Below are positions 1 through 64,000 of a stretch of DNA of 64,000 nucleotides, one piece after another. Both the position numbers and the translations under genes were made by a program. The DNA lies in NCBI GenBank assembly GCA_963924555.1, contig OZ004594.1, positions 6,541,563-6,605,562 of the forward strand, read 5' to 3'. The notes under the pieces are model-generated. The model saw only the letters and a list, made by a program, of their open reading frames with translations, was not told the DNA's origin and made no database searches. The first letter of the stretch is position 1, and the number at the start of each line of letters is the position of its first letter. Source of the stretch: Crambe crambe. Its lineage: Eukaryota; Porifera; Demospongiae; Poecilosclerida; Crambeidae.

Positions 1-3000
1 CAGTGATAACACCAGGTAACCAGCGTTGGCCTTGTCCGAAGTTCTTGGTATAGACTTTATCACCTGAAGCAAACGTTCGGTGTCCAGATGTATGGTCATG
101 ACTGATCTTTTGCTGTTGTTGTTTCCATTCAACTCTCTCAGCAGTGTTGGGTTTCAATAGATCCAATCTGGTCCTTGGTTGTCGACCAAGCAATAACTCT
201 GCTGGTGAGATTCCTGTGGTGCTTTGTGGAGTAATCCTGTATGAGCACAACACTCTAGCAATCCGGGTGTGTATAGAACCATTAGTAATTTTCTTCAGTC
301 CCTTTTTCACAATCTGCACGGCTCGCTCGGCCAGGCCATTTGTGGCTGGATGATAGGGGGCAGATGTTATGTGTTTTACCCCATTGGCCAATAAGAATGA
401 GCTGAATTCTTCGCTGACAAAACAAGAACCATTATCTGAAACTATGGTTTCGGGTAGTCCAAACCTTGCGAATACAGTTCTCAAGTGTTCAATGACGACC
501 GTTGATGTTGAAGAATTCGTTGGGAATACCTCAATCCATTTGGAGTGAGCGTCAATTAAAACTAGAAACATTTTCCCAAATAGCGGTCCTGCAAAGTCCA
601 AATGTAACCTCGCCCAAGGTCGAGTGGGCCACTTCCAGGGCTGTAGAGGCGCCACTGGTGGAGTGGATTGAAGCATCTGACACTCTGTGCAGGAACTTAC
701 ACTGGACTCAATATCTTTCTCCATTCTCGGCCACCAGACGTACATGCGAGCTAACGACTTCATCCGTGTCATTCCAGGGTGTCCCTCATGGAGCTCAGCA
801 AGTACATCTTTCCTGGCTTTAGGTGGTATGATAACTCTGGATCCTTTCAGCAAGCAGCCGTCATACACTGATATCTCGTTTCTCTTGGTAGAGTAAGGCA
901 TCAACTTCTCATCACACTTCTCAGGCCAGCCTTGCTTCACATACTGCATGACAGTCGCTAAGGTCGGGTCTTGACTGGTCCAGGTTTTCACTTGACAAGC
1001 AGTCACTGGTGAGTCATTCAGGTGTTCCACCAATAGCACAAGCTCGGCAAGAGTAGGGACATCTTCCGGTTTCTCTGGTAAGGGTAACCGGCTCAAGGCA
1101 TCAGCATTACCATGTAGCTGGGTTTTCCTGAACTTGATGGTGTATTCGTAGGTGGAGAGGAAGAGAGACCATCGCCTAATCCGTGCAGAGGCCTGTTCTG
1201 AGGTAGACTTGTGGTGGTTCAACAGAGCGAGAAGAGGCTTATGGTCAGTCACCAAGTTGAAATGACGACCAAATAAGTAGGAGTGGAAACGCTTGATCCC
1301 AAAGATACAAGCTAAGCCTTCTCGTTCTATCTGAGAATAGTTCTTCTCGGCTGAGGATAGTGTTCTGGATGCGTATCCGATTGGTCTTTCGGAGCCGTCT
1401 GGCATCTTATGAGCTAACACAGCCCCTAGTCCATACGATGAGGCATCGCAACAGAGTATGATCTCCAAACTCGGGTTGAAATGAACAAGCAGATCGGATG
1501 ACATCAGCAGTTCCTTGGAAGCTTGGAACGCTTTCTCCTGTGCCCCTCTCCAGTGCCATTTAACATCCTTTCTGAGTAACTTGTAGACTGGAGCCAGGAC
1601 TGTAGACATGTTGGGTAAGAATTTGCTATAGTACGTAATCAGTCCCAAATATGACTTCAACTCTTGGACGTTACGGGGTGGTGGAGCTCCCTCAATAGCA
1701 CGGACCTTCTCAGCTAAGGGATGCAAGCCCTCGGCATCAATTCGATGACCCAAATATGTCACAGCAGGTGCCATGAACTGACATTTCGTCTTCTTCAAGA
1801 GTAATCCGGCTTTTTCTACCCTGCTTAGGACCTCCCTCAATGCCTGTAGATGTTTCTCTCGAGTGGTCCCTGTCACCAGTATGTCATCTAAGTAGACAAC
1901 AACCCCCGGAATCCCCTGGAGTAGAGTCTCCATGACCCTTTGAAAAATTCCTGGTGCGGATGAAATACCATACGGTAGCCTAGTGTACCGGAATAACCCC
2001 TTTTGAGTATTAATTACCACGTACTTCTTGGACTCCTTGTCTAATGGTAATTGTTGGTAGGCTTGACTTAGGTCCAATTTTGTGAAAGTCTTCCCACCCG
2101 CCAGTTTGGCAAAAAGGTCTTCAACCTTCGGTATTGGGTACTTGTCTAACTTGGACACAGGGTTGAGAGTTTGTTTGAAATCCCCACATATACGAACATT
2201 CTGTTTATCAGCTTTCAGTACGGCAACTATGGGCGATGCCCAGTCTGAAAATTGGACAGGTTCCAAGGTACCTTCCCTTACCAAACGTTGGAGTTCAGCT
2301 TCTACCTTGTCCCTCAGTGCATATGGGACAGACCTTGCTCTAGAGAAGCGGGGTTTCACATTAGGGTCAATTGAGATTTTGGCTTCAAAGCCCTTTAGAG
2401 TTCCCAACCCATTTTCAAATACAGCACAGTGTTCTTGTAATATGGACTGCAACTCATCACTGTGTACAGAGTTAATTTCATTCCAGTCCAACCTCAAAGT
2501 CTGTAACCAGTTTCTACCCAATAGGCTAGAACCTCCCCCTTTCACCACAATGAGTGGCAGGTTTGCCATCTGGTCTCTGTACTTCACATGCACCTCCCTG
2601 CAACCCACAACAGGTATGGTTTCCCCAGAGTAAGACTTTAATCTCACGTGTGTTGGAGACAGGCGTCCATCGGGCCAGTTCTCCCTGAAGGTGACCTCCG
2701 AGACGAGGGAGTAAGCAGCTCCAGTATCTAACTCCATCACTATGGGTCGCTTTTCTACTTCCACCTTCACTTGTATAGGAGTAGAATCGCTCACCGTGGC
2801 AACCACGTGGTGTAGAGGGTACTCTTCTTCCTCGTCTTCCACTTGGCACACCTTCTTTTGTGCTGGCTTCTTCCTGGTCAGTGTCGGTTTCATTCCCTTT
2901 TCTTTGCTTCGGCACACGGACTTCAAATGTCCCCGTTTACCACACTTGTGGCATACAGCATCTTTGAATCGACACTTTGTAGCTATGTGACCTTCTTTGC

Positions 3001-3628
3001 CACATCGATAGCAGGACAACTTTGTGAGTCCTCCACTGGATTCAGTCACTTTCAACACACTTTCTTGGGTTTTGAGTGCACCAGCCTCCTTCTCATAAGA
3101 GGGCTTCTTTATTTCCTTGAAGTTCTGGGCGGCTGTTTCCAGGCTTTGGGCGAGCTCTAAAGCCTTTTTGTATGTCAAGTCTTTCTCCGCCAGCAGGCGA
3201 TTCTGAGTCTTTTCCTCGTTTATACCACAAACCAGACGATCCCGCAGCTGTTCTTCCAAATTTGTGAAGTTGCAAAACTTTGCCAACGATCTCAACTCTG
3301 AGACGTACTTGGCTACTGATTCTCCTTGCCGTCGGAATCGAGTGTGAAACTTAAAACGCTGCACTATCTCTGACTGAGCAGGTTCGAAATGTTCTTTGAA
3401 CTTTCTTGTCAAATCATCGTACGGAGTGTCCCCAGGTAAGGCCGGGTGCAGCAGGCTCTTCAGCAGTTTGTAGTTATCAACACCGATGGCTGACAGGAAA
3501 ATATCTCGCTTTTTGGCTTCTTCTGTAATACCGTTAGCTCCGAAGAAATGGCCAAGTCTCTCAGTGTACTGCGACCATTCTTCCTTCTTGCAATCGAAAT
3601 CGTCTATCTTGCCAAATATCGCAGCCAT
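1..3628 (-). CDS. Ty3/gypsy gag-pol polyprotein (gypsy-1), C-terminus off the left edge
   Basis: A single frame is open for 1209 codons from ATG at 3628 to base 1; I checked every in-frame triplet and found no stop. Domains in order: gag; two CCHC zinc knuckles (about residues 205-240; CYRCGKEGHIATKC and CHKCGKRGHLKSVC); aspartic protease with DTGA (about 298); reverse transcriptase with the YLDD catalytic motif (about 577); RNase H (CCDASSYGLGAV, about 726; TDHKP further on); integrase with an H2C2 zinc finger (about 943-980) and a DDE core (LDFAGP, SDNGSCF, then HPATNGLAE). Gag and pol are in one frame, as in many animal gypsy elements. The ATG lies 33 nt from the primer binding site. No env is visible, though the 3' end lies outside the window. 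The open frame suggests a young, possibly active copy. It copies its RNA to DNA and integrates it. Confidence 0.97.
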   Translation of the reverse strand, partial: MAAIFGKIDDFDCKKEEWSQYTERLGHFFGANGITEEAKKRDIFLSAIGVDNYKLLKSLLHPALPGDTPYDDLTRKFKEHFEPAQSEIVQRFKFHTRFRRQGESVAKYVSELRSLAKFCNFTNLEEQLRDRLVCGINEEKTQNRLLAEKDLTYKKALELAQSLETAAQNFKEIKKPSYEKEAGALKTQESVLKVTESSGGLTKLSCYRCGKEGHIATKCRFKDAVCHKCGKRGHLKSVCRSKEKGMKPTLTRKKPAQKKVCQVEDEEEEYPLHHVVATVSDSTPIQVKVEVEKRPIVMELDTGAAYSLVSEVTFRENWPDGRLSPTHVRLKSYSGETIPVVGCREVHVKYRDQMANLPLIVVKGGGSSLLGRNWLQTLRLDWNEINSVHSDELQSILQEHCAVFENGLGTLKGFEAKISIDPNVKPRFSRARSVPYALRDKVEAELQRLVREGTLEPVQFSDWASPIVAVLKADKQNVRICGDFKQTLNPVSKLDKYPIPKVEDLFAKLAGGKTFTKLDLSQAYQQLPLDKESKKYVVINTQKGLFRYTRLPYGISSAPGIFQRVMETLLQGIPGVVVYLDDILVTGTTREKHLQALREVLSRVEKAGLLLKKTKCQFMAPAVTYLGHRIDAEGLHPLAEKVRAIEGAPPPRNVQELKSYLGLITYYSKFLPNMSTVLAPVYKLLRKDVKWHWRGAQEKAFQASKELLMSSDLLVHFNPSLEIILCCDASSYGLGAVLAHKMPDGSERPIGYASRTLSSAEKNYSQIEREGLACIFGIKRFHSYLFGRHFNLVTDHKPLLALLNHHKSTSEQASARIRRWSLFLSTYEYTIKFRKTQLHGNADALSRLPLPEKPEDVPTLAELVLLVEHLNDSPVTACQVKTWTSQDPTLATVMQYVKQGWPEKCDEKLMPYSTKRNEISVYDGCLLKGSRVIIPPKARKDVLAELHEGHPGMTRMKSLARMYVWWPRMEKDIESSVSSCTECQMLQSTPPVAPLQPWKWPTRPWARLHLDFAGPLFGKMFLVLIDAHSKWIEVFPTNSSTSTVVIEHLRTVFARFGLPETIVSDNGSCFVSEEFSSFLLANGVKHITSAPYHPATNGLAERAVQIVKKGLKKITNGSIHTRIARVLCSYRITPQSTTGISPAELLLGRQPRTRLDLLKPNTAERVEWKQQQQKISHDHTSGHRTFASGDKVYTKNFGQGQRWLPGVIT

Positions 3629-3643
3629 CTCGTTTTGGTGCTG

Positions 3644-3661
3644 ATCCCGTCCTCGTCGCCA
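3644..3661 (-). other. tRNA primer binding site of gypsy-1
   Basis: On the minus strand TGGCGACGAGGACGG follows the presumed 5' LTR end (…ACCACA at 3668) after six bases. The same TGGCGACGAGGA core is at the equivalent place in gypsy-2, so the two elements probably use the same tRNA primer. I did not identify the tRNA. Confidence 0.8.
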
Positions 3662-3667
3662 GAATAA

Positions 3668-3861
3668 TGTGGTATCTTTCCAGAACTTCCCAAGTAACTA
3701 ACTTAGCTAAAAACAGTTCTTGACTCAACAATAATGCAACACAAAAATATGATTCACAAAACCATGGTATATCCGGTGAATATATAATTATACCGATCGG
3801 ATGTGATGTAATAATCAGTGATACAATACTACAGTAATCAATATTCAGACAGCAAAAAATG
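3668..3861 (-). repeat. 5' LTR of gypsy-1 (right boundary not determinable)
   Basis: The LTR should start just beyond the primer binding site, where the minus strand ends in CA (plus TG at 3668). A TATA-like stretch on the minus strand near 3780-3796 fits a U3 promoter. The partner LTR lies left of the window, so the outer boundary here is a guess. From there to 4587 I see only AT-rich sequence and no gene. Confidence 0.45.
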
Positions 3862-4587
3862 GATTAATTCCTTCACTCTGAATATACATGTAAACCAGAT
3901 TCAACACTGTCAGTGGAATCAGCACCTGCTGAATGTAATATACCCAAAGTTTCAAGTCCCCAAAATAAATGATAGCTAGCACTATTGTTACTGTCATTAA
4001 TGCATCAGCTCTTAATACAGCCATAATATTCTTAGTTACAAAGCTTGTTACAATAAGAAAAAGGGATGCTGATTCTACTTGTATAGCTAGTATTAGCTAG
4101 TGGCTAAGTGGGTTGAATTACAAATCAGCCCATTTTTTACCTAAAAGTGCCACAATGTATTGCAGCGATATTTGAAGCTTGACTTCTATTGTTGAAGACA
4201 CAGATAGGGGAAGGAAAGAATTTTCTATCTTCCAAAACTCTGCCATAAACTGGTAGCTAGCTAGCTGTCTGAAATATGATACTTTCGTCTGATTATTGAT
4301 TTTTTCAGACACCTGCTTGAATGATGTATATTAATTAACAGCAACAGCTGAAAGTCAGGATTCGGAATCAGTTTCAATGGACTCTCTAAATTGTAGGTAC
4401 TGGTATAAACCAGATGCCAGAAAAAGTGTCCAGTAATTGATCTGTCTGATAATTAATCACTTACTCTAGATTAAGTGAAAGAAAATGTGATCTCTCTGAA
4501 ACCAAAGAGGGTTAGCAATGAGATAATAACCAAAGAATTGTAATAATAAAGATTTTCTTTCTGGTGACCTATTTTGTATACTAGCCT

Positions 4588-4824
4588 CTAGAGAGAGAAT
4601 TTGTTAAACAAGAGATAAACAAGCAAGTCCGATATGACTAAATTCAGTAGCAGAATTTGAGTGGGCAATCTGTAAAGCCTTTTCTTCAGAATGCTGATAA
4701 TGATGACCAAATTGCTAGGTACTCCAACTAGGAAGAACAATAATATCAGAACTACGGTGGCTAGGGCTAGGGCTGTGTTACTAAAATGACATTGCCAGTA
4801 CTCTGGTATGATACTCCTGCTCAA
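4588..4824 (-). pseudogene. rhodopsin-type (class A) GPCR fragment, TM1-TM2 only
   Basis: A 78-residue frame gives a hydrophobic TM1 (ALALATVVLILLFFLVGVPS), a short basic first cytoplasmic loop (ISILKKRLYRL) and the start of TM2 (LLLNLVISDLLVYLL). The TM2 motif NLVISDLL matches the class A N-L-x-x-x-D pattern. TM1 has SN where GN is usual. The frame stops after TM2, and I found no continuation to TM3-TM7 in any frame down to 3900. It could be one exon of a split receptor, but sponge rhodopsin-like receptors are often intronless, so decay is more likely. The flank to 6401 shows no other gene. Confidence 0.6.
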
Positions 4825-6401
4825 AACTTTTATAACCTAGCCACAACACCTTATTCCACCCCTATAGGCAGTGAGTTTTAGCTATTGACTCCAACCTCCC
4901 ACTTGCATTAATTTTCTAGTAACTCTCCTATTTTTTTATTTGGGGGGTGGGTGGGAGGAAGCCCCTAGTAACACCTGACCACTTCATTCTGCCCCTGCCC
5001 CTCAGAGATATGCCATTTTCATCAACCACATTTTCTCTCCTGGGTCTAATCCTGCATATCTATAGCTACACTGGAGTCCTTATAATTATGCATGTGTAGG
5101 CAGTTCTTCCCTGGAGTAATAGAGAAGGGTCTCCCATCATTAAATATTTCAAGGCTATAGCTGATTTTCTTTTCTGAACTTCCATCGAGTTCAGCCAGTC
5201 AGCCATTTCTCATCCTGCATGCGTGCAGCAGATGTATACAATAATTATGCCATATCTATAAATAGCATGCATACATGCTTAGCTATAGCTAAAGAAAAAA
5301 AAAGTGCAGGAGAGCTATGTGGTACAGAAATTTGAAAGAAAGTCTAACTTATGTTACATAACTGTGCTTAGCTTGAGAAAACGGCTGGGATTACCTATGT
5401 GGTGGTTTTTGGTAAAGGATATGGTCTGACCAACAATTCAAGGACTCAGTCATGATAATCTAAATGTTAGCTACACTTTCCTTCCCCTTCATGTACCCAA
5501 GAATGATGATTATATAGCTATCTAGCTAGATTTATAAATCCTGAAGAGATCTGAAATTAGACAGTACTGGTCTACTGGCAGAGAAAAATGTGCTATGCCT
5601 GAGCTCTGCTGTAATTGCTTCCTCCGCTGAAATTTCCCTATATTATCTCAAAGTTGTCCGGCACATCCTACAACCAAGGACTGCTTTTGAGTTTTAGTTC
5701 AAGTGCTTATCTTTATTCCTTATCAGCAAATGAGGTGTATACGTGATAGAAGTAGCTAGGCCAAGGGAGCATTGAAAGAATACCAATCACCTCCAGGGTC
5801 ATCTTCAACCATACATCAACCATACACTGACTTCTGAAGGTCTGTCCACTTCTAGGCTTATTGATAAGAATACCATCAGTCAGAGTATAGTTCTGTAAGA
5901 CTGCGTTGAGAGAAATATTATGTGTGAAAAAAAACTCTCACTGCCAAATCAAAATACAAGTGCATGCATGCTGCTTGGATCAGATCAGCTGTGTGACCAC
6001 CTTACTATAATTGTTCATGTTTTTCATGTGTACAATTGTGTGACGTGTATTTCGCCTTGAGAAATGGACAAGAAAGCAATGTTAGTGACCTAGCTTGTTT
6101 ACAGAGGATGTGTCAACAAATAACCTAGGAGGCCGAAAGCATATCTATAGTTGCATTGACCTTACCAGATACATTTGAATGTCTACAAGCACTAATATCT
6201 AATGAATTAACTAATATCTATTGTTCCAATAGCGTTTTCTATTTAAAATGGTGGGAGTCAGGACTATAAGCATGACCAGGCTTTTTATATAGGCGAGTGA
6301 AAGTACAAATTATATAAAAGAAATATCATGTCATATTCTACTCAGACTTGTGTATCAAAGCAGCTAATCTAACTAGCTATGTATGCTTGCAAGCAACACA
6401 T

Positions 6402-7937
6402 TTACTTGAAATGTCCATATGCTACATTATCTTTTAGTTCCAGTTCATCTTTATCTTTGACAACAGTGGTCATTGTGACATCCTCATAAAGTGGAGCAGG
6501 TGGAGGTTGGCTGAGTTTATAATTCCTCTGCTGCCTCTTGACACAGCAATAATATATGACTAGAGCACCACCAGCAAACCCACCCACCACTCCAACAATG
6601 AAGAACACAATGGTGCAGACCACAGTCACCACAGTAGGTGCAAGAGTAGATACCACAGTAGTAGTAGTAGATGGCAGTACTGAAATAAAGTATTAGAACA
6701 TTATAACTATGCACATCAGAAGTACGACTCTCTAAGTAGGGATGGCACGGATTGCCCCATTGGACTAATACTAGTATTTCTTTCATAACTCCAAAATACT
6801 TCCTCCTACAGTCAGTAACTCCTAACTTGAAGTGCTATAATCCTTTACCTTTAAATCGACATGTTCAAAAATAGCACATCATTTTCCAACTTGCTAGCTT
6901 TCAACCTACAATGTGGCAGACATTTTTATGCCCCACCTCGTACACGTGATTCTTGGACCTGAATTTGTTTGAACTGACACAGCCATCCCTAGCTACTTTC
7001 CCTTTTTATTTAATTATAACCAGCTGCATAGCTATACCATAATATAGCAGATTATTTCGAGGGGTACATGGTTTTGGATAGCCTGAATACACAAAAAGAC
7101 TCATCTTCCAGATCCCCAATCTAAGATAGACCATCTTATATATTGTTTCAGAAGATTTACTGGTGAAAAAAGTTGCTATGGAAGATTGCAAGAAGGCATA
7201 TACAGTAAAAACACTTAGTCCGGTGTTCTTTGTTATATTAACAGCAAAAGTTTGTTAATTTTATAGAAAATGATGCATCATACAATTATCTGTTATTTTG
7301 ATGAAACTGTTTTACTGTGTAGGTCATATGGAAAGTATGATCCATGTGCTGGCTTCTACCTCAAATGTGTAGTCATAGTCATAACTTTACTTCTAGCACA
7401 GGAACCTGAAGCTCGTTTTTCAGAGCTTTTTTATGCTGTCCAAATAATACTGCGGTGAGTTAAGTTTCGATCCTGATATGCAATCAATGGAAACTACTCG
7501 AATGGTCCTAATACTTCAAGTATGGTCACACCTTCCCCTTGACTAATGTGATCAGTTTGTGGGCTGCTCAATAACTGTCCTTTGACCCAGTACTAAAACA
7601 GGCCAGATAGTCTTAGTAACATAAGTAATGCTTCCCTTTACCTGATTGATTAAGGTATCCTCCAATTGGGAATCCTATTCTCTCATTGTTGCCTGATAGT
7701 AACTGTAGAGTAAAGAAGCAGTTGGTAGCTTGTGGTCCAAATTCTATCACCATAGAGTCCTCTGTAACAGGCCTGGATGAAGGTGGCATCTCTGTACCAC
7801 TTTGCTGATCACACATAGTGGCATATGAAATCTGGAAGGATGATAGCCCAGAAACAACCTGATTTAGGTTGAAGCGAATAGTGATAGAATTCTCCCCTTG
7901 AACAATTCTTTCCACTCTGATAGGATTTGATACTGAG

Positions 7938-7988
<51 letters not shown>

Positions 7989-10733
7989 AAAAAATGTGTG
8001 CAGTAATCCTGTGCATCAATCTCCAGTTATCATTGTCCTATCATCATTAATTTTGGTTGCCTAAGGCATTCAACAATATCATATATACACATAGCAGAGA
8101 ATACATACCTGTGAAAGTATATGGTATACTCTCAGAACATGATCCATTGTTGAAGGTTAAAGAACCTCTTAATGAAAAAGAGTTGGCATCTTGAAAGTCG
8201 ATCAGTTGAGATGTATTAAAAGTGAACCTCTTGGCAGTATCATTAATGAACATTTCATTAATTAGTCGTCCAGATACAGATAGAGAACCAGTTAAGGCAA
8301 CAGTATTTCTATTCAGTAAGAAATCATCCACAACCTAATCAGAAAATAATAGAAGTACATAAATGCAACTTGCCTCCATTCTACCATATAGTGCTCTATT
8401 TTTGAGGCACTAATATTTCGAGAATAGCCATTTCTAAATTATTTCATCTTCAAGGATTACTAAAATTTGAAACCCCGCCTATAAAATGAAAATAATTGTA
8501 GCGCATTCACATAGAACTGCATGCTTTTGCAGCTTCCCTTGATAGTAGCTGCTGTCTCACTCTGAGAATTTGCCAGTGTAGTGCAGGCTATACTTCTCTT
8601 CTTCCTAGCTATTCACCCTTTTTTTTTTTGACGAAAATCTAGTGTATGGCCCCTCTGGTGGTAGATCCCTGCTTTAACATGATAGAGACTTTCGAACTGT
8701 CAGTGACATTGTACCACTAGGATCTGGTAGTGGAAGATTTGTACGTAGGTTCCTCTGAAGGATTTTTAAAGCTAAAATAACGACAGAGAGACATGACAGC
8801 TGTACTGTACTACAGTTTATGCATTGCACATGTGCGTACATAACTAATCATTCGAGGGCACTTTTTTTGTTTTTAGAGCAAAATCCACAAAAACCTCAAA
8901 AATAAAGTGCCTTGAAAATAAAGCACTATACGGTATTAGCTATAATGTATAAAACTTATATGAAGTTGAACTTATCAACCTAGCTTTAACTGCTGGACTT
9001 ATTGATTAAAAAAGGACCGTGATTTGAGTAGGCTGTCCCTTGTGACCTGGTGCCTGACTTTCCAGTTTGATGAACTGATAGCTAGTATGTCGCATAATTA
9101 TGTTCAATCATTTTATCCTGATAAATGAATCGTAAGATAAAATGACCGCCAGCTATTCTGAAGTACATGCACTGCTTAACCATTCATGGAGAAAAAATTT
9201 AATGTCCTCTGTAGCATTACCTTCCATCCTAAGGATACCATTAATCCAGTAGTGTCATACATGTAGGAGAGGGAAGGTCCTTGAGTAAATAAATCTGGGT
9301 AAACAAAATATGAAGTATGTAATATTGCTATTGTATGTATCACTTTTATACAACCAAACAATCAAACAAACAACAAACAACAATATTACTAGCAAAATGC
9401 AGAGTGATGTATAATAGGAATTCTATACAAATTTTACTGACATTGCACGAATGTCTAAATACAATTGTAGAATCCATTATAGTCAAGGTGTTTAGACTAT
9501 GCCATAGGAACTAAAATTTGAAACTAACGAACTTAACACTAGGCAAGCCTATAAAAGGAGATTGACAGACAGACGTTCAGAGTCAAATCTCCAAAGAAAT
9601 CATCTCTTAAATCTTTTTGCTAAAAGCTAAACAGTAGCTATACTAAGGCTCTAACGCTACAAAAAGAATGATGTTGATGTTACCAGCAAAGTCTGGCAAT
9701 CCCTATGCCTTGGTGCATAAAATAGGGTCACTGAAGTAGCTATAAGAGATCAAGTACCAGCATGCAGCAGTAGGGAAGGTTTTTAGCACCACAATGGGTG
9801 TGACAACTTTATGTGAAGAATTTCCTAATAATTGTTACCCAGCTTGTCTTTCCTCTGCAAATAGCTAGCTCCTCAAGGTGAATTTGGTTCTCTCAGCATT
9901 GTCTCATCACATTATTGTCATATCTATGCTAAAATAGTTGCTACAGCTAGTACTTCGAAATGCACATGTTTTCTAGGCATGAATCAAAGTGCTGCAAAGT
10001 GAAAAAAATTCCTGCTAGTTGACCAATCAGATTTGGTGTTTCAATACAAGTATATGTGCATGACTGTGCAGTCATGTGATTGACCTTCTTAAAAACATTT
10101 ATACCTACTCAATATTGTAGTGGCTATTACCTAACAGATAGTACTATCTAAGTACGGATGGCACGGATCACCCCATTGGTATTTTCTTTCATAACTACAG
10201 AATATACTTCCCTCCTACATTCAGCACTAGTCTGGTTATGGATCAAGCCTTGATGCAACAGTATCAGAGAGTGCGGTAGCACTCTCTATGTAGGGATGAC
10301 TCGGACGGCCGCGCGCGCCACCTATAGACTAATACAAAAGTGAAATTCTAGTTCCCCAACTTAGACCTAACAAAAGCTACTGTGAATGATTATCCAGCCT
10401 ACTAGAGCTTACTACAATGTGCAGACCAAGTTTCAGGACCAGGCAGCTTACCGTTTCAGAAATACGGCAAGCAGGTAAATCGCTGGATTCTTCTTCTTCT
10501 CTATTATTATTCTTCTTAGACAACTATATCTCTCGAACCACTCAAGCTACAGCTATGATTTCTGGATAAATCCACTCCAAATTCTACCAACTACGATCCT
10601 TTCTACTCGTTGCCTCGTAAGAGTCGATGAAAAAGGAGACACTACGGAGCACTAATTCAATTAGGAAGTCTTTTCATCCAATATTTATTACTGTTGCTAG
10701 CTAGTCTAGCCTTTGTGATAAAATTAATTGATA

Positions 10734-10771
<38 letters not shown>

Positions 10772-13700
10772 AGGAAGCCATCTTTTCTATAATACGCATG
10801 CGCATGTATTTGATATCCAATTATTCGAAATTATAATATTACTCAGCTATCTCTAGCTAGCTAGCTAACTAGATAGCTAATGGACTACACTATCGACTCG
10901 GGGATTTTAGATTCACCAATCCATCTACCGGTAGACTCTATTTCAGCATCTTCGACCTCCAAGTATAGCTCAACAATAACACAACACCGTTTGACACGTT
11001 GATAATCATCGGGCTGGTATGCTATTGGAGAACTATTCTTCTTTCATCTGTCCCTGCATACACATAGAAGAATGAACTCTATACATAGCTAAAACCATAA
11101 AAGAGAGGGGAAAAAAAGACCAGGAACAAGTAAGGGAAAAAGCATTTCGTGAAATGAAAAAAGATGTAGGGATGACCACTGCTCAAAAAAGTAAGGAAAC
11201 AAGAAGAATGGAAATGGGATCAATCTTTGTTCTGTATATCCAGCCAACAATCCCTACATATACGTACATTACTACACTATAATCTGAAGCTACCCGACGT
11301 ATATGTAGGGATTGTTGGCTGGATATACAGAACAAAGATTGATCCCATTTCCATCCTTCTTGTTTCCTTACTTTTTTGAGCAGTGGTCATCCCTACATCT
11401 TTTTTCATTTCACGAAATGCTTTTTCCCTTACTTGTAATAAGTAAAGGCCATCTTATTATAAACTGTATAGCATATAAGTTTTCACTTTAGCTCATACAA
11501 TATTATGATGAGCCTCCAATGAACTACATAGCATAAACTTTGACTTGGATAGCAGGATCACAACATCCAGTTGCCTGTAATAAAATAGTAGAGCATTACA
11601 TCAAAAAAGGTGATGAACAAATAAAGGAAAAATATTTATTCTGAATAAAAAAGAAAAGTAGCATAGGCGTAGGAACCAGGGGGGCTGAGGGGGCTATAGC
11701 CCCCCCCCCCCCAATATTTCTAGCTAATCAGTACAGTTAGCTATACAATACTTCGAATTTTTATGATGGTGCAAATAAAAAATCTAGCCTCAAAGAAGTA
11801 GTTGAAATTTTGCTTCATGCTCCACGTGGGAAGAGGTACATCCTCCTCCCGCACCCCCCCCCCCTTGCCGTGGCCTAACAGCCATGCAGTCCACTACAAA
11901 GTTCAAAATCTAGCCCCCCCAAAGTTAAATTGCTTCCTACGCCTATGAGTAGGGATGGCTGTGTGCAGTCCAAAAAGTTCAGCAACAAGAGAGTAAACTA
12001 AGAGCTACTTCACTCTTTATATCTCATCTTGGCCTGTCATGGGAGTGAAGTAGCTCGTAGCTTGGTAATATTGGTGATGGGTAAGGGGTTACTTGACTGA
12101 AGTTCATTCACACAGCCATCCCTACTTTTCTTTTTTATTTGGAATGATAATTATAGGTGTTGCTATAGAATGTGTGTAGTTTTTTTTTTCAAGTGAAATA
12201 CTTTAATGAGATGTGGAATTGGAGGCTGGGAAATGGTACAGATTTATGCCTAGAACACAGCCATAGTGTGGCCTAGTTAGCTCGCGTAATTATTATCATT
12301 TAATAATACAATCAACTTTAGCATCGGTCTGCAGCTGCAACTTCTCCTGCATGTTAAGATAAATGCTACATGAAGCTTTGAAGGTAATTTTCAGTCATTG
12401 CTAAGAAAATATATGTATAAGCTGTGATAGTCGCTTCCAGCACTATGCCTCAGCACTTTGATCCTGAGATAAAAGCTACTATTATTATAGCAGCAATGTT
12501 ATTTTGAACTTTTAACTATAAAAAGGTGTGCAGTATTGTTCCAGATACCTTCCTATACTCACACTTTCCTAAAAGTGTAGCATTTACATCCATCAGCCCA
12601 TAATAGTAGCTAGTTATGTATACTCCTATAATTGCAGCGAGCGAGCTGACTCTCAGGTCATGACTCATTAAAATTGTAATATAATATATCTAGGTCTACA
12701 CTCCAAAATGCCCCAGGCTTACGTAAGGTACATACATACCTGTCCCGAATTAGCTGCATGTGTTTAGTAGTGCTGCATGGGTGCATAATGGCATGCTCCA
12801 ATTATAATCAAGCTAGATTGTTTTCTACAGCCTGGCTTATCTAAGTGGATTGTATAGGCGCTTGGCTTATCTAAGTGCCTGTGGTAAGTTTTTACAGCTT
12901 TCTATGCATGGAGCTTCCCGACTTACATGACTCTTGTCTCTGACAGCAATATCAAGCACTGGAGCCTATCAGCTGTTTACTTGCTTACTGTCGGAATGCT
13001 GTACATTATTGCTATAGTAGTAGTTGTAGAGGCTCTAGGTACTTTGTTACATATAAACTCAACAGCAAAATCTTCTAAAGAGTTGTAGCACTAACTTGCT
13101 TGCTCGCTCACTGTCAAAATTAATGTTGCACATTGCACTAGTTATAGAATGCATTTGCTGCTATCATCAGTATGTACATAAAAGAGTATACCTGATGGAA
13201 TTGTTATGCTATGATCTTGAAGTGGAGGTGATGGGACAGAGAATGCAGTAGTAGTTGATCCACTCAGAGAATACATGTTTTGTTCACAAAAGTTCTGTGG
13301 TGGACAAGTTATAGTCCTAGAATTGCGATCTCCAGTACAGTTGAGTGATGCATTATTGTTATCTGTTATGATGAATGAGTCCACACACTGCCTTCCTCTC
13401 TCATCCATGTTTATATTCACACTGAGGTCTGAGAGTGGACGCTCACTTGATGGGTCATTGGCACTGAAACTCCAAGTAGCACCTGTATAGATCGATATTA
13501 TTATTATATAGACATAGCTTTGCTGAATAGAGCAATCTAATTGGTCAGTTGCAGGGCACTATACCCTCATGGAGGACACCATGGAGGGCACTAGTCCTTG
13601 CTCTCAGGGCATAGGTTTAGTGCCAAGGCAACAATATTTCATTTCCACTAATGTGATTGGTTAGTCCTTCCTAGTTACCCTGGCCATTTTTACTAAACTA

Positions 13701-16700
13701 ATTCCAATGATGGTGAGTGAAAACGATAAGCACTACTGGTGCCATTGCTAGAGTGAAAACATCCTCGAGTGAAAACAATAATAAAATGCAATGCAACTAG
13801 CTGGCACAGATGCTGGTTGGATGAAAGAACTTCTGTACAAGCAGCAAAATTGTTGTTTACCAGCTGCCCGAGCCAGACCCATGTGTTGCATACTCCTCCC
13901 ACCATTAACGAGGCACTAGCACGACAACTTGTAGTTCAAGTTTCTTGGAAGTGGTAGGTCGCTATGGCTATGTTCTAAATTAGTTAGACACCTCAACCAA
14001 TGGGATCTACAGTATGTAGAAATCCTTGCTGCACTCAGGCTGCCACAGCCTGGGGCTTTCTAAATATGGTAGATCCTGTCTAACTATTATGTAGTGACTT
14101 CATCATGCTCTACATCATTAAAAGGGAATTCTGTGAAATTAAAATGGCCATTGGTCAGCAAACAATTGTAGGAGGTAATGGGGTCAATCTTTGTTCAGCC
14201 AACATTCCATACATATATTATGTTACTGCACATAATTATATGTTTCGCATGTCAGTTTGCTCCTAGCTGCCCTGCTAGGTTAGCGCCCAATCATGGCAAT
14301 CATGGCACTGTGCCCTTGCCCTGCGTGGGCGAGTTAAAGCACAGTGTGTGGGTGGGTTGTAGCACACTCAAACTTTATGCGATTTAAAGTTCGAGCGGCT
14401 TCTTTGATCTTCAGGCTGGGCATGACACAAATGAATGTTGGACTGTATTCTTCTTTCTTGACAGTTTGATGGAACATATGTTTCCTGGGAGTAAGATTTT
14501 CATCCAATTGAGCAAGAGTTACACTAAAGACTCTATAGGTTCCTGAATCAGAATGCCCTTATCTCTCTTTGAACTCTATCCCAGAAGAGCTACTACCACA
14601 CTTTATGTCTGTACTCCTTTTTCATGGGATCGGGAATACCAGTTTTCTCTCTACATTCTATCATTTTTCTCCTTCATCAATAATGAAACTGTGTGGTTCA
14701 CTAGGACAAGTGACAGCAGATCCTGCCTCCCCTTCCCTCCGACTTGTTGGCTGTGGATATTTTAGAGTACAGAGTACATTCATCATGATTTCAGCAATCT
14801 TCACCAGTCACCCTCTTTTATTCAATGAAATCAGAGTCTCTCCATGACTTGCACTATCATCAGGAGAACAGTGTGGGAGCAAGCAGACATGACCATGCCC
14901 TCTACCGAAGCGCTAAAGCTCCACTGGAATCGCTCCCTGTGGTATTAGAGATGCGGCATCATGCAACTTCCAACAACATTGATCTTCCAGGTAAGTTAGC
15001 TGTTTGAGAAATGTAATTAAGATTCGATTTTTAGCTCACTGACACACATACATTTACCTATATAGCTGGAAATGGTTCGATGGAAAAGTCCAAAGTGTCT
15101 TAGACGTTCCTGAAAACATGGCAAGAGTTCAGGAGAGGTTGGATTTTGTTTTCAATGGGTGTGGCTAAAAATTGACAAGCATACAAATGTGGACCAGGAT
15201 GCAAGTGTGTCAACTGTTTAAATAGCTCCTATGATAACAGTCTCAATCATCCTGAAGCAGTGATGGAGCTGTAAACATTGATGGACTTCAGAAACAGAAT
15301 GAAGAATTGATAGGAGATAATAATAGAGAGTGATGAAGAACATGAACCAAATGAAAGACAGGATGAATTGGTGTGACATTTGCATTTTACAATACTTATA
15401 TCCACAAAATTGCTAGTGTATAATTATACAAGCAGTACTGCACAGGATCCAGCTAGAATCTGAAGTGTCCACTGCTAGGAACGAAAATTCTAGCAAGAAA
15501 CACTATGACATGATGAAACTAGCCAAGCAACAGAGGCAACATATAGCTGAATTTTCTGCCTGTTTATAGCTTGCAACAATGTTTACTGTGCAGTAATACT
15601 TACCTAGGTTTCATCTTTAGCCGAAAGTGCTCTCCATATTGCTTCTTCGGCTTCTAAGAGGCAGTTACAGTCCATACAAAATACCCGCACAGTTTCTGTT
15701 TTTCATTTATGATGTCATTGCTACTACATGGTAATTAATTGCGTGCACTGGCGATTAGACTGCTAAGTGCTATGGGCATGTTTCATTTGTGGGGTCAAAG
15801 GTCAAACAAATGTGTGCGCATGCGTATTATTAACTATGCCCGCTAGCTATTGACGTACCGTATTTCCTTGAATAATAGCCCTCCTTGAATGAACGCCTGC
15901 CTCATATAATCGCCAGGAGACTTCAAGCAACATAACAGACAAAAGTCTAAGAAGCAGGTAAGATCAGTTAATGAACCTACTTTCAGCTACGTATGATGCA
16001 GCAAAACTTACTAACTATATATCCTCAGATAACGCTCGACTCGCCATTAATAATGCACACGCCACCTTGTGCCCGCAGTACATTAATTTAATAGACGCCG
16101 GCCTTATATAGAAGCCTGCCTCGTTTTGTAGCCGGGTATGAGAATTCTCTGTAAGAAATAAACGCCCGGGCTATTATTCAAGGAAATATGGTACGTATAA
16201 TATATCTCGAGCTCCGTTGACATGACCAGAGAGTGGCTCGCTTCGCTCGCCAATTATTTTGGTTGTCACTGATTTCTTTTTTGCGCAATTATGTGACTGC
16301 TGTACAGTCAAGGTCACGTGCATGCGTTTGTGTGTGCTACTAATAGGACGTATGTACCACGCATAGTCGCCTCCAGCACTGCGCCTCAGCACCTTGGTGC
16401 TGAGGCAAAAATAGAGAGGTATACTGTAAGGTTAAGGTATAAGTTAATGAGGTATGTAATTACACTGGCTATGAGATGCTATGGTTGAAAACTACAGTTT
16501 CATACTGACTAGCACTTCCTACTCTACACAATACTGGTTCAGATAAGGGGTTGTCATTTAGAAATTCTACTGGCAGTATGGATTTAGCCAACTGTAGCTG
16601 CTATTGTTTGAAACAGCAGAAGCCACTGATAGAAAGCAAAGTCTGATAAACGTTGATCGCTTTAGCTGAGATATGGTGCAGAGTATCAATCAAGTGTGAA

Positions 16701-19700
16701 AGAATCAGACCAACAGAGCCAAATTGAACCTCTTGAATAGCAAGTGAATCAAGCATGATTTGAAGTAAAAGGTAGGGATTGTCATGTACGTTGGTCAAAG
16801 CGGGAAGATGATGTCGAGCTACTGCTCAGAATGCATTGAAGATGGTAATTTCTGGTGGTAAATACCCATAGCAGAGTGTAGCTGTGAAAAAAATTAGTAT
16901 AGGTAATTACATGCTTTTGAGTGTAATTTGGGTATAATTGTATGAGGAACTGGCTAGGTAATTGCATGAGGCGAAGCCGAGTGCAATTTTAGCAGTTTCG
17001 AATGCAATTATACCCAAATAGCATGTGATTGCCCATTAATCATATGGTAAATTACTTGTATCAGCCAGGCAGCTGCGCTGTTTATGTGAACCTATAATGC
17101 TTGCTACAAAATACTTACTTCAGCCTAGCGGTGGCCTACTAGGCCGACAATCCACTTAGATAAGCCTAGTGCCTAGAAAAAGCGCTGTAGAAATCAATCA
17201 AGCTTGCCTACAATCTTCAGAAATGTCGTTACTAGGTTAGTCTACACATGCGCAGTAGGTAGGAGTGAAATTATGAACTACGAGTGAAATTAAGGATTAA
17301 TTTCCCGCGAACTAATGAGGGTAAATGTACTAGTAAATATTAACCATATGATTAGACTTGTAACTAGTTCTGTGAAATTTTTCCCCCTACTTGGTATATA
17401 ATTAAGGGCAACTGCATACCAAGCAGAAAAATAATATTGGCATTTTAATTTTAAACGACATAACAGAGTTTTGTTTCAGAAGAAAACACATAGTTTAGTG
17501 AGGCCAGAAGGATGCCATTTTCTTTTCTGCACATAATAATTATAGATTGTAACAGTGTCTAGAGGATCCTAAGGCCTATGCTTCAAAACTCTTGACACAG
17601 TTGAGAGCTTAGAATGGCTTCAAATATAGCTAACCAGCCAAGAAAGCTTCGAGAATGGATGTGGAAAATCACTAAAACTAAGGTATGCTTTCCAGCTTAT
17701 ATGCTTGAAAATATAAACTAACTACATTACCTTTGGTACCTTGTTGCTCTTCAGCTCTAGTTCGAAACTCTGCCTTTGCACAGGGATGACCAGGAATAAC
17801 ATTGTTTTCTCAGCAATGACTGAAAACTAGAAGATGGCACAATTTTTGGCTTAGTATGATAGAAATGGGAACTGGAGTGCATATAAGAGTAGAAATATTA
17901 TTTATTTATTAATTAATCTTTCTCCTTGGTATGTAATTTTCAAGGGTAACCTCATACCAAGTAGAAAAATGTTATTGGTTTATAGATACTATGCCATGCA
18001 AGGGTTTGGGTTTCGAACTAACTAAAGCCTAGGGGTACCGAAGGTAACATAGATAGCTTAGTCTATATTTCTAAGCGTATAAGCTGGGAAACTTATTAGT
18101 TTTTGGTGATTTTCTACACAACTCTATTCTCCATGAATAGCTAGCTTAGTGCAATATTGGAAGTTTTTCTATTTGAGTCTAATAGCTGGCCTAGCCCCAC
18201 ACTAGTGGGTTGGCTCTGGAGTTCATATGTATGTATGTATGACCCAATCTGGGAAGAGGGACCTTATCACAATTCTTACTGTTAATAGATCATAATATTG
18301 TTTATTATATCATAAGTATCTAGGGTCTTTCCCTGCTAAGCAGCCATGTGGTTGACTATGTGTGGCTTCAAGGTGCTTAGTGCCCAACTAGTAGTCTAGC
18401 TAATCTATGATTCTTTGCAGGTTGTTCTGTTGCACCAGAATAAATTTTTCTACTTGCTATGCGATTTCCCTCGAAATTACATTTTTTAAAAATAATCTAA
18501 TGTATGGTTTCTGCTCTTACATGCACTCTAGAGCTTCATTCTTCCCATCTCAGAACTTACTACTACTGTCATTAAAAGAGCCAGAAATTACATGAAATCT
18601 TCTCTTTCTCAGCCATTGCTCAGCAAACGCTGGTAGTTCAGTGAGACCAGCAGAAAGAAACATTTTTTCCCTAGCTACATAATTCAACATCATGTAGCAT
18701 AAGTCGCCAATTATCGACCGGCACCTATTATCGACCGCAGCAGCACCTATTATCGACTACTTAGTATACGGAAAGTCTATGGTAGTAAACAAACGTAAAC
18801 GGATTCTAAGAAAATGGCTGCATTGAAAAATATATGGGAAAAACTTACAAGCTCTAGAGAGAAAATAGAACTTCAACAGCACGTATTTATCAACTGCAGT
18901 ATGAAAGTAAGTTACACGTTACCTATCGCCATGGCTCCGTAAATCACTTAAAAGGTACGAAAGCTATCGACTTAAAGTCGAATTTGGTGCTTGTTTAGTG
19001 AGGACTGTAGGATAGATTATGACTGGATTCTGTAGGAATATGAAACAAAGACCAATGAAGACTGTGTCCTAAAAGGATCACCAAAATCCAACGAAAAGGA
19101 GAGCTTCTGCAGCAGTTCCATTCCACCATTAAATTGTGAAGCAGTTTATGGTAGAAATGCTTCGTTCATTTTTTATAAAATTTGTTATGATGATGTATTT
19201 TATAGCATAAAATTGTAGCTATAAAAGTATCTTTTTAAGGGCCCTAACATGTAGTGGAGCAGAACTAAAAAAAAAGAATGGAACAGACGATGATTGATAT
19301 TATGATTTTCAATGGGTGGTCGAAAATAGGTACCGGTGGTCGATCAATGATTTTTTAGTTGACGTAGTAGATTCAGCATAGCAAAGTTCTATCCAATTGT
19401 GAGAAAAATAATTTATATGACGTTATGGAGGATGAAATTATCTTTCTTATGGTTGTTGTTTGAGACTTTGACGACCATCGGTGAGGGAGATATGGTATGA
19501 GGGGCAAAGTATGGTTGATAATCGGCGACTTACGCTACTAACGCATTTATCAGCGACTCTTTCCCAATTCATGCATGTGAGATAATTCTAGAGCTTACGA
19601 ATACAGCACTAAAGCTAACTAGTCAGCCATGAAAGCTTCGTGCACGGAGAATCCAACAGCAGAGAGTTGTGTGGAAAAAATCACCAATGGGCTTTCCTGC

Positions 19701-22700
19701 TTATGAACTAAGCTATCTGTGCTACCTTGTTGCTTGTACCTTATTATTTGTACCTTATTACTCTTCCCTAGGCTTTGGTTGGTATTCTTTATAGCATGAA
19801 CTAGCACCTAGCTAGATAGATGGAAACCCCACCCCTTAAAACAGCTCATTCATGTGACGACCTTTACCAAATATTCCAATTAACTGCTCAATATTGTACT
19901 TGGTATGTGGTTGGCCCTTCAAAAAGAAAAAAAGAAGAAAAAGAGAATGTTTCTGCTCTTACAGGCACACTCTTATAAAACTCCGATCTCAGTATCATAC
20001 TAGAGCCAAAATTCCTCTAGTTCTATACCCATAGGGAAATCCTGATCATATCCTAGTGCATACCAATAGGAGTATCCTGGTATGTCCATACCTGTGTGTT
20101 GATCTTTCAGGACATCCTGAGATGTCCCAGGATATAGCATACAATACTAAGGATGTCCCTCTCTTACATGTAAGTATATTAGGAATAGAAAGTCATTCCA
20201 GGACATAGAGTAGTCATGATAGGTTTACTAGGACAACTAAGATTAATGGTGTTAGTCCTGGACACTAGTGTAGTTCTTAGCCATTGCTGAGAAAACACAG
20301 ATAGTTAAGTGAAGCCAATAGGACACTATTTCAGGGCTGATGGTAACATTCTAATATTTTTTTGGACATGATTATCTAATAATGGCAGAAAATGACCGGA
20401 TAAATGAAGAAATTGACCAGAAAATGTCCTGTATGCACTATGTCTTGGTATCAGAGTGCTGAGATAAGGTAAACTCGTCTTAAAAGCACGATAATGAGAA
20501 TAGAGTAGCAATATTGGCTCAACTGCAAGGAGGCCCAGTATTGCCACAATTATTATATTTTTTACTTATCTATTCTGTTAACAAATCATAATTCACAGCC
20601 ACTTTTAAAAAATGAAAAAAGGATGGAAACAAGTCTCTAAATAAAACAGGTTACATACGTATGTTAAGACGGGGACCTTAAGTCTAGTTGAGCTGTATAG
20701 TCTCGTATCAAAACAAGCCCTACATTTCAGCTGCATAATTATAGCCAAGTTACAATACTTACCCATAAACACTGCTTGTACAGACTGAACACCAATTGCA
20801 TTATTCGTGATCAAAGGACGTTGACATCGCACATTAATGGATGGAGTGGCAACAACAGTAGCAGTGGTGACAATAACAGATCCATTTTGAAATCCATCAA
20901 AAGAGTATAAAGGATACACTTCTCATTAAAGCAGTTATGCATAAAGTTCTGAAGTTCATGGTTTATAGAGGTTGATGAAAAGGCTACACCACAGCAACCG
21001 TTACGTAGTTGTATTGCCCACAGACTTGTTCACAGATGAAAGCTTTGAGTACACTGTATCGGTTCTTTCAAGCAAGTGTAGTAAGAACAGCAGGCTTGAA
21101 ATCTATCTGAGAACTGCTGAATTCTCCTTCTCTCAAACTCAAAGTTGTCCTACATATATGTATGACCCTGCACAGGATTCTTCCTGCTGTAATTACAACC
21201 CTAGAAAGAGTAGCTAAGCATGGCCTCAAAAGTGTTATTATGAAAGTATACATGTACGTATGTATGGGCATGCTGTTCATGTTGATTATTCTCTCAAATG
21301 CTTCTTCTACAATATTATTTTTCCACTTGGGATGTGGTTGTCCTTGAAAAAGAAACTACTTGATATACTCACTATTTTCCTATTCACGTATCGTGAGATA
21401 TTCTGGCAGAGTTTCGAGCTATAGAGCGAAAGAGAAGCTAGTCTCTTGCACCCTGGCGCTAAAGCCTAGCAACAAGGTACTGAAGGTAGCATAGTTAGGT
21501 TAGTTTATATATCCAAGCATAGCTGGAAAGCCTATCTTAGTTTTAGTGATTTTTCTCTGCTGCTGGATTCTCAGTGCATGAAGCTTTCTTGGGTGATTAG
21601 CTATATAGTTTTAGCGCTATATTTTGAAGCCTTTCTTCTTTAGTCTAAGTTCTAAACTGTGTCGAGTTTTGAAGCATAGGCCTTAGGATCCCAGGATCCT
21701 TAAATCATCGATCTAAGAAAGTAGTAAGTACTGAGATGGGAAGAATGAAGGTCTAGAGTACATGTAAGAGCAGAAACATTAATTTTTCTACTTGGAATGT
21801 AAATAGAGAAACAGGATTATACTATCTAATGAGTTTTAATTAGGGGCAATTATAACAGTCTGACATACAAATTCCTAGGCAGTTTGGTTGGCCCTTTTGA
21901 CAGTATCATAATAGAAAGAAGTATAGCAGTGCTATGCCATCAAATGTCAGGTCAACTGTGATTTGTTATGATTGTCCCTGATCTATACACTATAGCTAAT
22001 TATTCAGAACGTACAATTATACATAACCAATATAATACATAGGTTATTCTAAACAGAATTCAGTACTCACCCAAAAATTCTGCCCGTACAGACTGAACAT
22101 CATCATCACTGTTGACAATAGGAGTCTGACATCGCACATTAATGGTTCCAATGGATGGAGTAGCAATAACAGTAGCAGTACTGACAATAACATTTCCATT
22201 GACAGATCCATCAAAAGTGTAGTTCATATTAGGAGAAATAGGATTTGGAACTTGAGGAGTTACTGACACTGCAACTGGATTTGATGGATTGCTCTCAGAG
22301 GTGATATTCCAAGTATGGGTGGCACTGTTTACAGTACAGGTGAAGACTACTCGCTCGCCAGGACAAGAAAAATTCCTTCCATGTTGCACATGACTGGACC
22401 ACTGGAGTTCAGCAGTCCTCACTAGTGTTGGAAAATAAAAATAGATTATTATGAAAAAGAAGAAATGCAGTATAATTTGATTGAATGATCAAGGGATGAC
22501 TAGCATAAATATCTAAAAGTCAACTAATAATGTGACTTGTGTGAATCCATTGTACATGTCATATCATGTTTGAAGGTGGAGTTAAGGATGACATTATTTT
22601 GAGATGTAACATCACTATGCACTATACATACATCTGTACATGACAGCTATAATAGGTGTGAAACACACAGATTACAGCAGTAGCCAAAGAAAACTTTAAA

Positions 22701-22784
22701 AACTTAAAGAAAGTGCTACTGATACCTACCATTGTGAAAAATTCCTGTCAAGAAAAGAACTGCAATCAAAGCAATCATTTTCAT
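6402..22784 (-). CDS. Ig-like single-pass transmembrane receptor, 7 exons, complete
   Basis: Exons (minus strand): 22784-22730, 22421-22071, 13482-13192, 9294-9221, 8334-8109, 7932-7642 and 6679-6402. Every junction has AG/GT, all phases agree, and the total is 1566 nt = 521 residues plus TAA. Exon 1 is a signal peptide (MKMIALIAVLFLTGIFHN). Exon 2 (residues 19-135) is an Ig-like domain, with CPGERVVFTC before a W and a later VRC. Exon 3 (136-232) is a cysteine-bearing domain of no family I recognise. Exons 4-5 are unassigned extracellular sequence. Exon 6 (about 333-429) looks like a fibronectin III fold. Exon 7 has a Thr-rich stalk, one TM helix (VVTVVCTIVFFIVGVVGGFA) and a tail with PLYEDV and DNVAY (an NxxY, PTB-type site). 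The likely role is cell-surface recognition; the ligand is unknown. Introns 2 (8.6 kb) and 3 are filled with repeats. Confidence 0.85.
6731..6815 (+). repeat. R-type element end fragment (R5a)
   Basis: The sequence ACTCTCTAAGTAGGGATGGCACGGATTGCC resembles the 5' end of the R elements (hairpin arm, then GTAGGG motif, then CACGG). It is about 85 bp long and similar to 10146-10215. Confidence 0.45.
7935..7990 (+). repeat. (GAAA)n microsatellite forming a splice acceptor tract
   Basis: About 13 GAAA units. On the coding (minus) strand it is (CTTT)n, ending in TCTCTCAG directly at the start of receptor exon 6 (7932), so the repeat is the polypyrimidine tract of that intron. Confidence 0.9.
10146..10215 (+). 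repeat. R-type element end fragment (R5b)
   Basis: Similar to 6731-6815 (CTAAGTACGGATGGCACGGATC…TTTCTTTCATAACT). It lies just upstream of R1-a in receptor intron 3. Confidence 0.4.
10264..11436 (+). mobile_element. R1-a, complete non-autonomous hairpin-ended element
   Basis: It begins TCAGAGAGTGCGGTAGCACTCTCT, a 9-bp stem with a GGTA loop, preceded by A. The sub-terminal ATGTAGGGATGAC is at 10288-10300 and its inverse GTCATCCCTACAT at 11386-11398, 38 nt from the end. The last 311 bp (11126-11436) form a near-perfect palindrome with ACAAGT and ACTTGT ends and a spacer of about 30 nt. The middle contains CATATCTCTCGAACC-like sequence, an ACGCATGCGCATG palindrome and a 32-nt poly(A) run (10737-10769). 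No coding sequence was recognised. It sits in intron 3 of the Ig receptor gene. Confidence 0.85.
11662..11947. mobile_element. MITE with CATAGGCGTAGGAA inverted ends
   Basis: The left end CATAGGCGTAGGAACC matches the right end TTCCTACGCCTATG in inverted form. Long C and G runs lie inside each end. AGTAG at 11657-11661 is repeated at 11948-11952, a plausible 5-bp target duplication. A decayed piece of the same end is near 33791. Confidence 0.7.
11948..12126. mobile_element. MITE with AGTAGGGATGGCTGTGTG inverted ends
   Basis: The left AGTAGGGATGGCTGTGTG and right CACACAGCCATCCCTACT are perfect inverted repeats of 18 bp around a 179-bp element. The previous MITE abuts its left tip, as if inserted at that end. 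Confidence 0.7.
14000..15857. other. intronic stretch of the receptor gene with no gene seen
   Basis: Part of receptor intron 2. Open frames here are short, overlap each other and have no recognisable motif. Around 14165-14215 a decayed piece of the R1 hairpin (GGTCAATCTTTGTTC…CAGCCAACATTCC) is visible. Confidence 0.5.
15858..16191. mobile_element. TA-flanked MITE, CCGTATTTCCTTGAATAATA ends
   Basis: The 24-bp inverted ends read CCRTATTTCCTTGAATAATA followed by GCCC, with one mismatch. TA flanks both sides (15856-15857 and 16192-16193), the target site of Tc1/mariner-type transposases. It is non-coding. Confidence 0.75.
16197..16255 (+). repeat. dispersed 55-bp motif with GGCGAGCGAAGCGAGCC
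   Basis: ATATATCTCGAGCTC…GTTGACATGACCAGA, then GTGGCTCGCTTCGCTCGCC. It is nearly identical, inverted, to 58206-58260. Confidence 0.6.
17505..17770 (+). repeat. dispersed repeat F, copy 1
   Basis: Contains AGAAAGCTTCGAGAATGGA, ACTAAAACTAAGGTATGC and TACCTTGTTGCTC. Related copies lie inverted at about 18020-18150, direct at about 19610-19790, and inverted at about 21465-21705. Boundaries are approximate and I found no terminal repeats. Confidence 0.5.
18020..18150 (-). repeat. dispersed repeat F, copy 2
   Basis: Inverted partial copy of 17505-17770 (GGTACCGAAGGTAACATAG…TTTTTGGTGATTTTC). Confidence 0.45.
18697..19535. mobile_element. TA-flanked 839-bp DNA transposon remnant
   Basis: The ends GCRTAAGTCGCCRATTATCR plus ACC are inverted repeats with two mismatches, and TA flanks both sides (18695-18696 and 19536-19537). 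Inside, a plus frame starts MAALKNIWEKLTSSREK (near 18813) and meets GTAAGT, so it may be a first coding exon. I did not recognise a transposase. Size and TA sites suggest a Tc1/mariner-like or related non-autonomous element. Confidence 0.65.
19610..19790 (+). repeat. dispersed repeat F, copy 3
   Basis: Shares GCCATGAAAGCTTCGTG, GTGGAAAAAATCACC and CTACCTTGTTGCT with the other F copies. The 62-residue minus frame across it has no counterpart in them and is not taken as a gene. Confidence 0.45.
20763..20905 (-). pseudogene. duplicated 3' half of the receptor Ig exon
   Basis: The minus frame reads SFDGFQNGSVIVTTATVVATP…VQSVQAVFMG, a clear match to the end of receptor exon 2 (TFDGSVNGNVIVSTATVIATP…VQSVRAEFLG). 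The phase-1 splice donor (G|GTAAGT) is kept. The 5' half, including the first Ig cysteine, and an acceptor are missing, so it cannot be a normal cassette exon. It lies in the intron directly downstream of the intact exon. Confidence 0.75.
21465..21705 (-). repeat. dispersed repeat F, copy 4
   Basis: Inverted relative to 17505-17770 (AGCAACAAGGTACTGAAGG…GAAGCTTTCTTGGG…GAAGCATAGGCCTTAGGATC). Confidence 0.5.
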
Positions 22785-23205
22785 CTGCAAATAAATGAAG
22801 TAACATACATAGTTAGAATGCTGATCGTGCCTACAGTTATACGTAAATACTATAATATCAGAGAGAAATCAATACATAGCTCTTTCTATGTAGGGGTTAC
22901 TTGGAGGGCTGTATATACATCAAAATTAATACTAAAATCAGCTTGACTTCACTACTGTGCACATTACAGACCATGAAGTGGTTGTCAAGAATGTGACTGA
23001 CACTTTTCAATATCTGAACTATCATGGTGAGTATATAGTGATGCATGAAGAGGAAGTGAGATTAGCCACCCACAGACATTTCAAACTGATATCGTATACA
23101 TTAGGGAAGTACTCACTGTACTTTAATCATATGTAAACCTGCACCATGTCCAGGTCCACATAGTGTCATCCATGGCTTTAAAGGAATATTGCAGAACATT
23201 AACAT
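22785..23205. other. 5' flank of the Ig receptor gene
   Basis: This should hold the promoter of the receptor gene, but I see no convincing core element. A decayed R-type end (TTCTATGTAGGGGTTACTTGG) lies at about 22881-22905. Confidence 0.4.
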
Positions 23206-23614
23206 AATAATTGGATATCAAATACATGCGCATGCGTATTATTGAAAAAAATGGCTTCCTCTTTCGAGGATCGATGAGTACAAAAGATCGTAGCTGGTAG
23301 AATTTGGAGTGGATTTATCCAGAAATCATAGCTGTAGCTTGAGTGGTTCGAGAGATATGGTTGTCTAAGAATAATAATAATAAAATAATATAGAGAAGAA
23401 TCCAGTGATTTACCTGCTTGCCATATTTCTGAAATGGTAAGCTTCCTGGTCCTGAAACTTGGTCTGCACTTTGTAGTAGACTCTAGTAGGCTGGATAATC
23501 ATTCACAGTAGCTTTTGTTGAGTCCAAGTGGGGGAACTACAACTTCACTTTTATATGTGGTGCGCACAGCCATTCGCGTCATCCCTACATAGAGAGAGTT
23601 ACCGCTCTCTCTGA
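23206..23614 (-). mobile_element. R1-e, partial copy (5' part only)
   Basis: On the minus strand it begins TCAGAGAGAGCGGTAACTCTCTCTATGTAGGGATGAC at 23614. It runs through the conserved R1 middle to the GCATGCGCATG palindrome, then stops; the giant 3' hairpin is absent. Confidence 0.75.
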
Positions 23615-23639
23615 TACTTAATTAAGACTAGTGCACTAT

Positions 23640-24300
23640 AGCGGAAGTTTATTATGACATTGATTCATGACATCAACATAGCTCTTTTAATTCAAGATGC
23701 CATAAACAGGTTAGATACCTTGCTGAATGGGAGTGACTGTGTTTAGGCCCCTCTAGAGTGGTTACATGAATCAGAAACCAGAAACTATACAGAGAGAGGG
23801 TTATGAATTAAAAATTCATGTATAGTTACTTAATCCCTTCAGAGATTGACCAGTAACAGGAATTTGCACTAGGAGCATGTATATTATTAGCTATAGCTCC
23901 ACTTTTTGTGGATCACCAAACTGACCCACTCCAAACATCATAATCTAGCTACATGTCAATATTTTACATGAGTAAAACAGGCTAATGAACTCCAGAAACC
24001 ACAGCGCACCAACTTACTAGCTATGCTCCAAGAAACAGGATGTCACACTCACATTAATATGCGCATAACATTACTTGCGCGTGCGAATACCTAAAGACAT
24101 GTTAATGCATAGTGCCTTCTGGTGAGAAGCTTCTTTCACTGAGTTTTAAGGAAAGCACATCATTCATGGCTACTTTTCTAAGTAATGAATCATAATTCAT
24201 CAGGTAGCCTCTGAGATAAAGAAAACAGATAACCTCCGAGATAAGGATAAGTCTTTTCCCCTGTGTATATGTAGTCTGGTATTTAGATAAGCTGGAGACA
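23640..24300 (+). repeat. dispersed repeat G, copy 1
   Basis: Shares ACAGGTTAGATACCTTGCTG, TTTGTGGATCACCAAACTGA, GGCTAATGAACTC and ACCTCCGAGATAAGGATA with 26265-26700 and, in part, 40425-40945. Ends are not defined. It is non-coding as far as I can tell. Confidence 0.55.
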
Positions 24301-26264
24301 TGTAATACTTGGACTTATACACTAGCTGGTGCTATAACATTTAGTAATGGAGTAACCTTCCAGTTCCTCAAAGAAAAGGGGAGGCAAGCATAACAATAAA
24401 TTTTTCCCATATCACTGTCTCCTTGATAGGAAAGCTAACATGAAAGCTAAATGATACTGCTTTGACTCTTCAATAGTCCTACCACACTGAAGGAGTTGCT
24501 TATAGTAGAAGACAAATGATTTGTATTATTCAAATGGAGCATACCACTTGGATAATAAAACAGCAGCTTGAATCCGACTGGTTATTAAAAGAGAGTAGCT
24601 ATATGCATTCTAAAAATGAAAGTGCATGCTACATATCTAAGGAATGTACTCTGTAAATAGCTGCATACCTTCACAGTAAAAACAGAAGCGTTATATGTAC
24701 ACTAAATATCCCAATACACACACACACTATAAGTGTGCAGTGTACACTTTCGTTTTTACAGTGCACTCTTGTAAACTGTTTACAGGGAGTATTGCAGTTT
24801 AAAGTACACACTTAGCTATAGTAGAGCTATTTGTTATAGCATGGGTGCAGACAATGCAAGTAGATCATAATGTGTGCACATTGGACTTACAGTTTTAAGA
24901 TTGCCTGCAGCCATCTTATAATAGTGTGATCTGGCTTGGGAACATTTAATGCTTAGACTAGTGTACTAGCGGAAGTTTTAAGTGCAATCATGATGTCATC
25001 TTCAGCAAATTAATAGTTGTCATGATTACAATAAGATGATGTCATCCAATAAAATGTACCATTAAGGAAGGGTGGCAGCATACTACACCCACACACGGTT
25101 GCTAAGGAAAATCAACTTCAAAACTATTCATGATAAAAATTTCTAACTTGCACCAAAAAGTTATTAAGTACCAGAATAGTACTACATACATAAAAAATGA
25201 AGAAAGATAAATTATAAAGACTGATGTTATGACCAATTTCATTCTCAAGGTAAACTGTGTTGCATCTCAATGAACACTTGGAATTAATGGCTGATTCTTT
25301 GGTATATAGCTTCTTATACTTATTTCCACATTTAGTTTTTGTCAATTTACTTTTTAATTTATCCATATAGGATCTTGTGTCCTGCACATTCTGTACTTAG
25401 CTACTAGCTATAAACTAAAACAAAATGTACTTTTTAGACCTTATCAAGTACTTGCCATATAATAATGCAAAATATTGGCCCATTCCCATGCATAGTTCCT
25501 GAGTTACAGTAATTTGTTCATTATTCATGCTAGCATGGATTTTAAAGGTGCCAAAGCAGCAGCTGCTATTGCGCTATTTCAGTAGCTTCGTCTCCAGGCC
25601 CTCCTGTACGCGAAAATATTGCAAAACCATAGAAACTCATAGCGTGGGTGTGTCCAAGGAAACGCAGTCCCATCGCATACGTCACCATGATAAATCGGTA
25701 CTACGACCACGTATGAGCACATGGCCGGCCACGCCTAAGAAAGAAGAGGCATCGAGCCATTGAGCTGCCACTGAATTTGAGTGTTGCTACGCTTTGCTAG
25801 CCTAGTATGCTCCATAGCCTAGCAACAGATAGTATCGGAGCTGCCTATTGTTAGACAGTAAAGCAAGTAGTTTAGATTTTAGGCTTAGCTGGATTATAAA
25901 TAGATCAGCCTCAGAATTCTTCACGAGTTTTAGTAAGTCCTTGGTTGTATAGCCATAGCGAATTGGTCATTTTGTTGTAGCGAAACAGCGGAAGTTCTTC
26001 TTAACACCTGGTCATAATGCTCTCGTACACTGCCCACGCCCAATCAGACGGTTCTACCCTACCGTGACTTCGTGAACCGGGCCTGGGGGGACGAGGCTAT
26101 TAGCACAGTGGTGTTTGTGGTTAATTAGTGCTTGTACCAGTGCATGCCTCAGTTACTATGTGCGGCTACCCTTAAGCATCATGTCAAATTCTTTCTTATG
26201 ATGCTTATACTTTGTATATACTCATCATAGTAGGTATGGCTTTCTTAGCTCATTTATTTTTGAG
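24301..26264. other. repeat-rich intergenic DNA
   Basis: Near 24893-25010 is a piece shared with 40423-40520 (AAGATTGCCTGC.GCCATCT). Open frames here, including minus 25124-25387 and plus 25527-25763, have no recognisable domain or conserved splice context. Confidence 0.4.
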
Positions 26265-26700
26265 ATGTTATAAACAGGTTAGATACCTTGCTGAATGGTG
26301 TTTAGCTCCCTCTAGAGTGGCTGCACGAATCAGAAACCAGAAGGATTTCTGCGAGGGTATGAATTGAAAATCCACTAATCAGACTGTACTATAGTTAGTT
26401 AATTTAACCAGTAACAGGAATTTGCACTGGGAGCTATTTGTGGATCACCAAACTGACCCACCCTCAACATCATAAATCTGACTTCACAAAGTAAAACAGG
26501 CTAATGAACTCACAGCGCACCAACACTGATGTGCTCCGGATGCCCAATAAAGCCACACCCATTATTATGGATTCATTAATTACTTGCGCGCGCGAATGCA
26601 CTGCTAGCTATTTTCAAGTTTTTATATATAAATGAGTCAGGTAGCCTCCAAGATAAGAGCAACCTCCGAGATAAGGATATAAAGTCTTTCCCCTAAGTAT
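26265..26700 (+). repeat. dispersed repeat G, copy 2
   Basis: Diverged copy of 23640-24300, same orientation, with several small deletions. From 26701 to 27875 I see no gene. Confidence 0.55.
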
Positions 26701-27875
26701 CTCTGTTTGGAGGTTCCACTGTTAAATAACATCAGCTTCATTGAGTGACATTACCATTAAACCATGCAGTCAGTAAACTCACACTACCTACTCTATTTTG
26801 AACATCATTTTTCTTGAAATGATTTCATCGAGTTCAACTGAAGTGGAATCTTTGTTGTGAACAGCCTGAGATTTGCAAAGAATCAAATGAACCATAGTTC
26901 ATGGTTGTAGCTAAGTATTTTATTTCTGATCTTTTTGACCCTGCTAGCTCTCTCGTGTTTTTCTTTTCTATTATTGTTGGAGGACATTCCGTCAGTAGCT
27001 CTTCTCTTCAGTGGAATTTCCACTAAACCATTTTCCTGTTGCTAAACAATGCTTCAAGTGATAAATGTTTTCACATAAAAGTCTTAACTAGTAGCAAAAA
27101 TTTCACTTACTGCATGATTGTGATGGTGGTCGTAGACATGTTTCTGTGCAGAATAATTTCAGTCCATGTACACCACTACACAGATAATGTGACACTTTTT
27201 GTACAGGAAAGTGACAGCTAAAGTAGAAGTTCTATAGTCAAAAGCTACAGAAAGAAGCATGCTCCATTTGGATGAGTAGAGATATCCACATACTGTAGCT
27301 ATGATGAAATTCAGTCAAAATAATGGATTTTTAAAGAACTCATTCAACTTGCTGTGATATAGCTGTAAATGTTGTAGCTATAATATTCTCCAGAAGGGAT
27401 TTGACATGTGATTGTTGATTTAGCCAAGTATCTTTGAGTGCTAGCTACTCACAGGAGATGATCAGGTGTAGCTACCCAAAACTTTGAGATCAAATAGCTA
27501 TTAAAAGTCTTAGCTATATAGCTAAAGGGAAATGAATAATACTTGACTAGCTACATTTCTTGTACATTATAATGTTGGGGTGGATCCAGGAATTAGAAAA
27601 GGAAGGATGATGACTGTAAGACCATAGCCATCATAGGGGTAGAAGGTAGGATACAGAACACGCCATTTAGAGCATAAAATTGGATCGCATCTGGTGCATT
27701 TGAGAGGCAAAACCAGTTATACACCCACACAATTGGTCTGACCTGCCTGACTGCTTTTTGTAATGAATGTATACATTATGATGTTATGTCAAGAGCTAAT
27801 TATACATCATACTATTGTAGCTTAGTATTAAATCATCTATCTACAATAACAAAATCATAGCAGTAAGCAAAACAT

Positions 27876-28014
27876 TCACTTGAGATATCCATATGCTACA
27901 TTGTCTTTTAGTTCCAGCTCATCTTTATCTTTGACAACAATGATGACATCATCATAAATCGGAGCAGGTGGCCCATAGTGTTTGATATTAGTATGCAAGT
28001 ATGCAAGGGTTTCA
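27876..28014 (-). CDS. cytoplasmic-tail exon of a second receptor (paralogue)
   Basis: The frame ends PPAPIYDDV…KDELELKDNVAYGYLK plus TGA, nearly the same as the tail of the Ig receptor at 6402-6500, with the same IYDDV and NVAY tyrosines. A possible acceptor (CTCTTAG) at 28015 would begin the exon in phase 2. That does not fit the phase-1 end of the TM exon at 29688, so a small exon is missing from my model or the locus is broken. Compared with the paralogue, a TM segment is absent here and would have to come from 29688-29837. Confidence 0.65.
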
Positions 28015-28320
28015 CTAAGAGATGTTTAGTGCACTATGAGTATACATGCATGGGTTCATGGGTTTTCATATTTTATAGCTGTAAGATGCTAAACTGAGGT
28101 GAGTTAAGCAGAAACTAATATAATGTTCACTGTAGAGTATGTGAGGTATGAACTAAGCATCTATAAAGATGTCCACTGCACATAACATTAGCGAGGCTGG
28201 AATAATTCCCCATTTATACAGTTCTAGGGGTACTGTTGTGGCAGGGGTATCTGGTTGATGGCTTCCTTCCCTGTTGCCTTTTTTATCTGAAGGGGGTATG
28301 TTGTATATGTTATAGTTAAA

Positions 28321-29345
28321 TAAGGGAAAAAGCATTTCGTGAGATGAAAAAAGATGTAGGGATGACCACTGCTCAAAAAAGTAAGGAAACAAGAAGGATG
28401 GAAATGGGATCAATCTTTGTTCTGTATATCCAGCCAACAATCCCTACATATACGTCGGGTAGCTTCAGATTATAATGTAGTAATGTACGTATATGTAGGG
28501 ATTGTTGGCTGGATATACAGAACAAAGATTGATCCCATTTCCATCCTTCTTGTTTCCTTACTTTTTTGAGCAGTGGTCATCCCTACATTTTTTTCATTTC
28601 ACGAAATGCTTTTTCCCTTACTTGTTCCTGGTCTTTTTTCCTCTCTTTTATGGTTTTAGCTATGTATAGAGTTCATTCTTCTATGTGTAGCTATGCAGGG
28701 ACAGATAGTTCTCCAGCATACCAGCCATCATTATCTACGAATCAAGGTGTTGTGTACTTGGAGGTCGAAGATGGTCTACCGTGGTGAATCTAAATCCCCG
28801 AGTCGATACAGTAGTCTATCATCATCTAGAGCTAGCTACATGTAGTTCCTAGCTAGCTAGCTAGCTAGAGACAGTTGAGTAATATTATAATTTCGAATAA
28901 TTGGATATGCGTATGCGTATTATGGCTTCCTAATTGAATTAGTCGAGTGCTGTGCTCCGTAGTGTCTCCTTTTTCATCGACTCTTTCGAGGATCAACGAG
29001 TAGAAAAGATCGTAGTTCGTAGAATTTGGAGTGAATTTATCCAGAAATCATAGCTGTAGCTTGAGTGGTTCGAGAGATATGGTTGTCTAAGAAGAATAAT
29101 AATAATATAGAAGAAGAAGAATCCAGCGATTTACCTGCTTGCCGTATTTCTGAAACGGTAAGCTCCCTGGTCCTGAAACTTGGTCTGCACATTGTAGTAG
29201 GCTCTAGTAGGCTGGATAATCATTCACAGTAGCTTTTGTTAGGTCTAAGTGGGGGAACTAGAATTTCACTTTTGTATTAGTCTATAGGCGGCGCGCGCGG
29301 CCGTCCGAGTCATCCCTACATAGAGAGTGCTACCGCACTCTCTGA
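28321..29345 (-). mobile_element. R1-b, near-complete hairpin-ended element
   Basis: Its giant hairpin is at 28321-28626 and its small 5' hairpin ends at 29345 (…GCACTCTCTGA on the plus strand). The sub-terminal ATGTAGGGATGAC is at 28354. The outermost six bases differ from the usual ACTTGT. It lies between the TM and tail exons of the second receptor. Confidence 0.8.
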
Positions 29346-29687
29346 TTATGGCTTAGTTCGCCTTGTTGTCCAAATGAACAGCCTCGTGTATTTCCCACAA
29401 ACCGCAATAAGGTCATAGCTAGTTTAACTGGTTTGTATTCAAAACTCTGTGTTTATGTTATTGCATAATATGGTATAACCACCATTGCTATACATGTGCA
29501 TGGTTTTAGCAGTATAAACTATATTATGGCTTCACTGTACAAAAGAGGTACATACATGCATGGAATTTATCTTGTCCAAGCTGGGGGCTTATAAATTCAG
29601 ACGAATATGAATCCCATATGAATTAGAGAAACCACAACCATGCCTCCCACCTCCCACATTATATCATTATGTATATTACCTACTAAC

Positions 29688-29837
29688 CTTTACATACACT
29701 ACACCAGCAAATGACTGTGATGATGACGATAATGATTAGCACTACAACTATTGTGATTATAATTCCAGCAATGGCACCAGGAGGTAGAATTTGTGGCTGA
29801 TGAGGAATAATTGTGCCAGTACTAGGGATAATTATGC
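29688..29837 (-). CDS. transmembrane exon of the second receptor
   Basis: Acceptor TTGTGCAG and donor G|GTTAGT bound a phase-1 exon. The frame holds a Pro-rich stalk (PHQPQILPPG) and one strong TM helix (AIAGIIITIVVVLIIIVIIT) followed by Cys-rich juxtamembrane CWCSVCK. No upstream extracellular exon was found up to 32 kb, so the gene is incomplete or decayed. Confidence 0.6.
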
Positions 29838-32035
29838 CTGCACAATTAAGATATTGTAATATTCTGTACATGCTTTAGAGCATGTGAATTGTCATTAGAA
29901 TGTTAAAATCTTATCTGTAGCTGTTAGGGTCTAAGAAGGGAAACAGCTGGCAAAGCTAACATGATTTGATAGAGAAGAATCTTCAGGACTATACGAGAAA
30001 CAATTCAGCGAGGAACAGCTTGATACTGTATAGTTGTACGTAGGACGAGTTTACGTAGTCCTGTAGTTATGCATGAGCATCAGAGAAATATTTTTTGGAG
30101 AGCACCAGAGAAATATTTTTTGGTATGAAGACAGTCTGACACAGTTCTTTATAGCTAGTGACAATGAGGTGATCATAAGACAGAAGTTTAAGATTACACT
30201 AATAAAATAGAGGCTATTTTTAGCTAACTACTGAAAGGTCACTTCCCACCTCTTAAGGTTCCCCTGGATAATCTGCTTACAGTTCCTTAGAGTATTCAAG
30301 TTCTCATTACTATCAGTTGAATTATTTTGTGGTTGGGGTTCAAATAGAGTTAATGGGTTAGGGTTAGACCCACTGTATCACCACAATTGGTTGCGGTGTA
30401 CAAGTTTTGGCTTTGACTTTTGTCTGAATCGAATCCAATAGACATTTTCTTGACAATTGAATAAGGGCCTTCCCAGGGCTGTTGTAGCTTTGGGTCATCC
30501 TTTCTTATGGATCCATAGGAGATCCCGCATAGAATTTTTAGCAGCAGAAATATTTTTTTGGGAGAAAGAGAGTATGAACATAGTCTGTCACAGCTGTTTA
30601 TGATAACATTGCTTAGCCCTATACTGTACTATATATGTGTCGACTGCTCTCTTCACATATTTGGCTCAACTAGATTCACTGATCCATCTACCAGTCCGTC
30701 TGATCATAGACTATATAGGTTCCTACATGGACTGGAAACGCCTATTAAATTAATATTAACAAGCACTTCCGCGTGTGATATCCGTGTTGCGCCTATTGCG
30801 CTGCAGCTGTATCTCCATGAACAGGAAAGATCACTTTAGTGGTTAACCGTACAAGCTTGTAAGTGGCTATGAAGAGGCTGAACTCTGCCAGGGAGACTAT
30901 ACTACAAGATGCCAAGACTCTGGGATTATTGTCAGAGCAAAACTCGAGTTAAAGTGTGCTCTAGCAGTTAAAATTGCATATAAATACTTTGTGTAATTTT
31001 ATCTCCTGAAGTAGTTCTATCATCCATAGTTAATGTGGTTGAGGACTTGAAGTACATGTTAGTAAATTGTTTTAAAAGATACATATCAACTTTCTACTAC
31101 ATTGTTACTAACTACTACACCTTTCTTTGTCAAATAGTATACCTGCTTTGTGTAATTTTCTAGAACCAAGTTTAACCAATCCAGCTCATACTGTAATATA
31201 AGCAGTTCATATAAAGTTTGCAGTGTTGCATGGTATTGTTTTTATCCATTTGGGGTACATATTTGGTTGTAGAAATTCACTAGACAGTTAATTAATTGAT
31301 GGAAACAGCCGGCCCAGAATACAATATCCAGTAAGTATTACCATAAATATACGGAACACCGCAAGGCGGATGTAATTAATCATTTCCAGTCCATTCTGGA
31401 ACCTCTATAGTCTATGGTCTGATTCATGTGCATCCTCAACCTGCAAGTATAGCTGATTGAACTTAATTTGGCACTCGGGGCTGGCTATGCCAAATCAGTC
31501 TTGAATTCGCTAATAATCATTGTAGAGTTAGCTAGCTGAGTGCGCATGGCAATAATTATCATAGTTTGTTATCAATTACATGCTTAGAGAGAGTGTGTTA
31601 GCATTCTCTAAGCAGGTCAAAGGTTATAAGACTGTATGAACTTCTTTCTCTTCTACCTTTACTCTATAGGTTCTCAGAAGACTACAATGAAATGCTTAGA
31701 TATACATCTACACAGAAGAACTTAAACAAATAATTTATAATACCAGCTCAGCCACCATTTTTTTCTCTCAATGAGCATTATGATTTGTCCACGTATAGGA
31801 GACGGGTCATTCTTCTCGACATTAAAAACAGATCAATAAGACAGTCAACTCAGGTGGAGTAGAACGTCTGAATATTTATTAACATAATGGAGAACTGCTG
31901 CGCTTCAAACTACATACCAGTGGAATACACTTACAATGAATCTCACAAAATTTAATCAATCAGATGAGAGCCAGAACATTACACTGCCTGCATGCCAATC
32001 AAGGATTACCAATTAAGGATTTAGTGGACTTCATA
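29838..32035. other. no gene supported
   Basis: AT-rich sequence with a duplicated phrase near 30080-30121 (AGCAYCAGAGAAATATTTTTTGG twice). The plus frame at 30558-30839 has no recognisable motif. Confidence 0.4.
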
Positions 32036-32288
32036 TGTGACAGTACTTGGGAAAAGGTACCTTTTCGCTCAAAAATTCAAAATTGAGTTATTGGTATCAT
32101 TTTAAAGCTCTTAATCTGGAGATTTACATGGCTTTTAAATCTAATTTATGCACCACTTTGTTCCTGAGTTATACTTAATTGAATTTTACATCTCTTGTAC
32201 ATTTTATATGTGGCTTGTAACTTTATAAGAGTTTAACAGCTTTTAATGTTTTGTGCTGAAAAGGTACCTTTTCCCAAGTACTGTCACA
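32036..32288. mobile_element. TA-flanked 253-bp MITE
   Basis: Perfect inverted ends TGTGACAGTACTTGGGAAAA plus GGTACCTTTTC, flanked by TA at 32034-32035 and 32289-32290. Very little divergence between the ends suggests recent insertion. Confidence 0.85.
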
Positions 32289-32349
32289 TATAGCCAAGAC
32301 TTTATTTTTAATTCATTCAAGATTTCTTCGTTCTGAAAAGTGATGTAGG

Positions 32350-32437
32350 AAACCATTAGGGGAAAGACAGCATTGACATGACTGAGTGCTATAATCAATG
32401 ATGGTACCACTAACAGCTGAAATCTTATTTCAGCCAT
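32350..32437 (-). CDS. possible signal-peptide exon
   Basis: A frame starting MAEIRFQLLVVPSLIIALSH, then VNA, looks like a secretory signal with a cleavage site after VNA. It runs on into the neighbouring MITE, so an intron donor is expected before 32350 (a weak GTTTCC is present). It could be exon 1 of the second receptor; this is speculative. Confidence 0.3.
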
Positions 32438-35400
32438 CTATGCATAATCAAAGAGGGTTTTCAACTTCCCATAGCATCTGGTGATTAAGAAAATTATCTC
32501 ATTGGTGGTGTGCAATTGACATGTTAGCCTCTTCTCAAAGAATAGAATCACAAAGTGTTGACTTCACATGTTGACTGCTCAATTAAGGACATAATGTAAT
32601 GGTCTTGTAACAGGTACTGGCATGGGAGTATCAGCAGGGGTGTATCCACCATTCTGGTTGGTCTGTTTTTCACCGGACCACTTTTATATTATCCCACCTA
32701 TGAAACACCACACACCTTAATCATCCAATTTTTGAAAAATTCACACTAGCATGTGGGCATGGCAATCCAAAAATTTCCACGCACAAGCACACCGGACCAC
32801 TCAAAATTCTGTGAATACACCCCTGTATCACAATCTAAACTGATTAACACTGATACTCCTTGGAGTTCAGAAGAAAGTCATTATTGTTACTATAATTTAT
32901 GATTTTCTGAATTCACCTACTCAACTCTAATTGCATTCCTCACTGCAATAAATAAATAACACGTCTTCACCCACATAATTATGCTAGCTCTCTCTATGTA
33001 GGGATGATGCAGACAGTGGCACATGCCACCTATAGACTAATACAAAAGTGAAATTCTAGACTTAGCAAAAGCTACGTTTATATGACAATTGACGCGAATA
33101 GGGCTGTTACATAAGTTCTGCTCTATACATAACTAAACTTACTGCTAGCTAATATCAAAGAAGACTTTGGTCCAATGAAAGGGAGAGAGAAAGAGGACAA
33201 GTGTGGCTAAGGAATAATCAATCTACGGCTTGTGGGTAACAAGTGCAATTGCTAGGATCTAAACTAGTCATAATCGAAACTGATGTGAAGGAAAGGTGAC
33301 AAATTTCTATAATGCATACATACTCCATGCCATAATGCCTTGGCACTGTCTATTAATAATTCCTCTTAGATTTCAATGAGGAAACGGATAATTGAGTGTT
33401 CTTAATTTGCAGCACTCAGCAGATCAACTTGTAAGTGCTTTGTTCTTGACAAGTTTTGTGAAATGGATGGTGATGCATGAAGAAGAAGTAAGATTAGCCA
33501 CCCATTAATAAATGATTAAAATTGTGACTCCAATGGATCAGAATTAGAGAAATGCTCACTTAAGTACTTTGATCTATTAATCTGCACTATGTATGTACAC
33601 ATAGTGTCAAGTGATTTTCTTATCGATGGCTTTAATGGAAACAATAATATTATTGCAGACCTTAGTTATAATAATGTTATTACAATTATAAGAATAAGAT
33701 CTGGATGGGCTGCAAACTTTCCTATACGTGAATGGTTTTCCTTTGGAGTATGAATTGCTATTTCCAATTGGAGTTGTGCCAGATCAGTGCAAAGAGGTGC
33801 ATAATAACCAGCGGCGTAGGAAGATGATTTTGAATGAGGGTTTTAGTTAAGATGCCCACTGTAGTATTTTGCATGCACATAGTCACTACATAACTCACTA
33901 ACACTATTCAACTCTTGCTCATCCACAAGCCATTATCAGGATTGCTCTCTTCCTCCAATTTCGCTGGCAGCGAAATACTACTTGATCCGGATTGCCAGTC
34001 TTTTATGTTTGGCTCGAATTCGTTTAACTGTCCATGTACTGGCATAGCTGTCGATTCGATTTCTCTTTACTCCTCCGCTAATCCAGTTGATCCTCATTGC
34101 CAATGTAGTATTTTTACACGTACTTAGTCACAGTTCTTAACTTTCACAAACTCTGTTATCTCATTATTGTGCACAGGGTTAAATAGGTATGAATGGATGA
34201 CATGGTACAGGAAGTAATTATTACCACAAAGGTCCATTAGTCTAGATACTACACCCACTTGCTAGATTACGCAGCCAAGATGAGTATTAAGTATAGTGCC
34301 ATTAAGTATAGAGTATTATCCAATAGCTGAACATAAGGGGGGAGGGGGGGGGGAAGCCTGATCCCTGTCTGAAAATAAAGGGGGCCCTGGCCTGTTCCTT
34401 TGTCAGTGATAACATTCCTTACTGATCATTGGGTTCTGAATAGCTATAGTGCCTGAATGAGGGAGGAAGGAAATACAATGTAACATGTATATTTATACTT
34501 CATTATTTGGTGTGAGGATAACCTTTGGTAACTTTTATTTTTATTTGGAGTTCCTCTGAAAAATTAATAATGATTTGCTCCCTGTCTATATCTTATGCTC
34601 CCTATAGAGACCTTGTAGTCATTAATATTATTGAAAAGCAGCTCTGCTTCATCATCTGATCACTAAAATTTTGGATTATTGTTAGTCAACATGCCATGCC
34701 TACTTGTTGTATACAAGATAGGGGGTTGCTTACATCTATATAAGTGTTCTTTTTGCAAAGTGTTGTCCTGATTTTGTGCCTTCTGTGTTTATGTAAACAA
34801 CATAGTGAAATGCAGTTTAGTACTAAAACATAATGTTGTTTAACTCAGTGTACTTGTGCCCCCAGAAACACCTACATAATTTAGTAAGACCTCTCTAAAA
34901 AATAACAAGTTGGGATGGCTGTGTATAAAATTCAAATAAGAAACTCCTTACCCATCAACCTAACCCTCTTAATTCAGTGAGCAAGCGGCTGACTCTCAGG
35001 TCATCGATTCATGACTTGTATAAGTGTGTCAGGGATCTCCCTGCTCACCTGACCTTGGACTTCTATTTTATGGACACTAGATAATTTCACCAAGATCATC
35101 CACACATGAGATCATAGGCTCAAGAGCCTGCACAGACTTGCAAACCTGACCTTACAATAGATCATCCAGTATATACAAGGGCTAAGATATTTCTTAGTTG
35201 GTCCTCCATCTCACCAATCTGATTCTAATTAAAATTAAGCAATTTCTTTGCATACCACTCCACCTCGTATTCCCAACAAGTATAGGAACAAAAATTTCTT
35301 CTAGATAAAAGGCTGCGCCCTAAATCTAGCTGCATGGGCTGGTTCAGCCTCATATCAAACCTAGTAACATTGGCCTGCAAGACCACTCAATTTCAATATG

Positions 35401-35596
35401 ATGGCCTGGCAGCTAGCTCCATGGAATGCCAGCACAGAATGCCAGCTTGCTGAAGCCAGCTAGAGAGTTCTGTCTCTTATGACCTATATACTCTCAGAAA
35501 TACAAATTTAGATTTGATCAATCAAATAGCTAGACTACAAGCTCTCCAAGCACTTGAGGAAAATTTTACTGGTGTTCTAAATGTCAACAGGCATTA
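32438..35596. other. repeat fragments, no gene supported
   Basis: An R1 fragment is at about 32988-33076. Part of the CGTAGGAA MITE is near 33791, a poly-G run near 34337, and a decayed GGGATGGCTGTGT end at about 34911. The plus frame 33915-34127 has no motif I recognise. Confidence 0.4.
32988..33076 (+). mobile_element. R1-type 5' end fragment
   Basis: CTCTCTATGTAGGGATGATGC is followed by CCACCTATAGACTAATACAA and AAGTGAAATTCTAG, as in R1. The rest of the element is absent. Confidence 0.6.
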
Positions 35597-35839
35597 TCAG
35601 AGAGTGCGGTAGCACTCTCTATGTAGGGATGACTCGGACGGCCGTGCGCGCCGCCTATAGACTAATACAAAAGTGAAATTCTAGTTCCCCCACTTAGACC
35701 TAACAAAAGCTACTGTGAATGATTATCCAGCCTACTAGAGCCTACTACAATGTGCAGACCAAGTTTCAGGACCAGGCAGCTTACCATTTCAGAAATACGG
35801 CAAGCAGGTAAATCGCTGGATTCTTCTTCTTCTCTATTA

Positions 35840-36638
35840 TCAGAGAGTGCGGTAGCACTCTCTATGTAGGGTTAGCACGGAATGGGCGTGGCTTCTCTCA
35901 TTAGAACAATACAAACTAGACTCTCTGTATCTCTTCTATTCTTGGTACAGGCTCAACTAAACTTCTTACATCTGGAAAACAATTCAGAAGATGATGATAT
36001 GACCGCTCAAACTCCTCCAGAACAGCGTCAACGATCGGCACCAGCCGCCGCCTAAATCTAAAATTTTCATGATTCGTTCATCATCAGATTCATTTTCTTT
36101 GATGGCTGTAACTCCATGATCCTTTCACATATGACAATGAAATTCATATCCACTTGTGCACACAATGTGCTTTTACCATCGTTATATCCACAGTTTCCCT
36201 TCAAAATGATCACTCATATCGAACGAATTTTCATTATAACTATGTCAGCCATTTTAAAATGAATCATTTGTCATGCGCACGCGTCTGTCACTATCACGTG
36301 CACGTAGCAAGTACCAATTAATTTTTACTTGAAAAAAATATTCAAAGGTCATACAAAAAGTAAACAAACAAGTGAAAGGAAAAAAATTATGCTAAATAAA
36401 AAGGCCATGTAGGGTTTGTCAAAATAATGCTGCCTTCAATAATAATCCCTACATCACTGCCTAAACCAAGCAGAACACTATTATACTGACATGAACAATT
36501 AAAGCAGCTTGGTGGGAGGCAGTGATGTAGGGATTATCATTGAAGGCAGCATTATTTTGATTTTTGTTGACAGAAACTGTTAAAGTACAGGCTAACCCTA
36601 CATGGCCTTTAATTTAGCATAATTTGTTTTCCTTTCAC

Positions 36639-36642
<4 letters not shown>
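35840..36642 (+). mobile_element. R3, hairpin-ended element nested in R1-c
   Basis: It begins TCAGAGAGTGCGGTAGCACTCTCT, then ATGTAGGGTTAGC at 35864-35876. The 3' end is a 275-bp hairpin (36368-36642) with ACAAGT and ACTTGT tips. Its outer arm holds GCTAACCCTACAT (36591-36603), the exact inverse of the 5' motif. The body has a CTGTAACTCCATGATCC phrase like that in R2. It is non-coding. Confidence 0.85.

Positions 36643-36676
<34 letters not shown>
36642..36676 (+). repeat. (TTA)n microsatellite
   Basis: About eleven TTA units between R3 and element E1. It is probably an expansion of the short ATTATT tract of R1. Confidence 0.9.
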
Positions 36677-36677
<1 letters not shown>

Positions 36678-37127
36678 CCGTGTAGAACTTAGCGCGAAAT
36701 AGCGCACAATCTAACGATAATCGCGTTATTACGCATATCAACTCCTTTCAACTCCTTTTATCGCGCTACAAAATACGCGCAATGCATCAACGCAAAAATG
36801 TGCGAAATCGTGAAAATCTGTACACGTACGCGCAGTGGCTTTACATTTTTTTGGTGGATTTTATTTTTGTTGATATGGCCTTGGCTAATCTCTTTACCAT
36901 GAGCGCCAAAAATATTTCTTTCACCAAATTATTGGACTAAACTTCGCGAAAATGCGCTATTCGAGCGTAGCGTGCACTGCGCATTAATGTGTGCTAAACG
37001 GAGCTCTTACGCGAATTTACGTGGCCATAATAACGCGTAATCCGCGACTTTTTACGTGAGATGATGTTACTACGCATCGATTTTGACAGCGAATTAACGC
37101 GCTATATCGCGCGAAGTTCGATACGGG
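36677..37127 (+). mobile_element. E1, CpG-rich MITE with CCCGTGTAGAACTT ends
   Basis: A 451-bp element with imperfect inverted ends (CCCGTGTAGAACTTAGCGCG and CCCGTATCGAACTTCGCGCG). It is exceptionally dense in GCG, CGC and ACG for this AT-rich window. A second full copy is inverted at 38247-38706. The middle, with the phrase TTTGGTGGATTTTATTTTTG, is well conserved between the copies. Confidence 0.85.
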
Positions 37128-38246
37128 TTTTTATTATTATTAAACCATATCTCTCGAACCACTCAAGCTACAGCTATGATTTCTGGATAAATCCACTCCA
37201 AATTCTACGAACTACGATCTTTTCTACTCGTTGATCCTCTAAAGAGTCAATAAAAAAGGAGATACTACGGAGCACAGCACTTGACTAATTCAATTAGGAA
37301 GCCATCTTTTCTATAACACGCATGCGCATGTATTTGATATCCAATTAATATTACTCAGCTGTCTCTAGCTAACTAGCTAGCTCAAGATAATGATGATAGA
37401 CTACTGTTTCGACTCGGGGATTTAGATTCATGACGGTAGACTCTATTTCAGCATCTTCGACCTCCAAGTATAGCTCAACAATAACACAACACCTTGACTC
37501 GTTGATAATGATGGGGCTGGTATGCTGGAGAACTATTGGAGAACTATTCTTCTTTCATCTGTCCCTGCATACACATAGAAGAATGAACTCTATACATAGC
37601 TAAAACCATAAAAGAGAGGAAAAAAAAACCAGGAACAAGTAAGGGGAAAAGCATTTCGTGAAATGAAAAAGGATGTAGGGATGACCAATGCTCAAAAAAG
37701 TAAGGAAACAAGAAGGATGGAAATGGCATCAATCTTTGTTCTGTATATCCAGCCAACAATCCCTACATATACATCGGGTAGCTTCAGATTATAGTGTAGT
37801 AATGTACATATAATATGTAGGGATTGTTGGCTGGATATACAGAAAAAGACTGATCCCATTTCCATCCTTCTTGTTTCCTTACTTTTTTGAGCAGTGGTCA
37901 TCCCTACATCTTTTTTTCATTTCATGAAATGCTACTTGTTATAAGTGTACTAGTGTATCTGACCGATCAAATTGCTAGATTGGGTCAAGCTCATAGTCTA
38001 TAAAATTAAGATCACACTTATTGTTTGTTAATTTTGTTTTCAAGGGCAACACATGGTGAGTAGAAAAGTGATATTGGTTTTAATTTTGTATAGAAAAAGA
38101 TTAATAAGCAAATGAACATTATTTCCAGTCATGCCTGCGCAAGGGGTGGAATTTGGACTAGAGTCAGAGTAACTACTATGACTATCGCAAAATGAAATGT
38201 ACATTGCACACTTATAGTGTGTGTATAGGGACAACTTAGTGTATAC

Positions 38247-38706
38247 CCCGTATTGAACTTCGTGCAATATAGCGCGTAATAATGCGTTAATTCGCTGTCA
38301 AAATCGACGCATAATAACGTCATCTCATGTAAAAAGTCACGGATTACGCGTTATTATGGCCACGTAAATTAGCGTAAGAGCGCCGTTTAGCGCACATTAA
38401 CGCGCAGTACACGCTATGCTCGATAGCGCATTTTTGCGAAGTTTAGTCCAATAATTTGGTGAAAGAAATATTTTTGTCACTCATGGTAAAGAGATTAGCC
38501 AAGGCCATATCAACAAAAATAAAATCCACCAAAAAAATATAAAGCCACTGCGCATACGTGTACAGATTTCCGCGATTTCGCACGTTTTTGCGTTGATGCA
38601 TTGCGCGTATTTTGTAGAGTAATAAAAGGAGTTGAAAGGAGTTGATACGCGTAATAACGCGATTATCGTTAGATTGTGCGCTATTTCGCGCTAAGTTCTA
38701 CACGGG
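38247..38706 (-). mobile_element. E2, second copy of the CpG-rich MITE
   Basis: Inverted 460-bp copy of E1 with both ends intact. CpG-containing positions are mostly kept. Confidence 0.85.
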
Positions 38707-38771
38707 ACTGCACACCTATAGGAGACATTCTTAGTGTGCATTATAATTAATGCTTCTGTTTTAAAGTGTGT

Positions 38772-38997
38772 CCCGTGTAGAATTCAGCGCACAATTACAC
38801 GTATGATCTACTAAAGCGCATAAGTACGCAATAACATGCCAAGCTTCGCATTTGTGCGTTCGGAGATACGCGTTAAGCGCGATTTATCGTATAATTCCAC
38901 AGAAAAAGGCATAAAAACAGCAATAATCTCGCGGAAGATAATGTCTACATGCACCGTTTATTGTCACGATTTAGCGCGCTTTAAAGTCAACACAGGG
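38772..38997 (+). mobile_element. E3, short diverged relative of E1/E2
   Basis: It starts CCCGTGTAGAATTCAGCGCA and ends with CGCGCTTTAAAGTCAACACAGGG, similar in inverted form. It is half the length of E1, so it is a deletion derivative or a different subfamily. The plus frame across it is judged spurious. Confidence 0.55.
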
Positions 38998-40424
38998 TGT
39001 CCTCTTCTGAAGGTAAGAGCTTTTCCCATATCCAGTGAGAAAATATCTCTCCTTGATTAGAAAATGGTATGCATAATTATGCTTTGATCTTTTGCCTTTA
39101 ATGAGGCACTTATATCCTTGAAGATACCTATTAGTGACTATCTCAGCATTTCACTGTCTTCATACTGCTGTTTACTTTGGGCATCAAAGATGTAGTGTTC
39201 TAGATCAATAGGAACGAAGAATAGTTCTTCCAAACTTTGTAGCTTATGGGAGCACTTGTATCCACGTCCTTAAGAAGAGAAGGGCTGATATGAGGTAAGT
39301 TTTGAATGCTCGCATGGGTTTTATCCTCCATTTTCTAAATACTAAGACACTGGCAACGAGGTTCTTCACGGAATAAAAATCTAAAGGGATGACATTACAA
39401 TAATTACTGAGGTGAAGCCAGTGTCTTACCTATACTACATGAAAGCACTTCTGCTCTTCATACTAGTTAAGTCCTGCCACACTGTCTTGAAGCTAGGAGT
39501 TACTTATAGCATAATGACTATTTTGTGTATTATTCAGATGGGGCATCAGAATTTGAGCTAGGAGGGTGCTAATACTGTGCGCATAAGCGCACGCGAAATT
39601 TCCGCGAATCACGCCCACTTTTGATTAACCATACCCTCTTTATTATGCCCAGATGATGGCCTAAGTATTAGCTACCCTAATTTACCAGTGTACAGGATCA
39701 GAAGTGAGAAGGCATTCAGTTTGAGACTCTGAATAAAGAAGCACAGAGAGATGTGCAATATTACGTGACGGGGCGCATGCGCCTCACCGATGTGTTTTTT
39801 TTGTTGTTTTTTTCCAGTGTAGGAGATAAAACAGTGTAGAAGATGGAAGAGAGGGCATGCAGCTCTTGTACAGGCTGTATAGCTACTGAAATGCTGCAGG
39901 TGACTAAAAATATATTTCAGTGCGCTATGCAATGACGCATGGTGAGCTCATGAAATCAGCTGACCATTATCATGACGTAGCTAGCTAGTACTATAGTACA
40001 GCCCTACAGATCGAGATAGTCATCAGGACTCCGCAAGGAATGTGATGAAGAATTCTTCATCTATTTCTACTCAATCTGTTCGTTCAGAAGTTGCTGACTA
40101 AGTTTGCTTCTCCATCTATAGCCTCAATGGCGGGCGGAAGTAGGCTCGTTAACCTCTGCTCAATCTTTCAGTTATCTATTTCTATCTTTTCCCAATCCCT
40201 GGTCTAATTCTCTAATTTGAAGTTTGCCTGCCTCAGCCATGGCTGTTTTGTGGGCGTGTATGCGGTATACTAGTAGTGATATGAAACGTGACGCCAAACC
40301 GCAATCTATTTTTAGTAACCTCCAGCGTTTCGGTGGCTATACAGCCTGTATGGGAGTTGCATGCCCTCTCCTCGCCTTCGGCGGGTCGATACGCCCTTGA
40401 TCCTACTTAGAGAGTATAGATCAT
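38998..40424. other. no gene supported
   Basis: On the minus strand near 40240 a frame starts MAEAGKLQIRELDQGLGK but stops soon and lacks an obvious donor. The rest shows no coding pattern. Confidence 0.35.
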
Positions 40425-40945
40425 ATTTAAGATTGCCTGCGGCCATCTATAATAGACCAAATCAAGTAATCTGGCAGAGCTCAACCTGGGAATAGCTATT
40501 TAATACTTAGACCAGTGCACTATTATTACAATAATTCAGAGTGCAATCTTAACTCTGTTGGTAGCCAGGTTGCTCAATTGATATTTATATACTCATTACA
40601 GTGTTGCAATGAGTGCAACACTGCAATGAGTGCAGTGTTTTGAGATACCTTGCTGAATGGGAGTGACTGCTGGCTACACGAATCAGAAACCAGAAGGATT
40701 TCTACACAATATTGAGTTAGACTGCACAGCTAGCTACCCTGGCCCAGCTAGTCCATGCCCACTCCTTCAGGATTTACACTAGGAGCATCTAGCTAGGTAC
40801 TTAACTATTGTCCGATAACCCAACAGATCAGATCATCTATAATCAAGCATCTGACCAACTCCCAACAGTTATATCTTACCTGACTGACTTCATAAGTAAT
40901 AAACAGACCAGAAACGACGTACACCAACGTTAAACCAGCTTACTC
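40425..40945 (+). repeat. dispersed repeat G, copy 3
   Basis: Shares GATACCTTGCTGAATGGGAG, ACGAATCAGAAACCAGAAGG and AGATTGCCTGCGGCCATCT with the two copies near 24 and 26 kb. Confidence 0.5.
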
Positions 40946-43471
40946 AGGTGGGGGTGTGGCTTGGGCGCGTCCTAATTCCAAATGCACGATCGATCTCGCG
41001 AGTCTGTCTCGCGCGAGACTAATCAGGAGCCAAGGTTTGCAAGACCCTTCCCTTCAGCAGAGTTTAACATTTGAAGTACAGAAGAACAAAGAGTTTGTGC
41101 TGCTGAGCATGCAAATGTACATTTTTTTTGGTTCATATCCACTTTAATTTGAGCAGTATTCTCACTGTACAGCTAGTATAGTATATAGCTACATTCATGA
41201 TCAGCATTATCGTAATTTTTACTACTACAATATCATGTATGCACAGTAGAACACATTCATGATCAGCATCATAATAACTATGCAGTGTTGGAGAGGATGA
41301 TAGTTAATTCACAACTGACTGTGTGGAAATGTTAATAGAACAAAACTGCTTCTTGCTGTGAACTGAAGCTGCCATTTTTTGTTGTTATTTTTTGTTCAGT
41401 TTTTGTGGATACTCTAAATCAACTAAAATTTAACCAATGAATAATATATCTACTGTGCATGCTATCCACACCCCCATATTAATTCTAGATCATTGCAGTA
41501 GCAAATCTGATGCTTTAAATGCAAAAAGAAGTGTCCTTTGGATTCCCAAGGCACCCTTTCAAGGATAGTACCATCTTATCAGCAAATTTGCTGGTGAAGA
41601 AAGTTGCTGTGGAATATTATCCATGTCAGGAAGGCTTAGATTGTATGTTATGTAGCTATGATCCATGACTGGATTTCTTCCACGAATGAGTTAGTCATAA
41701 TCACAACTTCTACTTCTAGCACAGACTTTTAAAGCTCACTTCATATGTTTAGACAATAGATGTTTAGTTGCACATATAGCACACATGGCTACAGCTGCAT
41801 GCACTACACCAACCAACCATCCATGAAAATTTGACCCATTTTCATGAAATTTTACCCCTCGAAAATATATAGTCCACTGTGTGGTAGAAACAACTCTGTA
41901 AAGGTGTAGGAGAAGGAACTGTCTACATATATAACTAATGATGCACTGGAGTGATAATTACTAAACTTGTTAGGTCTAATGTTAGCAGCTTAGGTAGTAT
42001 TAGAGCTATGTAGGTATATATGACACTTGGTTTTCAGTTTGTTGCACACTTACATAACACATGGTTTAGTACCCTGCATGGTGGGTGTATAATAAACTAC
42101 AACATTGAACACATATCAGTTATTGTTAGGACATGAAAGGAGATGATATGCATAATACGATAGGAAATAAAGGAAATAATTTTAAAGTAGGGAGGGCTGT
42201 GTGCAGTTTTCAAAAAAGTTCAGGAACAAGAAAGTGATCTTCCCCTTACCCATCACTAATATTAGTGCTAATTCTTCACTCCCATGACAGGCCAAGATAA
42301 AGTGAAGTAGGAAACTCGCTTTGAGGCTTAGCTATCACATTATTATACACACATTCATCAAAAAGTATTTGCCAAAAAACAACAATAAACCACAGCTACT
42401 ATAAAATATAGTAATTGTATCTTTGATAACTACACATAGATGTATAATAGGGCGGAGTTTGATTGGAATGTCCTAGTCCAGGGGGACGAGGGAGAACTGA
42501 CGCCAGATATAGACACTTCAGGTTAGCAAACCCTGTTATTCTATAAAACACCAATGTTATAAATGATGAAGCAGTGGTGGAATCCTTACTCATAATCTCT
42601 CTCTCTTCCATTTTATTCTGTCCTGCAGACACAAACAGATAAGGTAGCCATCTCTCATATTACTGATTTCATGTACTTCATGACAAAATCATTTTCAGCC
42701 ATAGGCTCAAGGCTATTTATTTTACAAAAATCCCACAAATTAATTATAGTTGTCATAATTATGCTAAATAGGAGAGAACAAACACAAAGTTGAAGGTTGA
42801 GAATTGGCTGGTTGCGTACCTATGTACCATGAAAATGTGGTGATTACGTTCAAGATGGACACACTGTTGCATATGATTCCCAGCCCTATATTAGGGACAT
42901 GCAAATTATGCTGGCATAGTTTTTGGAATAATGGCCATGGGTTGAACCTTAATGCCAGCAAAATGCTAGCATAGCTGCAGGACTTCCCCTATACATAATG
43001 TCCAGGGCTCCAAGGATTTAGTCTATTTGTCCTTGCATAATCTTACTAACCATTATTGTATGCACACAGATACTTTTAAAACAACAACAAAAAACAATAA
43101 CAAAAACTCTGAAAGGCAGTGCCATGTACTAACAATTATTGTATACACACAGATACTTTTAAAACAACAACAACAACTGGTACAGCCACATACCATCATA
43201 CCATAATTCATAGCTGGAGGCGCTTAACTGTTACAGATGAAGCTGCATTGTGGTTAGTTTGTGGTTCTGTATAGCTAAAATGACTGGAAGGCAGCTATTT
43301 ATGTACTTCATGTGACTGGTATTGAGTCTACAGCAACCGCTACATTCTTGATAACTTGATAACTGGTAAAATCATTAGTAAACTGATTAGGATTTCACTT
43401 TCAGGGGTTGGCAGGTATGGGATTATTAATGTCAACTCTTAACTTCATTAGTATTTAAACCCAGATCCAGG

Positions 43472-43513
<42 letters not shown>

Positions 43514-43607
43514 CCCCTCCTCACACTCTTCTCATAATTATGCCACAGAGTAAAAAACGTCATAATAATATGTACAAACATTTCATGTTGTATGCATGCA
43601 TGTATAC
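40946..43607. other. no gene supported
   Basis: A GC-rich patch with TCTCGCGAG-type sequence lies at about 40990-41025 and a (TC)n microsatellite is just downstream of the FERM exon (about 43470-43513 inside 43607). Two ACACAGATACTTTTAAAACA phrases (43065 and 43146) are a local duplication. Confidence 0.35.
42187..42340 (+). mobile_element. partial copy of the AGTAGGGATGGCTGTGTG MITE
   Basis: AGTAGGGAGGGCTGTGTGCAGT, AGTTCAGGAACAAGA and CACTCCCATGACAGGCCAAG match 11948-12126. The right end is missing. Confidence 0.55.
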
Positions 43608-43776
43608 CTCTTGGCACAGGAGAGGAAGAGGAACTCTGCTTCGGCAGTTGATTTTCCTGCCAGTGTCTGATGGAGCTGACCCACTCTCTCATCAAAATCC
43701 AGCGTCTGTTTGATGATTTGGAACTGACTGACATAGTTCTCGGGGTGCTTCCGAGGGTCATAGTCCCGCAACTCAG
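43608..43776 (-). CDS. orphan FERM-domain exon (central lobe)
   Basis: Acceptor GATGCAG and donor AG|GTATAC bound a 169-nt exon (start phase 1, end phase 2). The frame reads AELRDYDPRKHPENYVSQFQ … LHQTLAGKSTAEAEFLFLSC … AK. The STAEAEFLFLSCAK stretch is the conserved start of the FERM middle-lobe helix; FERM-PTPs of the PTPN3/PTPN4 type carry the same pattern. I found no other FERM exon within several kb on either side. It lies 1.3 kb downstream of the stop of the PTP gene whose FERM half is not seen. Confidence 0.75.
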
Positions 43777-44149
43777 CTGCATCAAAAGATATAGCAGAGA
43801 CCAAAAACTCAGCTAGAGATGATGGACAGGTATTATGAGTATTGAGAAGCATCAAAATCTTTACTTTTAGTAAAGTTCACAAAAAGATTAATAATCATGT
43901 TTAAAATAATTATTCTTTTCCGGATCCAAGCATTCTTTTACACACGCGAGCGAGGATTCGCACTAGTGCACCGGCCTTCTTAGGCTAAGGCTTACAAATT
44001 ACCGTAGTCACTGTAATTCAAGCGCCAGAAAATAATAATTTCATGTAGGCGTGGCGCTTAGCTTATGGCTTAAAAAATGCACTTCCTCTGGGCGTGGTGC
44101 TTAAATTACTTAGTTAATTGTAGCTTATCTGGACTGCAAAAACGAGGAG

Positions 44150-44257
44150 ATGGCTGCTAGCAGTACCAATCACTTTCAGCTGTCATTCAGCAGTGTTGTG
44201 AGGGGATCTCACGTGTATCAGGCAGTTTGGACCCCAGTGCTCAATGCTGAATTATGA
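44150..44257 (+). pseudogene. fragment of a multicopy sponge-type domain (HIRAN-like start)
   Basis: A 35-residue frame: MAAS…FQLSFSSVVRGSHVYQAVWTP and then an early stop. The FxLSFxxVxRGxHVYxxVWTP pattern resembles the N-terminal domain that precedes many multicopy genes of lower metazoans. Assignment is from memory of that pattern and is tentative. The stop makes it a remnant. Confidence 0.4.
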
Positions 44258-44534
44258 GGGTAATGAAAGTTATTATTGTAATAGATGATGAAGAGTCGTA
44301 TTATGAATGATTGTATGCATAATAGTTGTAGCTAGTTATGACAAAACTAATTGGCGAGCGAGCGAAGCCCCACACTAATTGGTCAAAATGGAAATTCGCG
44401 ATATTTATATGTAACGTACGTCACTCAAAATGCGCATGCGCTTATGCATGCGCATGAAATAGCTACTAAGCAACGTCATAATAAGCAATCATTTTCTTTA
44501 AGCTTGAAGTTGAAACACTATTGTAGCGAGTATT

Positions 44535-44822
44535 ATGGAACCCAGAGAACCAGAAAACAAGCGAAGGAGGGCCCCAGAACACCCTCTAGAAACTGACCAG
44601 CAAAGAAGAGCGAGACCTCATGAAAGAAATGAAAGAGACAGAGCTAGAAGGAGAACAGAGTCAAAGGAACAGAGAAAAACAAGACTAGCAAAGAAATGCG
44701 ACAGATAGAGCCAGGAGGAGGGAATGTACAGAGTCAGCAGAACACAGAGCTGCCAGATTACAGCATATGAGGGCTCATTATTTGAGAGACTGGCTACTGA
44801 GTCTGAACAGGAGTTGTAGCCT
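44535..44822 (+). pseudogene. Arg/Glu-rich repeat fragment, broken
   Basis: The frame starts MEPREPENKRRRAPEHPLET and runs 57 codons to TAG at 44706. The next frame continues ARRRECTESAEHRAARLQHM, and a third gives RLATESEQE. The repeating R-x-x-E-x-x-R-x-A-T-E-S unit is common at the start of helicase-like (PIF1/Helitron-type) multicopy proteins in sponges and other invertebrates. At least two frameshifts make it non-functional. Confidence 0.5.
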
Positions 44823-45038
44823 GGGTTCAGAGAAGATACTCTAATGCTAACTGGGAATGCACAAAGTCAGTTAACAACCTGAATAGCTAGATATTGAAAG
44901 TCACTGTTGGGGCTATATAATCATAAGTGAGGGAGGAGCACATTGAAATGACCACTGGCTGCTTGCTCGCCCAACTAATGCTATACGAGCATCTCTAGTT
45001 AATGCATGGACAAGCATAAAAATAAAGTTCACCAGTCG

Positions 45039-48000
45039 TCAGGCAATTGTTTTGTTAGCAGTGGCAGCCACAGACAGAGGTCGGTTAGGAAGTTCAATTT
45101 CAACATAGTCATCTGCAAGACATGATAGTAAAGTGAGTTCTTGGATGATCATCAAGCAGCTATTCAGCTAATAATACTATCAAGCTAGAAGTTATACAAT
45201 CCTATTAGTCTAGCTAGGACAATCAGACCAGATATAACTACTACACTTGGGCTATAACAGCTACATTTATTTCTAACAGTCCTCTGTGATGAAAAATCCC
45301 CTACATTGTAGCTATTTACACTTACCTTCATAAGCTTTTAAAATACTCTCGCACACAAACTGATACTGGTACTGCAGAATGGGGGAAGGGAGGATAAAGA
45401 AAGGGAGAGGTAAAGCGAATGGAGAATGGGATTTACTAGCTACATTCTTACTGTTATACTTATAGTTGAGGGAAAATTTAATAACAACAATAATAACAAC
45501 AATAGCTACAAAGTCTGATCTATCTGAACTAAAAGTTAACTTCTTATAGCATGCTAATCACAAAAACCAATAACCACAGATGAATAGACAATAATACAAA
45601 GGTTAAACTAACAATCACACAAAGACAGTACACACACAGATACACTACACTCCTCCCCAAGTAAACAAAAAGTTCCATACGTGTTCAATGACCATAATAG
45701 TCTGGGGGTGGACGATGGCGAAAATTGTATTGAGCTGCTGGAGCTGATTCAGTTGGCTCAGCAGAGATGAACATTGGTGTTGGCTCTGCAGGAGACTGAG
45801 GCACTGCCAAAGTAACTGGTTCAGGTTCTGTGTCAGAGGGCACAGGCTCGAATGACAAATCGAAGTCACTCTCAAGTGAATAGTCCAGAGATGGTGGACT
45901 AGGTAAGGTAGATCTGATCGATCGCTCCCGGAGCTGATCTATGTGGCGATTCCATGGACCCTTTTCAGTCTGTATCTGATAAGATAAGGGACCCTGCTTC
46001 TGAGTGACAACTCCAGGAATCCACTTCTCTCCTAAGCCATAGTTCCGGGCCATAACTTTCTGTCCAACAGAGAAGTTTCTGGGTTGATCATGTTGGCCAC
46101 GTTGCTGAATTTGCTTGGCTTGTTGATTTAGTACTTGACCTTCACAATTTGGTCTCAGAAGGTGCAATCTGGTACGGAGGTCTCTTTGTAAAAACAGAGA
46201 TGCTGGAGTACGCCCGGTAGTTGCATGAGGGGTAGAGCGATAACATAGCAGGAAATTCTCCAACTTCTGGCGGACAGATGTGGCTGATGCTCCTGCAGCT
46301 TTCATGGCTTCTTTGAATGACCTCACAAATCTCTCCGCCAACCCATTTGTGGCAGGATGGTAAGGGGCACTACGGATGTGTTTTACTCCATTCTCCTCAA
46401 GGAAAGATGTGAAATCGGCTGCAACAAATTGTGGTCCATTATCAGACACTAATTGGAGGGGTAGACCATAGCTAACAAACATATGTCGCAAAACATTGAT
46501 GGTGCTTTGAGATGTAGTCGAACTCATCTCGTATATCTCTGGCCACTTGGAGTGTGCATCCACGATAATAAAAAACATCTTGTTGAGGAAAGGCCCTGCA
46601 AAATCTACATGTATACGTTGCCATGGCTTGGGCGGCCAAGTCCATGGATGTAGTAGAGCAGATGCTGGAGTTTGCTTGACTCTCAAACATGGGAGACAAC
46701 TCTTCACCACAGCTTCGATTTGCTTGTCAATCCCTGGCCACCACACATGACTGCGAGCCATGGCCTTCATCCTGGCAATTCCTGGATGAGTAGAATGGAG
46801 CTCCTCTAGAACCTTCTCTCTTAGCTCTGCAGGTACCACTACTTTCCTTCCACACAGAAGACAGTTGTCTTCCACTGAAAGTTCCTGAGCTCTGTTCTGA
46901 TATGGTATAAGATCGCTCTCAACATCTTTGGGCCACCCTTGCTGTGTAAACTTCAATACTTTGCTCAAAACAGCATCATTTTGGGTTGCTTGGCGAACTT
47001 GCATGGCAGTGACTGGTAAGTTCTCAATCTGGCTGATATTGAATATGGCTGCTTCTGCACTCTGACCCTCAAGTGTGACCCCTGGGAGTGGTAGTCTGGA
47101 TAGACCATCCGCATTGGAATGGTCTGCTGTGGGCCTAAACTTAATTGTATAGGAATATGCAGAAAGCAAAACTGCCCAACGCTGCAACCGAGCAGCTGCC
47201 AGTGTTGGAATACCTTTCTTGGGGCCTAAAATAGCTGTGAGTGGCTTGTGGTCGGTTACCAGTGTAAATTTCCTACCATAGAGGTATTGGTGGAATTTCT
47301 TTATCCCAAATATTAACGATGCAGCCTCCTTCTCCAACTGAGCATAATTCTGCTCTGCTGATGATAAAGTTCGGGAGGCAAATGCAATTGGGTGTTCGGT
47401 GCCATCTGGTAGAGTATGTGATATCACAGCTCCAAGCCCATAAGCAGAGGCATCACCTGCAAGGGAAATAGGTAAAGTTGGGTCATAATGTATCAACACA
47501 TCTGAAGATACCAGAGCCTGTTTGGTGGCTTTGAAAGCTCGAGTGCACTCTGAGGTCCAACTCCATTTGACATCATTCCGCAGCAGATTGTGGAGTGGAT
47601 GTGCAATGGTGGCCAGATTAGGGATAAATTTCCCATAGTAGTTGAGAAGTCCCAGATAGGATCTTAACTGCTGAAGATTCTGTGGCTCTGGGGCCTGAAC
47701 AATAGCGTCTTGCTTGCTCTCCAATGGGTGTAGTCCTTGGGAGCTCACTCGATGACCAAGATACTCAACGGATGCTTTCATGAACTCGCATTTTGCAAGC
47801 TTGACTCGGATGCCGCACTCTTCCAGGCGGTGAAGGACTGCCTTCAGATTCTGCAAGTGAACTTGATCATCAGTACCTGTGACCAGAATGTCATCCAGAT
47901 AGCAAATGACATGGGTATTCCCTGCAATATTGAGTCCATTGTTCTCTGAAAAATTGCAGGGGCAGATGCAATCCCAAATGGCAGGCGGGTATAACGGTAC

Positions 48001-51000
48001 ATCCCCTGATGAGTATTAATAGTGGTAAAGTTCTTGGAGTCATCCTCCAACAATAATTGCTGATAAGCTCTTGAAAGGTCCAGCTTGGAAAACTTCTGTC
48101 CCCCAGCAAGGGATGCAAATAAATCGGTCGGGTTTGGTAGTGGATATTGATCAACATCCAGAGCAGAATTCACTGTGACCTTGTAGTCACCGCAGATACG
48201 GTAAGTGCATTGGTACGGTAACTATGGGAGCTGCCCACTCACTATGGGATATCTTTTCCAAAATACCAGCTTTCTCCATTTTGTCTAGCTCTGCACCAAT
48301 GATGTCTTTGATGGCGAACGGAATCGGTCGAGGTTTGAAGAACTTTGGCGTGGTTGACGGACACACATGCAGCTTGGCTCGATGGGCTCTCACTGTTCCC
48401 AACTCATCCTTAAAAACAGACTTATGCTGGTCCAACACTGCTGATAATGTTGGTTGCTCCTCACTTCGAACTTGGTTCAGCTGCTGCCAGTCCAGCTTGA
48501 TCTTTCCCAACAAGTCCCGTCCCAGGAGGACTGGACCGTCTGTGGACACTACCACCAGCATTGTCTGGGTCGACTGTGAATTGTGCTGAACTTGTACAGG
48601 AATCTCACCCACTACTGGAATAACTTCTCCTGTGTAGGTCTTGAGAATAACTGAGGATTTGACCAGCTGTTTTTCTGGAAATAGTGACAGATAGACTGCT
48701 TCAGGCATAACTGAGACTTCAGCACCAGTATCAATCTCCATCCACACAGGTACTTCATCCACTAGCACCTTACACCGAATTGGTTTCACCTCCCGGCTTG
48801 ACTTGCTGCCAAGAACAAATAAATAGAGCTCCTCCTCCTCTACATCTGGTGTGGCATCGATACCCACATAATGAGTAGGCTTGGGCTGATGACTTCCGAA
48901 TTGTGGTCGCTTCTTGGGAACTTGCGGTTGCTTTGGACGGGAGCGGCACACTGGTGCAATATGGCCTTTCTTCCCGCACGAATGGCAGGTAGCATCGGTA
49001 AACTTGCAAGCGGAGGGAAGATGATTTCGTCTGCCACAATGGTAACACGGCTGTTGCTTTTTCTGATCGAGCTGAGACACGGTGCTTGGCTTATCTCTTT
49101 TCTGCTTATACTTTGTCACAGTATGGACTGAAGTTGTTGTGGTCGTATTGGCATGTGCATTGCCAATGGCTTTAGCGTTGGCTTCAGCAGCTTCCACACT
49201 CTTGGCTACATCGCAGGCATCCTTGAAAGTGAGATTCTTCGTGGATAGCAGTTTTTTCTGTAGAGCGGTATTTCTGATTCCACCAACAAGACGATCTCGC
49301 AAGGTTGCTTCCAGTACCTTCTTTGCGCCAAAATCGCAGTCGATAGCAAGCTTTCGAAGAGCAGCAAGATATTCTGCAATGCTTTCGGTTGGCTTCTGAT
49401 TCCTTTGATGGAAGGTAAAACGTTGAGCGATCACATTTGGCTTAGGTTGAAAATGCTCTTCTAGCGTTAAAACTAGAGTGTCCAGGGTTGCTTCGTCCAG
49501 AGGAGCTGGAGCGAGAAGACTTTCCAGGATATCGTAAGTTTTTCCACCAATGCAGCTCAGAAGCACTGAAGCCTGTATGCCATCAGGAATAGAATTAGCC
49601 CTGAAATAGATTTTAGCCCTAGCAGTGTAGGACTTGACAGACTCGTTTTCTACATCAAACTCTGGAAGTGATCCATATGTGGCTGCTACCACTGTAGTCG
49701 CCATCCTCGTCGCCAATGTTATACCTATAGTTGAGGGAAAATTTAATAACAACAATAATAACAACAATAGCTACAAAGTCTGATCTATCTGAACTAAAAG
49801 TTAACTTCTTATAGCATGCTAATCACAAAAACCAATAACCACAGATGAATAGACAATAATACAAAGGTTAAACTAACAATCACACAAAGACAGTACATAC
49901 ACAGATACACTACACTTACGTGGAGGGAACTTACTGGTGTTTGAACAAGCATCCCTCTCTGGTCTCTCATGTGACGAACAATCTCTAGAGGGTAGATAGG
50001 TTCCAGCACCTCCATCTTACAAAGTGCCGTTTCCATCAATATCAGGACTCCAGTTCGACCGATCCCAGCACTTGAAAAAGAAAGACATTACAGAATCAGT
50101 TAAAGAGAAAGGAAAGAACGAAGAATAAATTGTAGGAGTTAGGTTAGTTTCCATTAGCATACAGTGAATAAGGAGAGTATGAGTTAGGTTAGTTTCTATT
50201 ATCAGTACTTGCAATGAACAACTAGTGGTGTGTTTATGCCTTCCCTCAAAGACCGCACCCCTTGCACAAAGCGAAGAAAGTCCACCTTACTTCCAGGAAC
50301 ACCTATACACATCAGGATAGAATCCAATAATGATTGTTAGTTCCTGAAAGTCCACACAGTAATTTTATCATACATAGCAGAGTCCTACTCACCGTGATCT
50401 GGCCAATCAATGTATTGCATTTGGACAATTCGTCTTTCTTCCCCAGACTATACAAGACGTAGATGAGTATGAAAACAACAGCAATGACGAACCAAACACA
50501 ATGAAAGAAAAAAAATGAAGTTTCTCCATAATATGGAGGACTAGGGAAAAAAAAGCTATCATGATTTGAAAAGAAGGTTCTAGCTTTTCATAGTAATGGG
50601 GAAAAGTGTCCTGGTTCGTAAATAAGGTTAGAGTGGGACATCTAGTCCACATTAAAAGGTTCCACTAATGTACATAACTTGTACCATTCTGTTTTTGAGA
50701 TGTAGTTGTCTCGTGAAGGAGATTCGATCATGCTGCTGCGACAGTGTGGTCACTTCAAACTTCCCATACTCCCGTGAACTCTTGACCTCTGGCCAGTATT
50801 GACAGCAACGAACTTTGCCCTCCTCGATAACATCTGTCAGCATGACAAAACCGGTGGATCCCTGCTCCCATAGCTACCATCTGTGTGCATAATCATAAGC
50901 AAGAATATCAAAATCCTATTCAAGCACTGCTCTGATCAGTTTCCTGCTTGCTAAAGTTTTTCTCAGAGCTGTGCATGCTCAGTAACATAACATACATATG

Positions 51001-54000
51001 ATTGGATCAGTGAATTCATAATATAAAGGACATCATGCAGTTCAATTATTAGCTAGATAGGAGATTTATGATTTAATACTAGAGGTTCTTGTTCTCTCTT
51101 ATATACGTATACTGATGTGCTAGAGGACAAAGCTATGCGTAACAAGTCTGTTTCTCCCACTAACCTGCCAGTGGTCTTTGCAGGTGTGTTGCATTGGTCC
51201 TTGTGCTGCTATGTACTTGATGATCTGACCTGTGGTGTATATCTCCATCTGTCATCACATGACCAGTACACAAAACAAGTCACACATGTGAATGTCTGCA
51301 CTTACATTGACAAAATTAGCATTGATGTAGTCTGGACCTTCCATCAGATGCACTCGAGTTTCATCATCTAAAGAATCCCAAATTGACAGGAACTGAAGAA
51401 TTAGGAGGAGAAGAGGGTGAGGGAAGGAATTTCTCCTTCTTTTTCCCTTCCTCCTCTCTCCCTGATTGCTCTATCTCATAGTAAGCTAGTTTCTTACAAG
51501 CTGAAATGTCACGATATCTGTTTCTGCCCAGGTTTTGAGGGAGCTTGCTTGCAATGGCTGCCATGCCTGGCTCCCTTCTGTATAATCTCTGCAACAAAGA
51601 AAGGGAAGCATTGAGTGATTTTCAGTCCCATATGCTAGCATAAATGATAGTGAACACCTCAATGTGAATTCCTTGCAATGCTACTTATAAAAAAACAACA
51701 AAAAAACAACAAAAAAAAAACATCAACGAAGTTTTGATATCTCTGTAAAATCTGCAGTTTTATTATGGTTTGAAATCGAATTATCATGTACACTTTAAAT
51801 GTCTTTATAAGTGTTTCGATATTAAAATAAACAAAAGCGAAAAAAACACTTTTGTATCAATATTTTAACTAATTTTAGCACTCACATCGAAATGGAGGAG
51901 TCCCTTTCCAGAGGAGAGGGTAACCTTGAGGGAGGTAAGGGACTCTCTCAGCATGTGTCCCGGATCATTGTCCATTGTAGGAGCTGAACTTCGCAGTATC
52001 GGGTTCACTCGCTGGAGGTTACGAGGCTTCACTATCATCACCAGTTCACTGGGACCAAAATGAGAGTACATAAAGTTCAGGGTTTCAGCCCAAGTAGTTA
52101 TCCCCTCCATGATCCCAAGTCTTTTAAAGGTATAACCCTTTACCTGCTGGATTTGATCAACAAAATTATCTGTTCGTGTGTTTTTTCAGTGATGGCTCTG
52201 TTGTTGATGTAGAGGACTTGGTCTCCTTCCTCCACAGGGGGATTACAAGTAGCAGCCTGCAAGCATCATCAAACAAGATTAGGTCAAAGAAAGTGGTTTA
52301 ATGGTTCCAGCAGCTGGTCATATGGCCAACCACTTGGCAAAGTTGGGTGGCCATCAAAAGCTATAAAACATGAGAATGAAATTTTAACAGTCAGAAATTA
52401 GACATTGTTGCCAATGCACATGTTTTTTTTATTATTGCAAGAACGCTGCAAACTCCAATGCAGCTTTTCCACTTCTAAGCTACACTCTGAAAGTCAAACT
52501 GTTTACTGCATATCTTTTGAATGCTATGGAAGCCGAGAAGGGCACTTTTTTTCAAGTTGAGAGTCGGTGAGTGGCGGCGCCAGCGACAGTCGGCGACAGT
52601 CGGCGACAGGCGGCGACAGTTGGCGACAGGCGGCGACAGGCGGCGACAGTCGGCGACAGTTGGCGACAGGCGGAGAGTGGCAGAGAGTGGCAGTGCATGT
52701 TAGGAAGGTAAAGGGTCGGCAAAGACATTAGTTATTATTACTATTTTGGCAGCTTAACCATCAATTCACTTCTAAAAATTTGCATTTTCTACATAATAAT
52801 AATAATAATAATAATGTAGAGGATATGATAACCGGGTGAACTACTGGCACTCCTTCCGAGACCTAGCTGCTTTACTACTCCTGACTCTTTATGGCAACCC
52901 TCCCCCTTGTTTTGTATTTCATCGTTATTTATTGTAAATAGCTAAATCATTATTTTCCTTGTAGCCCTTGGGCTTTTCATTTTGTTTATTTCATTTTGTC
53001 ACTTTGTTCATTACTTTAATTGGTTTGTTCTCTGCGCACTCGCCCCAGAATTTCCTAGCCACTATAGTGTTGCCATAGTAAGGAAACAAAAAGGGATCAA
53101 TCTTTATTCTGTATAACCAGCCAACAATCCCTACATTATATGTACATTACTACACTATAATGTGAAGCTACCCGACATATATGTAGGGATTGTTGACTGG
53201 ATATACAGAACAAAAATTGATCCCATTCCGTCCTTCTTGTTTCCTTACTTTTTTGAGCAGTGCATCTTATTTCATTTCACGAAATGCTTTTTCCCTTACT
53301 TGTTCCTGGTCTTTTTTCCTCTCTTTTATGATTTTAGCTATGTATAGAGTTCATTCTTCTATGACAGATGAAAGAAGAATAGGTTCTCCAATAGCATACC
53401 AGCCCAATCATTATCAACGAGTCAAGGTGTTGTGTTATTGTTGAGCTATACTTGGAGGTCGAAGACGCTGAAATAGAGCCTACTGGTAGATAGATTGGTG
53501 AATCTAAATCCCCGAGTTGATACAGTAGTCTATCATCATTATCTAGAGCTAGCTAGCTAGCTAGCTAGAGCTTGAGACAGCTGAGTAATATTATTATAAT
53601 TAATAACTGGATATCAAATACATGCGCATGCGTATTATAGAAAAGATGGCTACTAATTGAATTAGTCGAGTGCTGTGCTCCGTAGTGTCTCCTTTTTCAT
53701 CGACTCTTTCGAGGATCGAGTAGAAAAGATCGTAGTTCGTAGAATTTAGAGTGGATTTATCCAGAAATCATAGCTGTAGCTTGAGTGGTTCGAGAGATAT
53801 GGTTGTCTAAGAATAATACTAATACTAATAATAATAATAGAGAAGAAGAAGAATCCAGCGATTTACTTGGTTGCCGTATTTCTGAAACGGTATAAGCTCC
53901 CTGGTCCTGAAACCTGGTCTGCACATTGTAGGCTCTAGTAGGCTGGATAATCATTCACAGTAGCTTTTGTTAGGTCTAAGTGGGGGAACTAGAATTTCAC

Positions 54001-55105
54001 TTTTGTATTAGTCTATAGGCGGTGCGCGCGGCCGTCCGAGTCATCCCTACATAGAGAGTGCTACCGCACTCTCTTTTTTGAGAAAACTGAGTGAGTTGAT
54101 GGCAAACCAGTAATTTTTTGGCAGTGAATAACTTAGGAGAGAACTTAGCCGACCCTTTACCTTCCTAGCATGTCGCCGCCACTCTCCTCCAGTCGCCGCT
54201 TGTCGCCGCCTGTCGCCGACAGTCGCTGACCTGTCGCCGCCTGTCGCTGACCTGTCGCCGCATGTCGCCGACAGTCGCTGACCTGTCGCCGACAGTCGCC
54301 GACAATCGCAGACCTGTCGCCGCCAGTCGCCGACAATCGCAGACCTGTCGCCGCCTGTCGCTGACCTGTCGCCGCCTGTCGCCGAAGTCGCTGACCCGTC
54401 GCCGAAGTCGCTGACCCGTCGCCGACAATCGCCGACAGTCGCCGACAGTCGCCAACAGTCGCTGACCTGTCGCCGACAGTCGCTAACCTGTCGCCGACCT
54501 GTTGCCGCCTGTCGCCGACAGTCGCCGCCTACCATTCTCTGCCTGTCGCCGCCTGTCGCCGCCACTCACCGACTCTCAAAAGAAAAGAAGTGCCCTTCTC
54601 GGCTTCCATAGAATGCCCTCTGTAAACAGTAAGATACCTTTACTTTTATAGTTGGTATAAAGTACACATTCTTGTTATTGCAGTGCACCAACGTGTATTT
54701 CCTATTCACTCCAACCCCCTCAAAGATGAATGATGGGTTTTAAACTTGATCCCATCACTGGCATGCTTAACATCTCACCGGTGAATCAGGAGTGATTTTG
54801 GTCACTATCACTGGCATTCTTTCATCAGCTCCACCCTGCAATTGAGGCAATAACTACAATTACATATTAAACTTTTTATGTTAGCAGCAAATGCTTAAAT
54901 TTAGCAAAACCATAAAGGAATTTTTCTCCAAGAAAAAATCCTACTACACTCAATACTGTTCAGTTACCTTGACGATGAAGCCGTACCTCCCTTGTTGGTC
55001 TGGCTGCATTCTGATGAGGAGTAGACCCTCAGCTGCAAGGTCATCCATACTCACTTGACTTATCCGCTCCTCAAATGCATTCTGCTCATCGTAGTACTCT
55101 GTGGG
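45039..55105 (-). CDS. PTPN3/PTPN4-like tyrosine phosphatase, PDZ-PTP part, 13 exons
   Basis: Exons (minus): 55105-54968, 54835-54779, 52256-52144, 52048-51886, 51588-51498, 51367-51306, 51248-51165, 50873-50685, 50447-50393, 50302-50209, 50070-49935, 45371-45326 and 45112-45039. The sum is 1302 nt = 433 residues plus TGA, phases all consistent. The PDZ domain has [10 protein letters not shown] as binding loop and [20 protein letters not shown]. The linker [20 protein letters not shown] leads into [16 protein letters not shown] (phosphotyrosine loop), [22 protein letters not shown] (acid loop), HCNAGIGRTG (catalytic Cys; Asn where Ser is usual), QTPYQ (Q loop) and a short tail. It should dephosphorylate tyrosines at the membrane cortex. 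The FERM half expected upstream is not visible, so the start codon is unknown. Two introns carry large insertions. Confidence 0.93.
45452..45649 (-). repeat. 3' LTR of gypsy-2
   Basis: 198 bp, plus-strand TG…CA ends. Differs from the other LTR by C/T changes near each end (TATACTTATAG vs TATACCTATAG, and ACACACAC vs ACATACAC). Confidence 0.95.
45650..45658 (-). other. polypurine tract of gypsy-2
   Basis: Minus strand GGGGAGGAG directly before the 3' LTR, the usual plus-strand primer. Confidence 0.85.
45685..48215 (-). pseudogene. gypsy-2 pol: RT, RNase H, integrase, two frameshifts in RT
   Basis: Three frames are needed. The gag-pro frame stops at 48187 inside RT. RT continues in another frame ([20 protein letters not shown] … AYQQLL) down to about 47910. 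The original frame then resumes with [10 protein letters not shown] and stays open to 45685. It holds RNase H ([17 protein letters not shown]), the H2C2 finger (HPGIARMK…CLPCLR) and the DDE integrase ([22 protein letters not shown]). The two shifts cancel, so only about 300 nt of RT is out of frame. No env frame follows. The copy is probably unable to make its own RT, unless these are assembly errors. Confidence 0.9.
48187..49704 (-). CDS. gypsy-2 gag-protease and start of RT
   Basis: ATG at 49704 ([16 protein letters not shown]) is preferred over an upstream in-frame ATG at 49767 because that one lies in the LTR. Gag is followed by two CCHC knuckles at about residues 217-250 ([28 protein letters not shown]). 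The aspartic protease has DTGA at about 323. The frame ends in the first block of RT, where a shift brings TGA. About 505 codons. It is related to gypsy-1 in layout but clearly a different family in sequence. Confidence 0.92.
   Translation of the reverse strand: MATTVVAATYGSLPEFDVENESVKSYTARAKIYFRANSIPDGIQASVLLSCIGGKTYDILESLLAPAPLDEATLDTLVLTLEEHFQPKPNVIAQRFTFHQRNQKPTESIAEYLAALRKLAIDCDFGAKKVLEATLRDRLVGGIRNTALQKKLLSTKNLTFKDACDVAKSVEAAEANAKAIGNAHANTTTTTSVHTVTKYKQKRDKPSTVSQLDQKKQQPCYHCGRRNHLPSACKFTDATCHSCGKKGHIAPVCRSRPKQPQVPKKRPQFGSHQPKPTHYVGIDATPDVEEEELYLFVLGSKSSREVKPIRCKVLVDEVPVWMEIDTGAEVSVMPEAVYLSLFPEKQLVKSSVILKTYTGEVIPVVGEIPVQVQHNSQSTQTMLVVVSTDGPVLLGRDLLGKIKLDWQQLNQVRSEEQPTLSAVLDQHKSVFKDELGTVRAHRAKLHVCPSTTPKFFKPRPIPFAIKDIIGAELDKMEKAGILEKISHSEWAAPIVTVPMHLPYLR
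49698..49715 (-). other. tRNA primer binding site of gypsy-2
   Basis: Minus strand TGGCGACGAGGATGG begins one base after the LTR end. The ATG of gag overlaps this segment. Confidence 0.85.
49717..49914 (-). repeat. 5' LTR of gypsy-2
   Basis: 198 bp, near-identical to 45452-45649. As the 5' LTR of a sense-oriented insertion it would drive transcripts into the PTP 3' exons. Confidence 0.95.
52498..54630. mobile_element. fold-back-like element with 10-bp tandem arrays in its arms
   Basis: The outer ends ACTGTTTAC… (52498) and …GTAAACAGT (54630) are inverted, followed in both by CTATGGAAGCCGAGAAGGGC. Each arm then carries tandem copies of a 10-bp unit (CGGCGACAGT and variants), about 120 bp at 52570-52690 and about 420 bp at 54170-54590. 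Inside these is AAGGTAAAGGGTCGGC, then a weaker inverted stretch. R1-d has inserted in the centre. Long arms with internal tandem repeats are the hallmark of fold-back elements. It is in a PTP intron, between the two parts of the PDZ domain. Confidence 0.8.
53077..54074 (-). mobile_element. R1-d, hairpin-ended element nested in the fold-back element
   Basis: The 5' hairpin is at 54052-54074 and the ATGTAGGGATGAC inverse just inside it. The R1 middle is intact. The giant hairpin lacks most of its outer arm (truncated at AGTAAGGAAACAAA). Confidence 0.8.
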
Positions 55106-56032
55106 CTGTGTGTGTAGGAAGATAAGTCACATGATAGTCACATGCTATGCTAGCCAGTGGCTACTAGCTGTGTGTGGATTAGTGAAGGAAGAGAAGTCAC
55201 ATGATCTCGTATGTTTGGTGGACAGTTAAAATTCAATGATCCATGCTAGTGGAGCTGTGTATGTGAATGTGGAGTCATATGATGGTCACATGATCCAGTC
55301 CGTCAATTAGTAGTTGACCTGACCATCTGCCCATCCAATTTATGGAAATTGACTCTTGTCATGACATTGTTCAAGCAGTGAATTATTCCATTTAGTGCAG
55401 CTAGTTGCAATTTTCAGGTAGCCTAGCAACGGTATGGGAATACACATTACAGTAACACTATGGCAACCATCAAAGTATTGAACTATATAGAACTACATAC
55501 AGAACAGGAAGTTTTTTTTGTTTTCTTCACTTCACTATTGTTGGTTTTGTTGTCGTTATTTTTTGTTTGTTTTCAGAGATCGTGCATAGGAAGCACTCTG
55601 GCTTGTCAGGCCATGGCCTGACCTTTTCAGTGTAAATGTGCCCCACACAAAGGAGCATGGTTGTGTGTGAAATGAGCATATGCTTCAGCTAACTGAGGCA
55701 GAGTGAATGGACTAAGTTCACCTCGACTGACTCATTTTTTTTTGTAAATTGATTACAATAATTATCATGATGGGTGTAGTTAGGACACACCCATTAAGGG
55801 TGTGGCCTGACCAATTCAAATCTGTTAGCTACTTCTTGCTGATACCACACCCACAAATACAATACTACAAATAATGCACACAGTTCCAAAAAGAAAGATT
55901 CTACCAAGTTCTAGTACTCCTCATGAATAAAAGTCACTAAACAAACTACTTTATAGTGAAGATGTCTCAGCACACTACTGTACATAAATTTCAACATTCG
56001 ATAATTATGGCAATGTCTTCATTGTCTCTGCT
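55106..56032. other. no exon recognised
   Basis: I looked on the minus strand for FERM or linker exons of the PTP gene and found none. A CACATGAT repeat-like phrase recurs near 55130-55290. Confidence 0.4.
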
Positions 56033-57330
56033 CTAATCACAACACACCCTCATCTCTATGTCGTCAGTGGTGGCTGATGGGAGTTGCTTGTGGAACCACA
56101 GGGGGTTATTGAAAGTACAGCATGTGCTAGTAGAAGTACACCCAGCCCCATCCCACAGGGGATCATCAGCAAGAAATGAACCAAATGGATCTCCTCCCCG
56201 ATTTCCTGTATCACAGAAGTACATAGTCCATTCCCACAAAAGAAGGAGTCATGATGCTCATATCACTTGGTCTCACACATTGACAGATACTATCTGGATA
56301 ACGTAATAGTCCAGGGACATCCCGGTGGGTAGCAGCAAAAGTCCAAATGTGTCTCCTAGGCTTGTTTCCATGTGTAAGACTAACACCATCCACGTAATTA
56401 GAGTCAATTGTTATGTTTGAACCACGCCCTTGCATTGTACTTGTACTGAATGCATCAGTAGTACCAACTTGATAACCATTAATCTTGCCACAGACTCTAC
56501 TATACAAAGTGCTGTATGTTTTGAAAATCAAAGAAGAACATGAACCAGTTGTGGAGTTGATTCCACAAGTGTGGATGTCAGAGTCATTGCGTTCTCTGAG
56601 TCCATCGGGACATGGAAGAGATTCATTGCTCCAGTCCAGACTAGCCACTCTCATCCACCCTCCAGTGATGTTACCACAGGACCTGGTCATGTCACAGTAC
56701 ACATGCACAGCAGAGCCATTGGAGGACCTGATCCAGTAGTGCCCTGATGGGGAGGAAGAATTCAACTGCAAGACAAGGGAACATGAATCAGCCGGAAGAT
56801 TTGAGTATTGTCCAGTCAGTGATCGAATTATATTGTTTAATTTAGAATCTAATGAGTTTGAAATATTACTCTGAATATCATTGCGATTATTTTCAAACAT
56901 CTGAAGTTGCATTAGACTTCTTTCGAGTTCAGATATACTGTCATTTGATAAATTCTGAAGCTCCAGTATTTTTCTTTCACATTCTGATGTATTATTATTC
57001 ACAGAAACCCGAAGCTGTGCTAATCTTCTTTCAAGTTCAGCTACATTAGAAGCTTGGAGCCCCATAGTTAAAGTTGGAATTGATATTCCATAAGGTAAGA
57101 CCCAAGCTAATGAATGCAGCACTACCTACTAAGATGAATCCAACCAGTAAAATTGCACATTTCCAACTACAAGCAGACATTTTATACTGTGACTTAATAG
57201 GATGAAGATTTGCAGATACAGTCTCATTTTGAGGCTCAGTTATTGAAGGAATTTGATTTTTAGACTCAGACAGATTTTGAGGCTCAGCTCTTGAAGGAAC
57301 ATTATAGCATTGATTGTCGATAATCATCAT
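56033..57330 (-). pseudogene. type II membrane fibrinogen-related protein, two 1-nt shifts
   Basis: Intronless, read in three frames. The N-terminal cytoplasmic part (MMIIDNQCYNVPSRAEPQ…) is followed by one TM helix (CAILLVGFILVGSAAFISLG). A stalk of heptad-like repeats follows (NVAELERRLAQL, SISELERSLMQL), probably a coiled coil. Next is the fibrinogen-like start (GHYWIRSSNGSAVHVYCDM, GWMRVASLDW). The C-terminal block has DPLWDGAGC and CCTFNNPLWF … ATTDDIEMRVCC, a pattern known from sponge and cnidarian secreted or surface proteins. One extra base lies in the G4 run at 57060-57063 and one near 56222. Both could be assembly errors, and then it would be an intact gene of about 430 residues. 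Confidence 0.75.
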
Positions 57331-58205
57331 TTCATAATTATTGTTTTCATAATCATTTTCTTTTTCCGTGACTATAAGGTATTGCAGAGAATGACAATTA
57401 GTTCACAATTGACCATGTGGAAATATCAGACAACTGCCTATTGCTGTGAGTTGAAGCTATTTTTATACCACATGCAGCTACTGAATTACATCACAGAGGT
57501 GTAGCAATGTTTTGTGTATTGTTGTCTCACTAGTCTAGTCAGGCTCTCCCCCATAATACCTGTCCTGAGCGGTATGAAGAATCTGGGAGGTTTCGGTAAA
57601 CAAAATTATAGAACTGAAGTTATGCAAACTGTATTAATGGACCATACAGTTGTAGCTACCGGACTCTCCCTGAAGCAAGACCATCAGGATGTGAAAGATG
57701 TGTTGGCTTATATTGATCAGGCAAATGTCCGACCTGCCATGGCCGTACCAGCCGTAGCAGTGCCTCCGGCCATGATGTACTCTTCCTTATATTTTAGATC
57801 ATAAACATGACTGAGATTAGAAAACTGATCACATAAACTGAGCTCATGCATTTGCTATTAAGGAAAATAAAATATGTTTGGGAGAAGAAAACACGGTATA
57901 TTTTTTGTAGGATACGCGAGGATACAGCACATTTCATTATAAACTTACCATGCCCTTGTGTATCCTATGAATTTCTTCAAGGTTTCAGGCTAGGATCATT
58001 GACTGTGATTAGCTATCATTAGCTTAATGTTGTTGCGCAGAATTAATTATTAGTGTTTTGTGTTGATAGTCTTGTTTGTTATCAATATAACATTATTCAA
58101 GTTATTTCAGTTTGTAGTGACATAGCTAACTACAATACAAAAAGAATAAACTGTATGGACTGAGAATATTAATGTGTCCCAATTTATAGCTATAGCTGAA
58201 CTAGT
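57331..58205. other. 5' flank of the fibrinogen-related gene
   Basis: The plus frame 57514-57804 (…DQANVRPAMAVPAVAVPPAM) has no family I recognise and no splice or promoter support. Otherwise nothing is seen. Confidence 0.35.
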
Positions 58206-58260
58206 TGGCGAGCGAAGCGAGCCACTTTCTGGTCATGTCAACGGGAGCTCGAGATATATA
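58206..58260 (-). repeat. dispersed 55-bp motif, inverted copy
   Basis: GGCGAGCGAAGCGAGCC then CTTTCTGGTCATGTCAACGG and GAGCTCGAGATATAT; matches 16197-16255 inverted. It directly precedes R4. Confidence 0.6.
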
Positions 58261-58272
58261 TATATATACAAT

Positions 58273-60343
58273 ACAAGTAAAGGAAAAAATATTTGAAAAA
58301 AATGAAAGTTGATGTAGGGATGACAAAAATAGTGTACAAAAAAAAAAAGAAACAAGGAAAGAAATTGCGAAAAGAAAATGTTTGATTTATTATCATCCCT
58401 ACATCAAGCCAAGGAATTATTAGCTATACTTTGACTATTCAGCTAAGTAGCTATCATAAGATGTTCGATGATTACCATATGAAACAATAAAAAATATATA
58501 ATGGTACAACTATAGTATTATGTACTATAGCTGAAACCACCTTCTAAAATGTGCTAAGAGTGACTGCTAATAGATTTTCATCCTTGAAAGAGGACAGCCT
58601 CTCTATTAGAAGGTTTCTATTATGGTAGATAGCTAGTCCACTGCTATACCATTGATAGGCTTGATGTAGGGATGATAATAAATCAAACATTTTCTTTTCG
58701 CAATTTCTTTCCTTGTTTCTTTTTTTTTTGTACACTATTTTTGTCATCCCTACATCAACTTTCAATTTTTTGAAATGTTTTTTCCTTTACTTGTTTTCTT
58801 TTTTTTTTTTTTGTAATTAATTCATAGCTCCCCTGCCTACGCATATACGCCCTTGGTATGAAATCAAAAGGTGGGATAGATACATATTAATTTTTTTATA
58901 GAGAACTATACTTGCTCGTCCCCAGGTTTGTGGAGGCGGTCAATAGAGCACTCTTTGCACATGCGCCAAAAATCCGATTAGGTGGATTTGTAATCTACTC
59001 TCAGTAATCTTCTGTGACACATGATGCAATATGCTGAATCAGCACTGCGGTAGACAGCTATGTATTTCTTCTCGGACAGCTATGTGTCTTTTACATCCTA
59101 TCTCAGCTGGGACAACCCCATAGTACTGAACAAGGATAGCCTGAGGCTGCATGTGATTATAATCTCCTCTGGCTTAAATTATTATATTTTTTATATTATA
59201 ATTTATACATACTATCTGTGGTTTTTTTGTATAATTATAGCTATGTATAATGTTCTTTGTTCCATCTCACAAATGTGGGTATGTCACACTAGTGATTGCA
59301 CCCGGATTTGACTTCATCCTTGCATAATCTCATCCATTCAGCTCTTGTTCCAAGACCAGTTAACTAGTCATCCCTACATCACCTTCATTTATTAGAATAA
59401 ATACTTGTTTCTTTCTTCTTTTTAAAAAAAAATTCTTTTTGCAGGAGGATATTAGAGCTGTAGCTATCTACTCATTATAGCTGATTTTGTGATATCTTTT
59501 TGTAGGAAGTAGTTAGCACTTTTTTTCCTTAAGTTATAACTGTTTTTAATATTAATTCTATGTTATGCTGAATAAAGTTCATAGAGTGGTAGGGGAAGGA
59601 GGCAAGGTGGTCTGTAGCTGTTCTTGTTTCATGGAATTTAATTTCATAGCTCTTGTGGTAAGGGATTAAAATCTTCTAACTAGCTGAGTTCATAGATAAA
59701 AGAAGGTGAAGGGATAGAGAGCTACGATCAGCCTGTCTTTCGTTCTAAATAATGCACAACTCACTGGGCTCGAGAAAGCTTACCATTCAAAATTTACATG
59801 CTGTCGTTACAGCTCAGCTAATAGCTAGCCAGGATAACTTACCTTAGAGCTGACTATTATTCTGTTCTATCTATGCTCGAAATGGCTTTTTGGTTCGATG
59901 AGATCGAGAGTCATAGCAACTATCGTTTATTACGCATGCGCGTTATGTTCAATTTCTTTGTTGTATAGTCCCTATACTAAGAGAGCGGCTTTTTTTCTGA
60001 GTGAACTAGAGGCTAAATCGATGCCACACTGCACTGGTCGGGGTAAAAAGCTACATATTCATATACAGAACATAGCCGTAATGCGGCCCAATTTTTCTCC
60101 AGATCGTGCCATTATTATTATGATGATTAAGAACAAGAAAATCATGAAAAAATGCGCTTTTATTATTCCTTCGTGTTGAGTCTTTCAGCCTCCAAAATTC
60201 TCCTGCATGATAAAAATGTGCATAAGAGACAGGGTAAGCAGTCATAGCAGCTACAACTTACTGTTTTCTGAGAAAATCCAACTTCATTTTGTATTAGTCC
60301 TATGGAGGGTCATAGGTCATCCCTACATAGAGAGCGCTACCGT
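58273..60343 (-). mobile_element. R4, about 2 kb hairpin-ended element
   Basis: The giant hairpin is at 58273-58794 (522 bp, ACAAGT/ACTTGT tips, central non-paired part longer than in R1). On the minus strand the 5' side reads GGTAGCGCTCTCTATGTAGGGATGAC, ending at 60343, with the first hairpin arm lost. The inverse pair ATGTAGGGATGAC is at 58312-58324 and 60316-60328. GACTAATACAAAATGAAG matches the R1 body. The longer interior has only short frames and no recognised enzyme. Confidence 0.7.
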
Positions 60344-60359
60344 ATGGCAATATGGCAAA

Positions 60360-60450
60360 TAAGTCGTAGTAAATAAGCACCCCGGGTTACTGTTACCCCG
60401 GGGTAAACCGAAACCCGGCAGTTACCCCGGGGTAACTGTAACCCCAGTCT
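60360..60450. repeat. GC-rich short inverted repeats
   Basis: GTTACCCCGGGGTAA-type palindromes repeat three times in about 80 bp, unlike the surrounding AT-rich DNA. Confidence 0.55.
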
Positions 60451-60953
60451 AATCGCCAGTGTTGGCGAGGCCCATAGGGCTAATACAACTTTAATTGCAC
60501 AGACACGCACTTTTATCACTCACCAGTTTACGGAAGTATCCGGAGAGAGTATTTGTCGTCAAATTCACTTCTTTTAGTTGTAGTGCCGAGATTTTCCCTT
60601 TACAGAAGGCATAAAGCTGCCTGTAGCTGCACCTTGCACGGTACTAACTCCACTATAATTTTAATAGCAAATGCAGCTGCACGCGCGAAGCAGCTGCTAC
60701 ATTTTTGTGGTCTTTGATGTTGTGATAATCAATCGTGTTGTGGGCTGTGACATTTGTATTTCACACTTCCTGCCACTACTTCGAAGGTATGTAGAGCTCC
60801 TCCTATTATAAGTGGCATGTTATGTGTAATAAAATTAACTGTCCATTAGTGCATGTCTGTAATACAGCCTTTGCCTTTGAATGCTACTCATAGCTTGAAG
60901 CTATACTGTTCATTGAATATACAACAAACAAACAAACACATACTCAAATTTAC

Positions 60954-63900
60954 TTTGGTTGGTCTAGTACCAATGAAGGACTGTTCAATTCTGGATGAAT
61001 CTGGTAGACGGAAGATAACAGGGATCCTGACACCAATCTCTTCTGCCTCAAACTGCTCCCTCAGGTGAGTACGGAGAGCCTGAAACTTCTATAAAATCAA
61101 TGTATGACTACTTAGTACATTGTGTACTTATTAACACAGCAACATGGTAAGGTGTTGATGGCAGTGCACATTAATTAGAATAACAGATGTGCATTATTCC
61201 ACCTGGGTATCACAGTATTAGAAGCACATGCATCAGGAAAAAAAGGCAATAGTGGCCATCAAGTATTAAAGTTCCGATAAGATACTGCTATGTTCATACC
61301 ACAAACCTCTTTCCTCTCTCTCTCTTTCTTTACTCTTGAAGCCTATAGTAATGAAAAGCATTCCTTGATAAGGGCTGAGAGGGGTCAATCTATTGGTCTT
61401 TGACTGTTAGTACCAGTCAGGTGTACACAACTTATAATCTCCACCCCCAAAAATGACAACTTTCTTTCATTGAACATTTATAATTTCAAAGCAGCATTGC
61501 ATACTGACCTTCTCTTGATCAATCCTTAGGGTGTCTGAAAAATCGCTATCTTGTTGATTACATAACTCTCTCCAGGCACTCAAGTCAGACTGCTGGATAA
61601 GTGGAGTAGGATCTGCACTACTTGGAGGTGAAAGAGGATCTGGCTGACTTGGAGGAGGATCAGCAAGACTTGGAGGATCTGCACGACTTGGAGATGCATC
61701 AGCATCAATAATCACAGGATTACTCTGATGTGTGCATCAGTACAAAAATATATAACTAACTTAACTCCATAGCTGCTTAATGTTACCCTGCTAGTGATCT
61801 TTACATCTATCAAATCCTCAGCATCCTCATCACTACTACTTGTAACAATACACTGCATGAAAAATTCAAAAGTTGATAATTTCACATTCAAGGCATAAAG
61901 AGATTCATGCATCAGTTAACAAAATTTATAGCTGATATAGCATCGAGCACCTCAAGGATCCTCCTTTGGTCTCACAGTTTAAGCAAATACTAATGCCCCA
62001 AAGTGCAACACCTATAAAATTCCTTCACACCTTTATAATCAGAGTGCAGTAGCACTCTCTATGTAGGCTTGACACGCAAAACACCCACGCTCATTAATAA
62101 TAATATAATAATCTTCTTCTTGACAGCCATAACTCCAGACTGCTTCATCCTATATCTATGATCTTGGTACCATATTGAAGCTCTACACCTGATCTAAGGA
62201 ATGGTCTTGTTCAAATTGAAGTAAAGCTCAAGTCCTAGCTGTCAATTGCCGTCCGAGTGCCTTCATGGATGTTTGACAGCCATAACTCCTGACTGCTTCA
62301 TCCTATATCTACGATCTTGGTACCATCTTGAAGCTCTACACCTCAGGTGAGGAATGGTATTGTTCAAATTGAAGTAAAGCTCAAGTCCTAACTGTCAATT
62401 GCTGTTCGAGTGCCTTCGTGGACGACTCAAATTCTCGAATGCTTCGTAGACAGCACAGTTAGTTTATACACTTCGTAGATGCTACGTAGACAACATTAGA
62501 ATGCTAGAACGCTTCGTAGACAGCAATATACACTGAGAAAAAACTGTCTTGCTGAGTTGTGATGGGCGTGGTAAGCTTATTTGGTAAAGGGTCGTTCTTG
62601 ACATCCTTAGCCACGTCCCTTGAAAAAAAGTATGCAAACAAGTGAGAGTAAAAACATTTCTTCTAAATGAAAGAGTGATGTAGGCTTGAGTACATGACTA
62701 TAAAAAGTACGGAAACAAGGTGCTGGCTATGTACTTCATAAGCTCTACAGAATTGACAAACCCTACAATTGACATAAATCCTACATCGCTGCAAGGTGTA
62801 GCCAAAGCAGCAGCGATGTAGGGTTTATGTCAATTGTAGGGTTTGTCAATTCTGTAGAGCTTATGAAGTACATAGCCAGCACCTTGTTTCCGTACTTTTT
62901 ATAGTCATGTACTCAAGCCTACATCACTCTTTCATTTAGAAGAAATATTTTTACTCTCACTTGTTTAACTAGATACTGTAACAGCCCTCAAGTTATTAAT
63001 CCCTTTTTCTCTTCTGAGTACAGGTTGTACACTATTATGTATCAACAATACCTTTTTTTGAGTTTGCATCAAATAAAGTGCCCCTTTACGGTTAATGACA
63101 TCTTCCCCATCGAGATCTTGCTTCTTTGAGATCGAAAGATTATTGTCCATGCATTCCAAAACCGACCACGTATCAAAATCTTCAATATTGCTGAAACTTT
63201 GCCTGAGTGTATTCTTAACATCAAGCACAGACATTGAACGTCTGAACTGCGGAGTCAGAATTCTTCCCTTGTTTTTTAATAATGATATGTGCTTCCCTCT
63301 AGGCAAATTGGGAGTGAATCGTTGGAGCAAAACAACTTGTATATTAGTAGGCCGCCCTTGAGAGATGGCAGCTTTCTTCTTTTTTTGTGCAGAGCTAACA
63401 CAACATTCACTTGTAGGATCAAAAGATCGTGGACGTTTCTTAGGTCCAGGAGTTGAAGATGGAAACATAGTACTTAAAGCTTTAGCTTCAGTTTCGTTAG
63501 GTTTGGCTAATTTTCGAGTTATATTCAATAGATTGGCAGCCGGAGATTTGGTCTAAAGAAATATCAGTAGCTAGAATGAATAGCATGCTGGAATGAACAC
63601 TACACTTGAATCGTTATACCTTCTCTTCAGGAGTTCCTAGCTTTACTGCTTTTACAATGGATTTATCTGGGATAGCACCTTCAATCTTGTCAACAAATTC
63701 ACCACCCCACTCTTCATCTTTGACTTGAAAAATCAACTCGCTAACACTGGCACTCTTTAAGAGGTCAGCAAACACCTCCCCCACCGCAACTCTTAACGAT
63801 TTCAGATCCTCCTTACCATTTTCACTCTTAAAGATCACCTTCCTCTTGCTCTCGCCTATACAAACTAAAACTTTTTTTCCATCATGAACCTGTACATAAA

Positions 63901-64000
63901 TAATAAGATAAATCTATTTTCCACTCATTAACAAGACTTTTTGTACGAGTATAAGATACTAACCTTGGCTACTTTGCACAGCAAGCCTTCGCTAGTAACA
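60954..64000 (-). CDS. uncharacterised multi-exon gene with a UBX-like segment, partial
   Basis: Visible exons (minus): 64000-63964 (runs off the edge), 63889-63620, 63552-63052, 61852-61787, 61724-61509 and 61079-60954. Each complete one is a multiple of three and phase 0, with AG and GT borders. The second (VHDGKKVLVCIGESKRKVIF…) looks like a beta-grasp domain. The third has a basic stretch (PGPKKRPRSF, AQKKKKAA, likely nuclear) and RRSMSVLDVKNTL…VINRKGALYLM. That resembles the N-terminal part of multicopy G2E3-like ubiquitin-ligase proteins of lower animals (tentative). The fourth is acidic (SSSDEDAEDL), the fifth Pro/Ser-rich (SRADPPSLADPPPSQPDP). The last (IPVIFRLPDSSRIEQSF) resembles the first half of a UBX domain. 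No start or stop is seen. R2 lies in its long intron. Confidence 0.7.
62039..62964 (+). mobile_element. R2, hairpin-ended element
   Basis: It begins TCAGAGTGCAGTAGCACTCTCT, then ATGTAGGCTTGAC (62061-62073). The 3' hairpin is 62638-62964 with near-perfect arms of about 155 nt and tips ACAAGTGAGAG and CTCTCACTTGT. The outer arm carries TCAAGCCTACAT (62913-62924), the inverse of the 5' motif. The body holds a 149-bp tandem duplication. Confidence 0.85.
62124..62421 (+). repeat. 149-bp direct duplication inside R2
   Basis: Two adjacent copies starting GACAGCCATAACTCC and CTTCATCCTATATCTA differ at about a dozen positions, so the duplication is older than the copy or diverged in an ancestor. Confidence 0.8.

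Follow-up and report, generated by a model that had tools for sequence, protein, structure and literature searches.

To our knowledge, it is still unsettled for Helitrons how a round of transposition ends and how the second strand is made. Several described systems resemble the elements presented here, which were identified in a stretch of 64,000 nucleotides from the sponge Crambe crambe (the window); the following comparisons draw on excerpts of the reports cited. For Helitron1 and Helraiser (PMC4778049, PMC5876387), a 5' TC, insertion at A/T, an HUH Rep joined to a PIF1 helicase and a small hairpin near the 3' end have been described, as here, the hairpin lying 11 nt from the end in Helraiser and 12 or 16 nt from it in family R1 of the window. 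The Crambe elements differ in ending with CTTG or CA instead of the canonical CTRR, and in additionally carrying inverted motifs near the ends (ATIRs), a 5' hairpin and a long terminal palindrome. Helitron2 (Bao and Jurka 2013, PMC3627910) shares hairpins at both ends, ATIRs of 8-15 bp (13 bp here), a RepHel protein and a 3' ATIR that immediately precedes the 3' hairpin, and compensatory changes were noted there in two related elements. However, its 5' ATIR lies 0-2 bp from the end as part of the hairpin, whereas here it stands 22-24 nt inside, after a separate hairpin; moreover, the target here is A|T, and the 3' ATIR lies inside a long palindrome with two orientations.

Helentrons, HINEs and DINE-1 (Thomas 2014, PMC4067079) likewise have subterminal inverted repeats, a 3' stem-loop, an internal microsatellite, non-autonomous partners and accessory OTU proteins, but they insert at T|T instead of A|T, and their 3' palindrome measures 5-10 bp. 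They also contain an endonuclease domain; no such domain of the AP type, which is the mark of Helentrons, was found in the Crambe protein P0001. Fusarium FoHeli1/2 (PMC5148889) start with TCAG and have hairpins at both ends, a 12-bp inverted repeat and copies with several 5' ends; in contrast, they end with ATTTT, their repeated 5' pieces measure 31-85 nt as compared to 222-242 bp here, and a long palindrome is not mentioned in the excerpt. The terminal repeats of the parvovirus AAV (PMC11575299) combine a Rep nuclease with a terminal palindrome containing inner hairpins and occurring in flip and flop forms. There, however, a virus has palindromes at both ends, whereas the Crambe palindrome lies at a single end of a transposon in the chromosome, and only a resemblance, not kinship, is implied.

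The window elements R1 to R4 are short relatives of Helitron-type transposons. With a probability of roughly 0.8, they belong, together with the AAGTAGG family, to a group of Helitron-superfamily transposons with family-specific ATIRs and a 3' end processed as a hairpin. A sequence-only reading of the window had placed the four elements correctly (Table 1; the R4 limits are approximate) and had proposed that their paired motifs are recognition sites for family-specific enzymes; the observation was confirmed, and the interpretation is partly supported. The motif ATGTAGGNNTNNC matched 21 times in the window, where 0.50 matches were expected and 0 of 100 shuffles reached 21. A fifth family, of the AAGTAGGGATGGC type, is also present.

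Table 1. Elements and their parts in the window (position 1 is its first nucleotide).
Feature	Position	Strand	Remarks
R1 element, complete non-autonomous Helitron-type copy	10264..11435	+	A|TC...CTTG|T; inserted into an element of the fifth family (AAGTAGGGATGGC type)
R1 5' terminal hairpin	10264..10287	+	TCAGAGAGTGCGGTAGCACTCTCT
R1 5' ATIR	10288..10300	+	ATGTAGGGATGAC
R1 3' palindrome, left arm	11127..11265	+	inverted copy of the 3' end
R1 palindrome loop	11266..11296	+	'ref' (Y) orientation
R1 3' palindrome, right arm	11297..11435	+	true 3' end; ATIR inverse 11386-11398
R1 copy, 3' tip altered	28318..29345	-	CCCTTATTT; loop in 'ref' orientation
R1 copy with nested R3	35597..37938	+	palindrome 37636-37938; loop inverted relative to copy at 10264
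R3 element	35840..36641	+	nested at A|T of the R1 internal (TTA)n tract; ATIRs 35864-35876, 36591-36603 (ATGTAGGGTTAGC)
R3 3' palindrome	36370..36640	+	left arm 36370-36462, shortened; right arm 36517-36640
R1 copy, 5' tip altered	53090..54076	-	3' palindrome truncated (inner part 53090-53227)
R4 element	58274..60342	-	5' tip damaged; ATIR 60316-60328; palindrome 58274-58793
R2 element	62039..62963	+	ATIRs 62061-62073 (ATGTAGGCTTGAC) and 62912-62924 (inverse of ATGTAGGCTTGAG)
R2 3' palindrome	62639..62963	+	arms 62639-62792 and 62810-62963

The elements extend from TC to CTTG, or to CA if the final four bases are left out, and lie between a host A and T. The base preceding TCAGAG was A in 53 of 53 cases, and at the one nested insertion, R3 in R1, the flanks rejoin by eye to the R1 sequence CTCTATTA|TTATT without target duplication. 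The 5' hairpin stem was fully paired in 43 of 47 R1-type ends, with one stem position occurring as T-A (40), C-G (3), A-T (2) or unpaired (2). As had been claimed, the 5' motif is preceded by 24 nt in R1 and R3 and by 22 nt in R2, and its inverse lies inside the 3' palindromes, as measured on the paired arms of R2 and three R1 copies.

Longer relatives with an ORF between such ends were identified elsewhere in the genome for the R4 and R1 types. They encode an HUH-Rep/PIF1-helicase protein of about 2,400 amino acids, in which the R4 lineage also has OTU domains. The full-length element to which R4 is related (L071/L072) has the 5' hairpin followed by ATGTAGGGATGAC, an ORF of 2371 aa with Helitron_like_N (7e-29), PIF1 (3e-24) and two OTU stretches, and a palindrome with 160-nt, 100% complementary arms, terminating at CTTG|T. 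The union of a two-tyrosine HUH Rep and a PIF1-type helicase in one protein is the mark of the Helitron superfamily; the HUH histidines, Tyr1162/Tyr1166 and the Walker residues are invariant in nine aligned sequences (P0001 and eight relatives), and the best-scoring solved chain is Helraiser. In a helicase-only tree the proteins form their own clade (support 100/99), its deep placement between Helitron1 and Helitron2 being unsure, with long branches. For the R1 type, a Rep at C11:5913912 is flanked by same-strand R1 5' and 3' ends about 11.7 kb apart, ends and Rep having been matched separately. In total, 18 whole-length RepHel matches share 99-100% identity.

The Reps of the R1 and R4 types, with 80% identity over 1062 aa, have the motif in common; those of a third lineage, at 63-64% identity, go with AAG-type 5' ends. 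The proposed family-specific enzyme finds its support in these three Rep lineages, with ends read in one or two copies of each. Among the 100 of 152 variant 5' ends listed, no full-length partner was seen by eye beside R2- or R3-type ends; an R2-like 5' end (CCTGAC) occurs 4 kb before a Rep, but an R4-type 5' end stands between. Among the full-length AAG candidates, no 3' motif was found in L074, and the palindrome in L078, a candidate 3' end, may instead be that of a neighbour on the opposite strand. In L012 (C10:6224182), the Rep turned out to be a different protein, to which the nearby AAG ends (L081/L082) were not assigned. No element ends were seen around C5:9470770 (L079, L080) and no 5' end in L083. 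The 5' pattern had no match in genome_contigs or viral_contigs, where 46 and 3 stretches, respectively, matched the peptide pattern and none encoded a relative of P0001.

Genome-wide, ATGTAGGGATGAC gave 2060+2070 matches, compared to 8+0 for the reversed control, and the two motifs mark the two ends of a single element type. Between families they also change together, with an end-to-end match for R1/R4, R2, R3 and the AAG family. In three family contrasts with R1, seven positions were altered to the same base at both ends (on simple assumptions, the chances multiply to 2.4e-9) and two at the 3' end only. When paired by coordinates, 22 of the 47 AAG ends tested, 14 of 28 R2 ends and 3 of 7 R3 ends had a partner of their own family; among the main-class 5' ends as a whole, this held in only 39 of 82 tested, GATGAC-class 3' ends falling outside the pairing pattern used. 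The expected correlation of variable bases across subfamilies holds between families but not for point variants: the matching change was absent from the right arm in all three variants in which this arm was readable (CTTGGC, CCTGAC and TTTGAC), the TTTGAC variant having one changed base in common with the left arm and not the right, and a fourth, GTTGCC (L048), with the left arm alone readable, gave no match. The one AAG-to-R2 cross pair proved to involve the left arm of an R2 element lying nearby on the opposite strand (L047). The covariation is predicted equally by protein reading and by strand pairing of the two motifs.

In the families that were read, the palindromes, about 240-790 bp long, occupy precisely the 3' end. 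Their inner border recreates CTTG|T in all 43 left arms whose CTTG is readable; among the 46 examined, 3 lack it. In the window, arms of 157 nt (R2) and of 140 and 108 nt (two R1 copies) are 99% complementary, and those of a third R1 copy (72 nt) 94%. The different inner arm that had been ascribed to R3 (GGGTTTGTC) goes in the window copy with a left arm of 93 nt as compared to 124 nt, so that the difference is a deletion. Both arms read GCTAAC in seven R3 palindromes that pair up, by a search needing an exact word in each arm that left about a dozen more R3-type matches unpaired.

The arms evolve together. Within-copy distances were 1.5, 2.4 and 1.3% for R1 (16 copies), R2 (18) and R3 (8), compared to 2.5, 8.4 and 2.6% between copies, and 0 of 2000 permutations were as low in each family; the largest within-copy difference was 11%. 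Substitutions were the same in both arms 49 times, in one arm 62 times, and in both arms but different 0 times. With ties allowed, the partner arm was the nearest relative in 11 of 16 R1, 5 of 18 R2 and 5 of 8 R3 copies; it was strictly nearest in 3, 0 and 4, so part of the signal comes from subfamily structure. A first count of copy-private substitutions gave 8 in both arms and 34 in one, where about 0.01 in both arms would be expected per family for independent arms. The comparison of private with shared substitutions as a timing test of arm copying was strong when counted by cells but vanished by distinct events (both/one arm 22/37 versus 9/13, p = 0.80); with this equal symmetry, the data do not tie arm copying to transposition.

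The newer result is that the loop of the palindrome occurs in both orientations, for which the literature searched contained no earlier report in Helitrons, and which is not expected from plain rolling-circle copying. Genome-wide, R1 loops were found 271 times in one form and 393 times in the other (reversed controls 0). In samples, reference and inverted loops numbered 6 and 12 in R1 (18 of 21 assigned), 14 and 5 in R2 (19 of 20), 8 and 1 in R3 (9 of 10) and 2 and 1 in R4 (3 of 4). Both forms occur even among near-identical copies: between L072 and L084, flank and arm are identical at 370 of 371 positions, and the loops at 445 of 450 with one inverted, as compared to 256 of 415 directly. With both forms present, the tail is refolded or recombined, during element movement or afterwards. 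Where R1 palindromes follow one another at 580-900 bp on the same strand, their orientations are independent (same in 14 of 25, expected 0.52, among the 165 places listed of 664); in-place inversion also explains this. In an apparent segmental duplication on C5, five R1 palindromes are repeated 56,848 bp away with the form kept in 5 of 5 pairs.

From the resident copies, the following course of transposition can be proposed. The short copies would be mobilised by the proteins of full-length relatives, the Rep nicking one strand at A|TC on the 5' side and at CTTG|T or CA|T on the 3' side. The ATIRs would serve as family-specific recognition or end-pairing sites, and the small hairpins adjoining them would mark start and stop. 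The 3' palindrome would fold into a hairpin, its 3' tip paired with the inverted internal copy, and hairpin processing would copy one arm from the other and invert the loop in a share of events. Only tentatively, this processing may be a parvovirus-like rolling-hairpin step at one Helitron end, with the palindrome acting as a self-priming, terminally resolved hairpin. The CTTG 3'-OH freed by Rep would pair with the internal copy and prime second-strand synthesis; the extended strand would then present CTTG|T, as a second Rep site, at the border of the left arm, and a cut there with refilling would copy one arm from the other and leave the loop flipped or not. If so, the internal arm could also restore 3' ends lacking CTTG.

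The lineage suggests a possible link from rolling-circle transposons to rolling-hairpin replicons. As it offers near-identical RepHel copies, end motifs that accompany the enzyme lineage in the cases tested, and a two-orientation palindrome in hundreds of copies, end recognition and 3' processing become testable.

The main competitor, to which we give slightly less than even odds, is host recombination in place, by which ordinary rolling-circle transposition would be followed by inversion and homogenisation of the arms through crossing-over, gene conversion or cruciform resolution, without a role in transposition. Such processes are known to act on long inverted repeats, and the independent orientations of tandem neighbours and the copy-private substitutions present in both arms (8 or 22, depending on the count) agree with it. 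However, a chance inverted repeat needs neither to lie exactly at the 3' end nor to recreate CTTG|T at its inner border, and the palindromes of the apparent C5 duplication kept their form. It seems unlikely that the elements are a plain Helitron2- or HINE-like family whose palindrome is a functionless, chance tail-to-tail fusion inherited by all: such an origin would account for the T after the left arm, and Helitron2 and Helentrons have been described with ATIRs, hairpins at both ends and non-autonomous partners, but the loop inverts, and between R1 and R4 the outer arms have drifted apart to about 75% (a likeness that makes the earlier description of unrelated bodies too strong) while within-copy arms mostly agree within a few per cent, which argues that the palindrome is kept and not merely inherited. 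MITE-like cut-and-paste or IS200/IS605-like elements, which are also short with hairpins and inverted motifs, are a highly improbable identity and were rejected, given the RepHel ORF between the same ends and the insertion of the nested R3 at A|T without duplication.

In the families R1 to R4 and in the fifth family, designated the AAG family, the 3' end of the element is repeated in inverted orientation just upstream, which gives a palindrome of left arm, loop and right arm, the right arm being the true 3' end. The loop was identified in two orientations relative to the element, whose direction was set from the stretch of body adjoining the left arm: 6 one way and 12 the other for R1 (21 scored, 3 without assignment), 14 and 5 for R2 (20 scored, 1 without assignment), 8 and 1 for R3 (10 scored with locus L066 counted twice, 1 without assignment), and 2 and 1 for R4 (4 scored, 1 without assignment). 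In all 26 cases in which a 5' end of the same family was also available (13 R2, 6 R1, 5 R3, 2 R4), its strand, read by eye, matched the direction assigned to the element. Genome-wide, a word-pair search in which the two loop words are mutual reverse complements revealed 271 and 393 places for the two forms of the R1 loop, and 0 for the reversed controls. At loci L072 and L084, both of the first full-length lineage, flank and arm are identical at 370 of 371 bases, and the loops of about 450 nt reach 445 of 450 matching bases only after inversion of one of them; aligned directly, they match at 256 of 415. The R2 copies at L055 and L064 have bodies that are 99.6% identical across 447 bases, and their loops are opposite.

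R1 and R4 are about 75% similar in their outer arms. Between arms of the same copy, the mean distance was 1.5% against 2.5% across copies for R1 (16 copies), and 2.4% against 8.4% for R2 (18 copies) and 1.3% against 2.6% for R3 (8 copies), the palindromes of the latter two families being picked by exact arm words, which favours young copies. Distances were computed without the motif and everything outside it, and the observed value was reached by 0 of 2000 partner shuffles in each family. The own partner was the nearest arm, ties allowed, in 11 of 16 (R1), 5 of 18 (R2) and 5 of 8 (R3) copies, and the strictly nearest in 3, 0 and 4. Excluded from this count were the twice-fetched loci L007, L008, L105, L107 and L092, the duplicate L086, an overlapping reading of L066 and a weak match of L076 to R2; matches under about 85 nt or below 80% identity were dropped. 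An inward-facing second pair of ATGTAGGG-like motifs flanks the loop in the R1 to R4 palindromes of the window, and its sequence does not change in step with the variable bases specific to each family.

For AAV, PMC11575299 presents the flip and flop forms as evidence for rolling-hairpin replication and states that rolling-circle concatemers retain a single orientation. We infer that a Helitron copied solely via circles should keep its loop orientation constant; therefore, either the 3' hairpin would be processed in transposition, or the palindrome would be inverted in place by the host. Processing during transposition is favoured by the cut site, which is the end of the palindrome, and by the inner border of the left arm: of 46 left arms inspected, 43 have a readable CTTG, and CTTG|T is recreated at the border in all 43 (those of L046, L054 and L055 are without CTTG). 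Inversion in place is favoured by same-strand neighbours, whose forms are independent (14 of 25 pairs the same, against a fraction of 0.52 expected, counted from the 165 of 664 places listed, with 2 of the 25 pairs looking like one segmental duplication). The arm-substitution test favours neither, and processing of the 3' hairpin in transposition is placed slightly ahead of, or level with, recombination in place, and not more. These neighbours are R1 palindromes in same-strand tandem on contigs C1, C2, C3, C5 and C6, mostly 800-850 bp apart (the 25 pairs among the places listed); because this spacing is smaller than a whole R1 element, perhaps just the 3' half is repeated.

The motif excess is real, with 21 matches to ATGTAGGNNTNNC in the window against 0.50 expected, and 4130 exact matches to ATGTAGGGATGAC against 8 for the reversed word in the genome searched (eukaryotic, 143 Mb, 119 contigs); the coordinates given in the sequence-only reading were likewise recovered on re-analysis. 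Complete elements start with TCAGAG within a hairpin stretch of 24 nt (22 nt in R2 of the window), directly followed by the 13-bp motif. The 5' stem itself appears to be kept, since all eight pairs were formed in 43 of 47 ends of the 24-nt type, and one position was found as T-A, C-G and A-T. The 3' end is composed, in this order, of the inverse motif, a short hairpin, and CTTG or CA, after which comes a host T, and the host base 5' of the element was A in 53 of 53 cases. R3 is nested in R1 at the A|T of an internal TTA tract, without target duplication. Two discrete 3' ends, ...CA|T and ...CACTTG|T, lie four bases apart. CTTG was present, absent or changed in 8, 6 and 2 of the 16 right ends of R1, in 4, 13 and 2 of the 19 of R2, and in 1, 5 and 2 of the 8 of R3, and present in 3 of 3 of R4; an R2 copy, L085, has A after CA, the sole exception to the host T.

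Helitron2 is defined by ATIRs and hairpins at both ends (PMC3627910), and Helentrons and HINEs are described as having subterminal repeats as well as non-autonomous partners (PMC4067079). Copies with several 5' ends are described for Fusarium (PMC5148889), and the multiple 3' ends reported for maize are modelled there by nested insertion (PMC3288121). The present elements combine mixed features and differ in at least one defining trait from each of Helitron1, Helitron2 and Helentron. In the literature searched, which takes in a minority of subscription papers, no description of Helitrons whose terminal palindromes are long or can invert was found.

Compared to R1, the motif is changed at positions 8 and 9 at both ends and at 13 only at the 3' end in R2, at 9, 11 and 12 at both ends in R3, and at 2 and 12 at both ends and 11 only at the 3' end in the AAG family. 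The product of chances for these shared changes is 2.4e-9, with families taken as independent and R1 as reference; the proper sample is three contrasts, because copies inside one family are not independent events. Three point variants had a right arm that could be read, and none of them showed a matching change there. The proposal that the two motifs change together thus stands between families and not for point variants. The TTTGAC variant, seen in two copies that are apparently a single duplicated locus, does have one changed base in common with its left arm. When ends were paired by coordinates alone (same-strand 3' end within 3 kb of the 5' end), AAG 5' ends led to AAG 3' ends in 22 of 47 tested, R2 to R2 in 14 of 28 and R3 to R3 in 3 of 7, among the matches listed, which took in 43 of 152 variant and 47 of 1052 AAG 5' ends. 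Eight rare 5' point variants among these matches gave an R2 end for two and none for six; 3' ends of the GATGAC type lie outside the search patterns, so that a pairing with one would count as none. A single pairing of an AAG 5' end with an R2 arm was rejected, the arm belonging to an opposite-strand neighbour.

The 5' copy of the AAG family in the window reads AAGTACGGATGGC, and words of this family's type were identified genome-wide in 1052 exact 5' and 2267 3' matches. On C1, 15 of 77 AAG 5' units (100 of the 1052 matches listed) have 2 to 5 such ends in tandem, at spacings of 222-242 bp. Multi-headed elements were also seen at three fetched loci, besides the places on C1, and the insertion point lies in the TAA/TTA tract within the element itself. 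In the R1-type copy at L075/L076, the outer body is not resumed directly past the 3' end, as though copying had begun at the outer 5' end and stopped at the first 3' end.

Positions of elements, motif pairs and Rep matches (L, fetched loci; C, contigs of the genome)
Feature	Location	Motifs	Remark
Fifth-family element, AAGTAGGGATGGC type	window 10150-12127	10150-10162, 12115-12127	hosts R1 inserted at 10264
Inward-facing pair, example	window 11252-11310		
Inward-facing pair, example	window 36447-36532		
Multi-headed element	L060:2018-2500		
Multi-headed element	L075:232-520		
Multi-headed element	L077:213-490		
Rep, R4-type start	C6:4634951		ORF 2371 aa
Second lineage	C11:5913912		ORF 2461 aa
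Distinct Helitron-type Rep match	C6:3415048		L011
Distinct Helitron-type Rep match	C10:6224182		L012

PF14214 gave 67 matches genome-wide. The longer relative with an ORF between such ends, which had been sought, exists at one of these matches, on C6: in a single contiguous fetched stretch, a Rep is flanked by a 5' TCAGAG...ATGTAGGGATGAC and, at the 3' end, by a palindrome that ends in CTTG|T, and the ORF contains two OTU stretches besides the Rep and the PIF1 helicase. From the motif onward, its start is identical to that of R4 in the window across the about 54 nt compared. The second lineage is flanked on either side by ends of the R1 type (L075, L076), between which the sequence was read for the Rep domain only (L119); this domain is 84% identical to P0001, the RepHel protein of the full-length element in L071/L072. 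The third lineage has AAGTAGGGATGGC 5' ends in both copies inspected (L073, L077). With the first-lineage RepHel (1062 aa) as query, at least 18 whole-length matches at 99-100% were obtained, the R1-lineage RepHel being 80% and that of the third lineage, in at least 8 copies, 63-64% identical to it (43 of 213 candidates scored). Among matches bearing an organism name, those of Ephydatia muelleri are closest to the transposon protein, which suggests that the genome is perhaps that of a sponge. The genome also contains further Helitron-type Rep matches, distinct from those above.
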